Below, in pieces: positions 1 to 51,083 of a stretch of DNA of 51,083 nt. The position numbers and the translations under genes are program-made. The stretch comes from Gemmatimonadota bacterium (GTDB lineage: Bacteria > Gemmatimonadota > Gemmatimonadetes > Palauibacterales > KS3-K002). The stretch is taken from positions 4,096,858 to 4,147,940 of the forward strand of contig CP070812.1 in the NCBI GenBank assembly GCA_020344015.1, read 5' to 3'. Under the pieces are notes generated by a model. That model ran no database searches and had not been told where the DNA came from. It worked only from the letters and a program-made list of their open reading frames with translations. Each line of letters starts with the position of its first letter. Within the stretch, counting starts at the first letter, position 1.

Positions 1-454
1 AATCCACCGGCAAAAGCCGGTCATCGCCTAGGAGGATGACAGCGTCGACTCGGGCGTTGCTGGTAGCATACGTGTACTGCAGGCGGAACCGATCGCGCGG
101 CAACACGTCGGCCAGGGTCTCCTCCAGCATGCGCTCACCGAAGGCGCCCCGCAGCTGCGGCGGCTGCAGGATCTTCTGTAGTTCGCCCAGTCCGTCTCCC
201 AAACTCTCGACGTTCTCCGTCGCCTTCTGCAGCAGGCCGATCCTGCGGCTCAGCTCGCCGGTCTGCTGCACGTGCTCGCGAAGCCGCTCGTCCACTCCCG
301 AGCGCAGCGCCTGGACCTCTCGCTGCAGCAGTTGGAGAGACGCCGGCGGCGCCTCGGCTGCACGCCTGACCTCGCGCTCCACCCTGACCTGGCGCCAGGC
401 CAGCCAGAGGGCAAGGAGTAGTAGGAGGGCCAGAAGGCCAATCGTGAGTTCCAT
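1..454 (-). CDS. rmuC: DNA recombination protein RmuC, N-terminal part (cut by window edge)
   Basis: Reading the minus strand from the ATG at 454 gives 151 codons with no stop before the window edge. The protein opens with a hydrophobic anchor (about residues 4-20), then a heptad-rich coiled coil rich in Glu, Arg and Leu (about 22-90), then the block around ILQPPQLRGAFGERMLEETL, followed by VDAVI and LPVD. That order is the start of the RmuC family, a membrane-anchored protein with a nuclease-like core that limits inverted-repeat rearrangements. A GGAGAGAG ribosome site sits just upstream of the ATG, which fixes the start. The nuclease-like core lies beyond base 1. It is divergent from the methyltransferase gene at 645. 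Confidence 0.88.
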   Translation of the reverse strand, partial: MELTIGLLALLLLLALWLAWRQVRVEREVRRAAEAPPASLQLLQREVQALRSGVDERLREHVQQTGELSRRIGLLQKATENVESLGDGLGELQKILQPPQLRGAFGERMLEETLADVLPRDRFRLQYTYATSNARVDAVILLGDDRLLPVD

Positions 455-644
455 GTGGCTCTCTCCGCGGCTTCGGGCACGGGCCCGGTCGCCTAGGTTG
501 CCGACTGTCAGGGGGTTAGCAGGCTGGAGGGGTACGTCCTCAGTGTAGGAACGGAGACCCCTCACCGCAAGCACTCGCAAATAGGCGCCCGGTTGGCTAG
601 ATTGTTAGGCGGATGACCACTTAGGACGCAGCAAGGAACTTCAG

Positions 645-1460
645 ATGTCTTCCGACGAGTATTCTTTTAAGGCTTTCAGCGAGCACGCCTTCTATCGCCA
701 GGTCAACGAGGCGCTGATCGACCGGGCGCAGCTGAGGCGCGGCTGGACGGTAGTCGACGTAGCCTGCGGGAGCGGCGCCATCACCGAGCTCATCCTGGAG
801 AAGATCCGAGGGGCCCGAGAAGCGATGGTGATCGGAGTCGACATGTCGACGACGGCTCTGCGGGAAGCAGCGGACAAAGTCGCGGGCGCGCGGGATGCCG
901 TGGTGGAGTTCGTGCAGACCCGGGCGGAGGAGATGTCGGAGAGCATCAAGCGGGCCGTGGACGCCGTCGTTTTCTGTAACGGCATCCATTACATCGAGGA
1001 CAAACACGGCCTGCTGGAAGAGGTGCACCGCACGCTCAAGCCCGGCGGCGTCTTCGCGTTCAACACCGGGTTCTTCGATGGCGCCCTGCCGCCCGAAACT
1101 CTGAAATACTACCGCCGATGGATGATGAAGGCGCTTCGCAAGCTCAAGAAGGAGTACAACCTCAGGCCCGAGCACTCGAAGGTCGAATCGCGAAGGCAGC
1201 TAACGGCCGACGAGTATCGGGCGTTGCTCGAATCGGAGGGATTCGAGATCAGGTTTCAGGAGATCTACACTGGCAAGGTTACCGAACAGGGCTGGATCGA
1301 CCTGAGCCGCTTCTCCGACTTCATCGCTGGAGCGCTGCCCGGCATCCCATTGAAGACGGCGAGCGATGTTCTCGTGGAGTCGCTGCACGAGACCTTCGAA
1401 GAGTTCGAGTTGACCGTGTGGCCGCGCAATTGGCTGACCGTAGTCGCCGCCCGGCCATAA
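645..1460 (+). CDS. class I SAM-dependent methyltransferase
   Basis: A 271-residue Rossmann-fold methyltransferase. Motif I is VDVACGSG at residues 37-44, followed by an acidic strand end (VIGVDMS) for the SAM ribose. The post-I to IV region (DAVVFCNGIHYI) and the LKPGGVFAFNTG strand are typical of the UbiE/Methyltransf_11 group of small-molecule methyltransferases. AAGGA at 633-637 supports the ATG at 645. The 190-base spacer shared with divergent rmuC must hold both promoters; I see no clear -35/-10 pair there. A hairpin terminator follows the stop, so it looks monocistronic. The substrate cannot be told from sequence. Confidence 0.85.
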   Translation: MSSDEYSFKAFSEHAFYRQVNEALIDRAQLRRGWTVVDVACGSGAITELILEKIRGAREAMVIGVDMSTTALREAADKVAGARDAVVEFVQTRAEEMSESIKRAVDAVVFCNGIHYIEDKHGLLEEVHRTLKPGGVFAFNTGFFDGALPPETLKYYRRWMMKALRKLKKEYNLRPEHSKVESRRQLTADEYRALLESEGFEIRFQEIYTGKVTEQGWIDLSRFSDFIAGALPGIPLKTASDVLVESLHETFEEFELTVWPRNWLTVVAARP

Positions 1461-1482
1461 TACGAAAGCGCAGCCAACTCCA

Positions 1483-1508
1483 AGGGGCCGCAAGGCCCCT
1501 CTTTCTTG
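1483..1508 (+). terminator. Rho-independent terminator after the methyltransferase
   Basis: A perfect 7-bp stem (AGGGGCC / GGCCCCT) closes a GCAA tetraloop and is followed by CTTTCTTG. It lies 22 bases after the methyltransferase stop and well before the next gene. Confidence 0.75.
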
Positions 1509-1638
1509 CCCCATACCAGGACCGGCCTCCGGAGAACCGCTGAGGCCGCCGCTGTGTTCTAAGGGCAGAGTTCGCTAAGCGAGCTGCCGAGCGCCCGCGC
1601 AAGCGGACGGCAGCCATGAAGTCATATATCAAAAACCT

Positions 1639-2499
1639 ATGACTGAACAGAATAGTACAGCACTCATCCTGGGCGGCGGTGGCAGCAAGGGAGCTGTGCA
1701 AGCCGGCTTCCTGCGCGCCGTCGAGAAGCTGGACATCGAGGTCGGCCTCGTGGTCGCCGCTTCAGTGGGGGCGGTCAACGGCGCCTTCTTCGCCGCCGGC
1801 GTCCCGGCCCGCTACATGGTCGCCGAGTGGAGCCGGCTGCGACGGCGCGATCTTTTCGGGCTCAACTGGGACCTCGTCCGCAAGCGGTCCCGCTCACCAA
1901 GTGTCTTCAGCTCGCGGCGGCTGCGCAGGTTCCTCGAGAAGCGGTTGCCCGTGCGCAGGTTCGACGAGCTGGCGGTCCCACTGGTCATCGTGACCACGGA
2001 CCTAGCCACCGGTGAGCCGTACCTCTGGGATCGCGGCGACCTGATCGAAGCGATCCTCGCGAGCTGCGCGGTCCCGGGGCTGCTGCCACCGGTCCGCGGT
2101 CCGCACGGCCGCACCCTGATCGACGGCGCTCTCAGCGACAATGTCCCCGTCGAGGTGGCCTTCCGGCGAGGTGCCGGGAGCGTGCTGGGCATCCTCTGCC
2201 GCACCTGCGCGGCATGCCGTCCCCTGGAACTCGGGCTGGCGGCTATGCTGGGCCAGGCGTTCGGGATCGCGGTGGATTGCAAGTGGCGATCCGATGCGAG
2301 GCGCTACGCCGAGAGTGACGACGTGCTGATCGTGGCGCCCGAGATCGGCACGCATGTCCAGGCCCTGGATTTCTCGCACGGCAAAGAGTTATGGCAGGCG
2401 GGCTATCGGCTCTCGCGCCCGCTCCTCGAACGTTGGAAGAGGGTAAGCGAGGCCGGGGCGTTGGCTAAGAAGCGGGATCACCGGGTATCAGTCGGGTGA
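1639..2499 (+). CDS. patatin-like phospholipase (lipid acyl hydrolase)
   Basis: A 286-residue protein with the patatin fold signature: glycine-rich oxyanion loop GGGGSKG at residues 12-18, nucleophile elbow around Ser42 (AASVG), and the catalytic Asp in IDGALSDN (D162). Ser42 and Asp162 would form the Ser-Asp dyad. The elbow has Ala where the family usually has Gly (GxSxG), a change some members tolerate. There is no signal peptide, so a cytosolic or membrane-surface esterase/phospholipase is likely. No strong ribosome site precedes the ATG. Its 3' end overlaps the convergent small gene at 2465-2932 by 35 bases. Confidence 0.85.
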   Translation: MTEQNSTALILGGGGSKGAVQAGFLRAVEKLDIEVGLVVAASVGAVNGAFFAAGVPARYMVAEWSRLRRRDLFGLNWDLVRKRSRSPSVFSSRRLRRFLEKRLPVRRFDELAVPLVIVTTDLATGEPYLWDRGDLIEAILASCAVPGLLPPVRGPHGRTLIDGALSDNVPVEVAFRRGAGSVLGILCRTCAACRPLELGLAAMLGQAFGIAVDCKWRSDARRYAESDDVLIVAPEIGTHVQALDFSHGKELWQAGYRLSRPLLERWKRVSEAGALAKKRDHRVSVG

Positions 2500-2932
2500 G
2501 CTTACGCAGCAGTCCCGGGTCAGCGCAGTTCAGCTGGGTGCGCGCGCCTCTATCCAGAACGGTCAGCACGTCTCGATCGGGTCGCCCCATAATCATGTGA
2601 GGCACATGGTCGCCACCCCTGAGAAAGAAGGCGGCGGCGACGAGCCCGTCGACAACGGCGTGAAGGCGGAAGCTTCCGGTATCCCCGCCGAGCTCACTGT
2701 AGCGGGGACCAGAGCAACGCTCCACGCGGAGGTGCCGGAAAAGGCTGACGCTCAACGGGTCGATGTGCTTGCCGCCCGAGCCAAGCAGCTCATCCTCATC
2801 GACGTTGACGACAAAAGAGACTCGATCCACGGCTCTCTCGAAGACGAGCAATGAGACCATCTCATACAGCACGCCCTTGAACTCGGTCTCGCTGAGCTCG
2901 AAGATCTGGCCGTCGACATCTATACTAAACAC
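2465..2932 (-). CDS. hypothetical protein, about 155 residues
   Basis: I do not recognise the family. The frame stays open from 3118, but codon use and protein character look coding only from about 2932, where a GTG is preceded by AAAGGA (12-base spacing). The product is a soluble, acidic mixed alpha/beta protein with a run like FSIDVDGQIFELSETEFKG near its start and no membrane segment or signal peptide. The reading frame keeps a strong G/C bias at third positions. Its stop lies inside the end of the convergent patatin gene. It is divergent from the TGS GTPase. Confidence 0.55.
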   Translation of the reverse strand: MFSIDVDGQIFELSETEFKGVLYEMVSLLVFERAVDRVSFVVNVDEDELLGSGGKHIDPLSVSLFRHLRVERCSGPRYSELGGDTGSFRLHAVVDGLVAAAFFLRGGDHVPHMIMGRPDRDVLTVLDRGARTQLNCADPGLLRKLTRLIPGDPAS

Positions 2933-3099
2933 AGACTCGCAAGATCCTTTCGTAGCGTGTGGTCCGCGACGGTCAAAACGCCTGGCCACATGATAGGAAG
3001 CCCGGTACCGGCAGGCAACAAACGGGATGTTGCCAGCCGTCGCTTGGCGCGCCAGTTTTTTCGGGAAGAAACGTAACCGAGAGCCGGTGCGACCTTGTA

Positions 3100-4089
3100 A
3101 TGCCTGCGAATCTACCACCCGTCTATCACACAGCCGAGAAACGATACCGGCAGGCCAACTCGCCGGAGGAGAAGATCGACGCGCTGCGCGAGATGTACGC
3201 CGTCATGCCCAAGCACAAGGGCACCGACAAGCTGCAGGCGGACATCAAGCGGAAGATCGCGCAACTCAAGGAACAGGCGAAGAAGGCGCCGGCGGCCCGG
3301 CAGGTGCCACAGTGGGTGATCGAGAAGGTGGGGGCCGGCCAGGTCCCGGTGCTCGGACCGCCCAATGCGGGGAAATCGGCGATTATCGCCAAGGTGACTC
3401 ATGCCGATGTGCGGGTGGCAGAGTACCCGTTCACAACGCAGGTCCCGGTGCCCGCCATGATGCCGTTCGAGAATATCCAGATCCAGCTCATCGATTCGCC
3501 GGCTTGGTCCGAGGAGTTCGACGTCGGTTGGCTACCCGAACTGGCGCGTCGGGCCGACGCCTGCGTGCTGGTGGCCGACCTATCGGACGAACTGGCCGAT
3601 GAGATGATCGCCTTCATCCTCGACCGAATGGAGGCGCGCGACGTGGTCTTGGTGGGCCGTGTGCCGGACGAGCGGGAGGGTTTCGAGGTCTGCATCCCGA
3701 CATTGCTGGTCGGCAACAAATCCGATGCTCCCGGCGCCGAAAACGTCTTGCGCGAACTCGAGGCCCGATTCGGCGATCGCTTCCCGCTCTGTAGCATATC
3801 GATCGCGCAGGAGGACGGGCTAAGTGAATTCAAGCGCGCGGTTTTTGACGTGATGGCAATCACGCGCGTGTTCACCAAGCAACCGGGCAAGGAAGCCGAC
3901 CTGGGCGAGCCGTTCGTGCTCCCCAGCGGCAGCACGGTTCACGATCTTGCAGGAAAAATCCACAAGGAGATTCTGGCGAACCTCAAGTACGCGCGACTAT
4001 GGGGTACGTCGGGGCGCTTCAAGGGTCAGCGGGTGGGAGAGGACCACGTGCTTGCCGACGGGGACATTGTCGAGCTACATACGCGGTAG
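3100..4089 (+). CDS. DRG/Obg-like GTPase with C-terminal TGS domain
   Basis: From the ATG at 3100 the product is 329 residues; the frame is open further upstream but the family-like N-terminus (MPANLPPVYHTAEKRY) begins here. It has a basic helical N-terminal region (about 1-66), then G1 GPPNAGKS at 86-93, the G2-region YPFTTQ at 109-114, a G3 region at 132-136 and G4 NKSD at 206-209. A TGS ubiquitin-like domain follows from about 255. The order matches the archaeal/eukaryotic DRG type of ribosome-associated GTPase. The G3 motif reads DSPAW rather than the usual DTPP/DTPG, which may change hydrolysis. No neighbour hints at a partner. The ribosome site is weak. Confidence 0.8.
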   Translation: MPANLPPVYHTAEKRYRQANSPEEKIDALREMYAVMPKHKGTDKLQADIKRKIAQLKEQAKKAPAARQVPQWVIEKVGAGQVPVLGPPNAGKSAIIAKVTHADVRVAEYPFTTQVPVPAMMPFENIQIQLIDSPAWSEEFDVGWLPELARRADACVLVADLSDELADEMIAFILDRMEARDVVLVGRVPDEREGFEVCIPTLLVGNKSDAPGAENVLRELEARFGDRFPLCSISIAQEDGLSEFKRAVFDVMAITRVFTKQPGKEADLGEPFVLPSGSTVHDLAGKIHKEILANLKYARLWGTSGRFKGQRVGEDHVLADGDIVELHTR

Positions 4090-4099
4090 CCCCGCGGAA

Positions 4100-4182
4100 G
4101 GTAACCGGTGACCGGTAATCTCCAATTGGGAACTGCGACTTCCGAGCACCGGCTACTGGTCACCGGCCACCGACCACCGTAT
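4100..4182. repeat. family A heptamer hairpin array 1
   Basis: The spacer between the convergent GTPase and diguanylate cyclase genes. The right half is five in-phase heptamers (ACCGGCT, ACTGGTC, ACCGGCC, ACCGACC, ACCGTAT, 4148-4182). The left half (4100-4120) is the same unit on the other strand, so the two can pair around a loop. The right array touches the TAA stop of the cyclase (4182-4184). Confidence 0.75.
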
Positions 4183-5393
4183 TAGGTGCTGACCCGATTG
4201 CGTCCCGCCCGCTTCGCTCTGTAGAGCGCCTTGTCCGCAGCCTTCAGCACCTTGTCCGGCGTCGTGTGCCTGCCGTTGCGTTCTGCGACGCCGATGCTCA
4301 CCGTGACGGTCAGATTCTTCTTGCCCGGCGACTTGCGTTTTCCGTTCTTCGGTTTGCCGCGCGGTCTGAGGCGGCCGCGGACAGTGAAGGTCGAATCCTC
4401 GATGGTGCCGCGCAGTTCCTCCAAGTCGGACATCACTTCATCTCGTGACTTGCCCGGGAACACCACGGCAAACTCCTCGCCGCCGTATCGATAGGCGCGG
4501 CCGCCGCCCGTGACACGGCCAAGCTTGGCCGCGACCATGCGGAGCACCTGATCGCCGATGTCGTGTCCATGCTTGTCGTTGAATTTCTTGAAGTGATCGA
4601 TATCGACCATGGCGATGCTGAAACGGTTGCGCAGCGCGACGAGTGCGTCGGGGAGTGCGCGACGCGAGGGCAGGCCGGTGAGCTCATCCCGGTAGGCCAT
4701 CCGGTAGCCCGTCTCCATCACGGACAGACCGAGTACCAGACCGCCCGCCATCAGATAGACGGTCGAGACCGGGCTGCCCGATGCCGCGGTCAGGGCCAGG
4801 CATGCGGCGACCACCGCCCAGAGGAACCCGTTCTCAACGGTCCTTTTGCGATAGACAGCCACCGCGGCGGCCACAGTAATGCTGACCGCGAAGACGAGCA
4901 GCTCCGGGTCGGGGATAGCCGCCCAAACGCTAGAAGCGGGACCTATCAGCTCGCCTTGTTGGGTGACGGCCAGCGCCGCACCCTGAGAGCGAAGAAGCAG
5001 AGCAACAGCAGGCGTCGGTACGAGGACCATCGCCAGTTGGGTCAGCCCCCTGGTGGTGAGTACGCCGCGATCGTGGGTCAGCGCCAGCGATGCCAGGATG
5101 GGCGGCAGCAGCAGGGTGGAGGCAGTGCGGGCGATCTGGGCGGTCGGCCCGGGATCGAGCCTCAGCAGCCACTCGACGACGGCCAGCGCCAGAACCGCTG
5201 CGAGGACGCGGCTGCGATGGAACCGCCAGGCGAGGAGCGCCGCCGCCCCGAAGACGGCATAGGGATACCCACGTGCAAGGCCGGTGAGCGTCTGAGGATC
5301 CTTCGCCAGCCGCACGCCGACCACGGCGCCCAGTACGACCAACCCACCGGGCACGACCCACTTGCGTACCTGCCTTAAGTAACTATCCGCCAA
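4182..5393 (-). CDS. membrane diguanylate cyclase (GGDEF)
   Basis: A 403-residue protein that makes cyclic di-GMP from two GTP. Residues 1-225 hold about seven hydrophobic segments forming a membrane sensor; the GGDEF domain follows from RDELTGLPSRRAL (235-247). The metal Asp is in DIDHFKKFND (264) and the active-site signature is GGEEF at 304-308, so it should be active. The RxxD inhibitory site normally five residues before the signature is missing (TGGG instead). A very basic insert (about 340-360, rich in Lys, Arg, Gly and Pro) interrupts the domain. The start used is TTG with no strong ribosome site; a start about 15 codons later is possible. Confidence 0.88.
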   Translation of the reverse strand: MADSYLRQVRKWVVPGGLVVLGAVVGVRLAKDPQTLTGLARGYPYAVFGAAALLAWRFHRSRVLAAVLALAVVEWLLRLDPGPTAQIARTASTLLLPPILASLALTHDRGVLTTRGLTQLAMVLVPTPAVALLLRSQGAALAVTQQGELIGPASSVWAAIPDPELLVFAVSITVAAAVAVYRKRTVENGFLWAVVAACLALTAASGSPVSTVYLMAGGLVLGLSVMETGYRMAYRDELTGLPSRRALPDALVALRNRFSIAMVDIDHFKKFNDKHGHDIGDQVLRMVAAKLGRVTGGGRAYRYGGEEFAVVFPGKSRDEVMSDLEELRGTIEDSTFTVRGRLRPRGKPKNGKRKSPGKKNLTVTVSIGVAERNGRHTTPDKVLKAADKALYRAKRAGRNRVST

Positions 5394-5441
5394 GCGGTTA
5401 CCGCTCAGGATCAGAGCTGCTGGCCAGCAGGACGAGGAGGA

Positions 5442-5465
5442 GGGTGAGGCCCCGAAGGGAGCCTC
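5442..5465 (-). terminator. hairpin after the CsgG-like gene
   Basis: Directly after the stop of the minus-strand CsgG-like gene, GAGGC-CCC / GGG-GCCTC can pair around GAA with one bulged base. No U-run follows, so it may be a weak or Rho-assisted terminator. A perfect 14-base palindrome, CTGCTGGCCAGCAG (5417-5430), lies next to it. Confidence 0.4.
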
Positions 5466-5469
5466 CCGC

Positions 5470-6459
5470 TTAGTTGTTTACCACGAAGCGTACCAGGTCG
5501 TTCCGTTCACAGGTGAACTCGCCGAGGGTTCGCGCGATAGAGTACTTCTCCTCCACGCTGGTGATCTCCAGCCGCCCGAGCTTCTCCTCGATTTGCCCCA
5601 GGTTGAGCCCGGTCTCCGGATCGATCAGCTCTTCGCCTTCGCGGAATGCCTCGAGCACATCGCCCACCTGCATGCCGGACTCAGAACCGGCGTTGATGTA
5701 GACCTGGCCGTCACGAACCGTGACGACCCTGCCGTGCCAAGGCCGGTCGCCGAGCGTGGCCAGGATGTTGGCGACCACCTGCTCGACGGCAGCGCGTGTT
5801 GCCTCACCCAGGGGCGTGTCCTCGAAGCCCTCGGTACCGACATCGAGGACATCGGTATCCAGCGCGACGTGTGAAGACGAGCGTTCCGCCGACCCCTCGC
5901 CCTGGACAGAGGTCGTGACCTGCGAGGTCTGGACATCGTAGATCCGGCTGTCGATGACCAGCCGCGCCTGAACGGTCTTCTTGCCGCCGCCGATCCTAAT
6001 GCCTCCGGCGACCGGGACATCGACAGGCACGGTGACCCCAACCTCGCCACCACGTCCCTTCTCACCGTAGCTGAACGTCGTGATCACCGGACGGATGAAG
6101 AACTGGGCGCCGACGACGCGGCCGGCCTGTACGGCGGTCTCGGGATTGACGGCGCCGCTGTACTGGAGCTCCTGCTCGGCCAGGACATCGGCGATCGCCT
6201 GCCGCTCCACCACCACGAAGCGGTCACTCTCCAACAGTTCGGTGACCATCATCTCCGTGAGCCCCTGGGCAAAGTTCTCGAGGCTCTGATTGTACGAGTA
6301 GCCAGCGGCACCGAACGTGCCCGTGGCCTCGAACAAGCCGGGATCCCAGGTCCCGTCCATCACAGCGACACGGAGCTTGGGGCCTTGCTGTGCCTCGGCC
6401 GTTTCGAGTCCGGCGAAAACCGCCAGGCCAGACAGCATGATGATCGGGATCGCTCGCAT
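5470..6459 (-). CDS. CsgG-like exported protein
   Basis: The ATG at 6459 is preceded by GGGAGGTAAGG, a near-ideal ribosome site, so I use it although the frame is open to 6573; this gives 329 residues. A signal peptide (1-23, ending AEA) has no lipobox Cys. Then comes the CsgG fold: LRVAVMDG, a helix with MMVTELLESDRFVVVER (about 76-92), QAIADVLAEQ, and a strand with GRVVGAQFFIRPVI. A C-terminal domain (about 245-325) with INAGSESGMQVGDVLEAF resembles the one in FlgT-like proteins. CsgG relatives form outer-membrane export pores or act as periplasmic parts of secretion systems. No curli genes are near, so its cargo is unknown. It is divergent from the kinase at 6594. Confidence 0.75.
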   Translation of the reverse strand: MRAIPIIMLSGLAVFAGLETAEAQQGPKLRVAVMDGTWDPGLFEATGTFGAAGYSYNQSLENFAQGLTEMMVTELLESDRFVVVERQAIADVLAEQELQYSGAVNPETAVQAGRVVGAQFFIRPVITTFSYGEKGRGGEVGVTVPVDVPVAGGIRIGGGKKTVQARLVIDSRIYDVQTSQVTTSVQGEGSAERSSSHVALDTDVLDVGTEGFEDTPLGEATRAAVEQVVANILATLGDRPWHGRVVTVRDGQVYINAGSESGMQVGDVLEAFREGEELIDPETGLNLGQIEEKLGRLEITSVEEKYSIARTLGEFTCERNDLVRFVVNN

Positions 6460-6557
6460 CCTTACCTCCCGGCTGCTGTTCTCGGTGGCCCGTTCCTCAG
6501 CTGCGGGCCAATCTAGGCAGCCGCCCCCGACACGACAACGAGCGGGGAGACCCGAGA

Positions 6558-6586
6558 TTGACCTGTCTTCCAAGGGGTGTTTAGCT
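6558..6586 (+). promoter_or_regulatory. possible promoter of the Ser/Thr kinase gene
   Basis: TTGACC, a 17-base spacer and TTAGCT lie just upstream of the kinase ATG at 6594. The -10 match is poor. If this is the promoter the transcript would be almost leaderless, which fits the absence of a well-placed ribosome site. Confidence 0.25.
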
Positions 6587-6593
6587 TCATACC

Positions 6594-8294
6594 ATGAGCC
6601 AGTGGATCGGTCGCTACGAGGTTCTGGAAACGCTCGGCAAGGGTGGGATGGGTGTCGTTTATCGGGCCCGGGACCCCGAGCTAGACCGTTCGGTCGCGAT
6701 CAAGGTCGTGCTGGCCTGGGCGCAGTACGACGCCGACGCGATGGAGCGCTTCAATCGGGAAGCGCGGGTCGTCGCCCAAATGCAGCACCCGCATATCGTC
6801 ACCGTCTTCGACGCCGGCCGTACCGACGAGGGGCTCCCCTACTTCGTGATGGAATATCTCGAGGGCACCGACCTAGGCGAGGTCCTAGGCGTGTCCGGCT
6901 CGCTGTCGCCGTCGCGCGCTGTGCGCTACGTGCTGCAGGTCTGCGAGGGCCTGACCTACGCACATGCCCGGGAGATCGTGCACCGTGACATCAAGCCCGC
7001 CAACCTGCTGATCACGCCGGACGACAACATCAAGATCGTCGACTTCGGAATAGCCAAGCTGGTGGGCTCGCAGATCACCGGGACCGGAGTCTCGTTGGGG
7101 ACACCGCTCTACATGGCGCCCGAGCAGGTCGCCGGAAAGCCCGTTGATCACCGCGCCGACATATTCGCGGTGGGCGGAGTGCTGTACACGTTGATCTCCG
7201 GCCATTCACCCTTCGAGGCACCAACGCTGGGCGGGATCTGCCACAAGATTGAGACCGAGACACCGACGCCGCTCTCGAAGTTGGGAATAGAGATCCACTC
7301 ACGGCTCGAGACGATCATCCTGAGAGCACTGGAGAAGAAAGCCGACGACCGCTACCAGAGCTCGCAGGAGTTGGCTGCGGACCTCCGCGCCGTGCAGGCC
7401 GCTCTCGAAGCCCAGGCCGAGGCACCGACAGTCATCACTGCGGGCTCGGCTCCCGCCTCGCCGACGACCCTTACCGAACCGGTAACGGTTGAGATGCGCC
7501 GCCGGCCTGGGCGTGTCCTCGCCATGCTCGCGGCCGCCGTGATCGCCGCGGTCGCAGCGCTCTGGGCGCTCCCCGAGCTCCGGCCCTGGGCGGACAGGTC
7601 ACAGCTCGCCGACCTGGACCCCGGTGCGGAGGCGAGCGAAGCCACCGCAGGCGCCCCGGTCGCCGCCACCGACTCGAGCGTCGCCGTCGGCGAGGAGGCG
7701 AGCGCGGCAGGTGCAGGCGCGGAGGACCCGGCGAGCGGCGCGGCCGGTTCCGCCGCCACTGCTACTGACGCCGGCGGAACCGGCGCGGCGGCGGTCGTCG
7801 CCGAGACGCGCGAGGCCGATGCGGCCGCCGGGGACGAGGCGGCACCGGCCGGCGGGGAGGCCGCCCGGACCAGGGAGGAGACCGTGCCGGCTGGCGAGGA
7901 GGTCACGCCGGCCGACGCCGAGCGCGACGCAAGACCAACACTCTACCCGGTTGGGGCGGCTGAGCGGGCGGCGGTCAATCGGGTCGTCGGCAGCCTGATC
8001 CGAGCCATCGAGGCACGGGACTCGACGGCGATCGCGCGTCTGTTCGGCGGCCGCGTTCCGGCACGCGAGTGGCGCATGTTCAGCCGGATGTTCGAAGGTC
8101 CGCGGGTGCGGATTCGCTACGAGCTCACCGGTGTGGGGACCACCGAAAACGGGATGCTCGTAGCGGAGGTAGAGAACAACATCCTGTTCCAAGGACAGCC
8201 GGGTCGCGTGCCGACGCCACGCCGGTCCACCTGGATCGCGCAATTCCAATCCGACAAGACCGGGCTCTATCTGATGAGGGTCCGGCCACGCTAA
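6594..8294 (+). CDS. membrane-anchored Ser/Thr protein kinase (Hanks type)
   Basis: A 566-residue kinase. The catalytic domain (about 7-268) shows the GKGGMG loop, ATP-binding Lys37, HRDIKPAN at 130-137, DFG at 150-152 and APE at 175-177, so all active residues are present. A single membrane segment (about 304-324) is followed by a roughly 130-residue linker rich in Ala, Glu, Gly and Thr. A C-terminal domain (about 455-566) has mixed alpha/beta character and would lie outside the membrane. This is the PknB-like layout with an external sensor-like domain whose ligand is unknown. It is divergent from the CsgG-like gene and runs into the lyase gene downstream. Confidence 0.92.
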   Translation: MSQWIGRYEVLETLGKGGMGVVYRARDPELDRSVAIKVVLAWAQYDADAMERFNREARVVAQMQHPHIVTVFDAGRTDEGLPYFVMEYLEGTDLGEVLGVSGSLSPSRAVRYVLQVCEGLTYAHAREIVHRDIKPANLLITPDDNIKIVDFGIAKLVGSQITGTGVSLGTPLYMAPEQVAGKPVDHRADIFAVGGVLYTLISGHSPFEAPTLGGICHKIETETPTPLSKLGIEIHSRLETIILRALEKKADDRYQSSQELAADLRAVQAALEAQAEAPTVITAGSAPASPTTLTEPVTVEMRRRPGRVLAMLAAAVIAAVAALWALPELRPWADRSQLADLDPGAEASEATAGAPVAATDSSVAVGEEASAAGAGAEDPASGAAGSAATATDAGGTGAAAVVAETREADAAAGDEAAPAGGEAARTREETVPAGEEVTPADAERDARPTLYPVGAAERAAVNRVVGSLIRAIEARDSTAIARLFGGRVPAREWRMFSRMFEGPRVRIRYELTGVGTTENGMLVAEVENNILFQGQPGRVPTPRRSTWIAQFQSDKTGLYLMRVRPR

Positions 8295-8317
8295 CCGATA
8301 CTCGCCTTCCCTTTCGA

Positions 8318-9529
8318 CTGACGGCAAACCGCGGATTCGACCGTGGCCGGCCGTACACCGATGTCGAGCGCACTATCCTCAGCCTGTCGCGAAGCGCCGT
8401 CGCCACACGGGAGGTCGCATCCTGGCCCGGCTACCGTCGGACGCCACTGAGGACGCTGCCCGGACTCGCACGGAGTCTTGGAATTGCAGCCGTCTACTAC
8501 AAGGACGAATCGGGCCGCTTCGGCCTGAACAGTTTCAAGACACTCGGCGGCGCCTACGGCGTCCAACGCGTCCTGGCGCGCGAGGTGAGCGAGCGGGCCG
8601 GGTGCGATGCGCCGAGCGGAGCTGACCTCATCTCGGGACGTCACGCGGACGTCGTGTCCAGGCTGGTCGTCACCTGCGCCACGGCGGGCAACCACGGCCG
8701 TTCCGTCGCCTGGGGTGCCGAGATGTTCGGATGCCGCTGCGCCGTCTACGTGCCGGCCGTGACCAGCGCAGCACGCGTCGCAGCCATCGCATCTCACGGA
8801 GCGGTGGTATTGCGGACCTCTGGTAACTACGACCAGGCGGTGCGCCGCTGCGACGCAGACGCCCACCCCCAGGGTCGCCTCGTCGTCTCCGACACCTCCT
8901 ACGCGGGTTACATGGAGGTCCCACGCGACGTCATGCAGGGCTACTCCGTCATGATGGCCGAAGTCCTTGAGCAACTACCCCACGCTGAACGGCCATCGCA
9001 CGTCTTCGTGCAAGCTGGGGTTGGCGGTCTGGCGGCGGCCGTATGCGCCCACCTCTGGGAAACCTGGGGTGCGGAGCGCCCGAGGACCGTCGTCGTGGAG
9101 CCTCACTCTGCAGATCCGCTGTTCAGGAGCGCGGCCGCCGGAAAACCGACATCCGTCCCCGGCGACTACGAGACGATCATGGCCTGCCTGGCAGCCGGCG
9201 AAGTCTCACACCTGGCCTGGAGAATCCTCGAGCACGGGGCCGAGTACTTCATGACAATCCCCGACGCCGCGGCGGAGGAGGCGATGCGAACCCTAGCCGA
9301 GGGTGTAGCCGGTGACCCGCCCATCGTCGTCGGCGAATCGGGTGCCGCCGGCCTGGCGGGGGCGCTGGCCGCCCTGCGGGACGCGAAGACGCGAGACAGC
9401 CTGCAGCTGCGGTCGGACTCGAGGCTTCTGGTGTTTGGGACCGAAGGCGCGACCGACCCGCACAGCTACTCACGAATCGTCGGCCGCTCCCCCGAGCTAG
9501 TCACATCGCCATCGAGCGGCGGAATCTGA
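8318..9529 (+). CDS. dpaL: diaminopropionate ammonia-lyase (PLP enzyme)
   Basis: The product matches the fold-type II PLP enzyme that splits 2,3-diaminopropionate to pyruvate and ammonia. Visible are GYRRTPLRTLPGLA, the KDES block, the PLP-lysine motif NSFKTLGGAYG, TAGNHGRSVAWGA for the phosphate, VQAGVGG, EPHSADPLFRS, ESGAAGLAG and FGTEGATD. The oddity is the start. The frame is open from a GTG at 8069, deep inside the kinase gene, and after that has no ATG, GTG or TTG until past the PLP lysine. I set the start at a CTG (8318) that gives a family-like N-terminus, with no ribosome site. Coupling to the kinase stop at 8294, a frameshift or an assembly error are alternatives. Its 3' end overlaps the convergent permease gene by 29 bases. 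Confidence 0.78.
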   Translation: MTANRGFDRGRPYTDVERTILSLSRSAVATREVASWPGYRRTPLRTLPGLARSLGIAAVYYKDESGRFGLNSFKTLGGAYGVQRVLAREVSERAGCDAPSGADLISGRHADVVSRLVVTCATAGNHGRSVAWGAEMFGCRCAVYVPAVTSAARVAAIASHGAVVLRTSGNYDQAVRRCDADAHPQGRLVVSDTSYAGYMEVPRDVMQGYSVMMAEVLEQLPHAERPSHVFVQAGVGGLAAAVCAHLWETWGAERPRTVVVEPHSADPLFRSAAAGKPTSVPGDYETIMACLAAGEVSHLAWRILEHGAEYFMTIPDAAAEEAMRTLAEGVAGDPPIVVGESGAAGLAGALAALRDAKTRDSLQLRSDSRLLVFGTEGATDPHSYSRIVGRSPELVTSPSSGGI

Positions 9530-10628
9530 CGATCGCCAACCACGTAGCGCCGCCCGCCATCACCGTCAGCGCAGCGTACTGGACCCAGAGGTCGGAGATC
9601 CCGGCACCTTTCAAGAAGATCGCACGGACGATCTCCAGAAAATGCCGCACCGGGTTCAGCACGGTGATCCACTGGAAGACCTCCGGCATGCTGCTGATCG
9701 GATAGAAGAAGCCGGACAGGATGATTGCCGGCAACAGGACGAGGAACATCGTCATAAAGGCTTCCTGTTGCGTCCTAGAGACCGATGATATCAGGAGCCC
9801 GAAGGCCAGCCCGCAAAGGATGTATAGCAGAGCTGCGGGTAACAGGTCGAAGAACGAGCCGCGCATCGGCACGTGGAACCAGAGGATCGCGAGCGTGGTG
9901 ACGAGGATCAGGTCGATGAGCGCGACGAGTGTGGCCGGCACCGTTTTGCCGAGCATCAGCTCCGCCGCCGACAGCGGGCTCACCGTGAGTTGATCGAGCG
10001 TTCCCATCTCGCGCTCACGCACCACTGAAAGCGACGTCAGCAGCAACGACATGAGAAGGATGAGCATGCCGATCACTCCCGGCACGTTGTAGACGCGGCT
10101 CTCGAGATCCGGGTTGTACCAGGCGCGTACCCGCGCATCGATGCCGCCGCCGGGGAGCAAACCGGCAGCGGCGGCACGGTTCTGGGCATACCCCTGCACG
10201 ATATATGTCAGGTAACCCTGCGCTACGGTGGCGGTGTTCGAGTTCGTACCGTCGAGTATCACTTGCACCTGAGCGCCGCGTCCGGTCGCCATATCCCGGC
10301 TGAAGCCGGCGGGAATCTCGATGCCGACCTCGGCCTTCCCATAGTCTAGCGCGTGCACCAGATCGGCAGGCCGCCCCGAGCTCCCGACGATCCTGAAATA
10401 GCCGGTCGCCTCGACGACCTCCAGCAGCTCGCGTGAGGCGGCACTCCGGTCGTGGTCGATGACAAACGTCTTGGTATTCTTGATGTCGGTGTTGACCGCG
10501 TAACCGAAGGCGACGAGCTGGATCACCGGAGCGATGAACACGATCCGCTTCATCCGTGGATCGCGGAACATCTGGCGCAGCTCCTTCTTGAGCAGCTGGC
10601 GAACACGGACAGGCGAGATGACGCTCAT
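9501..10628 (-). CDS. ABC-2 type transporter permease (YbhR-like)
   Basis: A 375-residue permease with the ABC2_membrane_3 layout: one N-terminal membrane segment (about 26-44), a large extracytoplasmic domain (about 45-175) and five or six clustered C-terminal membrane segments (about 180-372) including the REREMGTLDQLTVSPLS coupling helix. It is the last gene of the export operon, and its ATG overlaps the stop of the preceding permease as ATGA. By order it corresponds to E. coli YbhR. It pairs with its sister permease to form the membrane channel driven by the two ATPases encoded upstream. Confidence 0.88.
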   Translation of the reverse strand: MSVISPVRVRQLLKKELRQMFRDPRMKRIVFIAPVIQLVAFGYAVNTDIKNTKTFVIDHDRSAASRELLEVVEATGYFRIVGSSGRPADLVHALDYGKAEVGIEIPAGFSRDMATGRGAQVQVILDGTNSNTATVAQGYLTYIVQGYAQNRAAAAGLLPGGGIDARVRAWYNPDLESRVYNVPGVIGMLILLMSLLLTSLSVVREREMGTLDQLTVSPLSAAELMLGKTVPATLVALIDLILVTTLAILWFHVPMRGSFFDLLPAALLYILCGLAFGLLISSVSRTQQEAFMTMFLVLLPAIILSGFFYPISSMPEVFQWITVLNPVRHFLEIVRAIFLKGAGISDLWVQYAALTVMAGGATWLAIVRFRRSMAM

Positions 10629-11740
10629 TCCAACTCCTTCCTGAACGAGCGAATCGCCAAAGTCAGGCCAGCGGTCGCGAAGATGATCATGGCCAATCCC
10701 TGCACCCAGAGCACCTCGGGGCCCACACCCTTCAGGAAGATGCCCTTCGTTACGGTCACGTAGTAGCGAGCCGGCACGGCATAGGTGACCGCCTGAAGCA
10801 CTATCGGCATCGTCGAGATCGAAAAGATGAAGCCGGAGAGCAGGATCGCCGGCAGGTAAGTCGTCTGGATGGCTATCTGTGACGCCAATACCTGGCTCTT
10901 CACCGCAGCAGAGATGAACATCCCGAAGCTGAGGGCTCCTATCAGGAACAGCAGCGTCAGCCCGGTCAGTAGCAGGACGTTTCCACGCAGCGGCACGCCG
11001 AAAATGAGCAGCCCGGCGACTATCGCCAACGCCACATCGAACAGACCGATCCCGATGTACGGTATCAGTTTACCAATGACGACTTCCAGCCGGTGTACGG
11101 GAGTCGCCGCCAGCTGTTCCATCGTTCCCCGCTCCCACTCGCGAGCTATGGTGAGCGCAGTGAGCAACGCGGCGATGATGGACATGATCACCGCCACGAG
11201 ACCGGGGACGATCATGTTGCGGCTTTCCAGCGTCTCGTTGTACCAGACGCGGGTCTCGGCCTGCGCCGGCAAAACGAACCGGCGCGCCTGCAGCAGGACG
11301 TCGCTCGAGTAGCGGATCATGATGGCGGCCGCGTAGTTCTGGGCGATGGTCGCTGAATTGGCGTCCGAGCCATCGAGCAGAAGCTGGACCGCCGCATCTC
11401 GCCCGGCGGCCAGATCACGGTCGAAGCTGGGCGGGATTACCAGTACGGCCAGGGCCTTCGACCTCTGAAGCAGGTCATCGACATCCTCATAGCGCGCCGG
11501 GTATTCGACAATTTCGAAGTATCCGGAGCTCTCGAACGCATGTACCAGCGCGCGGCTCCGCTCGCTGTTACTCTCGTCCAATATCGCCAGCTCGATGTTG
11601 TTGACGTCGTAGCTGATGGCGTAGCCGAAGAAGAGAAGGAGTGCTACCGGCAGCAGGAAGGCCATGACCAGGCTGCGTGGATCGCGGTGCAGCTGGATCG
11701 CCTCCTTGCGGGCCATCGCCCAAAGCCGGCCCGGGTTCAT
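10625..11740 (-). CDS. ABC-2 type transporter permease (YbhS-like)
   Basis: A 371-residue paralogue of the next gene, with the same plan: N-terminal anchor (about 23-42), periplasmic domain to about 170, then five or six membrane segments. The conserved cytoplasmic loop reads EWERGTMEQLAATPVHRLE. Its ATG shares ATGA with the stop of the ATPase gene and its own stop does the same with the next permease, so all are translated together. Position corresponds to E. coli YbhS. Substrate is unknown; the E. coli homologue has been linked to drug or cation export. Confidence 0.88.
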   Translation of the reverse strand: MNPGRLWAMARKEAIQLHRDPRSLVMAFLLPVALLLFFGYAISYDVNNIELAILDESNSERSRALVHAFESSGYFEIVEYPARYEDVDDLLQRSKALAVLVIPPSFDRDLAAGRDAAVQLLLDGSDANSATIAQNYAAAIMIRYSSDVLLQARRFVLPAQAETRVWYNETLESRNMIVPGLVAVIMSIIAALLTALTIAREWERGTMEQLAATPVHRLEVVIGKLIPYIGIGLFDVALAIVAGLLIFGVPLRGNVLLLTGLTLLFLIGALSFGMFISAAVKSQVLASQIAIQTTYLPAILLSGFIFSISTMPIVLQAVTYAVPARYYVTVTKGIFLKGVGPEVLWVQGLAMIIFATAGLTLAIRSFRKELE

Positions 11741-12675
11741 CCGGCCACCGTTCCACCCGCGCGGTGAACGAAGGACACAAACACATCCTCGAGCGACGGC
11801 TCGATCGGCCGGATCGACTCGACGGAATAGCCTGCGGCGGCGAGGATTTCTGGGATCCGCCGCTCTCCGAGGGCCTGATCCTCGACCATAGCGTGCACGG
11901 CGCGGCCGAACATGGTGACCTCGAGCACGCCCGGCGCGTCACGGAGCACCTCCACGGCCCGCGGCGCGTCGGCGGTCGTCACCTCGAGGATCGGCTCCCT
12001 GATCGCCTGCTTGAGCGAATCCGGCCGGTCGAGCGCGATTATCGAGCCGCGGTTCATGACCGCGATGCGATGGCAGTACTCTGCCTCCTCCATGTAGTGG
12101 GTGCTGACGAACACGGTCGTGCCGCCCTCGGCGAACCCGTAGATCAGATCCCAGAAATTGCGGCGCGATATCGGGTCGACCCCCGACGTGGGTTCGTCGA
12201 GGAAGAGGATCGGCGGTTCGTGCAACACCGCGCACCCCAAGGCGAGGCGCTGTTTGTGCCCCAGCGGTAGTTCGCCGGTAAGACGATCCTGGTAGTCGCC
12301 GAGCCGCGCCATCTCCAGAACCCAGTCCTTGCGCCGCTCGAGACGATCGCCCTCGACGCCGTACAGCCCGGCGAAGAGCTGGATGTTCTCCAGCACGGTC
12401 AGGTCGGGGTAGAGGGAGAAGAGCTGGGACATGTAGCCGATGCTGCGCTTGACCTTATCGATCTCCACCCGCACGTCGAACCCGGCGACGCGCGCGTCCC
12501 CGGAGGTCGGTCGCAGCAGCCCGTTGAGCATCTTGATGGTCGTGGTCTTGCCGGCGCCGTTCGGCCCGAGGAATCCGAAGATCTCACCCTCGTAAACGTG
12601 GAAGCTCACGCGGTCGACGGCGGTAAAGTCGCCGAACTTGCGGGTGAGCTCGAACACCTGAACGGCCTCAGTCAT
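11737..12675 (-). CDS. ABC transporter ATP-binding protein (YbhF C-terminal half equivalent)
   Basis: A 312-residue ATPase. Walker A is GPNGAGKTT near residue 38, the signature is the variant LPLGHKQRLAL, and Walker B is ILFLDEPTSGVDP with the catalytic Glu, followed by the switch His in VSTHYMEEAE. The variant signature is typical of the second ATPase domain of YbhF-type exporters. An extra C-terminal domain follows from about residue 220. In E. coli the two ATPase domains sit in one protein; here they are separate genes overlapping by 8 bases. Confidence 0.9.
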   Translation of the reverse strand: MTEAVQVFELTRKFGDFTAVDRVSFHVYEGEIFGFLGPNGAGKTTTIKMLNGLLRPTSGDARVAGFDVRVEIDKVKRSIGYMSQLFSLYPDLTVLENIQLFAGLYGVEGDRLERRKDWVLEMARLGDYQDRLTGELPLGHKQRLALGCAVLHEPPILFLDEPTSGVDPISRRNFWDLIYGFAEGGTTVFVSTHYMEEAEYCHRIAVMNRGSIIALDRPDSLKQAIREPILEVTTADAPRAVEVLRDAPGVLEVTMFGRAVHAMVEDQALGERRIPEILAAAGYSVESIRPIEPSLEDVFVSFVHRAGGTVAG

Positions 12676-13603
12676 CCGCCGCCTCCCGCCCCTGCACGAG
12701 GTCGATGAACACGTCTTCGAGCGACGGCTCGACTGGGCTCTCCTCGAGCACAGCTATCCCCTGTACCGTGAGGTGGTCACGGGCACACGGCCAATCGACG
12801 GCGCCCCCGGCCAGGGTCACGTGGACGACATCACCGAACAACACCGCCTGCCGTACCACGGGATGCCCCCGCAGAAGATCGCGGGCGCCGCGCGGCTGAT
12901 CGGTGCGCACGGCGAGCACTTGATCGTGGAGCCGCCGCTGCAAAGCGTCCGGCCGCTCGATCACCGCCACCTTTCCCTTGTGAAAGAGGGCGACGCGGTC
13001 GCAGCGCTCCGCTTCGTCCAAGTAGGCCGTCGACACGATGACGGTAACACCGCTCGCCACCATCTCGTGGATGATCAGCCATAGGTCGCGCCGCGAGATG
13101 GGATCCACACCGAAGGTCGGCTCATCGAGCAGCAGGATGTCAGGCTCATGTATGAGAGCGGCGCAGAGCCCCAGCTTCTGCTTCATGCCGCCGGAGAGCT
13201 GGCCCGCCAGGCGGTCCTGGAAGGGGCCGAGACCGGAGAAGGCGTAGAGGCGCTCGAGGCGCGGCGGCCGCTCTGGGCGCGGGACCTGGTAGAGGTCGGC
13301 GTAGAACTCGATGTTCTCCCTAACCGTGAGGTCGGTGTAGAGACCAAAGCGCTGCGACATATAAGCGATACGGTGCTTGACGCCCTCCGGATCGCGAGCG
13401 ATGCTGACGCCGGCTACGCTCGCATCGCCCGAGCTGGGCCGCAGTACGCCGGCGAGCATGCGGAGCGTAGTCGTCTTGCCGGCGCCGTCCGGTCCCACGA
13501 TCCCGAAGAGCTCACCCGGCGCGACGTCGAACGTTAGACCGTCTACGGCGCGCAATTCACCGAAGTCGCGCGTCAGTCCGTCGAGCGAGACGGCCGCTTT
13601 CAT
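12668..13603 (-). CDS. ABC transporter ATP-binding protein (YbhF N-terminal half equivalent)
   Basis: A 311-residue ATPase with Walker A GPDGAGKTT, canonical signature LSGGMKQKLGL and Walker B ILLLDEPTFGVDP. The switch position reads STAYLDEAE, with Ala-Tyr in place of the usual His, a change also typical of the first ATPase domain of YbhF-type exporters. The pair therefore looks asymmetric: this half has the better signature, the other half the better switch. It starts 6 bases after the HlyD stop and overlaps the next ATPase gene by 8 bases. Confidence 0.9.
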   Translation of the reverse strand: MKAAVSLDGLTRDFGELRAVDGLTFDVAPGELFGIVGPDGAGKTTTLRMLAGVLRPSSGDASVAGVSIARDPEGVKHRIAYMSQRFGLYTDLTVRENIEFYADLYQVPRPERPPRLERLYAFSGLGPFQDRLAGQLSGGMKQKLGLCAALIHEPDILLLDEPTFGVDPISRRDLWLIIHEMVASGVTVIVSTAYLDEAERCDRVALFHKGKVAVIERPDALQRRLHDQVLAVRTDQPRGARDLLRGHPVVRQAVLFGDVVHVTLAGGAVDWPCARDHLTVQGIAVLEESPVEPSLEDVFIDLVQGREAADD

Positions 13604-13609
13604 CGTCGG

Positions 13610-14605
13610 TCAGTCCTCCTCCGTTTGGAGCCGCACATCGGCGGCCAGCCCCGGCTTGAGATCGAAGCTGGTGTCGCCGACGACCTGCACCTTCACCCGA
13701 TAGACCAGCTTCACCCGCTCCTCGGTCGTCTGAACGTTCCGCGGTGTGAACTCGGCCTCGTTGGCGATGAAGACGACACGACCCTCGTAGGTGCGATCGG
13801 GATAGGCATCGCCGGTGATCGTCGCCGGATGCCCAATGTTGATCCGCCCGACCTCGTCCGCGCGCACGTAAATGCGGACCCAGCGGTCGTCAGGATTCAT
13901 CAGCGTTAATACCGGCGTGCCGGCGGCGACCGTTTCACCAGGCTCTCTGTGCCGCACCGTTATCAGGCCGTCAAACGGGGCACGGACGACTGCGAAGTCG
14001 AGAGTCGCATCGATCTGTGCCACCGTCGCCTCGGCCTGGGCCAGAGCGGCGCGTTGCGCGGCGATGCGTTCCTCCCGCGGTCCAGTCTCCAGGATCCGCA
14101 AAGCCTCCTGAACACTCTCGAGGTCGGCCAGCGCCAGTTCGTACGCTGTCTCGGCCCGGTCGAGAGTCTGCTGGCTCACCGCACCACCGTCGAACAGCCG
14201 TCGCGCGCGTTCCAGGTCACGCGTCGCATCGCTCACCCGCTGCTCGGCGGCGCGCAACGCGGCGCGACCCTGGGCTATCTCCTCAGCGCGAAAACCTCTT
14301 TCCAGCTCGGCCAGCACGGCGCGAGCGGCCTCCGCCTGCGCCTCTGCAGCCTGGCGCCGTGCCTGCAACTCGATGCGATCGAGCCAGGCCAGCTCCTGGC
14401 GCGCCACGACCCTGTCGCCTTCGCGCACGGCGATACGCTCGATACGGCCGGGCGCTTGGAAGCCGAGGTCCGCCTCGGTCGCCTCCACGGTACCCGAGGC
14501 GACGACGACCTCCGAGCCGTCGTTTCGCAGAACGCCGAACCAGAGCGCCACAGCGATCGCGACTAGACCGAGGACCGCGATAAAGACGCGTCGTCTCTTA
14601 CTCAT
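13610..14605 (-). CDS. HlyD-family membrane fusion protein (YbhG-like)
   Basis: I start at the ATG at 14605 because it forms an ATGA overlap with the TolC stop and has GGAG upstream; the frame extends to 14635. The 331-residue product has one N-terminal membrane segment (about 6-23), a barrel-sandwich half motif (VASGTVEATEADLGFQAPGR), a long alpha-hairpin rich in Ala, Glu and Arg (about 75-200), the second half motif (VVRAPFDGLITVRHREPGE) and beta-barrel and membrane-proximal domains. It would bridge the inner-membrane ABC exporter to TolC. Confidence 0.9.
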   Translation of the reverse strand: MSKRRRVFIAVLGLVAIAVALWFGVLRNDGSEVVVASGTVEATEADLGFQAPGRIERIAVREGDRVVARQELAWLDRIELQARRQAAEAQAEAARAVLAELERGFRAEEIAQGRAALRAAEQRVSDATRDLERARRLFDGGAVSQQTLDRAETAYELALADLESVQEALRILETGPREERIAAQRAALAQAEATVAQIDATLDFAVVRAPFDGLITVRHREPGETVAAGTPVLTLMNPDDRWVRIYVRADEVGRINIGHPATITGDAYPDRTYEGRVVFIANEAEFTPRNVQTTEERVKLVYRVKVQVVGDTSFDLKPGLAADVRLQTEED

Positions 14606-15984
14606 TGTGTGGTCTCCACGTTGCTGTTCAGCCATTCCGCAGTCAGCTCACCGACGACCCTCGCCAGCTCTACGCGAGCCGCGATCTCGGCGTGCTGCGC
14701 TTCCACAAGTAGCGACCGTGCACGGGCCAGCTCCGCCTCGGCACGCAGGTAATCGGTTTGAGTGCCGGCGCCGGCGTCGAGCGACAGCTGCTCGATGCGA
14801 GCCACCTCCGCCTGGAGTTGAACCGCGCGCCGCAGTGCAGATACCAGGGCCCGGGTCTCGAGGGACGCGTTCAGCGCTCTGTCCACTCCCTCTTCGATCC
14901 CGAGCTCGGCGAGCCGCAACTCCTCATGTGCCAGCCGCGCCTCGGCCCCCGCCTGGCCCACAGCGTTCGAGCGCGCGCCACCGGTGAACAGCGGATAGCT
15001 GACGGCTACCGCGACGTTCCATTCGGTCGTCGTGTTCCAGGCCTCGCTGCTGAACAACTGATAGGCGCCGCCCAGTCTTACCGCAGGGATCCACGCCGCC
15101 TTGGCGACCCGGTGACTTGCTTCGGCCGCCTGCACGTTCTGGCGCGAACGTTCTAGCTCCGGGTTGTTCTCCTTGGCCCGCGCGGACAGGGCGACCCGCT
15201 CCTCGGGGGGCGTCTCATCCGACAGCCTGACGGGAACCAGTCGCTCGAAGCGCGTCTCGACGGGAGCGATGCCGAGCAGTCGCGCCAACTCGCGTTCCGC
15301 CAAGTCGAGGCGCGTGCGAGTCGCTACCTGCTGCGCCTCGGCCTCGGCGAGCTCCGCATCCACCCGCAGCAACTCTACCTGTGCCGCTTGGCCTTCCGTC
15401 AGCAGCTGGTCGACGCGCCGGCGCTCGGCGTCCAACGCACCGATGCGCTGTTCCTGCGCATCGAGCACGCCGCGAGCGGTGAGCACCTCCAGATAAGCGC
15501 GCGTGACCCGGGCTGTGAGCAGCATCTCGGTCGCAGCCCGGCCCGCCGCCGCACCGGACACACCGGCCCGGGCACCCCTGATACGGTTCACTCGCGCACC
15601 GCCGTCGAAGACCGTCCAGGCCAGCGACGCGTTGCCCTGGATCAGCGTCCTCTGGAACTCGATGCGCTCGAACTGTTCCTGAGTGAAGCCATGGATCGGC
15701 GCAACGACCATCGGCTCCTCGTAACGCGTCGCACCGGCCTGGCCCCCGAGTTGTGGCCACCACCTCGACTTCGCCTGACCCAGCGCCGCCGTCGCGGCAT
15801 CCTCGCCGGCACGCGCAGCCCCCAGGCTGGGATGCGTCTCGCGAGCCAAGGCCACGGCCTCACTCAAAGTCAACGCGTCGTCCCCGACCACCTCCTGAGC
15901 TCGGCCCGCCGTGGCGAAGCCCGACGCGGTTAGGCCGAGCAGCGTGAGCGCGCGCGCCGACATTCTCCTTAATGTGAATCTCAT
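14602..15984 (-). CDS. TolC-family outer membrane efflux protein
   Basis: A 460-residue protein with a signal peptide (about 1-29, ending GRA) and the duplicated TolC plan of long Ala/Glu/Arg helices with ETHPSLGAARAGEDAA near the start and ENNPELERSRQNVQAAEASH in the second repeat. It supplies the outer-membrane duct and implies a two-membrane envelope. Both ends overlap neighbours by 4 bases (ATGA with tetR upstream and with hlyD downstream). A TolC gene inside this operon is absent from the E. coli counterpart. Confidence 0.9.
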   Translation of the reverse strand: MRFTLRRMSARALTLLGLTASGFATAGRAQEVVGDDALTLSEAVALARETHPSLGAARAGEDAATAALGQAKSRWWPQLGGQAGATRYEEPMVVAPIHGFTQEQFERIEFQRTLIQGNASLAWTVFDGGARVNRIRGARAGVSGAAAGRAATEMLLTARVTRAYLEVLTARGVLDAQEQRIGALDAERRRVDQLLTEGQAAQVELLRVDAELAEAEAQQVATRTRLDLAERELARLLGIAPVETRFERLVPVRLSDETPPEERVALSARAKENNPELERSRQNVQAAEASHRVAKAAWIPAVRLGGAYQLFSSEAWNTTTEWNVAVAVSYPLFTGGARSNAVGQAGAEARLAHEELRLAELGIEEGVDRALNASLETRALVSALRRAVQLQAEVARIEQLSLDAGAGTQTDYLRAEAELARARSLLVEAQHAEIAARVELARVVGELTAEWLNSNVETTQ

Positions 15985-16604
15985 CTCTCACTCTCCGAAT
16001 GTGCTGTCAGACCCGCGCGCACGAAACGCACCACGCTGTCCACCAGTTGGCCGCGCGTTCGGGGATCGTCTTGATCGATAGCCACGCCGGCCTCCAACGG
16101 TCGCCGCGCCACGGTAATCCAGATGGGCTGCGACCCGATGCTCAGCGCCATCAGCTGCGGATCGCCCGCTCGGATCGAGCCATCCTTCTGCCCCTCCTCA
16201 ATCAGCGACGCGACGAGTCGGATGTTGCCACGCATTATCCCCAGCGCCGCCTCCGAGATCGGCCGCGAGCTCGTCAGCTGCTGCAGCATCAGGCGCGGCA
16301 CGTCCGGCTTCTCGTACAAGAAGTCGAAGAAGGCCCGGACGGCCGCCTCCAGCCTGTCCAGCGGCGCCCCCTCTCCCTCGGCGGCCCGGGCCAGACGCTC
16401 GCGCGCCGGCCCCATCACCGTCTCGATCACCGCCTCGTGCAGCGCCTCCTTCGAGCCGAAGTGGTAGGTGATCGCCCCCAGGTTCGCCCCGGCCCGCGCC
16501 GTGATGGCGCGAACCGAAGCACCCTCATAGCCGTGTAGGGCGAAGAGCTCGCGGGCAGCCTGGATCAGCGCAGCTGCCGTCCCGGTGGCGGCGAAAGTAC
16601 TCAT
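15981..16604 (-). CDS. TetR-family regulator (CecR/YbiH-like) of the export operon
   Basis: A 207-residue repressor. The N-terminal helix-turn-helix (about 10-60) reads ALIQAARELFALHGYEGAS then GANLGAITYHFGSKEALHEA, with the ITYHFGSK recognition helix. The C-terminal ligand domain resembles that of CecR-type regulators. A strong AAGGAGG ribosome site precedes the ATG. It is first in its operon, and a promoter with an overlapping palindrome lies just upstream, so it most likely represses itself and the exporter until a ligand binds. Confidence 0.9.
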   Translation of the reverse strand: MSTFAATGTAAALIQAARELFALHGYEGASVRAITARAGANLGAITYHFGSKEALHEAVIETVMGPARERLARAAEGEGAPLDRLEAAVRAFFDFLYEKPDVPRLMLQQLTSSRPISEAALGIMRGNIRLVASLIEEGQKDGSIRAGDPQLMALSIGSQPIWITVARRPLEAGVAIDQDDPRTRGQLVDSVVRFVRAGLTAHSESER

Positions 16605-16616
16605 AGGGAGCCTCCT

Positions 16617-16657
16617 TCATACGTTTGTATGATGCGTTTGTCAGCGCCCCCGGTCAA
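16617..16657 (-). promoter_or_regulatory. promoter and TetR operator of the export operon
   Basis: On the minus strand, TTGACC (16657-16652), a 17-base spacer and CATCAT (16634-16629) form a good sigma-70-type promoter. The palindrome TCATACAAACGTATGA (16632-16617, 6-bp arms) covers the downstream part of the -10 element and the expected start site, ending 13 bases before the tetR ATG. A bound dimer would block polymerase. The link to this TetR protein is inference from position. Confidence 0.65.
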
Positions 16658-16687
16658 GGGGCTCGCCCTCGGATTTCGGCTCCGGGA

Positions 16688-18265
16688 TTATTGCTGGGGT
16701 TCGGCCTCGGGGGGCGGCCGGGAGAAGTGGAGCGTCCACCATTCCCTGGCCCGCTCGTGCGTCCAGGGGTGCTGGAAGCGGATGGCGCGCAGCGCGGCGT
16801 CGAGCTCGGCGGCGGCCTGGAAGCGGTCGCCCGGATGTTTCTCCAAGCAGCGCATAACGAGCTCGTCCATCTCAGGCGGGATGGCGATTTCGGAGGCGGT
16901 GGCGGGGCGCTCGGGATGCGACCTGACGTGCTGGAGGATCAACTCCATGCTGCTGGTAGCGGAGAAGGGTGGCCGACCGACGAGCATCCAGTATGCCACT
17001 CCGCCGAGACAGTAGAGGTCGGCCCGCTGGTCGACGGGCCCCATCTCGCTGACCACCTCAGGCGCTATGTACGCCGGGGTGCCGAGCATCGTGCCGGCCT
17101 GTGTGATGGCCTCGCCGTCGTCGGCGTGAATTCGTTTTGCGAGGCCGAAGTCGAGGACCTTGACGAAGTCGTAGAGATCGCCGCGATGTGTGAGGAAGAT
17201 GTTCGAAGGCTTGATGTCGCGGTGGATGATGTCTCTGGCGTGAGCTTCGGCCAGAGAGCCGCACACCTGACTCAGAATGAAGGCGGTACGCTCGGCCGGC
17301 ACGGGTCCGAAGCGCATGACGAGCTCTTCGAGGCTGAGCCCTTCCAGGTATTCCATGGCGTAGTAGAACGTGTCTTGCTCGGTACGCCCGAAGTCGTAGA
17401 TAGTGATGGTATTGGGATGCGTCAGCGCCGCCGAGAGGCGGACCTCGCGCTCGAAGCGCGCGATAGCCTCCTCGCCTTCACCGACCGTCGGTTCCATTAC
17501 CTTGACCGCCGACGGACGACACATCAGCGCGTGCTGGGCGACGTACACGCGACCCATGCCGCCGTGGCCGATCTCGTTCTCGATGACATAGTTGCCGTAG
17601 TGCTGCGCCCTGTGCAGAGTCAGGCGCATGTGATAGAGGCCCTTGGTGAACAGGACCGAGATGGCTGCCAGGATGCCGAGCTGGAAAGTCCCCTCGAGAA
17701 GCGGGGCTCGAAGGGCGGCGACCCCTCCGTTCGCGTGCCAGTACGCCTGCAATTCCGGTATCGACGAATAGCCCAGCCAACCGATCAGCGGGAAGCCCAG
17801 TGCGGCCGTCACGGCTAGCCCCGCCTGTGAGCCGACGGGTACCGGGATGAAAGCGGCATGAACGAAGAGGAGGATTGAGATCGCGAACGTTGGAATCTCG
17901 TTCAAGTCGTAGACAACCGCGATGAAGTGTGACAGCAGTATGCAGAAGGTGATGACCGAGTAGTCGATGACCTGGAGGCCGCGCGTGCCCCAGTTGCGAG
18001 CGAAGAGCAGCAGCAAGGCCACACCCATGGAAACCAGGTACAGGTCATAGACCACCTCGATCCACGGCGCGAAGACGGTGTCAACCTCGGGGTCGAGGCC
18101 CGTCAGGTTGATGTAGAAGAAGTGAACGGCGAGCGCGATGAAAAAGCCGAGGATTACTACGAGCTTCAGCCGGGCCTGCAACAGTCCGTGTAGTGCCTCC
18201 TCGAACGACGGGATCATCCCCGAGGAGAAACTGACGGGCCCTTCGGCTGACGGCCCTGCAATCAT
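16688..18265 (-). CDS. Ser/Thr protein kinase with N-terminal six-helix membrane domain
   Basis: A 525-residue kinase with an inverted layout: the first 220 residues hold about six membrane helices (for example LVVILGFFIALAVHFFYI and LVSMGVALLLLFA) and the kinase domain is C-terminal (about 230-500). The kinase has GHGGMG (about 231), the AVKVME Lys (about 251), HRDIKPSN (about 347), DFG (about 373) and GTPAYIAPE, so it should be active. Most bacterial membrane kinases put the catalytic domain first. The membrane part may sense a signal in the bilayer; I do not recognise its family. The gene lies between the HExxH protein gene upstream and tetR downstream, all on the minus strand. Confidence 0.88.
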   Translation of the reverse strand: MIAGPSAEGPVSFSSGMIPSFEEALHGLLQARLKLVVILGFFIALAVHFFYINLTGLDPEVDTVFAPWIEVVYDLYLVSMGVALLLLFARNWGTRGLQVIDYSVITFCILLSHFIAVVYDLNEIPTFAISILLFVHAAFIPVPVGSQAGLAVTAALGFPLIGWLGYSSIPELQAYWHANGGVAALRAPLLEGTFQLGILAAISVLFTKGLYHMRLTLHRAQHYGNYVIENEIGHGGMGRVYVAQHALMCRPSAVKVMEPTVGEGEEAIARFEREVRLSAALTHPNTITIYDFGRTEQDTFYYAMEYLEGLSLEELVMRFGPVPAERTAFILSQVCGSLAEAHARDIIHRDIKPSNIFLTHRGDLYDFVKVLDFGLAKRIHADDGEAITQAGTMLGTPAYIAPEVVSEMGPVDQRADLYCLGGVAYWMLVGRPPFSATSSMELILQHVRSHPERPATASEIAIPPEMDELVMRCLEKHPGDRFQAAAELDAALRAIRFQHPWTHERAREWWTLHFSRPPPEAEPQQ

Positions 18266-18367
18266 GCTGGCGGCACCCCTACGGCCGGACTGAGCTCTCT
18301 ACGACCAGCAAGCCAATATCCCCTCACCACTATGTTGCAGCACCGATGGCGGCGCAAGCGACGAGGT

Positions 18368-19006
18368 CTAGCGGCGCTGGTCTACCAGCCACTCCTGGAA
18401 GCGGCGCGACTCCGGGTCGTCGGTGTCATCCGAGGACGAGCCACGCGCCATGACCCAGAGCAGCCACGTCGCGAAGACGATGGAGGCGATCAAGATTACT
18501 GTGCCGAGCCCCTGCACGAGGCCGGCGATGCGGGTGTCGTATCGCAGCCAACCCATGCGGCTAAGCAGGTACCACCAGTCGTGCTCGGCTTCGGGCCCCA
18601 GGCTGACGAGAGGGAGCTGCAGGGCGCGGGCGTCGCCGATGTAGCGCGCGAGATCCATGGCGCTGAACCCCAGCCAGGCGCCGCCGACGGCGAACCCGAA
18701 GTAGTCTCCCTGCCGCCAGACTAACAGGAGAGCCGCGATGATAGGGATTGCGAGCTGGGTTATGCTTCCGCCGGCGATCATCAGCAGCTCTCCGAACGGT
18801 GCAAAAAGCACGTGCCCCATCTCGTGGAAGGCGAGGGTGATACCGGAGAAGATGCTGCCGTAGTCGGAGTCCTTGACCGAACGGAAGGCGGCGTAGATCA
18901 GGTAGGCGAGGATGAGAACACGCCAGTGCCAGCTCCGGCCGGTTGCCCACCTTTTGGAGGCATCGAGGAAGCGCGTTGGAGCGGTCACGGGCAGTTCACT
19001 TTTCAA
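18368..19006 (-). CDS. membrane protein with HExxH motif, possible M50-like protease
   Basis: A 212-residue protein with about five hydrophobic segments. The second carries FHEMGH (61-65), the HExxH zinc-ligand pattern of intramembrane metalloproteases. I cannot find a clear third-ligand motif such as the NPDG block of S2P enzymes, so a protease role is likely but not shown; it could be a non-catalytic relative. The track start is TTG with a poor ribosome site; a GTG six codons later is possible. It follows glutamine synthetase across a hairpin array and is followed by the six-helix kinase gene. Confidence 0.6.
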   Translation of the reverse strand: MKSELPVTAPTRFLDASKRWATGRSWHWRVLILAYLIYAAFRSVKDSDYGSIFSGITLAFHEMGHVLFAPFGELLMIAGGSITQLAIPIIAALLLVWRQGDYFGFAVGGAWLGFSAMDLARYIGDARALQLPLVSLGPEAEHDWWYLLSRMGWLRYDTRIAGLVQGLGTVILIASIVFATWLLWVMARGSSSDDTDDPESRRFQEWLVDQRR

Positions 19007-19018
19007 ACACCCGGGTGG

Positions 19019-19139
19019 GGTGATCGGTAGCCGGTGACCGGTGGCCGGTAAGTTGGAGCGCTCAACGTTTCAAGTTCGAACTTACCGGCCACCGGCTACT
19101 GGCGACCGCTTACCGTCTACCGCCCACCGTCTACAGCTC
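19019..19139. repeat. family A heptamer hairpin array 2
   Basis: Facing arms 19019-19054 and 19079-19114 can pair, with a perfect 17-bp inner stem (19038-19054 with 19079-19095). The right side is eight in-phase heptamers (19084-19139: ACCGGCC, ACCGGCT, ACTGGCG, ACCGCTT, ACCGTCT, ACCGCCC, ACCGTCT, ACAGCTC). The TAG stop of glutamine synthetase (19131-19133) and its last two codons lie inside this array. Confidence 0.85.
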
Positions 19140-20549
19140 CAGATGTTGCTCGAGATCGAGCGGCGAAATGTAGAGCCTGAACTTCTCGTCGTCGGCGAGC
19201 TTCGTCTCGAGAATCTTGTCGAGCACGTCCTCGCCGATTGTCTTCCTCAAGAGGTCGCTACGCTCCGCCACCTGGACCGCCTCGTAGAGGTCGTGTGGCA
19301 ACGACTGCACGCCGAGTCTCTCGCGTTCGACGGCCGTCAGTTCGTACAGGTCCTGGGTCATCGGGTCCTGGAGTTGCAACTTGCGATCGAGTCCATCGAG
19401 TCCGGCGGTCAACATGACGGCGAATGCCAGATACGGGTTGCAGGCAGCATCGGGGAAGCGAAGCTCGATGCGCGTGGCCACTTCCTTACCCGGTTTGTAC
19501 ATCGGCACGCGGACGAGCGCCGATCGGTTTCGCTCCGCCCAGGCGATGTAGACCGGGGCCTCGAAGCCCACGACCAGGCGCTTGTAGGAGTTGTACCACT
19601 GGTTGGTGATCAGTGCCAACTCGCGCGCGTGGTCGAGCACGCCGGCCAGGAACTGCTTGGCGGTAGTTGACAGGTGGTAGCTCTCTTCGGCTGAGTAGAA
19701 GGCGTTGGTCTTCTCATCGCTGAAGATCGACAGGTGAGTGTGCATGCCGCTGCCGTTTTCGCCGAATAGAGGCTTCGGCATGAAGGTCGCGTAGACGCCG
19801 TTGCGTCGCGCGATCTCCTTCACCAGGTACTTGTACGTCTGGAGGCCGTCGGCCATGCGCAGAGCTTCCTGATACTTCAGGTCGATCTCATGCTGGCTGG
19901 GCGCGACCTCGTGGTGCATGTACTCCACCGGAATTCCCATCGACTCCAGCGCGAAGACGGTGGCCTCGCGCAGGTCATCACCGAGGTCGACGGGATTGAT
20001 GTCGAAGTAGCCTGCCCGGTCGATGGTCGAGGGGCGATCCTCATCGGCGAAGTAGTAGTATTCGGCTTCCGGCCCGATGTTCATGTGTGCGAAGCCGTGA
20101 TCCTTCAGTCGGGCCAGAGTCCGCTTGAGGACCTCGCGGGGGTCGTTGGTATACGAGCTGCCGTCCGGGTTGCGGATCTCAGCGAACATGCAAATCGACC
20201 GTGAGCCGCCGACCTTGAACGGAATGACCTGAGCGGTTGAGGCGATGGGGAACGCCACCATGTCGCTCTCCTGGATCCGCTGGTAACCCTCGATCGAAGA
20301 CCCGTCGAAGCCCATCCCCTCCTCGAAGGCACCCTCGATCTCGGGCAACGTCACCGCGAACGACTTCAGGAAGCCGAGCAGATCGGTGAACCACAGCCGG
20401 ATCGAGGTGACTCCGTGGTCGGAGCAGTACTTGATGACGTCAGCGGGGCTTGAGAGATCGAGTCCGCCGTAGCACTCCATCTCATGGACGTACTTGCCCA
20501 TACCCTCGCGGAATCGCTCGATCTGAGCCAGGAACTCGTTCATTTGCAT
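19131..20549 (-). CDS. glnA: glutamine synthetase, type I
   Basis: ATP-dependent ligation of ammonia to glutamate. I start at the ATG at 20549, which has GGAGG nine bases upstream, although the frame runs to 20780; this gives 472 residues, normal for type I. Visible are the N-terminal beta-grasp region (LWFTDLLGFLKSFAV), MGFDGSSIEGYQRIQESDM, the catalytic metal ligands in GPEAEYYYF, HHEVAPSQHEIDLKY, the ATP block FMPKPLFGENGSGMHTH, NRSALVRVP and the Glu-flap region. DLYEL near the C-terminus puts a Tyr where adenylylated enzymes have theirs, but no adenylyltransferase is nearby. It is divergent from the phosphodiesterase gene across a 315-base spacer. Confidence 0.95.
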   Translation of the reverse strand: MQMNEFLAQIERFREGMGKYVHEMECYGGLDLSSPADVIKYCSDHGVTSIRLWFTDLLGFLKSFAVTLPEIEGAFEEGMGFDGSSIEGYQRIQESDMVAFPIASTAQVIPFKVGGSRSICMFAEIRNPDGSSYTNDPREVLKRTLARLKDHGFAHMNIGPEAEYYYFADEDRPSTIDRAGYFDINPVDLGDDLREATVFALESMGIPVEYMHHEVAPSQHEIDLKYQEALRMADGLQTYKYLVKEIARRNGVYATFMPKPLFGENGSGMHTHLSIFSDEKTNAFYSAEESYHLSTTAKQFLAGVLDHARELALITNQWYNSYKRLVVGFEAPVYIAWAERNRSALVRVPMYKPGKEVATRIELRFPDAACNPYLAFAVMLTAGLDGLDRKLQLQDPMTQDLYELTAVERERLGVQSLPHDLYEAVQVAERSDLLRKTIGEDVLDKILETKLADDEKFRLYISPLDLEQHLEL

Positions 20550-20727
20550 GGACTTGCGCCTCCGATGGTTTGGGGACAGCCTCATTCTTTCGGGAAGACG
20601 GACGCCGGGTGGCGCGCTCGCGCCGAATCTAGTAGGCGCCGGGGAAAATGCGAGGGGGTCTGCAGCGGGCGCCGAAGCCCTGGCAGAACCCGCCGTAGGG
20701 TGCCAGATTCGGGCGGCGGACTGGAAA

Positions 20728-20864
20728 GTAATCGGTGGCCGGTAGTCGGTGATCAGTGGCTCCGGTTCGGCGCAAAGCACCGAGGCCGATCACCGATCAC
20801 CGACTACTGATCACTGATTACAGACTACTGATTACCGACTACTGACAACCGACTACCGATCCCC
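20728..20864. repeat. family A heptamer hairpin array 3
   Basis: Part of the 315-base divergent spacer between glnA and the phosphodiesterase gene. The right side holds ten consecutive in-phase heptamers (20792-20861, consensus ACYGAYY), ending three bases before the ATG at 20865. The left arm (20728-20770) is the complementary form and can pair with part of it. The rest of the spacer (20550-20727) shows only the glnA ribosome site and no clear promoter. Confidence 0.85.
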
Positions 20865-22469
20865 ATGCTCACGAACACAAAGCGCATTCTTAGCATCGCC
20901 GTCTGGGGGCTCCTGCTCGCGTCCTGCAGCGCTCCGCTTCAGGGACAGCGAGACATACCTCCGGTCAAGCTCGTCGTCCTGATCTCAGTGGATCAGCTGC
21001 CGCAGTATCTTCTGGAACGTTACGACACGCTGTACAGCGGCGGGCTGCGGCGCCTGCTCGATCAAGGCCGCAGCTACACGCGGGCGGAACACGACCATGC
21101 CTTCACCGTGACAGCGCCGGGGCATGCGACGCTGGCCACCGGAATGGTGCCGGCACGTCACGGCATCGTCTACAACGAGTGGTACGAGCGCGAGGGCGGG
21201 GAGTGGCGGTATGTGCACAGCGTCAACGATGGCGACGAGCGGATCGTCGGCTTTCCGCACCTCGCGGGGAAGTCACCTAGGAAGTTAGAGGTAGCAGCTC
21301 TTCCCGATTGGCTGGCCGCGGCCAACAGCAACTCAAGAGTTTTCACTGCTTCGGGCAAGTCGCGCGCGGCGGTTCTCATGGCCGGCCGGACTCGAGGGCA
21401 CGTCTATCATTTCGAGGATGACGTCGGCCGCTTCGTGACGTCGACCTACTACCGCGATGCGGACCCCGAATGGGTGGCACGATTCCACGAAGATGTTCTC
21501 TCACAGTTCTTCAGCGACTCAACCTGGGAACTGACCGTGCCACAAGCGGCTCACCGGCTGGCCAGGGCCGACTCGGCCGAGTTCGAGTACCGCGGAACAC
21601 ACACAGCCTTCCCTCACAACTACCGGCAAGAAGTGGACGAGGAGGAGGCCGGCGACCCTCAAGAGTTCTACAACTGGTGGGACCACACGCCTGCCCTCGA
21701 CGCCGCCGTCCTCGCGTTCGGCGAAGCTGCGGTGAACGAGCTCTCGCTCGGCCGGCGCGGCTCGGTCGATTACCTGGCGCTAGGGCTCTCGCAGTTGGAC
21801 CGGGTCGGTCACCGCTTCGGCCCGCTCAGCCTGGAACAGCTGGACGCGATCCTGCGATTAGACCGTGCGCTGGGCGAGTTCCTCGAGTTTCTCGACAGTA
21901 CGGTCGGTGAAGGGCGTTACGTGGTCGGATTCTCGTCGGACCACGGGGTGCTGCCGATACCCGAGTACCCGGACGAGCTGGGACTGTCGAAGCGACGGAT
22001 CACCAGTGACGAGTGGCGGGCCGTGCGCGACGCAGCGGGGAACGCTGCGGCATCGAGCGGTTCGCCGACGGAGGCTGAGGCAGCGCTTGTCGAAGCGCTC
22101 GAGGCGGCCGACTTCATCGCCGACGTGATGACGCTCGACGAGCTGGCGAGCGGCGAGCCGGCGGACTCGTTCGTCGCCCTCTACCAGCGGTCGTATTGCC
22201 CGGTACGCTTGGCAGGGTCGCTGGCCCGGCAGGGTCTCGTGGTCCGCCTGGTCGAGGGTGCCCACTCGTCGTCCGACGCCACTACCCACGGCACGCCTTA
22301 CGTCTACGACCGGCACGTTCCTCTTATTCTCATGGGACCCGGCGTCCCGGCCGGCTCGTCGGACGATGCGGTTCGCACCGTGGACATGGCGCCGACGCTG
22401 GCCGAGCTGGCAGGTATTCCCTACCCCGACGACCTGGATGGGCGGCCGCTCATCCGAGCCGCCCGATAG
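20865..22469 (+). CDS. lipoprotein alkaline phosphatase/phosphodiesterase (PafA/NPP type)
   Basis: A 534-residue enzyme of the alkaline phosphatase superfamily. A lipoprotein signal ends LLAS-C21, so it is probably membrane-tethered in the periplasm. First metal ligand is in ISVDQLP (D43), the nucleophile is Thr83 in TVTAPGHATLATG, and later ligands are in DRVGHRFGP, SSDHGVLPIPEYP and THGTPYVYDRHVPLILMGPG. A Thr rather than Ser nucleophile fits PafA-type phosphomonoesterases and nucleotide pyrophosphatases. The ATG lies right behind the heptamer array with no ribosome site in between. Confidence 0.88.
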   Translation: MLTNTKRILSIAVWGLLLASCSAPLQGQRDIPPVKLVVLISVDQLPQYLLERYDTLYSGGLRRLLDQGRSYTRAEHDHAFTVTAPGHATLATGMVPARHGIVYNEWYEREGGEWRYVHSVNDGDERIVGFPHLAGKSPRKLEVAALPDWLAAANSNSRVFTASGKSRAAVLMAGRTRGHVYHFEDDVGRFVTSTYYRDADPEWVARFHEDVLSQFFSDSTWELTVPQAAHRLARADSAEFEYRGTHTAFPHNYRQEVDEEEAGDPQEFYNWWDHTPALDAAVLAFGEAAVNELSLGRRGSVDYLALGLSQLDRVGHRFGPLSLEQLDAILRLDRALGEFLEFLDSTVGEGRYVVGFSSDHGVLPIPEYPDELGLSKRRITSDEWRAVRDAAGNAAASSGSPTEAEAALVEALEAADFIADVMTLDELASGEPADSFVALYQRSYCPVRLAGSLARQGLVVRLVEGAHSSSDATTHGTPYVYDRHVPLILMGPGVPAGSSDDAVRTVDMAPTLAELAGIPYPDDLDGRPLIRAAR

Positions 22470-22479
22470 GCTCTGCAGT

Positions 22480-24159
22480 CTAGCTCTGAGAGATCGAGCC
22501 GCCCGGCCCACTAGGGGGCGTCAACCTGGGGTCGGACTGGGACGGAAGCGCTCGCTTCTTCGCAACGTCGGCGAAAGCGGCGACAGCCGTCAGAACCAGC
22601 AAGGCGATGAAAACGACCGTCAGCACACGGAAGACCGGCCGCTCTCGCTCGGGGCGAACGAGTATGACCCGATAGGAGATGTTGCTCATCGGATTGAAGC
22701 CGAATCCACCCTCGTCAGCCGGAATGAAGTTCGGATAGAGCTCGAACCTGAAGAAATCGGATAGCCCGACCTGGGCATCGAATTCGGCGTCCTGGAGAAA
22801 GAGGTTCCGCTGAGCGTCCTGCCAGTCGATCCTCCTAACCTTCACAGTGGCATCCCGGGGAATGCTGAAGCCGACGTCACGGATCACGGTGGGCAGCTCC
22901 GTCCTGTACGGCCAGACGTAGCGAATACGGTGCACTCTGGAGTGCAGGAGCGCGCCTATTCGCCTGGTGAGGTCCTCGGTATCCTTGAAGCTGATCTGGA
23001 ACTTCTGGTCGTCGATCGCCGATCCGGCGATCCGGCTCGTGAACTCGATGGCTCCATCGTGGATCGACTCGAGGGTCCACACGTAGTCCTGGTGCTGGTG
23101 GAAGTCGTCATCGTAATTGACAAACTCGGTGCCGGAGAGTCGCACCGCCTGTCGCGCCGCTTCCAGGTATTCCTCCGGGACGCGCGACCCTTCGTCCGGC
23201 GGCGTTCTCAGACCGACGGTGACCGGCGCCGGGCGCTCCCGCGCCAGCCAGCGTAGGTCGGCCAGCGCCTGCCGCGTGTCCGGCGCCCTGTTGATATCTA
23301 TCCAGGTCAGGAAATCGCCCTCGTCTATTCCCTCGGGACCCATGGATTGTATCGCTTCCCGGATTCTGGCTCGACTGGCCGAATCCATTGAGGCAGAACC
23401 GACCAGCAGGTCGTTTGGCAAAACGGTTGGCAACTGAATGAAGTGGACTCTGCTGCCGTACCTTTCATAGAGGCTGTCCGTCACCTCGAACTTGGTCTTC
23501 GTTCCGTCCCAGACCGCCGCGAGCTCGAACTCGCCCCGCGCGACAGCGCGGACGAGGTTTGAACTGCTATCACCCAGCTTCCGGCTGTGAATCGCTGTGT
23601 GGTACTCGGTGCGTTCCGGCATGTTGTAGATGCCGTAGCTACGGAAGAAAAGAGCCGGTAGAAAGTAACTCGAGGTACTGAACTTGTTGTGGTAGATGAA
23701 GCTCGCCGGGTCGTCGAGGTTCCTGAGATGCTCGACCAGATTGACAAGCTCCGGCCCGTAGGGGAATTGCTCTCGCCCAACGACGAAGTACGAGTGATAG
23801 GTGGTACTACCGGTCGCCCTGCTCAAGTAGCTGGCGAAGACTTCCAGTTCCGCGCCCAGCATCTCCGCCGCCACGAAGGCATACGGCGTGACCCGGGCCA
23901 GGAAATCACCTCTGTCGGGGTCCCAGTCGGCCAGGCGATCGATGACCACGCTGTACTCCAGGGGCCTCTCCTGAACGAACATCAGATTGGCCTCCCTGCC
24001 CAGGTAACGACGGAGCTTGTCGTCGGCGCGCCGGGTCTCTTCGTCGAGCGCGACCTCGATGAAGGTGACCTCGTCCTGGGCGATCGCCTGCGAAACGCAT
24101 AGCAAGCACGCCAGCCCAAACACAACGAGTCTTGACGATCTTAAACCCATTTCGTTCAT
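22480..24159 (-). CDS. PhnD-like binding protein with C-terminal membrane anchor
   Basis: A 559-residue exported protein. A signal peptide (about 1-27) is followed by a type 2 periplasmic binding fold like PhnD/transferrin receptors: an early strand, LARVTPYAFVAAEM, HSYFVVGREQFPY, ASFIYHNKFSTSSYFLPALFF and VRAVARGEFELAAVWDGTK (about 45-270). A second beta-rich domain (about 320-510) follows, then one membrane helix (about 520-540) and a short basic tail. No ABC permease or ATPase is near, so it is more likely a ligand sensor than a transporter subunit. It lies 21 bases after the kinase-PAP2 gene in the same direction, suggesting one operon. Confidence 0.65.
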   Translation of the reverse strand: MNEMGLRSSRLVVFGLACLLCVSQAIAQDEVTFIEVALDEETRRADDKLRRYLGREANLMFVQERPLEYSVVIDRLADWDPDRGDFLARVTPYAFVAAEMLGAELEVFASYLSRATGSTTYHSYFVVGREQFPYGPELVNLVEHLRNLDDPASFIYHNKFSTSSYFLPALFFRSYGIYNMPERTEYHTAIHSRKLGDSSSNLVRAVARGEFELAAVWDGTKTKFEVTDSLYERYGSRVHFIQLPTVLPNDLLVGSASMDSASRARIREAIQSMGPEGIDEGDFLTWIDINRAPDTRQALADLRWLARERPAPVTVGLRTPPDEGSRVPEEYLEAARQAVRLSGTEFVNYDDDFHQHQDYVWTLESIHDGAIEFTSRIAGSAIDDQKFQISFKDTEDLTRRIGALLHSRVHRIRYVWPYRTELPTVIRDVGFSIPRDATVKVRRIDWQDAQRNLFLQDAEFDAQVGLSDFFRFELYPNFIPADEGGFGFNPMSNISYRVILVRPERERPVFRVLTVVFIALLVLTAVAAFADVAKKRALPSQSDPRLTPPSGPGGSISQS

Positions 24160-24180
24160 CTCAATCGCGTGGCGAGACGC

Positions 24181-26262
24181 TCATCGCTCAGGCGTCTGGC
24201 CCGTGTCCTCGAGCGCGATATCCATGAATTGCCAGACATCCTCGGGGATCCTGTGATCGATGCGCAGTGCGAGCATGACGCTCAGAGCGCCTACGGCCAG
24301 TCCGGCGATGATATCGGCGATCCAGTGAATGCCGAGCACGAAAGTCGATAGGACGATCGTCCCTCCCAGGGCGAGTACGCTCCAACGCAGCCGCATCCCG
24401 TACAGCATAGCCACGAGTACGATCACCACAGTTAGCGACACGTGAAAGCTCGGGAAGCAGTTGTCGAGCCCGCTAATGGGCCGGAAGGCCTCGATCAACT
24501 GCGAGGACCATTTGTCCGACAGCAACATGGCGCCCGACTCCGAGTAGGCCCAGCGCTCGGGAATCGGGAACAGGATGAAGAACGGCAGACACAAGGCGTA
24601 GTTGATGAACACGGCCAACGAGAAGACCCTGAACGGCCGGATCTGGGGCCGGCGCGCGAGCGCGATACCGACCGCGATGAGCAGAAGGGGAAACAGGATG
24701 AAATACGAGCTCGAGTAGCCGATGGTCGCGATGCTGTTCGTCACATCGTGGTACTCGAAGCTCAGGTTGGCCTCGAGCCAGTGGACGGCGTGCGCCGTCT
24801 GATGTCTGATCTCGGTTATGAACGCCGAGTCCCCGCCAAGGCGCGTCTCGAGCGTCGTCTCCAGCCAATTGACGAAGAACGCCAGCGCCAGCAGCGACGT
24901 CAGCCCCACCTTGCTGGTGAGCAGCGCCGAGGGCTCCTTGACGACCGGCCCGGCAAGGGGGGCGGGGGGGCCGCCGTACGGCAGCGTCGCCGACACCTCT
25001 TCCACACGACCCAGGTCCGGGGTAATGGGGGCCGTGGTTCCGGCCGGGATGTGCTCCAACGTCGAAGGCGGAGGAGACACGACGCCGGTCCCGGGCGGCG
25101 ACGGGAAGCCGGTACCGATAGTGCCGGGCGGCGAGACCGTTACCCCCCAAGGCGACGTGCGCCTGAACCCTTTGGACGTCAGGTCGTACATCCAGGATAT
25201 GACCAGCGTGACCGGGAAGCCGAGGAGCGCGACCAGGACGACGAGCGTCATCATCCAGGGCGGCAATCCCAGCTGCGGGAACGTGATGCTGGCCGCCTCG
25301 AGGATTCCGAGTCCAATGACGACATACACAACAGCGGTGTGATAGACGCGGCGCCGGCGCAGCTCGGAGAAGAACGAGGCCGCGGACGCGCCGGTCGGCG
25401 GCGTAGCCAGATCGGGCCCTATTATTCCCGGCTGCGTTGCCATCGCCTGTATCATCTGTTCGCCCGATGTGAAGCGATCCGCCGGTACCTTGGCCAGCGA
25501 CTGCGCAACGGCCCGCTCCACCGACTCGGGCACGGTGCCGCGCACCGTGCGCAGCGGCGGCACGGGGTCGAGTGCGTGACGCGCCATGATCACCTGAGGC
25601 GTCGCACCGGTGAACGGCGGCTGTCCGGCCAGCATCTCATAGAGGACGCAGCCGAGGCTGTAGAGGTCACTCCGACCGTCGACCTGCGCGCCCTCCCGAA
25701 CCTGCTCCGGGCTCATGTAGGCGGGCGTGCCGATGGCGACGCCGGTCTGAGTGAGCTTGTCGCCGCCGGCTTCCGTGAGCGCCCTGGCGATACCGAAATC
25801 GGCGACGACAGGGTAGCCCTCCGAGATCAGAATGTTCTCCGGCTTTATATCCCGGTGTACGATGCCGCGCTTGTGGGCATAGCTGAGCGCGTTCGCCACG
25901 TCGCGGACGATCTGCAGTGACTCGTCGATCGGCAGTTGCGTCTCGCGGTCGAGGCGGTCGCGCAGCGTATGCCCCTCAACGTACGGCATCACGTAGTAAA
26001 GAAGACCGGCCGCCTCGCCCGAGTCGTAGATCGGCAAGATGTGAGGGTGTTGAAGGCCGGCGGCGATCTTTACCTCGCGCAGGAATCGCTGCGTGCCCAG
26101 CGACGTGGAAAGCTCCGGCAGCAGTACCTTGACGGCCACCTGGCGGTCATGCTTCAGGTCCTGCGCCAGGTAGACTATCGCCATGCCGCCGCGGCCGATC
26201 TCACGCTCGACGGCGTACTTGTCGGCGATCTCTTCCCGAAACTGAGCAAACGGATCGGGCAT
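24181..26262 (-). CDS. Ser/Thr kinase fused to an Aur1-type PAP2 lipid phosphatase/transferase domain
   Basis: A 693-residue two-enzyme fusion. Residues 15-280 are a complete kinase: GRGGMA loop, Lys45, HRDIKPEN at 136-143, DFG at 155-157 and SPEQ. A pair of membrane helices (about 308-365) and a Pro/Gly-rich linker (about 370-440) lead to a six-helix domain. This carries the PAP2 motifs: FRPISGLDNCFPSFH (PSFH at 604-607) and GIHWIADIIAG (His646, Asp650), the catalytic pattern of Aur1/inositol-phosphotransferase-like enzymes that act on lipid phosphates. The PhnD-like gene follows in the same direction. I infer lipid metabolism or lipid sensing under kinase control. Confidence 0.85.
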   Translation of the reverse strand: MPDPFAQFREEIADKYAVEREIGRGGMAIVYLAQDLKHDRQVAVKVLLPELSTSLGTQRFLREVKIAAGLQHPHILPIYDSGEAAGLLYYVMPYVEGHTLRDRLDRETQLPIDESLQIVRDVANALSYAHKRGIVHRDIKPENILISEGYPVVADFGIARALTEAGGDKLTQTGVAIGTPAYMSPEQVREGAQVDGRSDLYSLGCVLYEMLAGQPPFTGATPQVIMARHALDPVPPLRTVRGTVPESVERAVAQSLAKVPADRFTSGEQMIQAMATQPGIIGPDLATPPTGASAASFFSELRRRRVYHTAVVYVVIGLGILEAASITFPQLGLPPWMMTLVVLVALLGFPVTLVISWMYDLTSKGFRRTSPWGVTVSPPGTIGTGFPSPPGTGVVSPPPSTLEHIPAGTTAPITPDLGRVEEVSATLPYGGPPAPLAGPVVKEPSALLTSKVGLTSLLALAFFVNWLETTLETRLGGDSAFITEIRHQTAHAVHWLEANLSFEYHDVTNSIATIGYSSSYFILFPLLLIAVGIALARRPQIRPFRVFSLAVFINYALCLPFFILFPIPERWAYSESGAMLLSDKWSSQLIEAFRPISGLDNCFPSFHVSLTVVIVLVAMLYGMRLRWSVLALGGTIVLSTFVLGIHWIADIIAGLAVGALSVMLALRIDHRIPEDVWQFMDIALEDTGQTPER

Positions 26263-26375
26263 AGCAGTAGCGGACCGGGGGCGAATGGGCCCTCGTTCCA
26301 GTGTCAGGCTCGTTCTTGGCTTAGGAGGCTACCCCACACGCCTGAAGATGCGCCCGCCAAAAGGGGAACGCAACA

Positions 26376-26526
26376 ATTCGCGGAGGGAATCTCGGATTCG
26401 GGACTCGGGGATTCGCCCCAAGTCCCCCATTCCACGGATTCCACGGATGCCTCGGATTCACAACTCCCATTCCCCAACTCCCTGACTCGCCGAATCCCGG
26501 AATCCCCGATTCCCAGACTCCCATCA
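26376..26526. repeat. family B hairpin array 1
   Basis: The spacer between the radical SAM gene and the kinase-PAP2 gene is mostly degenerate GGATTCGGG-type units: G-rich on the left (26385-26415) and C-rich on the right (26416-26523). GGGACTCGGGG can pair with CCCCAAGTCCC as an inner hairpin. The right side includes CCACGGATTCCACGGAT, shared with array 2 of this family, and runs up to the TGA stop of the radical SAM gene (26524-26526). Confidence 0.75.
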
Positions 26527-27600
26527 CGCCAAACCCAAAAGATGTCGGTTCCCTATCCGCACGTTCACCAGGCCGGCGGCGCGCGCCGCCGCTTCCGCTT
26601 CACGCGCCTGCCGCGCCGATGTGAACGGCAGGTCGCTCATGTAGAAGTTGGGGGCGAAAGCCAGCAGCGAATACGGGATCTCCGGATCGATCGAGGCGAT
26701 GAACCCCGCGATCCTGCCTACCTGATCCGCATCTACATACTCTGGCACCAAAAGGGTACTGGCCACCACGAGTGGTGCCCCGCGTCGCTCGGCGCTCCGC
26801 TCCGCTGCGCGCGCGAAGTTCTCGAGCGTCCGACGGTTCGAGATGCCCGCCAGCGCACGGTGCAGCTCTTCGTCGAAAGCCTTCAGGTCGAACTTGATGC
26901 AGCCGCCGGTCTCGAGCGAGTAACGGACCGCCCGATCGAGTAGCTTCGGGTGCATCGTCCCGGCCGTCTCCCAACACACTCGCACTCCGCGCCGGGCGAG
27001 TTGCTTCGAAGTCGCCAGCGCGTGCGGCATCTGCGAGGCGGGATCGCCGCCGAAGTAGCAGACGCAGAAGGTGCGAGCGTCGGCGACCGCCGCGAGCTCA
27101 TCGGCACTCATCGTCCCGGCCTCCGTCGGCGAGACCTTCCTGAAGTGCCAGTTCTGACAGAAGAGACAGTCGGCGGTACAGCTGCAGTAGAAGACGGCCA
27201 AGTTGTGACAGCCGCGGTGCTCCTGGCCCTCACACACCCAGTCGGCGACGCAGTTGGTCGGCAGCGGATCGCGGTACCAGTGAAGCAGCCCGCGCGACGG
27301 CGTTCCCGCCAGATGAACCAACCTGCCAGCGCGAGCCGACCGCAGCCCGCAGAAGCCACGTTCCCCTTCCCCGATCACGCATTCGTTTCCGCATAGCGTA
27401 CAGCGGATGCCGCCTCTGCTGCGCGGCGGCTGCGCCGGGAGCCCGAACTCGGCGCGCTCCTCGGCGTGAGCCGCCTCCAAACGCGGCCGCACATCGGCGA
27501 AGCCAGATCGTACGCAACCGGCACAGACGCCGAGCGCCCGAGACACACCTGGCAAGCTCCGGCGACAGTGCGAGCAACTGGCGACTCTCGAATCATGCAC
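26524..27600 (-). CDS. PflA-like radical SAM protein with N-terminal zinc-ribbon cysteines
   Basis: A 358-residue enzyme. Cysteine pairs (C9/C12, C26/C29) and then C67, C70, C74 and C84 suggest two small metal-binding ribbons. The radical SAM cluster is CTADCLFC (C141, C145, C148), in the CX3CX2C pattern, placed within a (beta/alpha) barrel: FCVCYFGGDPASQ, VCWETAGTM, IKFDLKAFDEELHRAL, ASTLLVPEYVD. It looks like the pyruvate formate-lyase activase-related branch seen with AmmeMemoRadiSam proteins. No target glycyl-radical enzyme is in the window. Start is GTG at 27600 with AAGGG upstream at a long spacing. Arrays of the same repeat family flank the gene on both sides. Confidence 0.8.
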   Translation of the reverse strand: MHDSRVASCSHCRRSLPGVSRALGVCAGCVRSGFADVRPRLEAAHAEERAEFGLPAQPPRSRGGIRCTLCGNECVIGEGERGFCGLRSARAGRLVHLAGTPSRGLLHWYRDPLPTNCVADWVCEGQEHRGCHNLAVFYCSCTADCLFCQNWHFRKVSPTEAGTMSADELAAVADARTFCVCYFGGDPASQMPHALATSKQLARRGVRVCWETAGTMHPKLLDRAVRYSLETGGCIKFDLKAFDEELHRALAGISNRRTLENFARAAERSAERRGAPLVVASTLLVPEYVDADQVGRIAGFIASIDPEIPYSLLAFAPNFYMSDLPFTSARQAREAEAAARAAGLVNVRIGNRHLLGLA

Positions 27601-27630
27601 AGACCCAGACCCTTTACCAACGGGAATTGG

Positions 27631-27890
27631 TGAATCCGGAATTCGGGAATTCGGGAATTCGGGAATTCGGGAATGGGAATTGGGGATTAAGGGATTGGCA
27701 ATTAGGAATCCGTGGAATCCGTGGTGTCCGTGGTATTGGGGAGTTGGGGAATCGGGGATTGGCAGATCATGTCTACTTCCCTCAGTCCCCTATCCCACGG
27801 ACTCCACGCATTCCACGGATTCGGGCGATCCGACTCTGGAATCCCGAATTACCGAATCTCAGAATCCCCGAATCCCTCAATTCCCAACTT
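27631..27890. repeat. family B hairpin array 2 (longest)
   Basis: Almost the whole spacer between the Asp-box gene and the radical SAM gene. It starts with four perfect GGAATTCG units (27638-27669), then diverged 7-9-base units. The arms 27707-27733 and 27795-27821 match 25 of 27 as an inverted repeat. The right side ends within the Asp-box gene: its last codons and TGA stop (27877-27879) are part of the array. Confidence 0.85.
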
Positions 27891-30800
27891 CCCTCTCCAG
27901 CGCCGCGAGCGCGCGGGCGAACTGCTCCTCCAGGACCCGCAGGGCGCGTCTGTGGTCCTGGGTGGGAGGGTAGAGACTCCCCTGCCTCACACCACTGCCG
28001 TTGAAGTTACTCGCCAGATTGTTGGCCTGGCGGCGGATTCCGCTCAGTCGGCGCGCCAGGGCCGTTACCGTTTCGGTTCGCGCACTCAGTTCTGCGGGCG
28101 CATCCGGGGCGGCGACCCGCTCCCTGAGCGCACTGGCCCGCTGATCGGCGTTCCATGCCCTTCGCTGTAGGTCGAGCACAGCCAGCAGGAAGGTCTCGCG
28201 GTCCTCCCACTCTTCCAGCGATATGGGCAGCAACGGGTCGCCCCAGACCTCCACTGACTGCCCTAGGCCAGGCACTCCCTCCGCCCGCAGCTCGACAATG
28301 AAGTTACCCGGCGCTACGAATGGGCCTCGTGGAGACAGCGGGTGCGGCAGCTCGGGCTGCGGCTCGCTTTCGCCGGAGGGCGCCTGGAAGGGCGGTGGCT
28401 CGTGGCGCAGGTCCCAGAAGACCCGGTGGATCACCCCCGCCGTGCCCGGGCCCTCGAGTCGCCGGACCACCTCGCCGCGCCGGTTCCTAACGGTGAGCGT
28501 GACCGCTTCGACGGAGCGGTCGAGGTAGTAGCTGATAATCGCCTCCTCCGGAGGGTTCTCCCCGGCGTATGCGGCCTGCCCTCGGTAGCTCGTGTCCTTC
28601 CAGTACTGGAAGATCGTGGCGGGACGGATCGGGTAGAGGTGCGCCCGCGCTGAGGCGCCCTCCGAGGGCCAATTGGCCAGCGCCGAGAGGTCGTCGAGGA
28701 TCCAGATACTGCGGCCGTGCGTACCGACGACCAGGTCGTCATTCAGGGGGTGGATCGCCAGGTCATCGTAGAGCGTCGTCGGCAGGTTCGGCATGCAGCG
28801 CTGCCAGTTGTCGCCTGCGTCGAACGAGATGAAAAGGGCATGCTCCGTACCAAGGAACAGCAGGTTCGGGCTCCTCGGGTGCTCGATGATCACGTTCACC
28901 GAACCCTCGGGCGGCAAACCGTCGATCAGCGGCGTCCAGCGGGCGCCGAAGTTTTCCGTCTTGAACACGTAGGGCGCGAAGTCGCCGTCGCGATGAGCGT
29001 CGAAGGTCGCGTACGCCACGCCGCGGCCGCCAGCCGACGCTATCACACGGCTTACATAGGTACCGGGCGGCAAGTCGGGCACGTTGTCGGAGACCTCGGT
29101 CCAGTTGTAGCCGCCGTCCCGGGAGACCTGCAGGTTCCCGTCGTCGGTGCCGACCCAGAGGACCCTCCGATCGAGCGGTGATTCGGCGATCGTCACGATC
29201 TCGCCGTACGACGAGGTCCCATCGTTCTTCGACAGCATTGGCTGCGAGCCGAGTACGCCCATCAGCGTCAGAGTGTCACGGTCGATCTGGCGCGACAGAT
29301 CTTCGGTGCGCTCCCAACTGACCGCGCGGTCGCGCGAGATGAACAGTCGATCGCCACCCAAGTACACCACCCTCGGGTCGTGCCGGGACACCAAGACCGG
29401 CGTCACCCAATCGAAGCGATACGACGGCTCGCCGGCGGGCGGTATCGGTTCGATGTCGAGGTGGTCGCCGGTCTCTGGGTTTAGCCGAACCAGCGTTCCG
29501 TTCTGGGCGGCGCCGTAGACGAAGCGGTAATCGCTGGGGTCCGCCTGGTGGTACATGCCATCGCCGAAACCGATCTGCCGCCAATCGTCGTTGATGATAC
29601 CGATCCAGTGGCGTGTTCGGCTGGGTCCGACCCACGAGTGGTTGTCCTGCATACCGCCGTAGATGTAGTAGGGGTCGCGCGTGTCGACGCCGATCGCATA
29701 GAACTGACCGATCGGCAGGTTGTTGATGCGGATGAACGTTTCACCGCGGTCCCAAGTCTCGTACAGTCCGGCATCGCCGACCAGGTAGAAGTGTTCAGAA
29801 TCGGTCGGGTCGATCCATAGATCATGGAAGTCGCTGTGCACTCCCACATCATAGGTGGGCCGTGTGGGCATCGTGCGGAACGTGCGGCCTCCATCCTCAC
29901 TCTTATAGAAAGATGTCGCGAGCACGTATATGCGGTCATCGTTCGTCGGGTCGATGTATATGTGGCTGTAGTACATCGGCCGCGGATTGAGATCGTTCAC
30001 CTTCTCCCACGTCGCGCCGCCGTCCTCGCTGCGATAGACGCCCGAATCCTCTGCATGCTGGACTATGGCGTTCAGGACCTGCGGGTCCGTCCGCGCGATG
30101 GCTAGACCGATCCTTCCTTTGTCGCCCGCCGGGAGGCCGTTCTCGAGCTCGCGCCAGGTACCCCCCCCGTCGGTCGTCTTGTAGATACCGCTGCCGGGGC
30201 CACCGCCGTTGAACCCCCAGGTCCGGCGAAGCCGTTGATAAGCTGCTGCGTAGAGCGTGTTCGGGTCGGAGGCATCCATCTCCAGATCGACGACGCCCGT
30301 CAGCGTGTCGACGAAGAGAACCAGGTTCCAGGTGGCGCCGCCGTCCTCGGTCTTGTAAACGCCGCGCTCCGGACTCGGGGCCCACAGGTTCCCCAGCGCC
30401 GCCACGTAGGCGACGTCGGGGTCCTCAGGGTGGACGGCGATGCCGCCGATATGGCGAGTCGCATCGAGGCCCAAATGCGTCCAGGTCGCGCCGGCGTCGA
30501 GCGAGCGGTAGACGCCGTTGCCCCAAGACGTGCTCTGGCGGTTGTTCTGCTCGCCGGTGCCGGCCCAGAGGATCTGTGGATTCGACGGCGCGATGGCCAC
30601 GACCCCGAACGTGCTCACCGGCTGGTCGTCGAAGATAGGCGTCCAAGTGGTGCCCTTGTTCGCCGTCTTCCAGATGCCGCCCGACGCCGTGGCCAGGTAC
30701 ACCGTCGAGGGGTCGTGGGGCAGCGCCTCGACATCGTGGATGCGGCCGCCGGTGACGGCGGGCCCAATCGAGCGAAAGCGTAGCTCCTGCAGGAGCTCGG

Positions 30801-30900
30801 GCGTACGGGCTGCCTCCTGGGCCGCGGCATCCCTCGAGATCGGGATCAGCAGCGTAACCACGGCAGCGATTACGGTCGTCGATCGGCAGACGGAAGTCAT
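27877..30900 (-). CDS. exported Asp-box (BNR/VPS10-sortilin-like) beta-propeller protein
   Basis: A 1007-residue protein with a signal peptide (about 1-27). At least nine Asp-box units (pattern SxDxGxTW) are visible, among them SLDAGATW, TEDGGATW, TTDGGGTW, SEDGGATW, SEDGGRTF, SRDGGYNW and SFDAGDNW. These are the loops of two stacked propellers like those of sortilin and exo-sialidase-type proteins. A C-terminal region (about 770-1007) has a beta-sandwich-like part and a helical tail. Similar proteins are often named glycosyl hydrolases, but no catalytic residues are evident to me, so binding or peptide-related roles are as likely. AAGGAG eight bases before the ATG supports the start. Confidence 0.8.
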   Translation of the reverse strand: MTSVCRSTTVIAAVVTLLIPISRDAAAQEAARTPELLQELRFRSIGPAVTGGRIHDVEALPHDPSTVYLATASGGIWKTANKGTTWTPIFDDQPVSTFGVVAIAPSNPQILWAGTGEQNNRQSTSWGNGVYRSLDAGATWTHLGLDATRHIGGIAVHPEDPDVAYVAALGNLWAPSPERGVYKTEDGGATWNLVLFVDTLTGVVDLEMDASDPNTLYAAAYQRLRRTWGFNGGGPGSGIYKTTDGGGTWRELENGLPAGDKGRIGLAIARTDPQVLNAIVQHAEDSGVYRSEDGGATWEKVNDLNPRPMYYSHIYIDPTNDDRIYVLATSFYKSEDGGRTFRTMPTRPTYDVGVHSDFHDLWIDPTDSEHFYLVGDAGLYETWDRGETFIRINNLPIGQFYAIGVDTRDPYYIYGGMQDNHSWVGPSRTRHWIGIINDDWRQIGFGDGMYHQADPSDYRFVYGAAQNGTLVRLNPETGDHLDIEPIPPAGEPSYRFDWVTPVLVSRHDPRVVYLGGDRLFISRDRAVSWERTEDLSRQIDRDTLTLMGVLGSQPMLSKNDGTSSYGEIVTIAESPLDRRVLWVGTDDGNLQVSRDGGYNWTEVSDNVPDLPPGTYVSRVIASAGGRGVAYATFDAHRDGDFAPYVFKTENFGARWTPLIDGLPPEGSVNVIIEHPRSPNLLFLGTEHALFISFDAGDNWQRCMPNLPTTLYDDLAIHPLNDDLVVGTHGRSIWILDDLSALANWPSEGASARAHLYPIRPATIFQYWKDTSYRGQAAYAGENPPEEAIISYYLDRSVEAVTLTVRNRRGEVVRRLEGPGTAGVIHRVFWDLRHEPPPFQAPSGESEPQPELPHPLSPRGPFVAPGNFIVELRAEGVPGLGQSVEVWGDPLLPISLEEWEDRETFLLAVLDLQRRAWNADQRASALRERVAAPDAPAELSARTETVTALARRLSGIRRQANNLASNFNGSGVRQGSLYPPTQDHRRALRVLEEQFARALAALEREVGN

Positions 30901-31022
30901 GGGATCGGCTCCTTAGATAGGCCTCGTTGTCCGTGTTGGTTGTTTTCCAGGCACGGTTAAGATAGCGCCGCGAGAGGCCGCGAGACAGCGCGGCAAGAAC
31001 GGTCAAGGTCCCCCGCGCCGGT

Positions 31023-31081
31023 GTTGCATTTTGCAACGGGTCGACCGATACTTGAGCCGGGATTCGAGTGCCGGACGGCAC
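31023..31081 (+). promoter_or_regulatory. two inverted repeats upstream of the DPA operon
   Basis: GTTGCA-TTT-TGCAAC (31023-31037) and GTGCCG-GA-CGGCAC (31068-31081) are perfect 6-bp inverted repeats in the 240-base divergent spacer before the gene at 31141. Either could be an operator or activator site. I see no convincing -35/-10 or -24/-12 promoter next to them. Confidence 0.35.
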
Positions 31082-31140
31082 CGGATGGCCTAATTCCTCC
31101 CCCTGCCCCACCTCCAGGAACCCGCGGTGACGGAGACGAG

Positions 31141-32556
31141 ATGACGAAGGACGGGGTTCCCCTCATCATGGACGTCGACGGGACCCTGATCAGGTCCGAC
31201 CTGCTCTGGGAGGGTTTCGCCTGGATCCTGACCCGGCGGCCCCGGCGGTTGCTGCCGGCGCTGCTGGCCCTATCGCGTGGCCGACCATCGCTCAAAGCAT
31301 TCCTCGCGCGTGAGAGCGCTGTCAACATCGATGATTTGCCGCTCGAGCCGGCGGCCCTCGAGCTGATCGACGACGCCAGCGCCGCGGGTGCAAAGGTGAT
31401 TCTGGCGTCGGCCGCCCACGAATCTCAGGTCGACGACCTAAAGGATCGGGTGGGAGCCGATCTGGCTTGGGGGAGCGATGGAGCCACCAACCTAAAAGGA
31501 CCGCGTAAGCTTTCGCTTATCCAGGAACACTTCGACGAGTTCGACTACGTCGGTAACAGCATGGCCGACCTGCCGCTGTGGAAGGCGGCGCGGCGCCCGA
31601 TAGCGGTGAACGCGGGCCCGCTCACGCTGCGAAAGGCGACGCGTTTGAGGCCTGACATCATCATCCACAGTATACGAACTTCGACCTGGCGACTCTGGGT
31701 ACGACAGCTCCGGCCGCACCATTGGGCGAAGAACGCGCTGCTGTTCGTCCCTGCACTGGCCGCTCATCTAGGTCCCAGCGTCGGGCTCGCCGTTCAACTA
31801 CTCGCCGGCTTCGCCGCGTTCTCGGCGACAGCTTCGGCCGTCTACCTGTTCAACGACCTGGCGGACCTGGCGAGCGACCGGGCCCACCCACGAAAGCGGC
31901 ATCGCCCACTCGCCTCGGGTGAGATCTCGATCCCGGCGGCTCTGGTCGTGGGCCTGTTATTGGTCGCCGCGGCGGCCGTCGTGGCCTGGCAACTCTCACC
32001 CAGGTTCGCCGGTGTGCTCGGCGCCTATCTCGTCATCACGTACGCCTACTCACTCAGCCTGAAGCAGCACCTGGCCGTCGACGTCATCACGCTGGCGACG
32101 CTCTACACCGTACGCATCGTCGCCGGCGCCGTCCTGGTCGAGGTGCCACTCTCCAGGTGGTTCCTCGCGTTCTCGATCTTCCTCTTCCTCTCGCTGGCGC
32201 TAGCGAAGCGGGCGGTGGAGCTGCGCGGAGCTGTCGCACGGCACGCGACGAAGATCGCCGGCCGCGGGTATCGGGCCGAGGATCTGCCGACCCTCGGTGC
32301 CATGGGAGTCGCGGCGGCCGCCGCCAGCGCGCTCGTCTACTGTCTTTACATCACAGGCGACGACGTGACGCGGCTCTACGCGAATCCCGACCTGCTCTGG
32401 ATAGGGCTACCGCTGTTTCTCTACTGGAACCTGCGCCTCTGGCTGTTCGCCGATCGCGGCACACTTCAGGAAGACCCGATCGCCTTCGCGCTCAAGGACC
32501 CGATCACCTACGTGGTCGCGGCGGTGTTTCTCGCCGTCGTCTTTATAGCTACGTGA
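31141..32556 (+). CDS. HAD phosphatase fused to UbiA-family decaprenyl-phosphate phosphoribosyltransferase
   Basis: The ATG at 31141 has GGAG upstream and gives 471 residues. Residues 1-200 are a HAD hydrolase with every core motif: nucleophile DVDGT (11-15), Ser in ILASAA, Lys in NLKGPRK and the acidic motif GNSMADLP. Residues 215-471 are a UbiA-type membrane transferase with NDLADLASDRAHPRKRHRP (from about 237) and YSLSLKQHLAVD, the two Asp-rich motifs of 5-phosphoribosyl-1-pyrophosphate:decaprenyl-phosphate transferases (Rv3806c-like). The HAD part could remove the 5-phosphate from the product, a step done by a separate protein in mycobacteria. The stop overlaps the next gene region, so the operon is translationally coupled. 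Confidence 0.85.
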   Translation: MTKDGVPLIMDVDGTLIRSDLLWEGFAWILTRRPRRLLPALLALSRGRPSLKAFLARESAVNIDDLPLEPAALELIDDASAAGAKVILASAAHESQVDDLKDRVGADLAWGSDGATNLKGPRKLSLIQEHFDEFDYVGNSMADLPLWKAARRPIAVNAGPLTLRKATRLRPDIIIHSIRTSTWRLWVRQLRPHHWAKNALLFVPALAAHLGPSVGLAVQLLAGFAAFSATASAVYLFNDLADLASDRAHPRKRHRPLASGEISIPAALVVGLLLVAAAAVVAWQLSPRFAGVLGAYLVITYAYSLSLKQHLAVDVITLATLYTVRIVAGAVLVEVPLSRWFLAFSIFLFLSLALAKRAVELRGAVARHATKIAGRGYRAEDLPTLGAMGVAAAAASALVYCLYITGDDVTRLYANPDLLWIGLPLFLYWNLRLWLFADRGTLQEDPIAFALKDPITYVVAAVFLAVVFIAT

Positions 32557-32558
32557 CC

Positions 32559-33905
32559 ATGACGGGCTCGATAGAACGACAGCTGTCGGGTTGGGGTCGG
32601 TATCCTAGCGGAACGACGGAGGTGTGCCGACCTGAGCGACTGAGCGATCTCCGCGAGTGCATGTCGGAGGCCACTTCGCTCGTCGCCCGCGGCCTCGGCA
32701 GGAGCTACGGAGACGCCGCGTTCAACAGCGCCGGATTCACGGTCTTGACCGAACGCCTGAATCGGTTCGTCGCCTTCGACGCCGAGAGCGGTATTCTCGA
32801 CTGCGAGGCCGGAGTGACCGTGGACGAGATACTATCGGTCCTCGTGCCACGGGGTTTCTTCCTGCCGGTAGTGCCCGGCACCAAATACGTCACGATGGGC
32901 GGCGCGCTGGCCTGCGACGTACACGGCAAGAACCATCACAAAGACGGCTCGCTGAGTCGACATGTGACGGACTTCCGGCTCCTGACCCCGTCAGGCGATC
33001 TGGTGTTCTGTAGCCGCGAGGAGAACTCGGATCTGTTCTGGGCAACGGTCGGTGGCCTGGGGTTGACGGGCATCGTGACCGACCTTCGCATCAAGCTGAT
33101 CCCCTTAGAGAGCTCGTACGTGTCGGTGGACTATGACCGCGCCGAGAACATCGACAAGGCGCTAGAGCTGTTCCACGAGTCGGACGAGAAGTACAAGTAC
33201 TCGGTGGCTTGGCTCGACGGCATCGCCAGCGGCCGCTCGCTGGGTCGATCGGTCCTGATGCGAGGCAACCCGGCTGCCGCCGGGCCGGGTACCGACCTGA
33301 GCCGACACTCGAGCAGGTCGTTCTCGGTACCCGACGTGTTTCCCGGATTCTTGCTCAACCGAGTGTCAGTACGAGCGTTCAACACGGTCTACTATAGGAA
33401 GCACCCGCGAAAGGCGCGGGAAGTGCTTACACACTACGAGTCTTTTTTCTTTCCCCTAGACCGACTGTCCAACTGGAATCGCCTGTACGGAAAGAAGGGA
33501 TTCCTGCAGTATCAGTTCGCCGTCCCGTATGAGGGCGGCCGCGAGGCGTTGATCAAGGTGCTCGAACTGTTCGCCAAGTCGAGGTACGGGATGTTCCTGG
33601 CCGTGCTCAAACGGTTCGGGCCCGGCGAAGCGGCGAGCGCGCTGTCGTTCCCGATGCCGGGTTACACCCTGGCGGCGGACCTTCCGTGTCGGGACGCGGG
33701 CATGTTCGATTTCCTCCGGCAAATCGATCGGGTCGTCAGCGCGGCGGGTGGACGGATCTACCTCGGCAAGGACGCCCGGCTGGCGGCGGACGCGGTGCGC
33801 GAGATGTACGAGGGGCTGGATGCGTGGCTCGAGCTCAAGGCGCGCGTCGATCCCGACCGCCGTCTGACTTCCGACCTGGCCCGACGACTGGAGCTGGTGC
33901 CATGA
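32559..33905 (+). CDS. dprE1: decaprenylphosphoryl-ribose 2'-oxidase DprE1
   Basis: A 448-residue flavin oxidase. The FAD domain reads ARGLGRSYGDAAFNSAG, PVVPGTKYVTMGGALACDVHGKNHH and LFWATVGGLGLTGIV, closely following mycobacterial DprE1. Later blocks also match (KYSVAWLDGIASG, SVPDVFPGFLLN, FLQYQFAVPYE, YLGKDARLAAD). It oxidises the ribose 2'-OH of the lipid-linked sugar to a keto intermediate. The Cys that benzothiazinones bind in M. tuberculosis (Cys387, in NICVDFP) aligns with Ala in GYTLAADLP. A GTG at 32553, overlapping the upstream stop, is an alternative start. Its TGA stop overlaps the dprE2 ATG. Confidence 0.9.
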   Translation: MTGSIERQLSGWGRYPSGTTEVCRPERLSDLRECMSEATSLVARGLGRSYGDAAFNSAGFTVLTERLNRFVAFDAESGILDCEAGVTVDEILSVLVPRGFFLPVVPGTKYVTMGGALACDVHGKNHHKDGSLSRHVTDFRLLTPSGDLVFCSREENSDLFWATVGGLGLTGIVTDLRIKLIPLESSYVSVDYDRAENIDKALELFHESDEKYKYSVAWLDGIASGRSLGRSVLMRGNPAAAGPGTDLSRHSSRSFSVPDVFPGFLLNRVSVRAFNTVYYRKHPRKAREVLTHYESFFFPLDRLSNWNRLYGKKGFLQYQFAVPYEGGREALIKVLELFAKSRYGMFLAVLKRFGPGEAASALSFPMPGYTLAADLPCRDAGMFDFLRQIDRVVSAAGGRIYLGKDARLAADAVREMYEGLDAWLELKARVDPDRRLTSDLARRLELVP

Positions 33906-34681
33906 GCCGCCCGGGGACACCGCCGCAGGAATCGAACGGGTCCGAGGTCGTTCTGATCCTCGGTGCCACATCGATGATCGCCCGGGAGACGGCCGCCACG
34001 TTCGCCGGGGCCGGCTACGACCTGACCCTGGCGGGCAGAGACGCGGAGGAGGTGGAGCGCGTCGCGGCGGACATCGCCATCAGACACGGTGTGAGCGCCA
34101 CGTCGGAGAGATTCGACGCGTTGGATACCGACGACCACAGGCGATTCGCGGAGGCCGTCACAGGTGCCACAGGGGACGCGCTGGCCGGAGTCGTGGTCGC
34201 GTTCGGGGTGCTGGGCGATTCGGAGCGCGCGGCGACCGACTTCGATGAGGCGCAAGAGATCATAGCGGCCAACTACGTGGGTGCCGTCAGCGTGCTGACC
34301 CACCTCGTCCCCTACTTCGAGCGGAAGAAAAGCGGATTCATCGTCGGGATCTCGTCGGTATCGGGTGACCGGGGCCGGGGGAGCATCTACACGTACGGTT
34401 CGGCCAAGGGCGGCTTCTCGCTCTACCTCCAGGGGCTGCGCAACAGGCTACACAAGTCGGGCGTCCACGTGCTTACGGTGAAGCCGGGGTTTATCGATAC
34501 GCGCATGACGTACGGCGCGGTGAAGCCAGGCATGGCCGCCGACCCTGCGGCCGTCGCGCGCGCCATTATTCGGGGTGTCAGGAAGAAGAAGTCGGTTATC
34601 TACGTTCCCCGGATCTGGCGCCTCATCATGTTCGCGATCCGCAACATCCCCGAGCCGATCTTCAAACGCCTCGGACTCTGA
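33902..34681 (+). CDS. dprE2: decaprenylphosphoryl-2-keto-ribose reductase DprE2 (SDR)
   Basis: The ATG at 33902 overlaps the dprE1 stop (ATGA), giving 259 residues. It is a short-chain dehydrogenase: cofactor loop LGATSMIA in place of TGxxxGIG, FDALDTDDH and VVAFGVLGD as in mycobacterial DprE2, catalytic Ser in GISSVSG and YTYGSAKGG (YxxxK), and a basic hydrophobic C-terminus RNIPEPIFKRLGL shared with DprE2. It would reduce the 2-keto sugar with inversion to give decaprenylphosphoryl-arabinose. It is convergent, 12 bases apart, with the GT-C glycosyltransferase gene. Confidence 0.9.
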   Translation: MSRPGTPPQESNGSEVVLILGATSMIARETAATFAGAGYDLTLAGRDAEEVERVAADIAIRHGVSATSERFDALDTDDHRRFAEAVTGATGDALAGVVVAFGVLGDSERAATDFDEAQEIIAANYVGAVSVLTHLVPYFERKKSGFIVGISSVSGDRGRGSIYTYGSAKGGFSLYLQGLRNRLHKSGVHVLTVKPGFIDTRMTYGAVKPGMAADPAAVARAIIRGVRKKKSVIYVPRIWRLIMFAIRNIPEPIFKRLGL

Positions 34682-34693
34682 CGCCGTCCCGGT

Positions 34694-36244
34694 TCAGCGA
34701 TTCCTCCGCACGGCGAACCGCAGCCCACCGGCCACCGACCCAGATCCCAGCGGCTCCACGTCGTACCCCGCCCCGTGGATCACTCCCAAGAGTTGTCTCA
34801 GCTTTTCGAGAGTATTCCGGTAGCTCACGTGACTTATGTACAGGTTCCGCTCGTCCAGATGCGGTAGCCACACCTCCACGTTGGCCAGTAGAGAGTCCTC
34901 CATCGCCGCTATGACTGGCGTCTCATCCTTCAACTGCCAGACGATTCCCGGCAAGATGCCCGCCTCGCTGTTGTCGATGAGAACCAGTTGCGCATCAGCT
35001 TCCAACGCCAGCGGCTTCGCGCCGCCGGACCCGAAGCCGAACGGGAGCAGGAACCCGAAGACGAGCGGCATCGAGTAGAGATAGACCGTGAGCGGCGTCC
35101 CGACCCACCGGAAGGTGCGCAGGAGGGCGACCGGCGCGAAGGCGAAGAACGGCCACGCCATGCTCAGGTACTTGGGACCCATGGCGTGGACCGGACTCAG
35201 GAAGGCCAGATACAGCGCGATCATCGCTCCGCCGATCCCGAGGAAGACGATCAAAGGGAAGGTCCAGCCCGCCGCAGTCTCGCGCTCGTACTCGATCGTC
35301 GGGATGTGCTGCACCCGTCGGGCAACCACACTCGCCACGATCAATGCGGCCAGAGCGCCAAAGAGGTAGTGGGTCGGCTCGAATGTCGAGATCACCGCGC
35401 GCAGCCGCTCTCCGATCTCCGCCGGATCGAAGGGCTGGGCCTGACGCCTAGCCTGGCCGAAGGCGCCGAACGGTGGGTAGACCAGAAAGCCCAGAAGGTA
35501 TCCCACGCCCAACGCCCCAAGACCGCGCAGCAACCCTTTCCTCTTCAGCCTTGCGAACAGAAAGACGCAGCAGCCCACCACGACCAGCGCGAAGTGGTAG
35601 TGCGTGAGCGACCCCGCGAAAGCGAACGCCGCCAGCATGGCGAGCTCACGGCGGCGACTTCCGGCCGCGTCACCCGCCACTCTCCACGTCTGCCAGACGA
35701 GGAGCACAGCGAGCAGGGCCAGCAGGTCGTACTGGCGCGCCTCGATCGATACTGAGGCGATGGCCGGGCTCAACGCGTAGGTGAAGGCCACGAGCACCGC
35801 CTCTGCATCGTTCTTCAACACCTGGCGGGCGAAGCCGAACAGAGCCAGGATCGTCAGGACGGCAAGGGTCGAGTTGAGGGACGGGCCGGTCCAGAGCTGC
35901 ACGCCAAAGAGCAGCGACCAGCTATGCAGCATCCAGAAGTAGAGCGGAGGATGGATATCGTAGGTCGCCAGGTCTGCGCTGATCGTACCATAGCAGAAGC
36001 GATCCTCCACCTGCAGGAATCGCTTCCACTCAATCGCGGGGACAGAGCGGAGTCGGAGGTCGGTCTCGTGGAAGGCGCGCTGGTGGCACGTCGCCGCCAG
36101 ATAGCTGATCCCTTCGTCGTGGGTCAGCGTGTACTTCCAGCCTATCGCCTGAAAGCGTAGCGCCAGCGCCGCTGCGATCGCGAGTATGAGGACCGACGTG
36201 ACCCAGACCGAGCGTCCCAACAGGACCGATGGCGCTCCCTTCAC
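34694..36244 (-). CDS. GT-C fold membrane glycosyltransferase (GT39/ArnT-like)
   Basis: A 516-residue protein with about 11-13 membrane helices. The first extracytoplasmic loop carries THDEGISYLA (Asp43-Glu44), the acidic motif of GT-C enzymes that take sugars from polyprenyl phosphates, and DIHPPLYFWMLHSW follows, as in PMT_2/ArnT-like proteins. A soluble C-terminal domain (about 415-516) may bind the acceptor. The start is GTG with AGGAG upstream. It lies next to the DPA operon but on the other strand, so use of DPA as donor is only a guess. Confidence 0.75.
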   Translation of the reverse strand: MKGAPSVLLGRSVWVTSVLILAIAAALALRFQAIGWKYTLTHDEGISYLAATCHQRAFHETDLRLRSVPAIEWKRFLQVEDRFCYGTISADLATYDIHPPLYFWMLHSWSLLFGVQLWTGPSLNSTLAVLTILALFGFARQVLKNDAEAVLVAFTYALSPAIASVSIEARQYDLLALLAVLLVWQTWRVAGDAAGSRRRELAMLAAFAFAGSLTHYHFALVVVGCCVFLFARLKRKGLLRGLGALGVGYLLGFLVYPPFGAFGQARRQAQPFDPAEIGERLRAVISTFEPTHYLFGALAALIVASVVARRVQHIPTIEYERETAAGWTFPLIVFLGIGGAMIALYLAFLSPVHAMGPKYLSMAWPFFAFAPVALLRTFRWVGTPLTVYLYSMPLVFGFLLPFGFGSGGAKPLALEADAQLVLIDNSEAGILPGIVWQLKDETPVIAAMEDSLLANVEVWLPHLDERNLYISHVSYRNTLEKLRQLLGVIHGAGYDVEPLGSGSVAGGLRFAVRRNR

Positions 36245-36279
36245 CTGCTCAGTCTCCTACGTCGTCAGGGGCCAGGGCA

Positions 36280-36969
36280 CTACTCAGTTCCGGAGGCCCC
36301 GCGTGTGGTGTAGAGGCCGACGAGTCGCGCGATCAATATCACAAGATAGAGCTGTCCCAGCACGGCTTCGAGCAGAGCCAGCAGGCGCGTTAACTCGGTG
36401 GCGGGCGTTATATCGCCGTACCCTAGAGTCGTGATGGTGACGAAGCTGTAGTAGAACATCGGGCCCGAATCGAATCGGCTGCCACCGACAAGGTTCACGG
36501 ATTCGGGGAGATTGAACGATCCCGGCGCCAACGTCTCCACGAGGGCGAAAATCACCGCCCAAAACGCGGCGAACAGGAAATAGACGCAGACGGCGCCGTA
36601 AATGGTCTCGGCATCGACGTGATCCGCCTGAAGAACACGGTTGAGTATTGCCGCAGCGGCGTAGGCCAGGAATGCCGCCAGCAAGATGTCGCCTAAGACC
36701 TCGGGCACTCGAGTCCCCAAGCTCGGACCAATCCAGAACAAGAGCAGTGCCGGCGCGGCGATCAGTAACGCGGTGAGAAACGTTCGTTGCGTCTGCGCGA
36801 TCGCGCCGACGCCCGCCGATACGACCAGGGTGAAGACGATCGACGTCCCGAGCAAATCCAGGCGCTCCGGCAAAAGTGCGGGGGCTGACAACAGCAGGAG
36901 CAGCGACATGAAGAGAGTACCGTAGCGGTACTCGAGCGGGGCACGAAGCAGCGCTTTTATCTCTCGCAT
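36280..36969 (-). CDS. potassium channel family protein
   Basis: A 229-residue membrane protein with about six segments. A pore helix and filter read SFVTITTLGYGDITP (filter TLGYGD at 181-186), followed by the last membrane helix LALLEAVLGQLYLVILIARLVGLY. The early helices (20-110) have no charged S4-type pattern, so it is unlikely to be voltage-gated. No cytosolic RCK domain is attached. It lies 35 bases upstream of the glycosyltransferase gene in the same direction and might share its transcript. Confidence 0.85.
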   Translation of the reverse strand: MREIKALLRAPLEYRYGTLFMSLLLLLSAPALLPERLDLLGTSIVFTLVVSAGVGAIAQTQRTFLTALLIAAPALLLFWIGPSLGTRVPEVLGDILLAAFLAYAAAAILNRVLQADHVDAETIYGAVCVYFLFAAFWAVIFALVETLAPGSFNLPESVNLVGGSRFDSGPMFYYSFVTITTLGYGDITPATELTRLLALLEAVLGQLYLVILIARLVGLYTTRGASGTE

Positions 36970-36982
36970 GGCTCTTACGATT

Positions 36983-36996
36983 GTTGAGGGCTCAAC
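36983..36996. promoter_or_regulatory. inverted repeat in the channel/GcvT-like divergent spacer
   Basis: GTTGAG-GG-CTCAAC is a perfect 6-bp inverted repeat 14 bases upstream of the channel ATG. It could be an operator for the channel gene or a 5' hairpin. Nothing else stands out in the 195-base spacer. Confidence 0.3.
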
Positions 36997-37164
36997 CTGC
37001 TGTCTTGCGCCAAGTTAGGACCCGGTGGCGGGGCGTGCTAGAGCAGCTTGAGAAAGCAGAATCGGTACCACTGCCGTGGGGTTTCCCCGGCCCGACGCAC
37101 GGCTTAGTTTGTCCGCGGTCCAGGCCCCACTTTCATACTTCATAACGAAAGCCACGCTCCGGCT

Positions 37165-38352
37165 ATGCTCAGAGGCACACCATTCCACGAGCGAACGGCG
37201 CCCCTCTGCGAAGGGCAGAACTGGCGGCGCTGGGCAGGCTACCTGTCGGCCAGCTCCTACGAGCTGGTCAACGACCGCGAGTACTTCGCCATCCGCGGCG
37301 CCAGTGCGCTAATCGATGTCTCCCCGCTGTACAAGTACCTGATCCGCGGAACGGACGCGGAGCGATTCCTCAACCGTGTCCTGACGCGCGACGTCGCGAA
37401 ATGCGACGTCCACCAGGTCATGTACGGACCTTGGTGCGACGAGACCGGCAAGGTCATCGACGACGGTACGCTGCAGCGTCTCGGCGAGGACAGTTTCCGG
37501 CTCACCGCGGCGGAACCCAACCTGCGTTGGCTCGCCGACAACGCGGGCGGCCTGCGGGTCACGATCGAGGACGACACCGACTCGACAGCGGCACTCGCCC
37601 TACAGGGGCCGACGTCGCGAGAGATACTGAAGAGCCTATCGGACGCCGACCTGGATAACCTCAAGTACTTCCGTCTCGCGTTTGCCCGCATCAGAGATAT
37701 CCCGGTGACGATCACGCGTACCGGATACACAGGCGACCTGGGCTACGAGATCTGGGTCGAGGCCCGCCAGGCGGTCCCGCTCTGGGACGCCCTGATCGAC
37801 GGCGGGGAACCCTATGGTATCACACCGGCCGGGATACTCGCGCTGGACATGGCACGCGTGGAAGCCGGCCTGATACTGATCGGCGTCGACTACGTCCCGG
37901 CGAACCGGGCGCTGATCGAGTCGCGCAAGTCCTCGCCGTTCGAGCTAGGGCTGGGCTGGACGGTCAAACTCGAGAAGGACCACTTCGTCGGACGGCAGGC
38001 GCTTCTCGACGAGTGGCGTGGTGGCCCGACCTGGGGTTTCAAAGGGTTGGAAATCGACTGGAATTCGCTGCAGAAGGTGTACAGCGAGTTCGGGTTGCCG
38101 CCCGAACTGCCCCAGATGACCTGGCGGACCAGTGTGCCCGTCTACTCGGGAGGCAAGCAGGTCGGCTACGCCACCAGCGGCTGCTGGTCGCCGACGTTGA
38201 AAAAGTACATCGCGCTGGCCCACCTGCAGTCGAACTCGGCCGAGCGGGGCACACGAGTCGAAATGGAGGTGACGGTAGAACACCAGCGCAAGAAGGCAGC
38301 TGCACGCGTTGTCGAGCTACCCTTCTTCGACCCGGAAAGGAAACGGAGCTGA
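37165..38352 (+). CDS. GcvT-family aminomethyltransferase-like folate enzyme
   Basis: A 395-residue protein of the glycine-cleavage T-protein family, which moves one-carbon units onto tetrahydrofolate. Seen are the GASALIDVSPLYKYLIRG start, NRVLTRDVAKC, the catalytic Asp region CDETGKVIDDG (D99-D100), ALQGPTSREIL, TRTGYTGDLGYEIWV and the C-terminal barrel. No other glycine-cleavage gene (gcvH, gcvP) is present; instead two flavoprotein oxidases follow within a few bases. That pairing recalls sarcosine/dimethylglycine-type oxidative demethylation and GcvT-related demethylases such as DmdA and LigM, so a catabolic demethylase is more likely than a true T-protein. The ATG has no clear ribosome site. 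Confidence 0.8.
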   Translation: MLRGTPFHERTAPLCEGQNWRRWAGYLSASSYELVNDREYFAIRGASALIDVSPLYKYLIRGTDAERFLNRVLTRDVAKCDVHQVMYGPWCDETGKVIDDGTLQRLGEDSFRLTAAEPNLRWLADNAGGLRVTIEDDTDSTAALALQGPTSREILKSLSDADLDNLKYFRLAFARIRDIPVTITRTGYTGDLGYEIWVEARQAVPLWDALIDGGEPYGITPAGILALDMARVEAGLILIGVDYVPANRALIESRKSSPFELGLGWTVKLEKDHFVGRQALLDEWRGGPTWGFKGLEIDWNSLQKVYSEFGLPPELPQMTWRTSVPVYSGGKQVGYATSGCWSPTLKKYIALAHLQSNSAERGTRVEMEVTVEHQRKKAAARVVELPFFDPERKRS

Positions 38353-38354
38353 AG

Positions 38355-39938
38355 ATGGGACAGAATACGCGATACGACGCGGTGATCATCGGCGGCGGCC
38401 ACAACGGGCTCATCACCGCAGCCTATCTGGCGCGGGCCGGCAAGCGTGCAGTCGTGCTCGAGCGGCGACACCTCGTCGGCGGTTCGGCTGTCACCGAGGA
38501 GATCTTCCCCGGCTTCAAGTTCTCTGCCCTCTCGTACGTGGTCAGCCTGTTGCGGCCCGACGTAATTCGTGATCTGCAGCTGGCGCGTCACGGATTGGAA
38601 CTGCTGCCGCTGGAGAGCACGATCACGCCGTTGCCGAACGGCGACTACCTGATGCGCGGCGCCGACCACGACGAGACTCGTCGCGAGCTTTATCGCCATT
38701 CTCCGAAAGACGCCGAAGCTTACGACGACTTCGGCAAGCTGATGTATCACCTCGCCTTCGCGATGAAGCACATCCTGGACGTCGTGCCGCCCAACCCGAC
38801 GTCCATGAGACCGAGGGACCTGATGGGCCTGCTCCGGTTCGGCAGGCACTTTCTCGACCTGCCGCCCGAGCAGTTCTACGCGCTATGCAAGTTGATGACG
38901 ATGAGCGCCGCCGACTTTCTCGATGAGTGGTTCGAGACCGAGCCGCTCAAGGCCACCATGTCGGCCAGCGGGATCATCGGCACGTTCCTCGGCGTTCGCT
39001 CACCCGGCACCGCGTACGTGCTGCTGCACCACTACATGGGCGAGATCGACGGGGTGTTCAGAGCCTGGGGCTTCGCCAAAGGCGGCACCGGAGCGGTGAG
39101 CGAAGCGATCGCTTCGGCGGCCCGAGAGCTCGGCGCCGAGATCCGCACGGAGGCCAGCGTAGAGCAGGTGATCGTGAAGAACGGCAAGGCTGTAGGGGTG
39201 GCGCTGGAAAGCGGTGAGGAGATCCATGGGCGGGTAGTCGTCACCGGTGTCGACCCGAAGCTCACGTTCCTGAAACTGGTCGAGCCCCAGCACCTGCCGA
39301 GCGACTTTCTGGATGCGATTCGCCGCTTCAAGATTCGTGGCTCGTCAGGCAAGGTTAACCTGGCGCTGGGCGAGTTGCCGAACCTCACGTGCCTGCCGGG
39401 CAAGGGTCCGCACCTGCGCGGCGCGATCTCGATAAGCCCGAGCCTCGACTACATGGAACGCGCCTACGACGACGCCAAGTACGGTAACTTCTCGCGGCAT
39501 CCGTACATGGACATCATCATCCCGTCGATGATCGATCCTGGAATGGCGCCGCCGGGCAAGCACGTGATGTCGATCTTCTGTCAATGGGCGCCGTTCGAGC
39601 TGAACGGCGGCTGGAACGACGAGCAACGCGAAGCGTTCGGTGACGCGGTGGTCAACACGATCTCGGAGTTCGCGCCGAACCTTAAGAACGCCATCATCCA
39701 CCGGCACGTCGTTACGCCGTGGGACATGCAGGAGACATACGGGCTGACGCAAGGGAACATCTTCCACGGCGAACTTTCTCTGCACCAGCTGTTCTTCATG
39801 CGACCGACTCACCCGTGGGCGAACTACCGGACGCCGCTCAAGAACCTCTATCAGTGCGGATCGGGCACGCACCCCGGTGGCGGGATCACAGGCGCCTCCG
39901 GCCGGCTCGCCGCACTGGAAATATTGAAGGACTGGTAA
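38355..39938 (+). CDS. PYROXD2-like FAD-dependent oxidoreductase, copy 1
   Basis: A 527-residue flavoprotein starting at an ATG three bases after the GcvT-like stop, with GGAG as ribosome site. The dinucleotide fold is IGGGHNGLITAAYLARAG, followed by the phytoene-dehydrogenase-like GGSAVTEEIFPGFKFSA. The C-terminal FAD contact is CGSGTHPGGGITGASG. The middle domain would hold the substrate. The family includes carotenoid desaturase relatives and amine oxidases; there are no crtB or crtE genes here. The next gene is a same-length paralogue. Confidence 0.85.
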   Translation: MGQNTRYDAVIIGGGHNGLITAAYLARAGKRAVVLERRHLVGGSAVTEEIFPGFKFSALSYVVSLLRPDVIRDLQLARHGLELLPLESTITPLPNGDYLMRGADHDETRRELYRHSPKDAEAYDDFGKLMYHLAFAMKHILDVVPPNPTSMRPRDLMGLLRFGRHFLDLPPEQFYALCKLMTMSAADFLDEWFETEPLKATMSASGIIGTFLGVRSPGTAYVLLHHYMGEIDGVFRAWGFAKGGTGAVSEAIASAARELGAEIRTEASVEQVIVKNGKAVGVALESGEEIHGRVVVTGVDPKLTFLKLVEPQHLPSDFLDAIRRFKIRGSSGKVNLALGELPNLTCLPGKGPHLRGAISISPSLDYMERAYDDAKYGNFSRHPYMDIIIPSMIDPGMAPPGKHVMSIFCQWAPFELNGGWNDEQREAFGDAVVNTISEFAPNLKNAIIHRHVVTPWDMQETYGLTQGNIFHGELSLHQLFFMRPTHPWANYRTPLKNLYQCGSGTHPGGGITGASGRLAALEILKDW

Positions 39939-39940
39939 CG

Positions 39941-41524
39941 ATGAACGACAAATACGACGCCATCGTTATCGGCGCCGGGCACAACGGCCTCGTCACCGCC
40001 ACCTACCTGGCCAAAGCCGGACTGAAGGTCCTGGTCCTCGAGCGGCGCGAGATGGTCGGTGGCGCAGCGGTGACCGAGGACGTGTTCCCGGGTTTCAAGT
40101 TCGACACGGGCGCCCATTGCATAAACCGCCTGCACCCCACGGTGATAAGCGACCTGCAGCTGGCGAAGCACGGTCTGGAGCTGCTGCCGCTCGACCCTGC
40201 CGTGTTCTCGCCTGGTCTCGACGCTGACCACCTGCTCCTCTGGCGGACGCCAGAGGTCACGGTCGACTCGATCGGGCAGCTCTCCGAGAAGGACGCCAAG
40301 CGCTGGAACGGTTTTGCCGCTCTGGTCGCAAAGGCGACCGGGCTTCTCGAGTCGATCTACTCGACCCCTCCAGACGTCCTCTCGAAGAAGAAGAAAGACG
40401 TTTGGGAGCTGCTGAAGATGGCCGGCCGCCTGCGACGGTTAGGCAAACAGGACATGACGGAGGTGCTACGGGTTCTACCGATGACGGCGGTCGAGCTACT
40501 GGACGAGTGGTTCGAGAACGACCTCTTGAAGGGGACACTGGGAGCGGTCGGGATCACCGGAATCCATCAGGGGCCGATGTCGGCAGGGACCGCCTTCCTG
40601 TTCTTGCACCATCAGGTGGGGGCTAAGCAGGGCGTCCTGCGCGCTCCGCTTCGCGCGCGCGGCGGCCTGGGCGGCCTGTCACGTGCGCTGGAGAGCGCCG
40701 CCCGCAGCGCCGGCGTCGAGATAAGGACGAACGCCTGGGTGGAGCGGATCATCGCCGAAGCCGGAGCGACGTCTGGCGTCGCGTTGGTGGACGGCGAGGA
40801 GATCGCCGGACGACGAGTCATCTCCAACGCCGACCCCAGCCGGACATTTTGCGGCCTGCTGGACCCGTTCAACCTGGACCCCGACTTCGTGCGCCGCGTG
40901 CGCAACATCAAGTTCAAGGGCGTTGTCGCCCGAGTAAACCTGGCGCTCGGCGAACTCCCGAATTTCAGTTGCCTGCCGGGGGACGGGCCACACCTGCGAG
41001 GCCTGATCTCGATTAGCCCCAGCCTCAAGTACCTAGAGCGTGCCTTCGACGATGCCAAGTACGGCGAGCTGTCACGCGAGCCGTACCTCGAGGCGGTGAT
41101 CCCGTCGTCGACTGACCCGAGTCTGGCGCCGGACGGTAAGCACGTGATGTCGATCCTCGTCCAGTACGCCCCCTACAATCTAAGGGACGGCGAGTGGGAC
41201 GACGCGAAGCGCGAAGACCTGGGCGACCGGGTCGTAACGACGCTCGCGGCCTACGCGCCGAACATCGAGTCGGCCATCCTGCACCGGCAGGTGCTGACCC
41301 CGCTGGACATCGAGGCCGTCTTCGGTTTGACGGAAGGGAACATCTACCACGGCGAGATGACGCTCGACCAGCTCTTCTTCATGCGGCCGGTGCCCGGCTG
41401 GGCACGCTACCGCTCACCGGTCGAGGGCCTGTACCTGTGTGGCGCGGGCACGCACCCGGGCGGCGGCGTCACCGGCACTCCGGGCTACAACGCCGCCCGA
41501 GAGATCCTCAAAGACAGCAAATAG
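39941..41524 (+). CDS. PYROXD2-like FAD-dependent oxidoreductase, copy 2
   Basis: Also 527 residues and clearly paralogous to the preceding gene over its whole length: IGAGHNGLVTATYLAKAG, GGAAVTEDVFPGFKFDTGAH, DEWFENDLLKGTL, LISISPSLKYLERAFDDAKYG and CGAGTHPGGGVTGTPG. The middle region (about 75-140) is where the two differ most, which suggests different substrates or a heteromer. It starts two bases after the first copy's stop, with GAAGGA upstream. It is the last gene of the GcvT-like cluster before a 102-base spacer. Confidence 0.85.
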   Translation: MNDKYDAIVIGAGHNGLVTATYLAKAGLKVLVLERREMVGGAAVTEDVFPGFKFDTGAHCINRLHPTVISDLQLAKHGLELLPLDPAVFSPGLDADHLLLWRTPEVTVDSIGQLSEKDAKRWNGFAALVAKATGLLESIYSTPPDVLSKKKKDVWELLKMAGRLRRLGKQDMTEVLRVLPMTAVELLDEWFENDLLKGTLGAVGITGIHQGPMSAGTAFLFLHHQVGAKQGVLRAPLRARGGLGGLSRALESAARSAGVEIRTNAWVERIIAEAGATSGVALVDGEEIAGRRVISNADPSRTFCGLLDPFNLDPDFVRRVRNIKFKGVVARVNLALGELPNFSCLPGDGPHLRGLISISPSLKYLERAFDDAKYGELSREPYLEAVIPSSTDPSLAPDGKHVMSILVQYAPYNLRDGEWDDAKREDLGDRVVTTLAAYAPNIESAILHRQVLTPLDIEAVFGLTEGNIYHGEMTLDQLFFMRPVPGWARYRSPVEGLYLCGAGTHPGGGVTGTPGYNAAREILKDSK

Positions 41525-41626
41525 AGGCTCTACAGCAGGGAACTTTACGCCTCCCCCCGAGGTTGACGCCGCGGAGGATGGGGCGAGATTAGCATTCCTC
41601 CCAGGGACGAGACTCGAGGACAAGAT

Positions 41627-43465
41627 ATGGCATACAAGCCCATCGAGGATTACGGCGTCGTCGGCGACATGCACAGCGCGGCCCTGGTCGGCATGGACGG
41701 ATCGATCGACTGGTTCTGCTATCCGCACTTCGACTCGCCGAGCGTATTCGCGGCTATCCTCGACGAGAAGAAGGGCGGCCATTTCAAGATCTGCCCGCGT
41801 GATGTCACGAACGTCACTACCAAGCAGTATTACTGGCCCGATACGAATGTGCTGGTCACGCGCTTCCTGTCGCCGGAAGGTGTCGGCCAGATTGTCGACT
41901 ATATGCCGGTGGGCGTCCGGCACGGTGAACGAGGGAGCCACTGGCTTGTGCGGCGCGTACAGATCGTGCGCGGTTCGATGGCATTCGGCATGGAGTGCAA
42001 GCCGGCATTCAACTACGCCCGGGACAAACACTCGCTGGACGTGAGCCCCGAAGGCGCCTGTTTCCGGGGACCGGGGCTGAGCCTTGGACTCGTCACCGAC
42101 ATCCCCCTTTCGAAGGAGGGTGCAGGAGTAAGGGCCGAGTTCTCCCTCGAGCGCGGCCAGACGGCGATCTTCGTGCTGCGCGAAATCGAGGGTGGAGTCG
42201 GCTGTGGCCTGGGTCTCTCCCGTGAAGAGGAGTTCGAGCTGTTCAACGGTACGGTGGAGTGGTGGCGACACTGGCTGAACAAGTGCACTTACACCGGCCG
42301 CTGGCGCGAAGCGGTACACCGGTCGGTGCTCGCCTTGAAGCTCATGACCTACGAGCCGACGGGTGCGATCGTCGCGTCCCCAACCTGTAGCCTCCCCGAG
42401 GAAATCGGCGGGGTGCGCAACTGGGATTATCGCTACGCGTGGATTCGGGATGCCGCCTTCACGCTCTACGCCTTCATCCGGGTCGGGTTCACCGAGGAGG
42501 CCGCCCGCTTCGGGCAGTTTTTGCGCGAGCGGATCCAGGAGCCCGAGCCGGACGGTTCTCTGCAGATCATGTACGGCATCGACGGCCGGCACGAGCTTAC
42601 AGAGGAAACACTCGATCACCTTGAGGGCTACCGGGGTTCGCGTCCGGTGCGCATCGGCAACGGGGCCTACAACCAACTACAGCTCGACATCTACGGCGAG
42701 CTGATGGACTCGGCCTACTTGTTCAACAAGTACGGCGCTCCAATCGCCTACGATGGCTGGGTCTGGCTGCGCCGAATGGTCGATTGGGTTTGCGACAACT
42801 GGCAGACGGTGGACGAGGGGATCTGGGAGGTAAGGGGCCCGCGACAGCACTTCGTTTACTCGAAGCTCATGTGCTGGGTCGCGCTCGACCGCGCCATCCG
42901 CCTGGCCGACAAACGGTCGCTCCCCGCCGATCGTGTTCGCTGGCTGACGATCCGTGACCAGATCTACGAGGAGATCTTCGAGAAAGGTTGGAGCGAGAAG
43001 CGCCAAGCCTTCGTCCAGCATTACGGCAGCGACTCGCTGGACGCCTCTAACCTTATCATGCCGCTCGTCTTCTTCATCTCGCCGAACGACCCACGGATGC
43101 TGAGCACGATCGACGCCACGCTTCGGCCACCAGCCGACGGCGGACTGGTCGAGAACAACCTGGTCTTCCGCTACAACGTCTACGAGACCGAGGACGGCCT
43201 GGAAGGCGAGGAAGGCTCGTTCAACATGTGCACCTTCTGGCTGGTCGAGGCGCTGGCCCGTGCCGGCAGACGCGACCCGACGCGGCTTCGCGGCGCCCGG
43301 CTGATGTTCGAGGAGATGCTGGGCTACGCAAACCACCTTGGCCTTTACGCCGAGGAGACCGGCCCGCAAGGCGAGGCGCTGGGCAACTTCCCCCAGGCGT
43401 TCACCCACATCAGCCTGATCAGCGCGGCGTTCAACCTGGACCGGGCGTTGGGAGCGCACGACTAG
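41627..43465 (+). CDS. glycoside hydrolase family 15 (glucoamylase/trehalase type)
   Basis: A 612-residue intracellular GH15 enzyme without signal peptide. The N-terminal beta-sandwich opens with [20 protein letters not shown] and [20 protein letters not shown]. The (alpha/alpha)6 barrel holds the substrate block [21 protein letters not shown], and a Glu in the [19 protein letters not shown] region is the likely catalytic base. Members hydrolyse trehalose or terminal alpha-glucosides to glucose, which would feed the glucokinase encoded downstream at 47568. The start ATG has GAGG nearby. Confidence 0.9.
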
Positions 43466-43483
43466 GACACCACCGTTTGCGCC

Positions 43484-43587
43484 GGAGGAGGGAGAACCAC
43501 TCGCTCCGGGCTCGCGCCACCTCCCGAGAAGGGGCCTCACCCTCGGTGGTGAGCTCGCGACCTACGCGAGGCGGTTCTCCCTCCTCC
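43484..43587 (+). terminator. long inverted repeat between GH15 gene and mutM
   Basis: A perfect 15-bp inverted repeat (GGAGGAGGGAGAACC at 43484-43498, its complement at 43573-43587) encloses 74 bases that also contain shorter complementary stretches. It fills the spacer after the GH15 stop. No U-run follows; it may end transcription or protect the 3' end. Confidence 0.5.
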
Positions 43588-43641
43588 TCCGTGTCTGCAA
43601 CCCTTGGCATGCGCTGACGACGATGCCTGCACGGAGGTAGT

Positions 43642-44532
43642 GTGCCGGAACTGCCTGAGGTAACGGTCTACGTCGAGGCGCTGGAGCGCCGGATTCGCGG
43701 CGCGACGTTAGAACGCGTTCGGCTGCAATCGCCATCTCTCCTCAAGACATTCGATCCTCCCATCTCGGCGGCAGAAGGCCAGCGTGTTCTTGGTTTGAGG
43801 AGGATGGCCAAGCGGATCGTCTGGGAGTTGGACGGCGAGCTCTACATGGTCTTCCACCTGATGATCACGGGCCGCCTGCGCTGGCGTGAGAGAGGGACGG
43901 CGGTTCCGAGAAAGCCAGGCCATGCCGCGTTCGATTTCGCCAACGGCTCGGTGCTGCTGACGGAGGCCGGGAGGGCGAAGCAGGCATCGCTGCACCTGGT
44001 TCACGGCGCCACCTCACTGGCGTCCTTCGAGCGCGGGGGCATCGACCCGCTCGAGGCGTCGCTCGAGGAGTTTCGAACCGCCCTCGTGCGCGAGAACCGC
44101 TCACTCAAACGCGCGTTGACCGACCAGCGGATCCTCGCCGGGATCGGCAACGCCTACTCCGACGAGATACTACTGGTGGCGCGGCTCTCGCCGGTCAAAC
44201 GGACGCATCAACTGAGCGAAGACGAATTGGTTCGGCTCTACAGGGCCGTTCGCGAGACACTGCAAGGGTGGACCGATCGGCTACGTTCCGAGGTCGGTGA
44301 CGGGTTCCCGGAGAAGGTGACCGCTTTCCACCCGGCGATGAAGGTGCACGGGAAGTACGGGCAGCCGTGTCCACAGTGCGGCTCGCCGATCCAACGGATC
44401 GTCTATGCGGCCAACGAGACGAACTACTGTGCCAGTTGTCAGACTGATGGGAAGCTGCTTCGCGATCGGGCGCTGTCGCGGTTACTGAAGGACGACTGGC
44501 CGTCGACGCTGGAAGAACTTGAGGGCGGCTAG
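43642..44532 (+). CDS. mutM: formamidopyrimidine-DNA glycosylase (Fpg/MutM)
   Basis: A 296-residue base-excision repair enzyme that removes oxidised purines and nicks the DNA. It starts at GTG with GGAGGT four bases upstream. Met removal would expose the catalytic Pro of PELPEV; Glu follows at position 3 and the catalytic Lys is Lys57 in RRMAKRIVWEL. The H2TH domain includes LTDQRILAGIGNAYSDEILL, and a zinc finger (CPQC ... CASC) follows. About 30 residues extend past the finger, more than in the E. coli enzyme. It is convergent with the aldolase gene across a hairpin array. Confidence 0.93.
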   Translation: MPELPEVTVYVEALERRIRGATLERVRLQSPSLLKTFDPPISAAEGQRVLGLRRMAKRIVWELDGELYMVFHLMITGRLRWRERGTAVPRKPGHAAFDFANGSVLLTEAGRAKQASLHLVHGATSLASFERGGIDPLEASLEEFRTALVRENRSLKRALTDQRILAGIGNAYSDEILLVARLSPVKRTHQLSEDELVRLYRAVRETLQGWTDRLRSEVGDGFPEKVTAFHPAMKVHGKYGQPCPQCGSPIQRIVYAANETNYCASCQTDGKLLRDRALSRLLKDDWPSTLEELEGG

Positions 44533-44535
44533 TTA

Positions 44536-44668
44536 TTGGGAATTCGGCAATCCATAACTAATTGAATAGTCGACCAATTGAATACTCGAGATCAGAATGG
44601 CAGCGGTTCTCAATTCGAGTAGTCTATGGTTCTATTAGTCTATTAGTCATGGATTGCCGAATTCCCAA
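44536..44668. repeat. hairpin array between mutM and fba
   Basis: A perfect 20-bp inverted repeat: TTGGGAATTCGGCAATCCAT at 44536-44555 and its complement at 44649-44668. Inside are AT-rich 7-8-base units (AATTGAATAGTCG, TATTAGTC) that also pair imperfectly. It starts four bases after the mutM stop and ends 11 bases before the aldolase stop, so it can serve both convergent genes. GGAATTCGG links it to the family B arrays. Confidence 0.9.
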
Positions 44669-44679
44669 CACCAGAATCT

Positions 44680-45756
44680 TCAGGCAACGTCGACGTCTTT
44701 GCAGAGGTAGACGTCCTGAATAGCGTGGAACATCTCGACGCCCTGCTCCATGGGTCGCTGGAACGTCTTGCGACCTGAAATGAGTCCCATGCCGCCGGCA
44801 CGTTTGTTGATCACCGCAGTGCGAACGACCGAGCCGAGGTCGCCCGTGCCCTTCGAGGCGCCGCCGGAGTTGATCATGCCGATGCGACCCATGTAGCAGT
44901 TGGCGACCTGCCACCGCGTCCAATCCACGGGGTTATCGGCGACCAACTCGTCATAAACGAGCTGGGACGTCTTACCGAAGCTTAGGGCGTTGTAGCCGTC
45001 GTTATGGGTGGGAAGCTTCTGCTTGACGATGTCCGCCTCGATGGTAACGCCGAGATGGTTTGCCTGTCCCGTCAGGTCGGCGGCTGTCGAGTGATCCACG
45101 CCGTCCTTTTTGAACGCAGCATTGCGCAGGTAGCACCAGAGGAAGGTTGCCATACCCAGCTCGTGCGCCCGCGAAAAGGCCTCGGAGACCTCCTGCAGCT
45201 GGCGGTGCGACTCTTCGGCACCCCAGTAGACCGTCGCACCCACCGCGGCGGCACCCAGCTCCCACGCCTGCTCGACCGATGCGAAGGGCACCTGATCGAA
45301 CGTGTTCGGGTAGGTCAGTAGCTCGTTGTGGTTGAGCTTGACGATGAAGGGGATCTTGTGGGCGTACTTGCGTGACACGACGCCCAGCACACCGAGTGTG
45401 GAAGCGACCGCGTTGCAGCCGGCCTCGGACGCCAGTTTGACGATGTTCTCGGGATCGAAGTAGATCGGGTTGGGCGCGAAGGACGCCGCGCCCGAGTGCT
45501 CTATGCCCTGATCGACCGGCAAGATCGACAGGTAGCCCGTACCACCCAGTCGGCCGTGGTCGATGATGCGCTGCAGGCTGACCAGCACCTGCGGGTTACG
45601 ATCGGAAGCCGCGAGTATGCGGTCGATGAAGTCGGGGCCCGGCAGGTGAAGCTGGTCCTTCGTGATCCCCTTGCAGGCAAAACTCAGAAGCGATTCCGCC
45701 TCGTCGCCGAGCAGGTCCTCGATCAGCGCCAACGATCCAGCGGTCTTTGTTGCCAT
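44680..45756 (-). CDS. class I fructose-bisphosphate aldolase (DhnA/FbaB type)
   Basis: A 358-residue aldolase of the archaeal/bacterial DhnA group. Visible are [49 protein letters not shown], and the phosphate-binding C-terminus NSGGAS and [12 protein letters not shown]. It splits or forms fructose-1,6-bisphosphate, linking glycolysis or gluconeogenesis to the FBPase encoded upstream. It is the last gene of the minus-strand sugar cluster, 42 bases after pgl. GGGAG upstream supports the ATG at 45756. Confidence 0.9.
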
Positions 45757-45798
45757 GATCCAGCTTCTCCCTTCAGGTCCTAGCGGGTCGAACCGCTA

Positions 45799-46545
45799 CT
45801 ACCGAGATTCTGGGCCGAGCAGCCGACCTGCCCCTTTGTCTATATACCAGTGCAGCTCTCCGCCCTCGGGGCGGATCAGCTGGACGGGGTAGCGGAGCGG
45901 CTCGCCCGGGCCTTCAAGAACCTCGCGCAGCGTCTCCGCCTTCTCCCCGCCCGTCACCAGCAACAGTATACAAGAAGCGTTGTTAAAGGTAGGGTACGTC
46001 AATGTGATGCGGTGGGCGCCCAGCCCCTCGACCCAGTGGGCGACGGCCAGGCGGCGCCGCTCTTCCAGCGCCTCACTTCCCGGGAAGAGAGAGGCCGTGT
46101 GCCCGTCGGCGCCCATCCCCAGATAGACCAGATCGAAGCGGGGGAACTCGCTATCCGCCAGCCCGAAGTGGCGCCGCAGTTCGGTCTCGTAGTCGAGGGC
46201 CGCCTCTTGCGGATCGCGATGCTCGCCGTGGATCCGGTGAACGTTCTCTCGAGGTAGCTCGAGCTTCGAGAGCAGCGCCTCGTTCGCCGCCCCGAAGTTG
46301 CTGTCGGCGTGGTCCGGCGGAACGGTGCGCTCGTCGCCCCAGAAGAAGTGAACTCGATTCCAGGGGATGGCGTCGCGGTAGGGCTCGGCGGCGAGCAGCT
46401 TGAACAGCCGCAAGGGAGTGCACCCACCCGACAGCACGACATGCAATAGCCGCGCCGATTCGACCACCTGCCGCGCCCTCGCGGCGAATACGTCGGCGGC
46501 GGCCTCGGCCACCAGATCGGGATTTTGGAAGACGCGAATCGCCAC
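45799..46545 (-). CDS. pgl: 6-phosphogluconolactonase
   Basis: A 248-residue NagB-fold enzyme that hydrolyses 6-phosphogluconolactone, the product of Zwf. Signature blocks are VVLSGGCTPLRLFKLL, FFWGDERTVPPDHADSNFG, LGMGADGHTASLFPG and VTGGEKAETLREVLEGP. The start is GTG one base after the fbp stop, with GGGAG inside the end of fbp, so translation is coupled. It fits the surrounding pentose-phosphate genes. Confidence 0.93.
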   Translation of the reverse strand: MAIRVFQNPDLVAEAAADVFAARARQVVESARLLHVVLSGGCTPLRLFKLLAAEPYRDAIPWNRVHFFWGDERTVPPDHADSNFGAANEALLSKLELPRENVHRIHGEHRDPQEAALDYETELRRHFGLADSEFPRFDLVYLGMGADGHTASLFPGSEALEERRRLAVAHWVEGLGAHRITLTYPTFNNASCILLLVTGGEKAETLREVLEGPGEPLRYPVQLIRPEGGELHWYIDKGAGRLLGPESR

Positions 46546-46546
46546 A

Positions 46547-47551
46547 TCAGCTCCCGCGCGTCGCTACAAACCGCTCGAAGGTCGCCACCTCATCGCTGCT
46601 GCCGATCGCCAGCGGGGAACGCTGGTGTGGCGACTCGGCCCGCAGATGGAGCACGCGCCCGCGACCGGTGCTGGCTCGGCCGCCGGCCGCCTCGACGACA
46701 AAGGCGAGGGGCGCGCACTCGTAGAGCAGGCGCAGCTTCCCTTCGGGATAGTCTTCGTCCGCCGGATACAGATAGATCCCGCCCTCGAGGAGGACGCGGT
46801 GCAAATCGGCGGCGAGGGCGCCGCTATAGCGTAACGAGTAAGGCCTGCCGCTCGCCGGGTCGGGCTCGATCACGTGGTCGGCATAGGCGCGGACGTTCTG
46901 ATCCCAACCGTGATAGCGACCGAGGTTGGCACTGTAGTATGACCCGCGATCCGGGCAGCGAATCTTCTCGTGCGAGAGAAGGAACTCACCGACATCGTCA
47001 TCGAGTGTGAACGCATCGACCGCGTCACCCATATTGTAGACGAGAACGGTGCTCGGCCCATAGAGCACGTAGCCCGCCGCAACCAGCTCGGCACTCTCTC
47101 GCAGTTCGCCCTCGCAATCGATGCAAGCACCCGAGACGCCGCGGCGATAGAAGCTGAAGATCGTACCCACCGCGCCGTTGATGTCGGTGTTCGATGAGCC
47201 GTCGAGCGGGTCGACACACAACAGATACTCGGCCTCTGGGCTGCAGCTGATGATGCGCAGCTCTTCCATCTCTTCGGATACGATGGCCGCTACCAGGCCG
47301 GTGTCGGTGAACGCCCTGACCACGACCCCGTTCGAGTAGACGTCCAGCTTTTTCTGCGTGTCACCGCTCGGGTTCTGTTCACCGGCGAGCCCCAGGTTTC
47401 CGACCAGGGCGGCCCTGCGGATCTCGCGAGTCAGGATCTTTGCGGCAAGTCCCATCTCGAGGATCAGTGTGGGAAGCTCGTCGGCTCCACCACCGGCCTG
47501 CCGACGCTTTTCCGCTAGACTGCGGCCTAGACTGACTGCCTGATCCGGCAC
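46547..47551 (-). CDS. fbp: class I fructose-1,6-bisphosphatase
   Basis: A 334-residue enzyme with the metal-binding motif DPLDGSSN at 114-121, SEEMEELR before it, and the AMP/FBP-phosphatase C-terminus RLLYECAPLAFVVEAAGGRAS. It removes the 1-phosphate of fructose-1,6-bisphosphate. Placed among zwf, pgl and gnd, it would let triose phosphates return to glucose-6-phosphate and make the pentose-phosphate route cyclic. The start is GTG with only a weak ribosome site. It lies 16 bases after glk. Confidence 0.93.
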   Translation of the reverse strand: MPDQAVSLGRSLAEKRRQAGGGADELPTLILEMGLAAKILTREIRRAALVGNLGLAGEQNPSGDTQKKLDVYSNGVVVRAFTDTGLVAAIVSEEMEELRIISCSPEAEYLLCVDPLDGSSNTDINGAVGTIFSFYRRGVSGACIDCEGELRESAELVAAGYVLYGPSTVLVYNMGDAVDAFTLDDDVGEFLLSHEKIRCPDRGSYYSANLGRYHGWDQNVRAYADHVIEPDPASGRPYSLRYSGALAADLHRVLLEGGIYLYPADEDYPEGKLRLLYECAPLAFVVEAAGGRASTGRGRVLHLRAESPHQRSPLAIGSSDEVATFERFVATRGS

Positions 47552-47567
47552 GTCGCGCCTGGCCTCG

Positions 47568-48560
47568 TTACGCCGCCGCTCCGAGGCTGGCCGCGTAGCG
47601 GGCGGCGCCCAAGAGCGCGGTGTTCTTGTTGGTGATCACGCGCACCGGTGTGGCTTCGAGGAGTGGTCGCATGCGACCCTTGTCGAGGAACGCGTTCATG
47701 AACGGCGGTTCTCTCAACGCATCGATGATCTTGGGAGCGATGCCACCGCCGACGAACACGCCGCCGGTAGCCAGCATCTTGAGGGCGAGGTTGCCAGCCT
47801 CGGCACCGTAAAGCTCTGCGAAGAGCTGGAGGGTCTCGACACAGATCTCGCAGCGTTCTCCCAGAGCGGCCTTGGTGATCACCGGAGCCGGGTCCCCGCC
47901 CTCACCGACCTCGTCGTCCAGCCAGGCGGGCTTGGCGGCGTCCCGGTACTCGAGCAGAAACTCGAAGATGTTCATGAAGCCGGGGCCGGATAGGATGCGC
48001 TCCCAGCTGACCCGGCCGAAGCGCTGGGAGAGAAAATCGAGTAGCGCGACCTGTCGTTCGCCTGTGGGACCGAAGGAGGTGTGGCCTCCCTCGGTGGCAA
48101 AGGGGTGGTACGCCTGTCCATCCCAGTAGAGGCCCGCCTGACCCAGGCCCGTGCCCGCGGCGATGAGTGCCGCGTTGCCGCTGGCTGTCTCGCTGCCCGT
48201 GTTGAGCACCTCGAGGTCCTGCGGCCCGAGCACGGCGATGCCGTAGGCCTGCGCTTTCAGGTCGTTGATCAATGCGAGGGCCTCGACCTGGGCGGCGCCG
48301 GCGAGCTTCGAGGTCTCGACCAGCCAGGGCAGGTTCGTGGTCTGCGCCCGGCCGTCCTTCACAGGCCCGGCCACGCCGAAGCAGGCGCGCTGGCACTCGA
48401 TGCCGTGGCCCTTCATGAATCCCGATACGATCTCCTCCAGCGTGCCGAATTCGCGGCTTGGAAAGGTCTCGGCGACAAGCGCTTGGTACTGGGTCAGCTG
48501 CACGTCGTAGACGGTCAACCTGGCGTTGGTGCCGCCGATGTCGCCGGCGAGAATCTTCAT
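47568..48560 (-). CDS. glk: glucokinase
   Basis: A 330-residue Glk of the E. coli type: ATP loop [10 protein letters not shown] at the start, GVAGPVKDG, the catalytic Asp in [19 protein letters not shown] and the [14 protein letters not shown] block. It phosphorylates glucose for Zwf; glucose could come from the GH15 enzyme. Its ATG overlaps the zwf stop (ATGA), so the two are coupled. Confidence 0.93.
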
Positions 48561-50077
48561 CCGAGGGTCCTCCAGCTGCGACCGTCGCGTCGCAAGAGGT
48601 CGTCCGCCGCCTGCGGCCCCCAGGTCCCTGCCGCATAGTTGGGGAACTCGCGCGGCTGCAGCGCGCTCCAGACATCGAGGATCGGGTTCACGACGCTCCA
48701 GGCGGCCTCCGCGTTGTCGCCACGCTGGAACAGGTTGGCATCACCGTTCATGCAGTCGTAGAGGAGCGTCTCGTATCCGGTCGTCGGCGTCGCGTGGAAG
48801 TAGTCTTCGTTGCAGAAGTCCATATCGACGGCGCCGATCTGCATCAGCGGACCCGGAACCTTGGCGCCGAAGGAGAGCGAGATCCCCTCGTCCGGCTGGA
48901 TCCTCAGACAAAGCACGTTCGGCTGCAACTGATCGACCGGTGTATTCGCGAACAGCACCAAAGGCACGCTCTTGAATTGGATGGCGATCTCGGTCACCCG
49001 CTTTGGCAGGCTCTTTCCAGTCCGCAGGTAGAAGGGCACACCGGCCCAGCGCCAGTTGTCGATCATCAGCTTGAGCGCCACATACGTTTCGGTCGAGGAG
49101 TCGGGAGCGACCCGCTCCGCCGAGCGATAGGCGATCACCCGCTCGCCGTCCGGCATCTCACCCTCGCCGTATTGGCCACGCACCGCCTCTTCCAGGACCT
49201 CATCGGGCTCGATCGGGTTCACGGCGCGGAAGATCTTGCCCTTCTCGTTGCGGACGGCATCAGCCTCGAACGAGACCGGCGGTTCCATAGCGATGAGTGC
49301 CAGGAGCTGGAAGAGATGGTTGGGCACCATGTCGCGGAGCGCGCCTGCATGGTCGTAGTAACCGCCGCGCGTCCCGACATCGACCCGCTCCGCCACTGTA
49401 ATCTGCACATTGTCTACGTAGCGGCGGTTCCAGATCGGCTCGAAGATCGCGTTGGCGAAACGGAAGACCAGGATGTTCTGGACCGTCTCTTTGCCGAGGT
49501 AATGGTCGATGCGGTAGATCTGCGACTCGTCGACGACCTCGAGGAGCTCGCGGTTGAGCATGCGCGCCGATTCGTGGTCGTGGCCGAACGGCTTCTCGAC
49601 GACGAGGCGCCGCCAGCGGCCGTCCCCTTCGCGGGCGAGGCCGACCTCGTCCAAGCGCCGCGGGATCTCGGAGAAGAAGCTGGGCGGCGTCGACAGATAA
49701 TAGAGGTAGTTGCCCCTGGTCCCCCGCTCCTTGTCGACCTGCGCCAGCGTCTCCTTCAATCGCACGTAGGCTTCGGGGTCGTTGAGGTCACCCACCACGA
49801 AGTAGACCCGCTCGGCCAGCCAGTCCCATATCTCCTGGCGGAACTCCCCCGTCAGGTGGCGGCGCGCCTCGTCCCCCAACCGCTTGCGATACTCATCCTC
49901 ATCGAGACGGCGTGCGAACCCGACGATGGCGAACTCGTCGGGCAGCAGCCCGGCCTCGGCCAGGTTGAAGAGCGCAGGTATGAGCTTGCGGCGCGTCAAA
50001 TCGCCGGCGGCGCCGAAGATTACTATCGCGCAGGGCGGGGCGGGTTTGGCGGTGTTGTTGTGCGAATCGCTCATCAT
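48557..50077 (-). CDS. zwf: glucose-6-phosphate 1-dehydrogenase
   Basis: A full-length (506-residue) enzyme for the first oxidative step of the pentose-phosphate pathway. The cofactor fold is [20 protein letters not shown], and the substrate signature is [13 protein letters not shown] with its catalytic His, followed by [11 protein letters not shown] and [10 protein letters not shown]. Start choice is open: ATGs at 50077 and 50074 and a GTG at 50083 are in frame, none with a strong ribosome site. A family A hairpin array separates it from gnd upstream; glk overlaps its 3' end. Confidence 0.95.
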
Positions 50078-50094
50078 TCTCACGTCTGGGTTCT

Positions 50095-50170
50095 AGTGGC
50101 CGGTGGCCGGTAGTCGGTGGCCTGTGGGCACATCGTCAGTTACCGGCTACTGGCTACCGGCTACCGTCTA
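50095..50170. repeat. family A heptamer hairpin array 4
   Basis: The spacer between gnd and zwf. The left arm (50095-50131) and right arm (50135-50170) are complementary forms of the same heptamer. On the right, four in-phase units (ACCGGCT, ACTGGCT, ACCGGCT, ACCGTCT, 50142-50169) run into the TAG stop of gnd (50168-50170), at the same repeat phase as in glnA. Confidence 0.85.
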
Positions 50171-51083
50171 TTTTCCGCCCGGCGGCTCTGTGTGTCCACC
50201 GAATCCATGTCTCATCGCGGAGAGAACCTTCTCCGCGAAAGTATGCTCCTGTCGCGAGCGGAAGCGGGCGTAAAGCGAGGCCGAGAGCACGTCGGCGGGG
50301 ACGGCCTCCTCGACTGCCGTGAGAATCGTCCAGCGCCCTTCGCCCGAGTCCTGGACGAAGCCACTGTAGGCCGACAGCCGCGAGTCGTTGGCCAGCGCGG
50401 TGGCGGTGAGGTCGAGGAGCCAGGAGGTTACGACACTGCCGCGACGCCAGACCTCGGCGATCTCGGCCAGGTCGAGGTCGTAGCGGCCGACGCTCTTCAG
50501 GATGTCAAAGCCCTCGGCGTACGCCTGCATCATGCCGTACTCGATGCCGTTGTGGATCATCTTGACGAAATGACCGGCACCTGCGGGCCCACAGTGCAGG
50601 TAGCCGTGCTCGACGCGGGCCGGTTCACGGTCGCGGCCCGGCGTACGCTCGATTTCGCCGGGGCCGGGCGCCAGCGTCGCAAAGACGGGGTCGAGGCGCT
50701 CCACCGCCTCCTGCGGGCCGCCGATCATCATACAGTAGCCGCGCTCGAGGCCCCAGACGCCACCGCTGGTACCCACGTCGACGTAGTGGATCCCCTTCTC
50801 CGCCAGCTGCCGCTCGCGGCGCAGGTCGTCCTTGAAGTACGAGTTGCCGCCATCGATGATTATGTCGCCGGGCCCGAACAGCTCGGCCAGCGCCATCACC
50901 GTCTGATCGGTGGGCTCGCCGGCGGGCACCATGACCCAAGCGGCGCGCGGCTCGTTCAACTTCTCGGCGAACTCCTCCAGCGACGTCGCTCCGTTGGCGC
51001 CTTCACCCTCCAGCTGCCTCACGTTCTCGGGGCTGAGGTCGAAGACGACGGTCTCGTGGCCACCGCGCATCAGGCGGCGGACC
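50168..51083 (-). CDS. gnd: 6-phosphogluconate dehydrogenase, decarboxylating (5' end beyond window)
   Basis: About 305 residues are visible; the coding frame continues past the window edge ([10 protein letters not shown]), so the N-terminal cofactor motif is missing. Seen are [38 protein letters not shown], the catalytic Lys and Asn in [22 protein letters not shown], and a helical C-terminus ending [11 protein letters not shown]. The size fits the short GntZ/YqeC type rather than the 470-residue form. It gives ribulose-5-phosphate and CO2 and heads the visible part of the sugar cluster. Confidence 0.93.

Follow-up and report, generated by a model that had tools for sequence, protein, structure and literature searches.

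Facing arrays of a degenerate heptamer lie at gene ends in a Gemmatimonadota genome and differ in unit spelling from those of a sister species

Results

Facing Arrays of Short Units Occupy Seven Spacers of the Window

The intergenic spacers of this Gemmatimonadota genome contain facing arrays of short repeats that are real and not due to chance. One family of these, F1, consists of copies of a heptamer, CGGTRRY, followed by its reverse complement, and is found at stop codons. Our interpretation, which is tentative and which we regard as plausible if short of probable, is that these oriented pairs of degenerate heptads are held in place, and in a genome-wide variant of the unit, by a putative trans-acting factor that binds the unit.

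The window (the whole stretch of 51,083 nucleotides analyzed here) comes from a single-contig Gemmatimonadota genome of 4.8 Mb (G000). Facing arrays of short units are present in all seven of the spacers named by an earlier, sequence-only reading of this DNA, and three successive copies of YRGTRRY occur 12 times in the window, compared with 0 matches in 100 dinucleotide shuffles. That reading had divided the arrays into two families, a number that proved too low: 7-nt F1 arrays, arrays of 8 or 9 nt and a foldback-like family all occur among the seven spacers, so there are at least three. F1 occupies four spacers (4100, 19019, 20728, and 50095), the GGGGATTC/GGAATCCGT arrays of period 8/9 (F3/F4) occupy two (26376 and 27631), and the separate foldback-like family, F5, occupies one (44536).

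The F1 pair at 4099–4179 (plus arm 4099–4119, minus arm 4138–4179) lies between convergent genes for a TGS/MMR_HSR1 GTPase (3100–4089, +) and a GGDEF protein (4182–5354, −). The pair at 19025–19134 (plus arm 19025–19052, minus arm 19081–19101) is downstream of the glutamine synthetase gene (19131–20549, −), and here degenerate units continue to the stop codon, which is itself in array register. On the other side of the same gene, the pair at 20726–20865 (plus arm 20726–20760) fills the divergent spacer between glutamine synthetase (−) and a phosphodiesterase gene (20865–22469, +). Its minus arm, 20789–20865, has 11 units without a slip, one more than the ten for which unbroken phase had been claimed. 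The fourth pair, 50094–50166 (plus arm 50094–50121, minus arm 50139–50166), lies between the 6PGD gene (50168 on, −) and the G6PD gene (48557–50077, −), and the orthologous site in the sister species G001 also has an array.

The period-8/9 pairs are both at the 3′ ends of genes: 26377–26532, with hairpin arms at 26377–26415 and 26491–26532, at that of a radical SAM gene (26524–27546, −), and 27638–27892, an imperfect hairpin of 114 pairs, at that of a Sortilin-Vps10/BNR gene (27877–30900, −). The F5 element, 44534–44670 (arms 44534–44597 and 44607–44670), is flanked by convergent genes for an Fpg-type glycosylase (43642–44532, +) and a DeoC-type aldolase (44680–45756, −). The F3/F4 and F5 families are laid out like F1 but do not share its retention between species, as tested: in G001 the array is absent from both window F3 spacers, and a simple hairpin occupies the F5 spacer.

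The F1 Unit Has a Consensus and an Orientation

Instead of having no consensus beyond its period, as had been proposed, F1 has the consensus CGGTRRY, which parses as CGG-TRR-Y. The three-unit pattern CGGTRRYCGGTRRYCGGT has 78 matches in the genome (42 on the plus and 36 on the minus strand), compared with 1 for the same pattern written backwards. In all 36 facing F1 pairs the CGGT arm comes first. Beside the arms there is a weak sequence preference only, and a strong shared core was rejected. Beyond this contig, arrays are also found in the sister species and in other genera, with matches in 28 of 395 genomes.

F1 Arrays Are Anchored at Stop Codons

Enrichment at gene ends, suggested beforehand as a sign of function, is borne out. 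The 91 F1 loci, a set that leaves out arm clusters lacking a called gene on both sides, comprise 62 in tandem, 24 in convergent, and 5 in divergent spacers, which number 755, 154, and 277, respectively. Genes were called with our own gene caller and not taken from annotation; outside two 800-kb blocks, stretches were picked for their content of the F1 pattern, which is blind to C or T at position 7. None of the 91 loci, which come from two species of one genus, lies inside a gene. The DNA uptake sequences of Neisseriaceae, in contrast, are single rather than tandem and occur within genes as well.

At the 62 tandem loci, the median array start is −3 nt relative to the upstream gene's end (50 of 62 within 15 nt), and the median distance to the next start codon is 41 nt. 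Units extend into coding sequence at 33 of 110 gene ends, in 24 of them by one unit only. Intergenic sequence makes up 11% of the 800 kb that surround the window and contains 23 of the 25 period-7 and all 12 of the period-8 runs there. A hairpin scoring at least 14 is found in 46 of 435 spacers, compared with 2 after shuffling.

Arrays Keep Their Sites while the Unit Changes between Species

We compared two genomes, G000 and its sister species G001 of the same genus, with orthologs defined as reciprocal best hits with identity ≥55% and coverage >60%. The 13 syntenic rows represent 12 sites, since one site found from both genomes is counted once. An array is kept in both species at 10 of these 12 syntenic spacers, compared with 0 of 5 where one flank has changed (p = 0.003); the background is 15 of 485 and 23 of 464 spacers.

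The spelling of the unit differs between the two genomes. At position 7 the ratio of C to T is 202:109 in G000 and 30:198 in G001. By locus, the majority is C at 34, T at 14, and tied at 6 in G000, compared with 1 C, 35 T, and 1 tie in G001; the dialect is therefore a loose one, because 14 of 54 G000 loci are mostly T. The shift is in the same direction at 14 of 15 orthologous sites. Outside the arrays the base before CGGTR is alike in both genomes and the CCGG, TCGG, and GGCC ratios are close, so we reject a general bias at CCGG, from mutation or restriction, as the cause. Orthologous arrays are no more similar to each other than non-orthologous ones (0.558 versus 0.541, p = 0.17), and arrays at different loci of one genome are more alike (0.692 and 0.647) than orthologous arrays.

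Pairing, Slippage, and Insertion as Explanations

If the arms folded in the mRNA and so terminated transcription or protected the 3′ end, selection would be expected to preserve their pairing. The location after stop codons and the enrichment between convergent genes suit such a hairpin, as do the folding of 29 of 34 paired elements with z < −3 (a T-run was not required) and the 3′ side of glutamine synthetase, where other Gemmatimonadota have ordinary GC-rich hairpins in place of the G000 array. Compensatory change between the arms, named beforehand as support for a function, is nevertheless mostly missing: arms swapped between loci score 18.39 (SD 0.51), about as high as the 18.80 of true pairs, and in 22 tandem loci the sense strand does not favor G·U (34) over A·C (60). 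The exception is unit type: within a locus it is shared by both arms at position 7 in G000 and position 6 in G001, which speaks for a hairpin, whereas disagreement of the arms at position 5 speaks against it. Also against it, two pairs of orthologous sites have an ordinary terminator-like hairpin within the loop. Stems show no clear gradient of decay away from the loop, and the window has no match to described RNA families (Rfam 15, gathering score). As the locus-specific pairing tests are mostly negative, a selected RNA hairpin is not supported, and we consider this explanation unlikely. Inverted duplication, in which one arm is copied from the other, is no general rule either, because swapped arms pair as well; true arms outscore 95% of swaps at only 4 of 35 loci.

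Under neutral slippage, the polymerase would make and renew 7- to 9-nt arrays where selection is slack, past stops and off promoters, and the dialect would arise by biased short-patch copying or repair. Stop-codon boundaries, avoidance of divergent spacers, and units within coding ends fit growth limited by the flanking genes; several periods and families coexist, and the passages quoted in PMC4692102 show that slippage has already been proposed in print for a heptamer excess. Adjacent units are also alike, G000 showing this at position 7 and G001 at positions 2, 6, and 7. Two- and three-unit strings common to loci exceed a within-arm shuffle of unit order, so short-patch copying or slippage could homogenize the arrays. 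They do not exceed a first-order unit model, however, and three- and four-unit strings are likewise no commoner than it predicts, which counts against slippage; nor does any excess over that model indicate long tract conversion between loci. Slippage also sits poorly with retention at 10 of 12 syntenic spacers and with a directional change at one position over many fixed sites that has no matching bias outside the arrays. We regard it as somewhat unlikely.

Inverted-repeat copies of a dispersed foldback or MITE-like element, inserted past stop codons and later decayed, are a good fit for F5, which has fixed inverted ends and lineage-specific copies: its 24-nt end, with up to three mismatches, has 40 matches in G000, 5 in G001, and 0 in six other family members. 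For F1 this origin is already disfavored, and as a general explanation we judge it very unlikely, given that F1 arms are without a strong shared core and F1 sites are common to both species. The Y1/RAYT transposase (PF01797, Y1_Tnp), the sole transposase family searched genome-wide, is also absent from the whole genomes of G000 and G001, although present in 5 of 24 genomes tested. The earlier remark that no transposase is near thus holds within this scope, to which we can add the lack of a transposase domain in 19 Pfam-scanned window ORFs. REP/BIME elements are not known to form period-7 arrays and have their own RAYT (Y1) transposase; with no Y1 transposase in G000 or G001, we reject a REP/RAYT identity for the arrays.

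Discussion

Most comparable arrays stay beside the same genes while the favored spelling of the unit differs, so a putative trans-acting factor likely reads the unit. Such a factor would bind CGGTRRY in DNA or RNA, and selection would act on the unit rather than on an exact hairpin. Slippage in 7-nt steps may renew the arrays, which might grow into gene ends until TRR of an in-frame unit terminates the reading frame. The arms of a pair may nonetheless fold, whether as DNA or as RNA. That the CGGT arm always comes first is not accounted for by a trans-acting factor. Among the three options raised by the sequence-only reading, a protein-binding array fits best and a transcript-end hairpin is weakened, while an unknown repeat-making process may yet be at work. 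A bolder version, which we think rather unlikely, is a gene-end code: CGGTRRY heptads at stops would be read, or written, by a protein or a templated enzyme. As its specificity drifts between species, dozens of fixed chromosomal sites would change together with it, one unit after another, and the arrays would even provide stop codons and C-terminal tails.

Arrays of this kind are already known from Xanthomonas and Geobacter; the novelty lies in the unit itself, which has no GGG tracts, in its register with stop codons, and in the dialect. The closest in layout are the G-rich heptamers GGGAATC and GGGGA(C/T)T of Xanthomonas and Nostoc (Rehm et al., 2015, PMC4692102), which the cited passages describe as intergenic arrays near or over stop codons, rare between divergent genes, with the G-rich strand being the coding strand near stop codons. 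Facing pairs number 70 and 75 in two xanthomonads, and paired repeats are few in Nostoc (PMC4692102). F1 likewise has a tandem 7-nt unit in intergenic, facing pairs at stop codons, with divergent spacers rare (5 of 91). The Rehm unit forms G-quadruplexes (PMC4692102), whereas CGGTRRY, by its consensus, cannot hold GGG; the cited passages mention no dialect of the Rehm unit, no concerted change, and no register with stop codons, all of them features of F1. F3 units (GGGGATTC) do contain GGG tracts, but F3 and F5 have period 8 and hence lack the 7-nt unit of that class.

In Geobacter metallireducens, where classes of such sites are described as mostly paired, one class of putative global-regulator sites (15 of 16 with five tandem MTYCTGA) is drawn on two strands; GGGACCG heptamers are also present at 49 places (PMC2700814). 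The paired heptanucleotide sites differ from F1 in their units and in having some copies within genes, and the excerpts cited describe neither gene-end anchoring nor a dialect (PMC2700814). TAACTGA repeats of Beggiatoaceae, Cyanobacteria, and Bacteroidetes (MacGregor, 2015, PMC4679880) resemble F1 as heptamers at many intergenic sites with a patchy phylogeny and suspected protein binding, but are direct repeats just before starts, in a single orientation with one inverted case of 170 in the cited portion; F1 is anchored at stops (median −3 nt) and is not an unpaired repeat before start codons. REP/BIME elements (see PMC3733652) are palindromic, intergenic, multicopy, and near gene ends, as F1 arrays are. 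Neisseriaceae uptake-sequence dialects share with F1 a short multi-site sequence of species-specific spelling, but in thousands of copies according to the passages cited (PMC3630211), as against 78 three-unit matches in 4.8 Mb here.

No function is agreed on for the intergenic heptamer arrays found repeatedly in Xanthomonas, Nostoc, Geobacter, and Beggiatoaceae. Those that are G-rich have been suggested to form quadruplexes, and F1 has the same layout with a unit incapable of GGG quadruplexes. If a gene-end code were true, F1 would be a bacterial analog of drifting telomere repeats or of uptake-sequence dialects matched to a receptor. Fixed sites together with a genome-wide dialect provide a measurable signature that separates a unit reader from a hairpin and from neutral slippage.

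Facing Short-Unit Arrays Recur across the Genome

The window (G000:C1:4096858-4147940) belongs to G000, a genome of 4.81 Mb in one contig, and its glutamine synthetase has its best named hit in Gemmatimonadota bacterium bin118 (CP070815.1). All seven spacers in which the sequence-only reading had described facing short-unit arrays read as it described, with periods of 7, 8, and 9 in Tandem Repeats Finder. The spacers at 4100, 19019, 20728, and 50095 hold family F1 (CGGTRRY, period 7), in which an arm of CGGT units (+) is paired with a reverse-complement arm (−). Those at 26376 and 27631 hold F3/F4 (GGGGATTC and GGAATCCGT, periods 8 and 9), and that at 44536 holds F5, a foldback element with fixed ends. 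Further period-7 arrays are present besides F1, some of them CGACNNY-like. Three successive YRGTRRY units occur 12 times in the window versus 0 in 100 shuffles, and CGGTRRYCGGTRRYCGGT occurs 78 times across G000 versus once for the backwards pattern. Among the repeat runs in 800 kb of G000, 23 of the 25 with period 7 and all 12 with period 8 are intergenic, and a hairpin score of at least 14 is reached in 46 of 435 spacers, versus 2 after shuffling. No Rfam family matches anywhere in the window.

The arrays are not limited to the window's contig, a possibility raised by the initial reading, and are found also in G001, a sister species of the same genus, and patchily elsewhere in the phylum. 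F5 ends have 40 matches in G000, 5 in G001, and 0 in six other family members; F3 has 101 in G000, 10 in G001, 60 in G004, and 0 in five others. Among the matches listed for both families, close opposite pairs run + then −, like F1. F1-like arrays in other spellings give a four-unit match in 28 of 395 genomes, and a stricter pattern has 184 and 167 matches in G093 and G153, two genomes of one distant genus; for units of this kind in other genera, reading backwards provides no useful control, because the stricter pattern is identical in that direction and many four-unit matches there fit both patterns. These two genomes, from another family of the class, carry near-perfect TRGTGAY arrays (e.g., L256), also facing, one of which begins at a TGA stop.

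Other inverted elements were seen alongside. A non-periodic hairpin family (GGAGGNGGGAGAACCACTCGC-like, with GCGAG..GGTTCTCC as the other arm) is common to both species (window about 43484–43600; G000 4140341 and 4490111; G001 3491273). At G000 4201488 and 4432214, 21-bp inverted repeats that match perfectly or nearly so (GGTCGCTAAMACCAGCTCCGC), spaced 95 and 134 nt, resemble the ends of small mobile elements. Period-6 inverted arrays (CTCGTG-like, ATCGCC-like) lie at or near gene ends at G000 4008801, 4310714, and 4700940.

Heptameric intergenic arrays are a known kind of element, since they have been described in Xanthomonas, Geobacter, and Beggiatoaceae. Those of Xanthomonas are reported to form facing pairs, to overlap stop codons, to be rare between divergent genes, and in 83% of cases to recur beside the same genes in a second species, with varying length and sequence (Rehm et al., PMC4692102). 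Geobacter is reported to have paired heptanucleotide sites (PMC2700814), and Beggiatoaceae direct TAACTGA arrays at start codons (PMC4679880). Searches of an open-licence library turned up no papers on such arrays in Gemmatimonadota, and none on a dialect of the unit or on heptamer arrays evolving in concert.

F1 Arrays Abut Gene Ends and Can Supply the Stop Codon

Using the report's own gene caller, we located 79 F1 arms in the 1.40 Mb covered of G000 and 51 in the 1.03 Mb covered of G001. Neighboring arms at most 150 nt apart are ordered + then − in 36 cases, − then + in none, and on the same strand in 3. Grouped into loci flanked by a gene at either end, the arms give 91: 62 tandem, 24 convergent, and 5 divergent, with 0 inside genes, a distribution that differs from that of spacers of at least 40 nt (755, 154, and 277, respectively; chi-square p = 9 × 10−6). 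The gene-end enrichment proposed as a check is borne out: the median start of tandem loci is −3 nt relative to the upstream gene end (50 of 62 within 15 nt), and their median distance from the next start is 41 nt. When all periodic families in two 800-kb blocks are taken together, a start no more than 15 nt from the stop is seen in 25 of 32 tandem hairpins, versus 10 of 63 non-periodic hairpins (p = 4 × 10−9). Five facing pairs in other Gemmatimonadota, among 35 loci with raw ORFs only and gene-end position judged by eye, are all + then −. At window 20865, the predicted ATG of a phosphodiesterase gene directly abuts a divergent F1 array, leaving no evident space in which a ribosome-binding site could lie.

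Read as CGG-TRR-Y, the unit contains TAA, TAG, TGA, or TGG. Among the 73 stop codons lying at most 60 nt from an array start, 49 fall on the T of TRR; for the 32 located inside arrays this register is nearly forced, because the unit can hold a stop only there, and upstream of the first recognized unit 19 of 41 stops are in register, versus 1 in 7 expected. At 33 of the 110 gene ends that face an array, the last stretch of coding sequence consists of array units, with one unit at 24 (chance suffices at some sites) and two or three at 9, encoding protein tails such as ...VVSSQ and ...VAGSR. At some genes, therefore, the array extends into the reading frame and provides the stop codon.

F1 Sites Are Mostly Retained while Units Follow a Genome-wide Dialect

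F1 loci of each genome were read into an unselected 800-kb block of the other, counting at least 3 units as an array. The expectation of presence in a relative holds for F1: where both flanking genes are conserved, 10 of 12 distinct spacers bear arrays in both species, versus 0 of 5 where one flank has changed (Fisher p = 0.003; the background is 23 of 464 spacers for G000 and 15 of 485 for G001). The two misses are the window 4100 spacer, which leaves a two-unit remnant, and G000 3932901. The expectation fails for both window F3 spacers, which have no array at their G001 counterparts; in place of the F5 element, G001 has a simple hairpin. At the two F1 spacers beside glutamine synthetase, synteny is broken and the array is absent in G001. 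F1 site pairs found to be orthologous total 15, and the proteins flanking them have a median identity of 85.8%.

The units differ mainly at position 7, where C:T is 202:109 in G000 and 30:198 in G001. By locus, 34 are mostly C, 14 mostly T, and 6 tied in G000, versus 1, 35, and 1 in G001, and G001 is poorer in C at 14 of 15 orthologous sites. The genomes show no difference at positions 2 and 5 and a slight one at position 6 (p = 0.048). It is unlikely that mutation or restriction bias of a general kind causes this dialect, because outside arrays the two genomes are alike in the intergenic base that precedes CGGTR (C:T 254:185 in G000, 202:145 in G001) and neither shows depletion of CCGG. Best arm similarity between genomes is 0.558 at orthologous and 0.541 at non-orthologous sites (p = 0.17), versus 0.692 (G000) and 0.647 (G001) among different loci within one genome. 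Similarity greater within a genome than between orthologs is the pattern of concerted evolution.

The Unit Probably Persists Rather than the Exact Hairpin

Folding is good (z < −3 in 29 of 34 paired elements), which could mark a selected hairpin, but arms drawn from different family loci would fold too. Compensatory change between arms, which the sequence-only reading had proposed as support for a function, is mostly not seen: real pairs score a mean of 18.80 versus 18.39 (sd 0.51) for arms permuted within the genome (35 loci). An RNA hairpin would tolerate G.U, yet 22 tandem loci read on the sense strand have fewer G.U pairs than A.C (34 versus 60, p = 0.01). In eight position tests, the type of the left arm correlates with that of the right at position 7 for G000 (rho = 0.57, permutation p = 0.001) and at position 6 for G001 (rho = 0.70, p = 0.001), but at position 5 the two arms are anticorrelated in both genomes (rho = −0.44 and −0.61, respectively). 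An ordinary terminator-like hairpin is recognizable in both species in the loop between F1 arms at two orthologous site pairs (G000 2547094/G001 2744861; G000 2555183/G001 2736739). We read this as persistence of the unit, not of the exact hairpin.

Copying between loci could also spread a unit. Locus pairs sharing identical 3-unit strings (13 versus 29 and 16 versus 25) or 4-unit strings (1 versus 1.7 and 2 versus 2.2) show no excess over a first-order unit model. When units are instead shuffled inside each arm, the real arrays have more shared 2-unit strings than the shuffled ones (243 versus 174, 152 versus 96) and slightly more 3-unit strings (13 versus 6.7, 16 versus 9.4). Long tract copying is therefore not seen, and short-patch copying, which these tests allow, may occur. 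A Y1/RAYT transposase is absent in G000 and G001. A putative trans-acting reader of the unit would account for the fixed sites, the one-position genome-wide difference, and the independent arms; alone, it leaves unexplained the CGGT-arm-first order and the abutment of arrays to stop codons. Slippage bounded by flanking coding sequence would add an explanation for that abutment.
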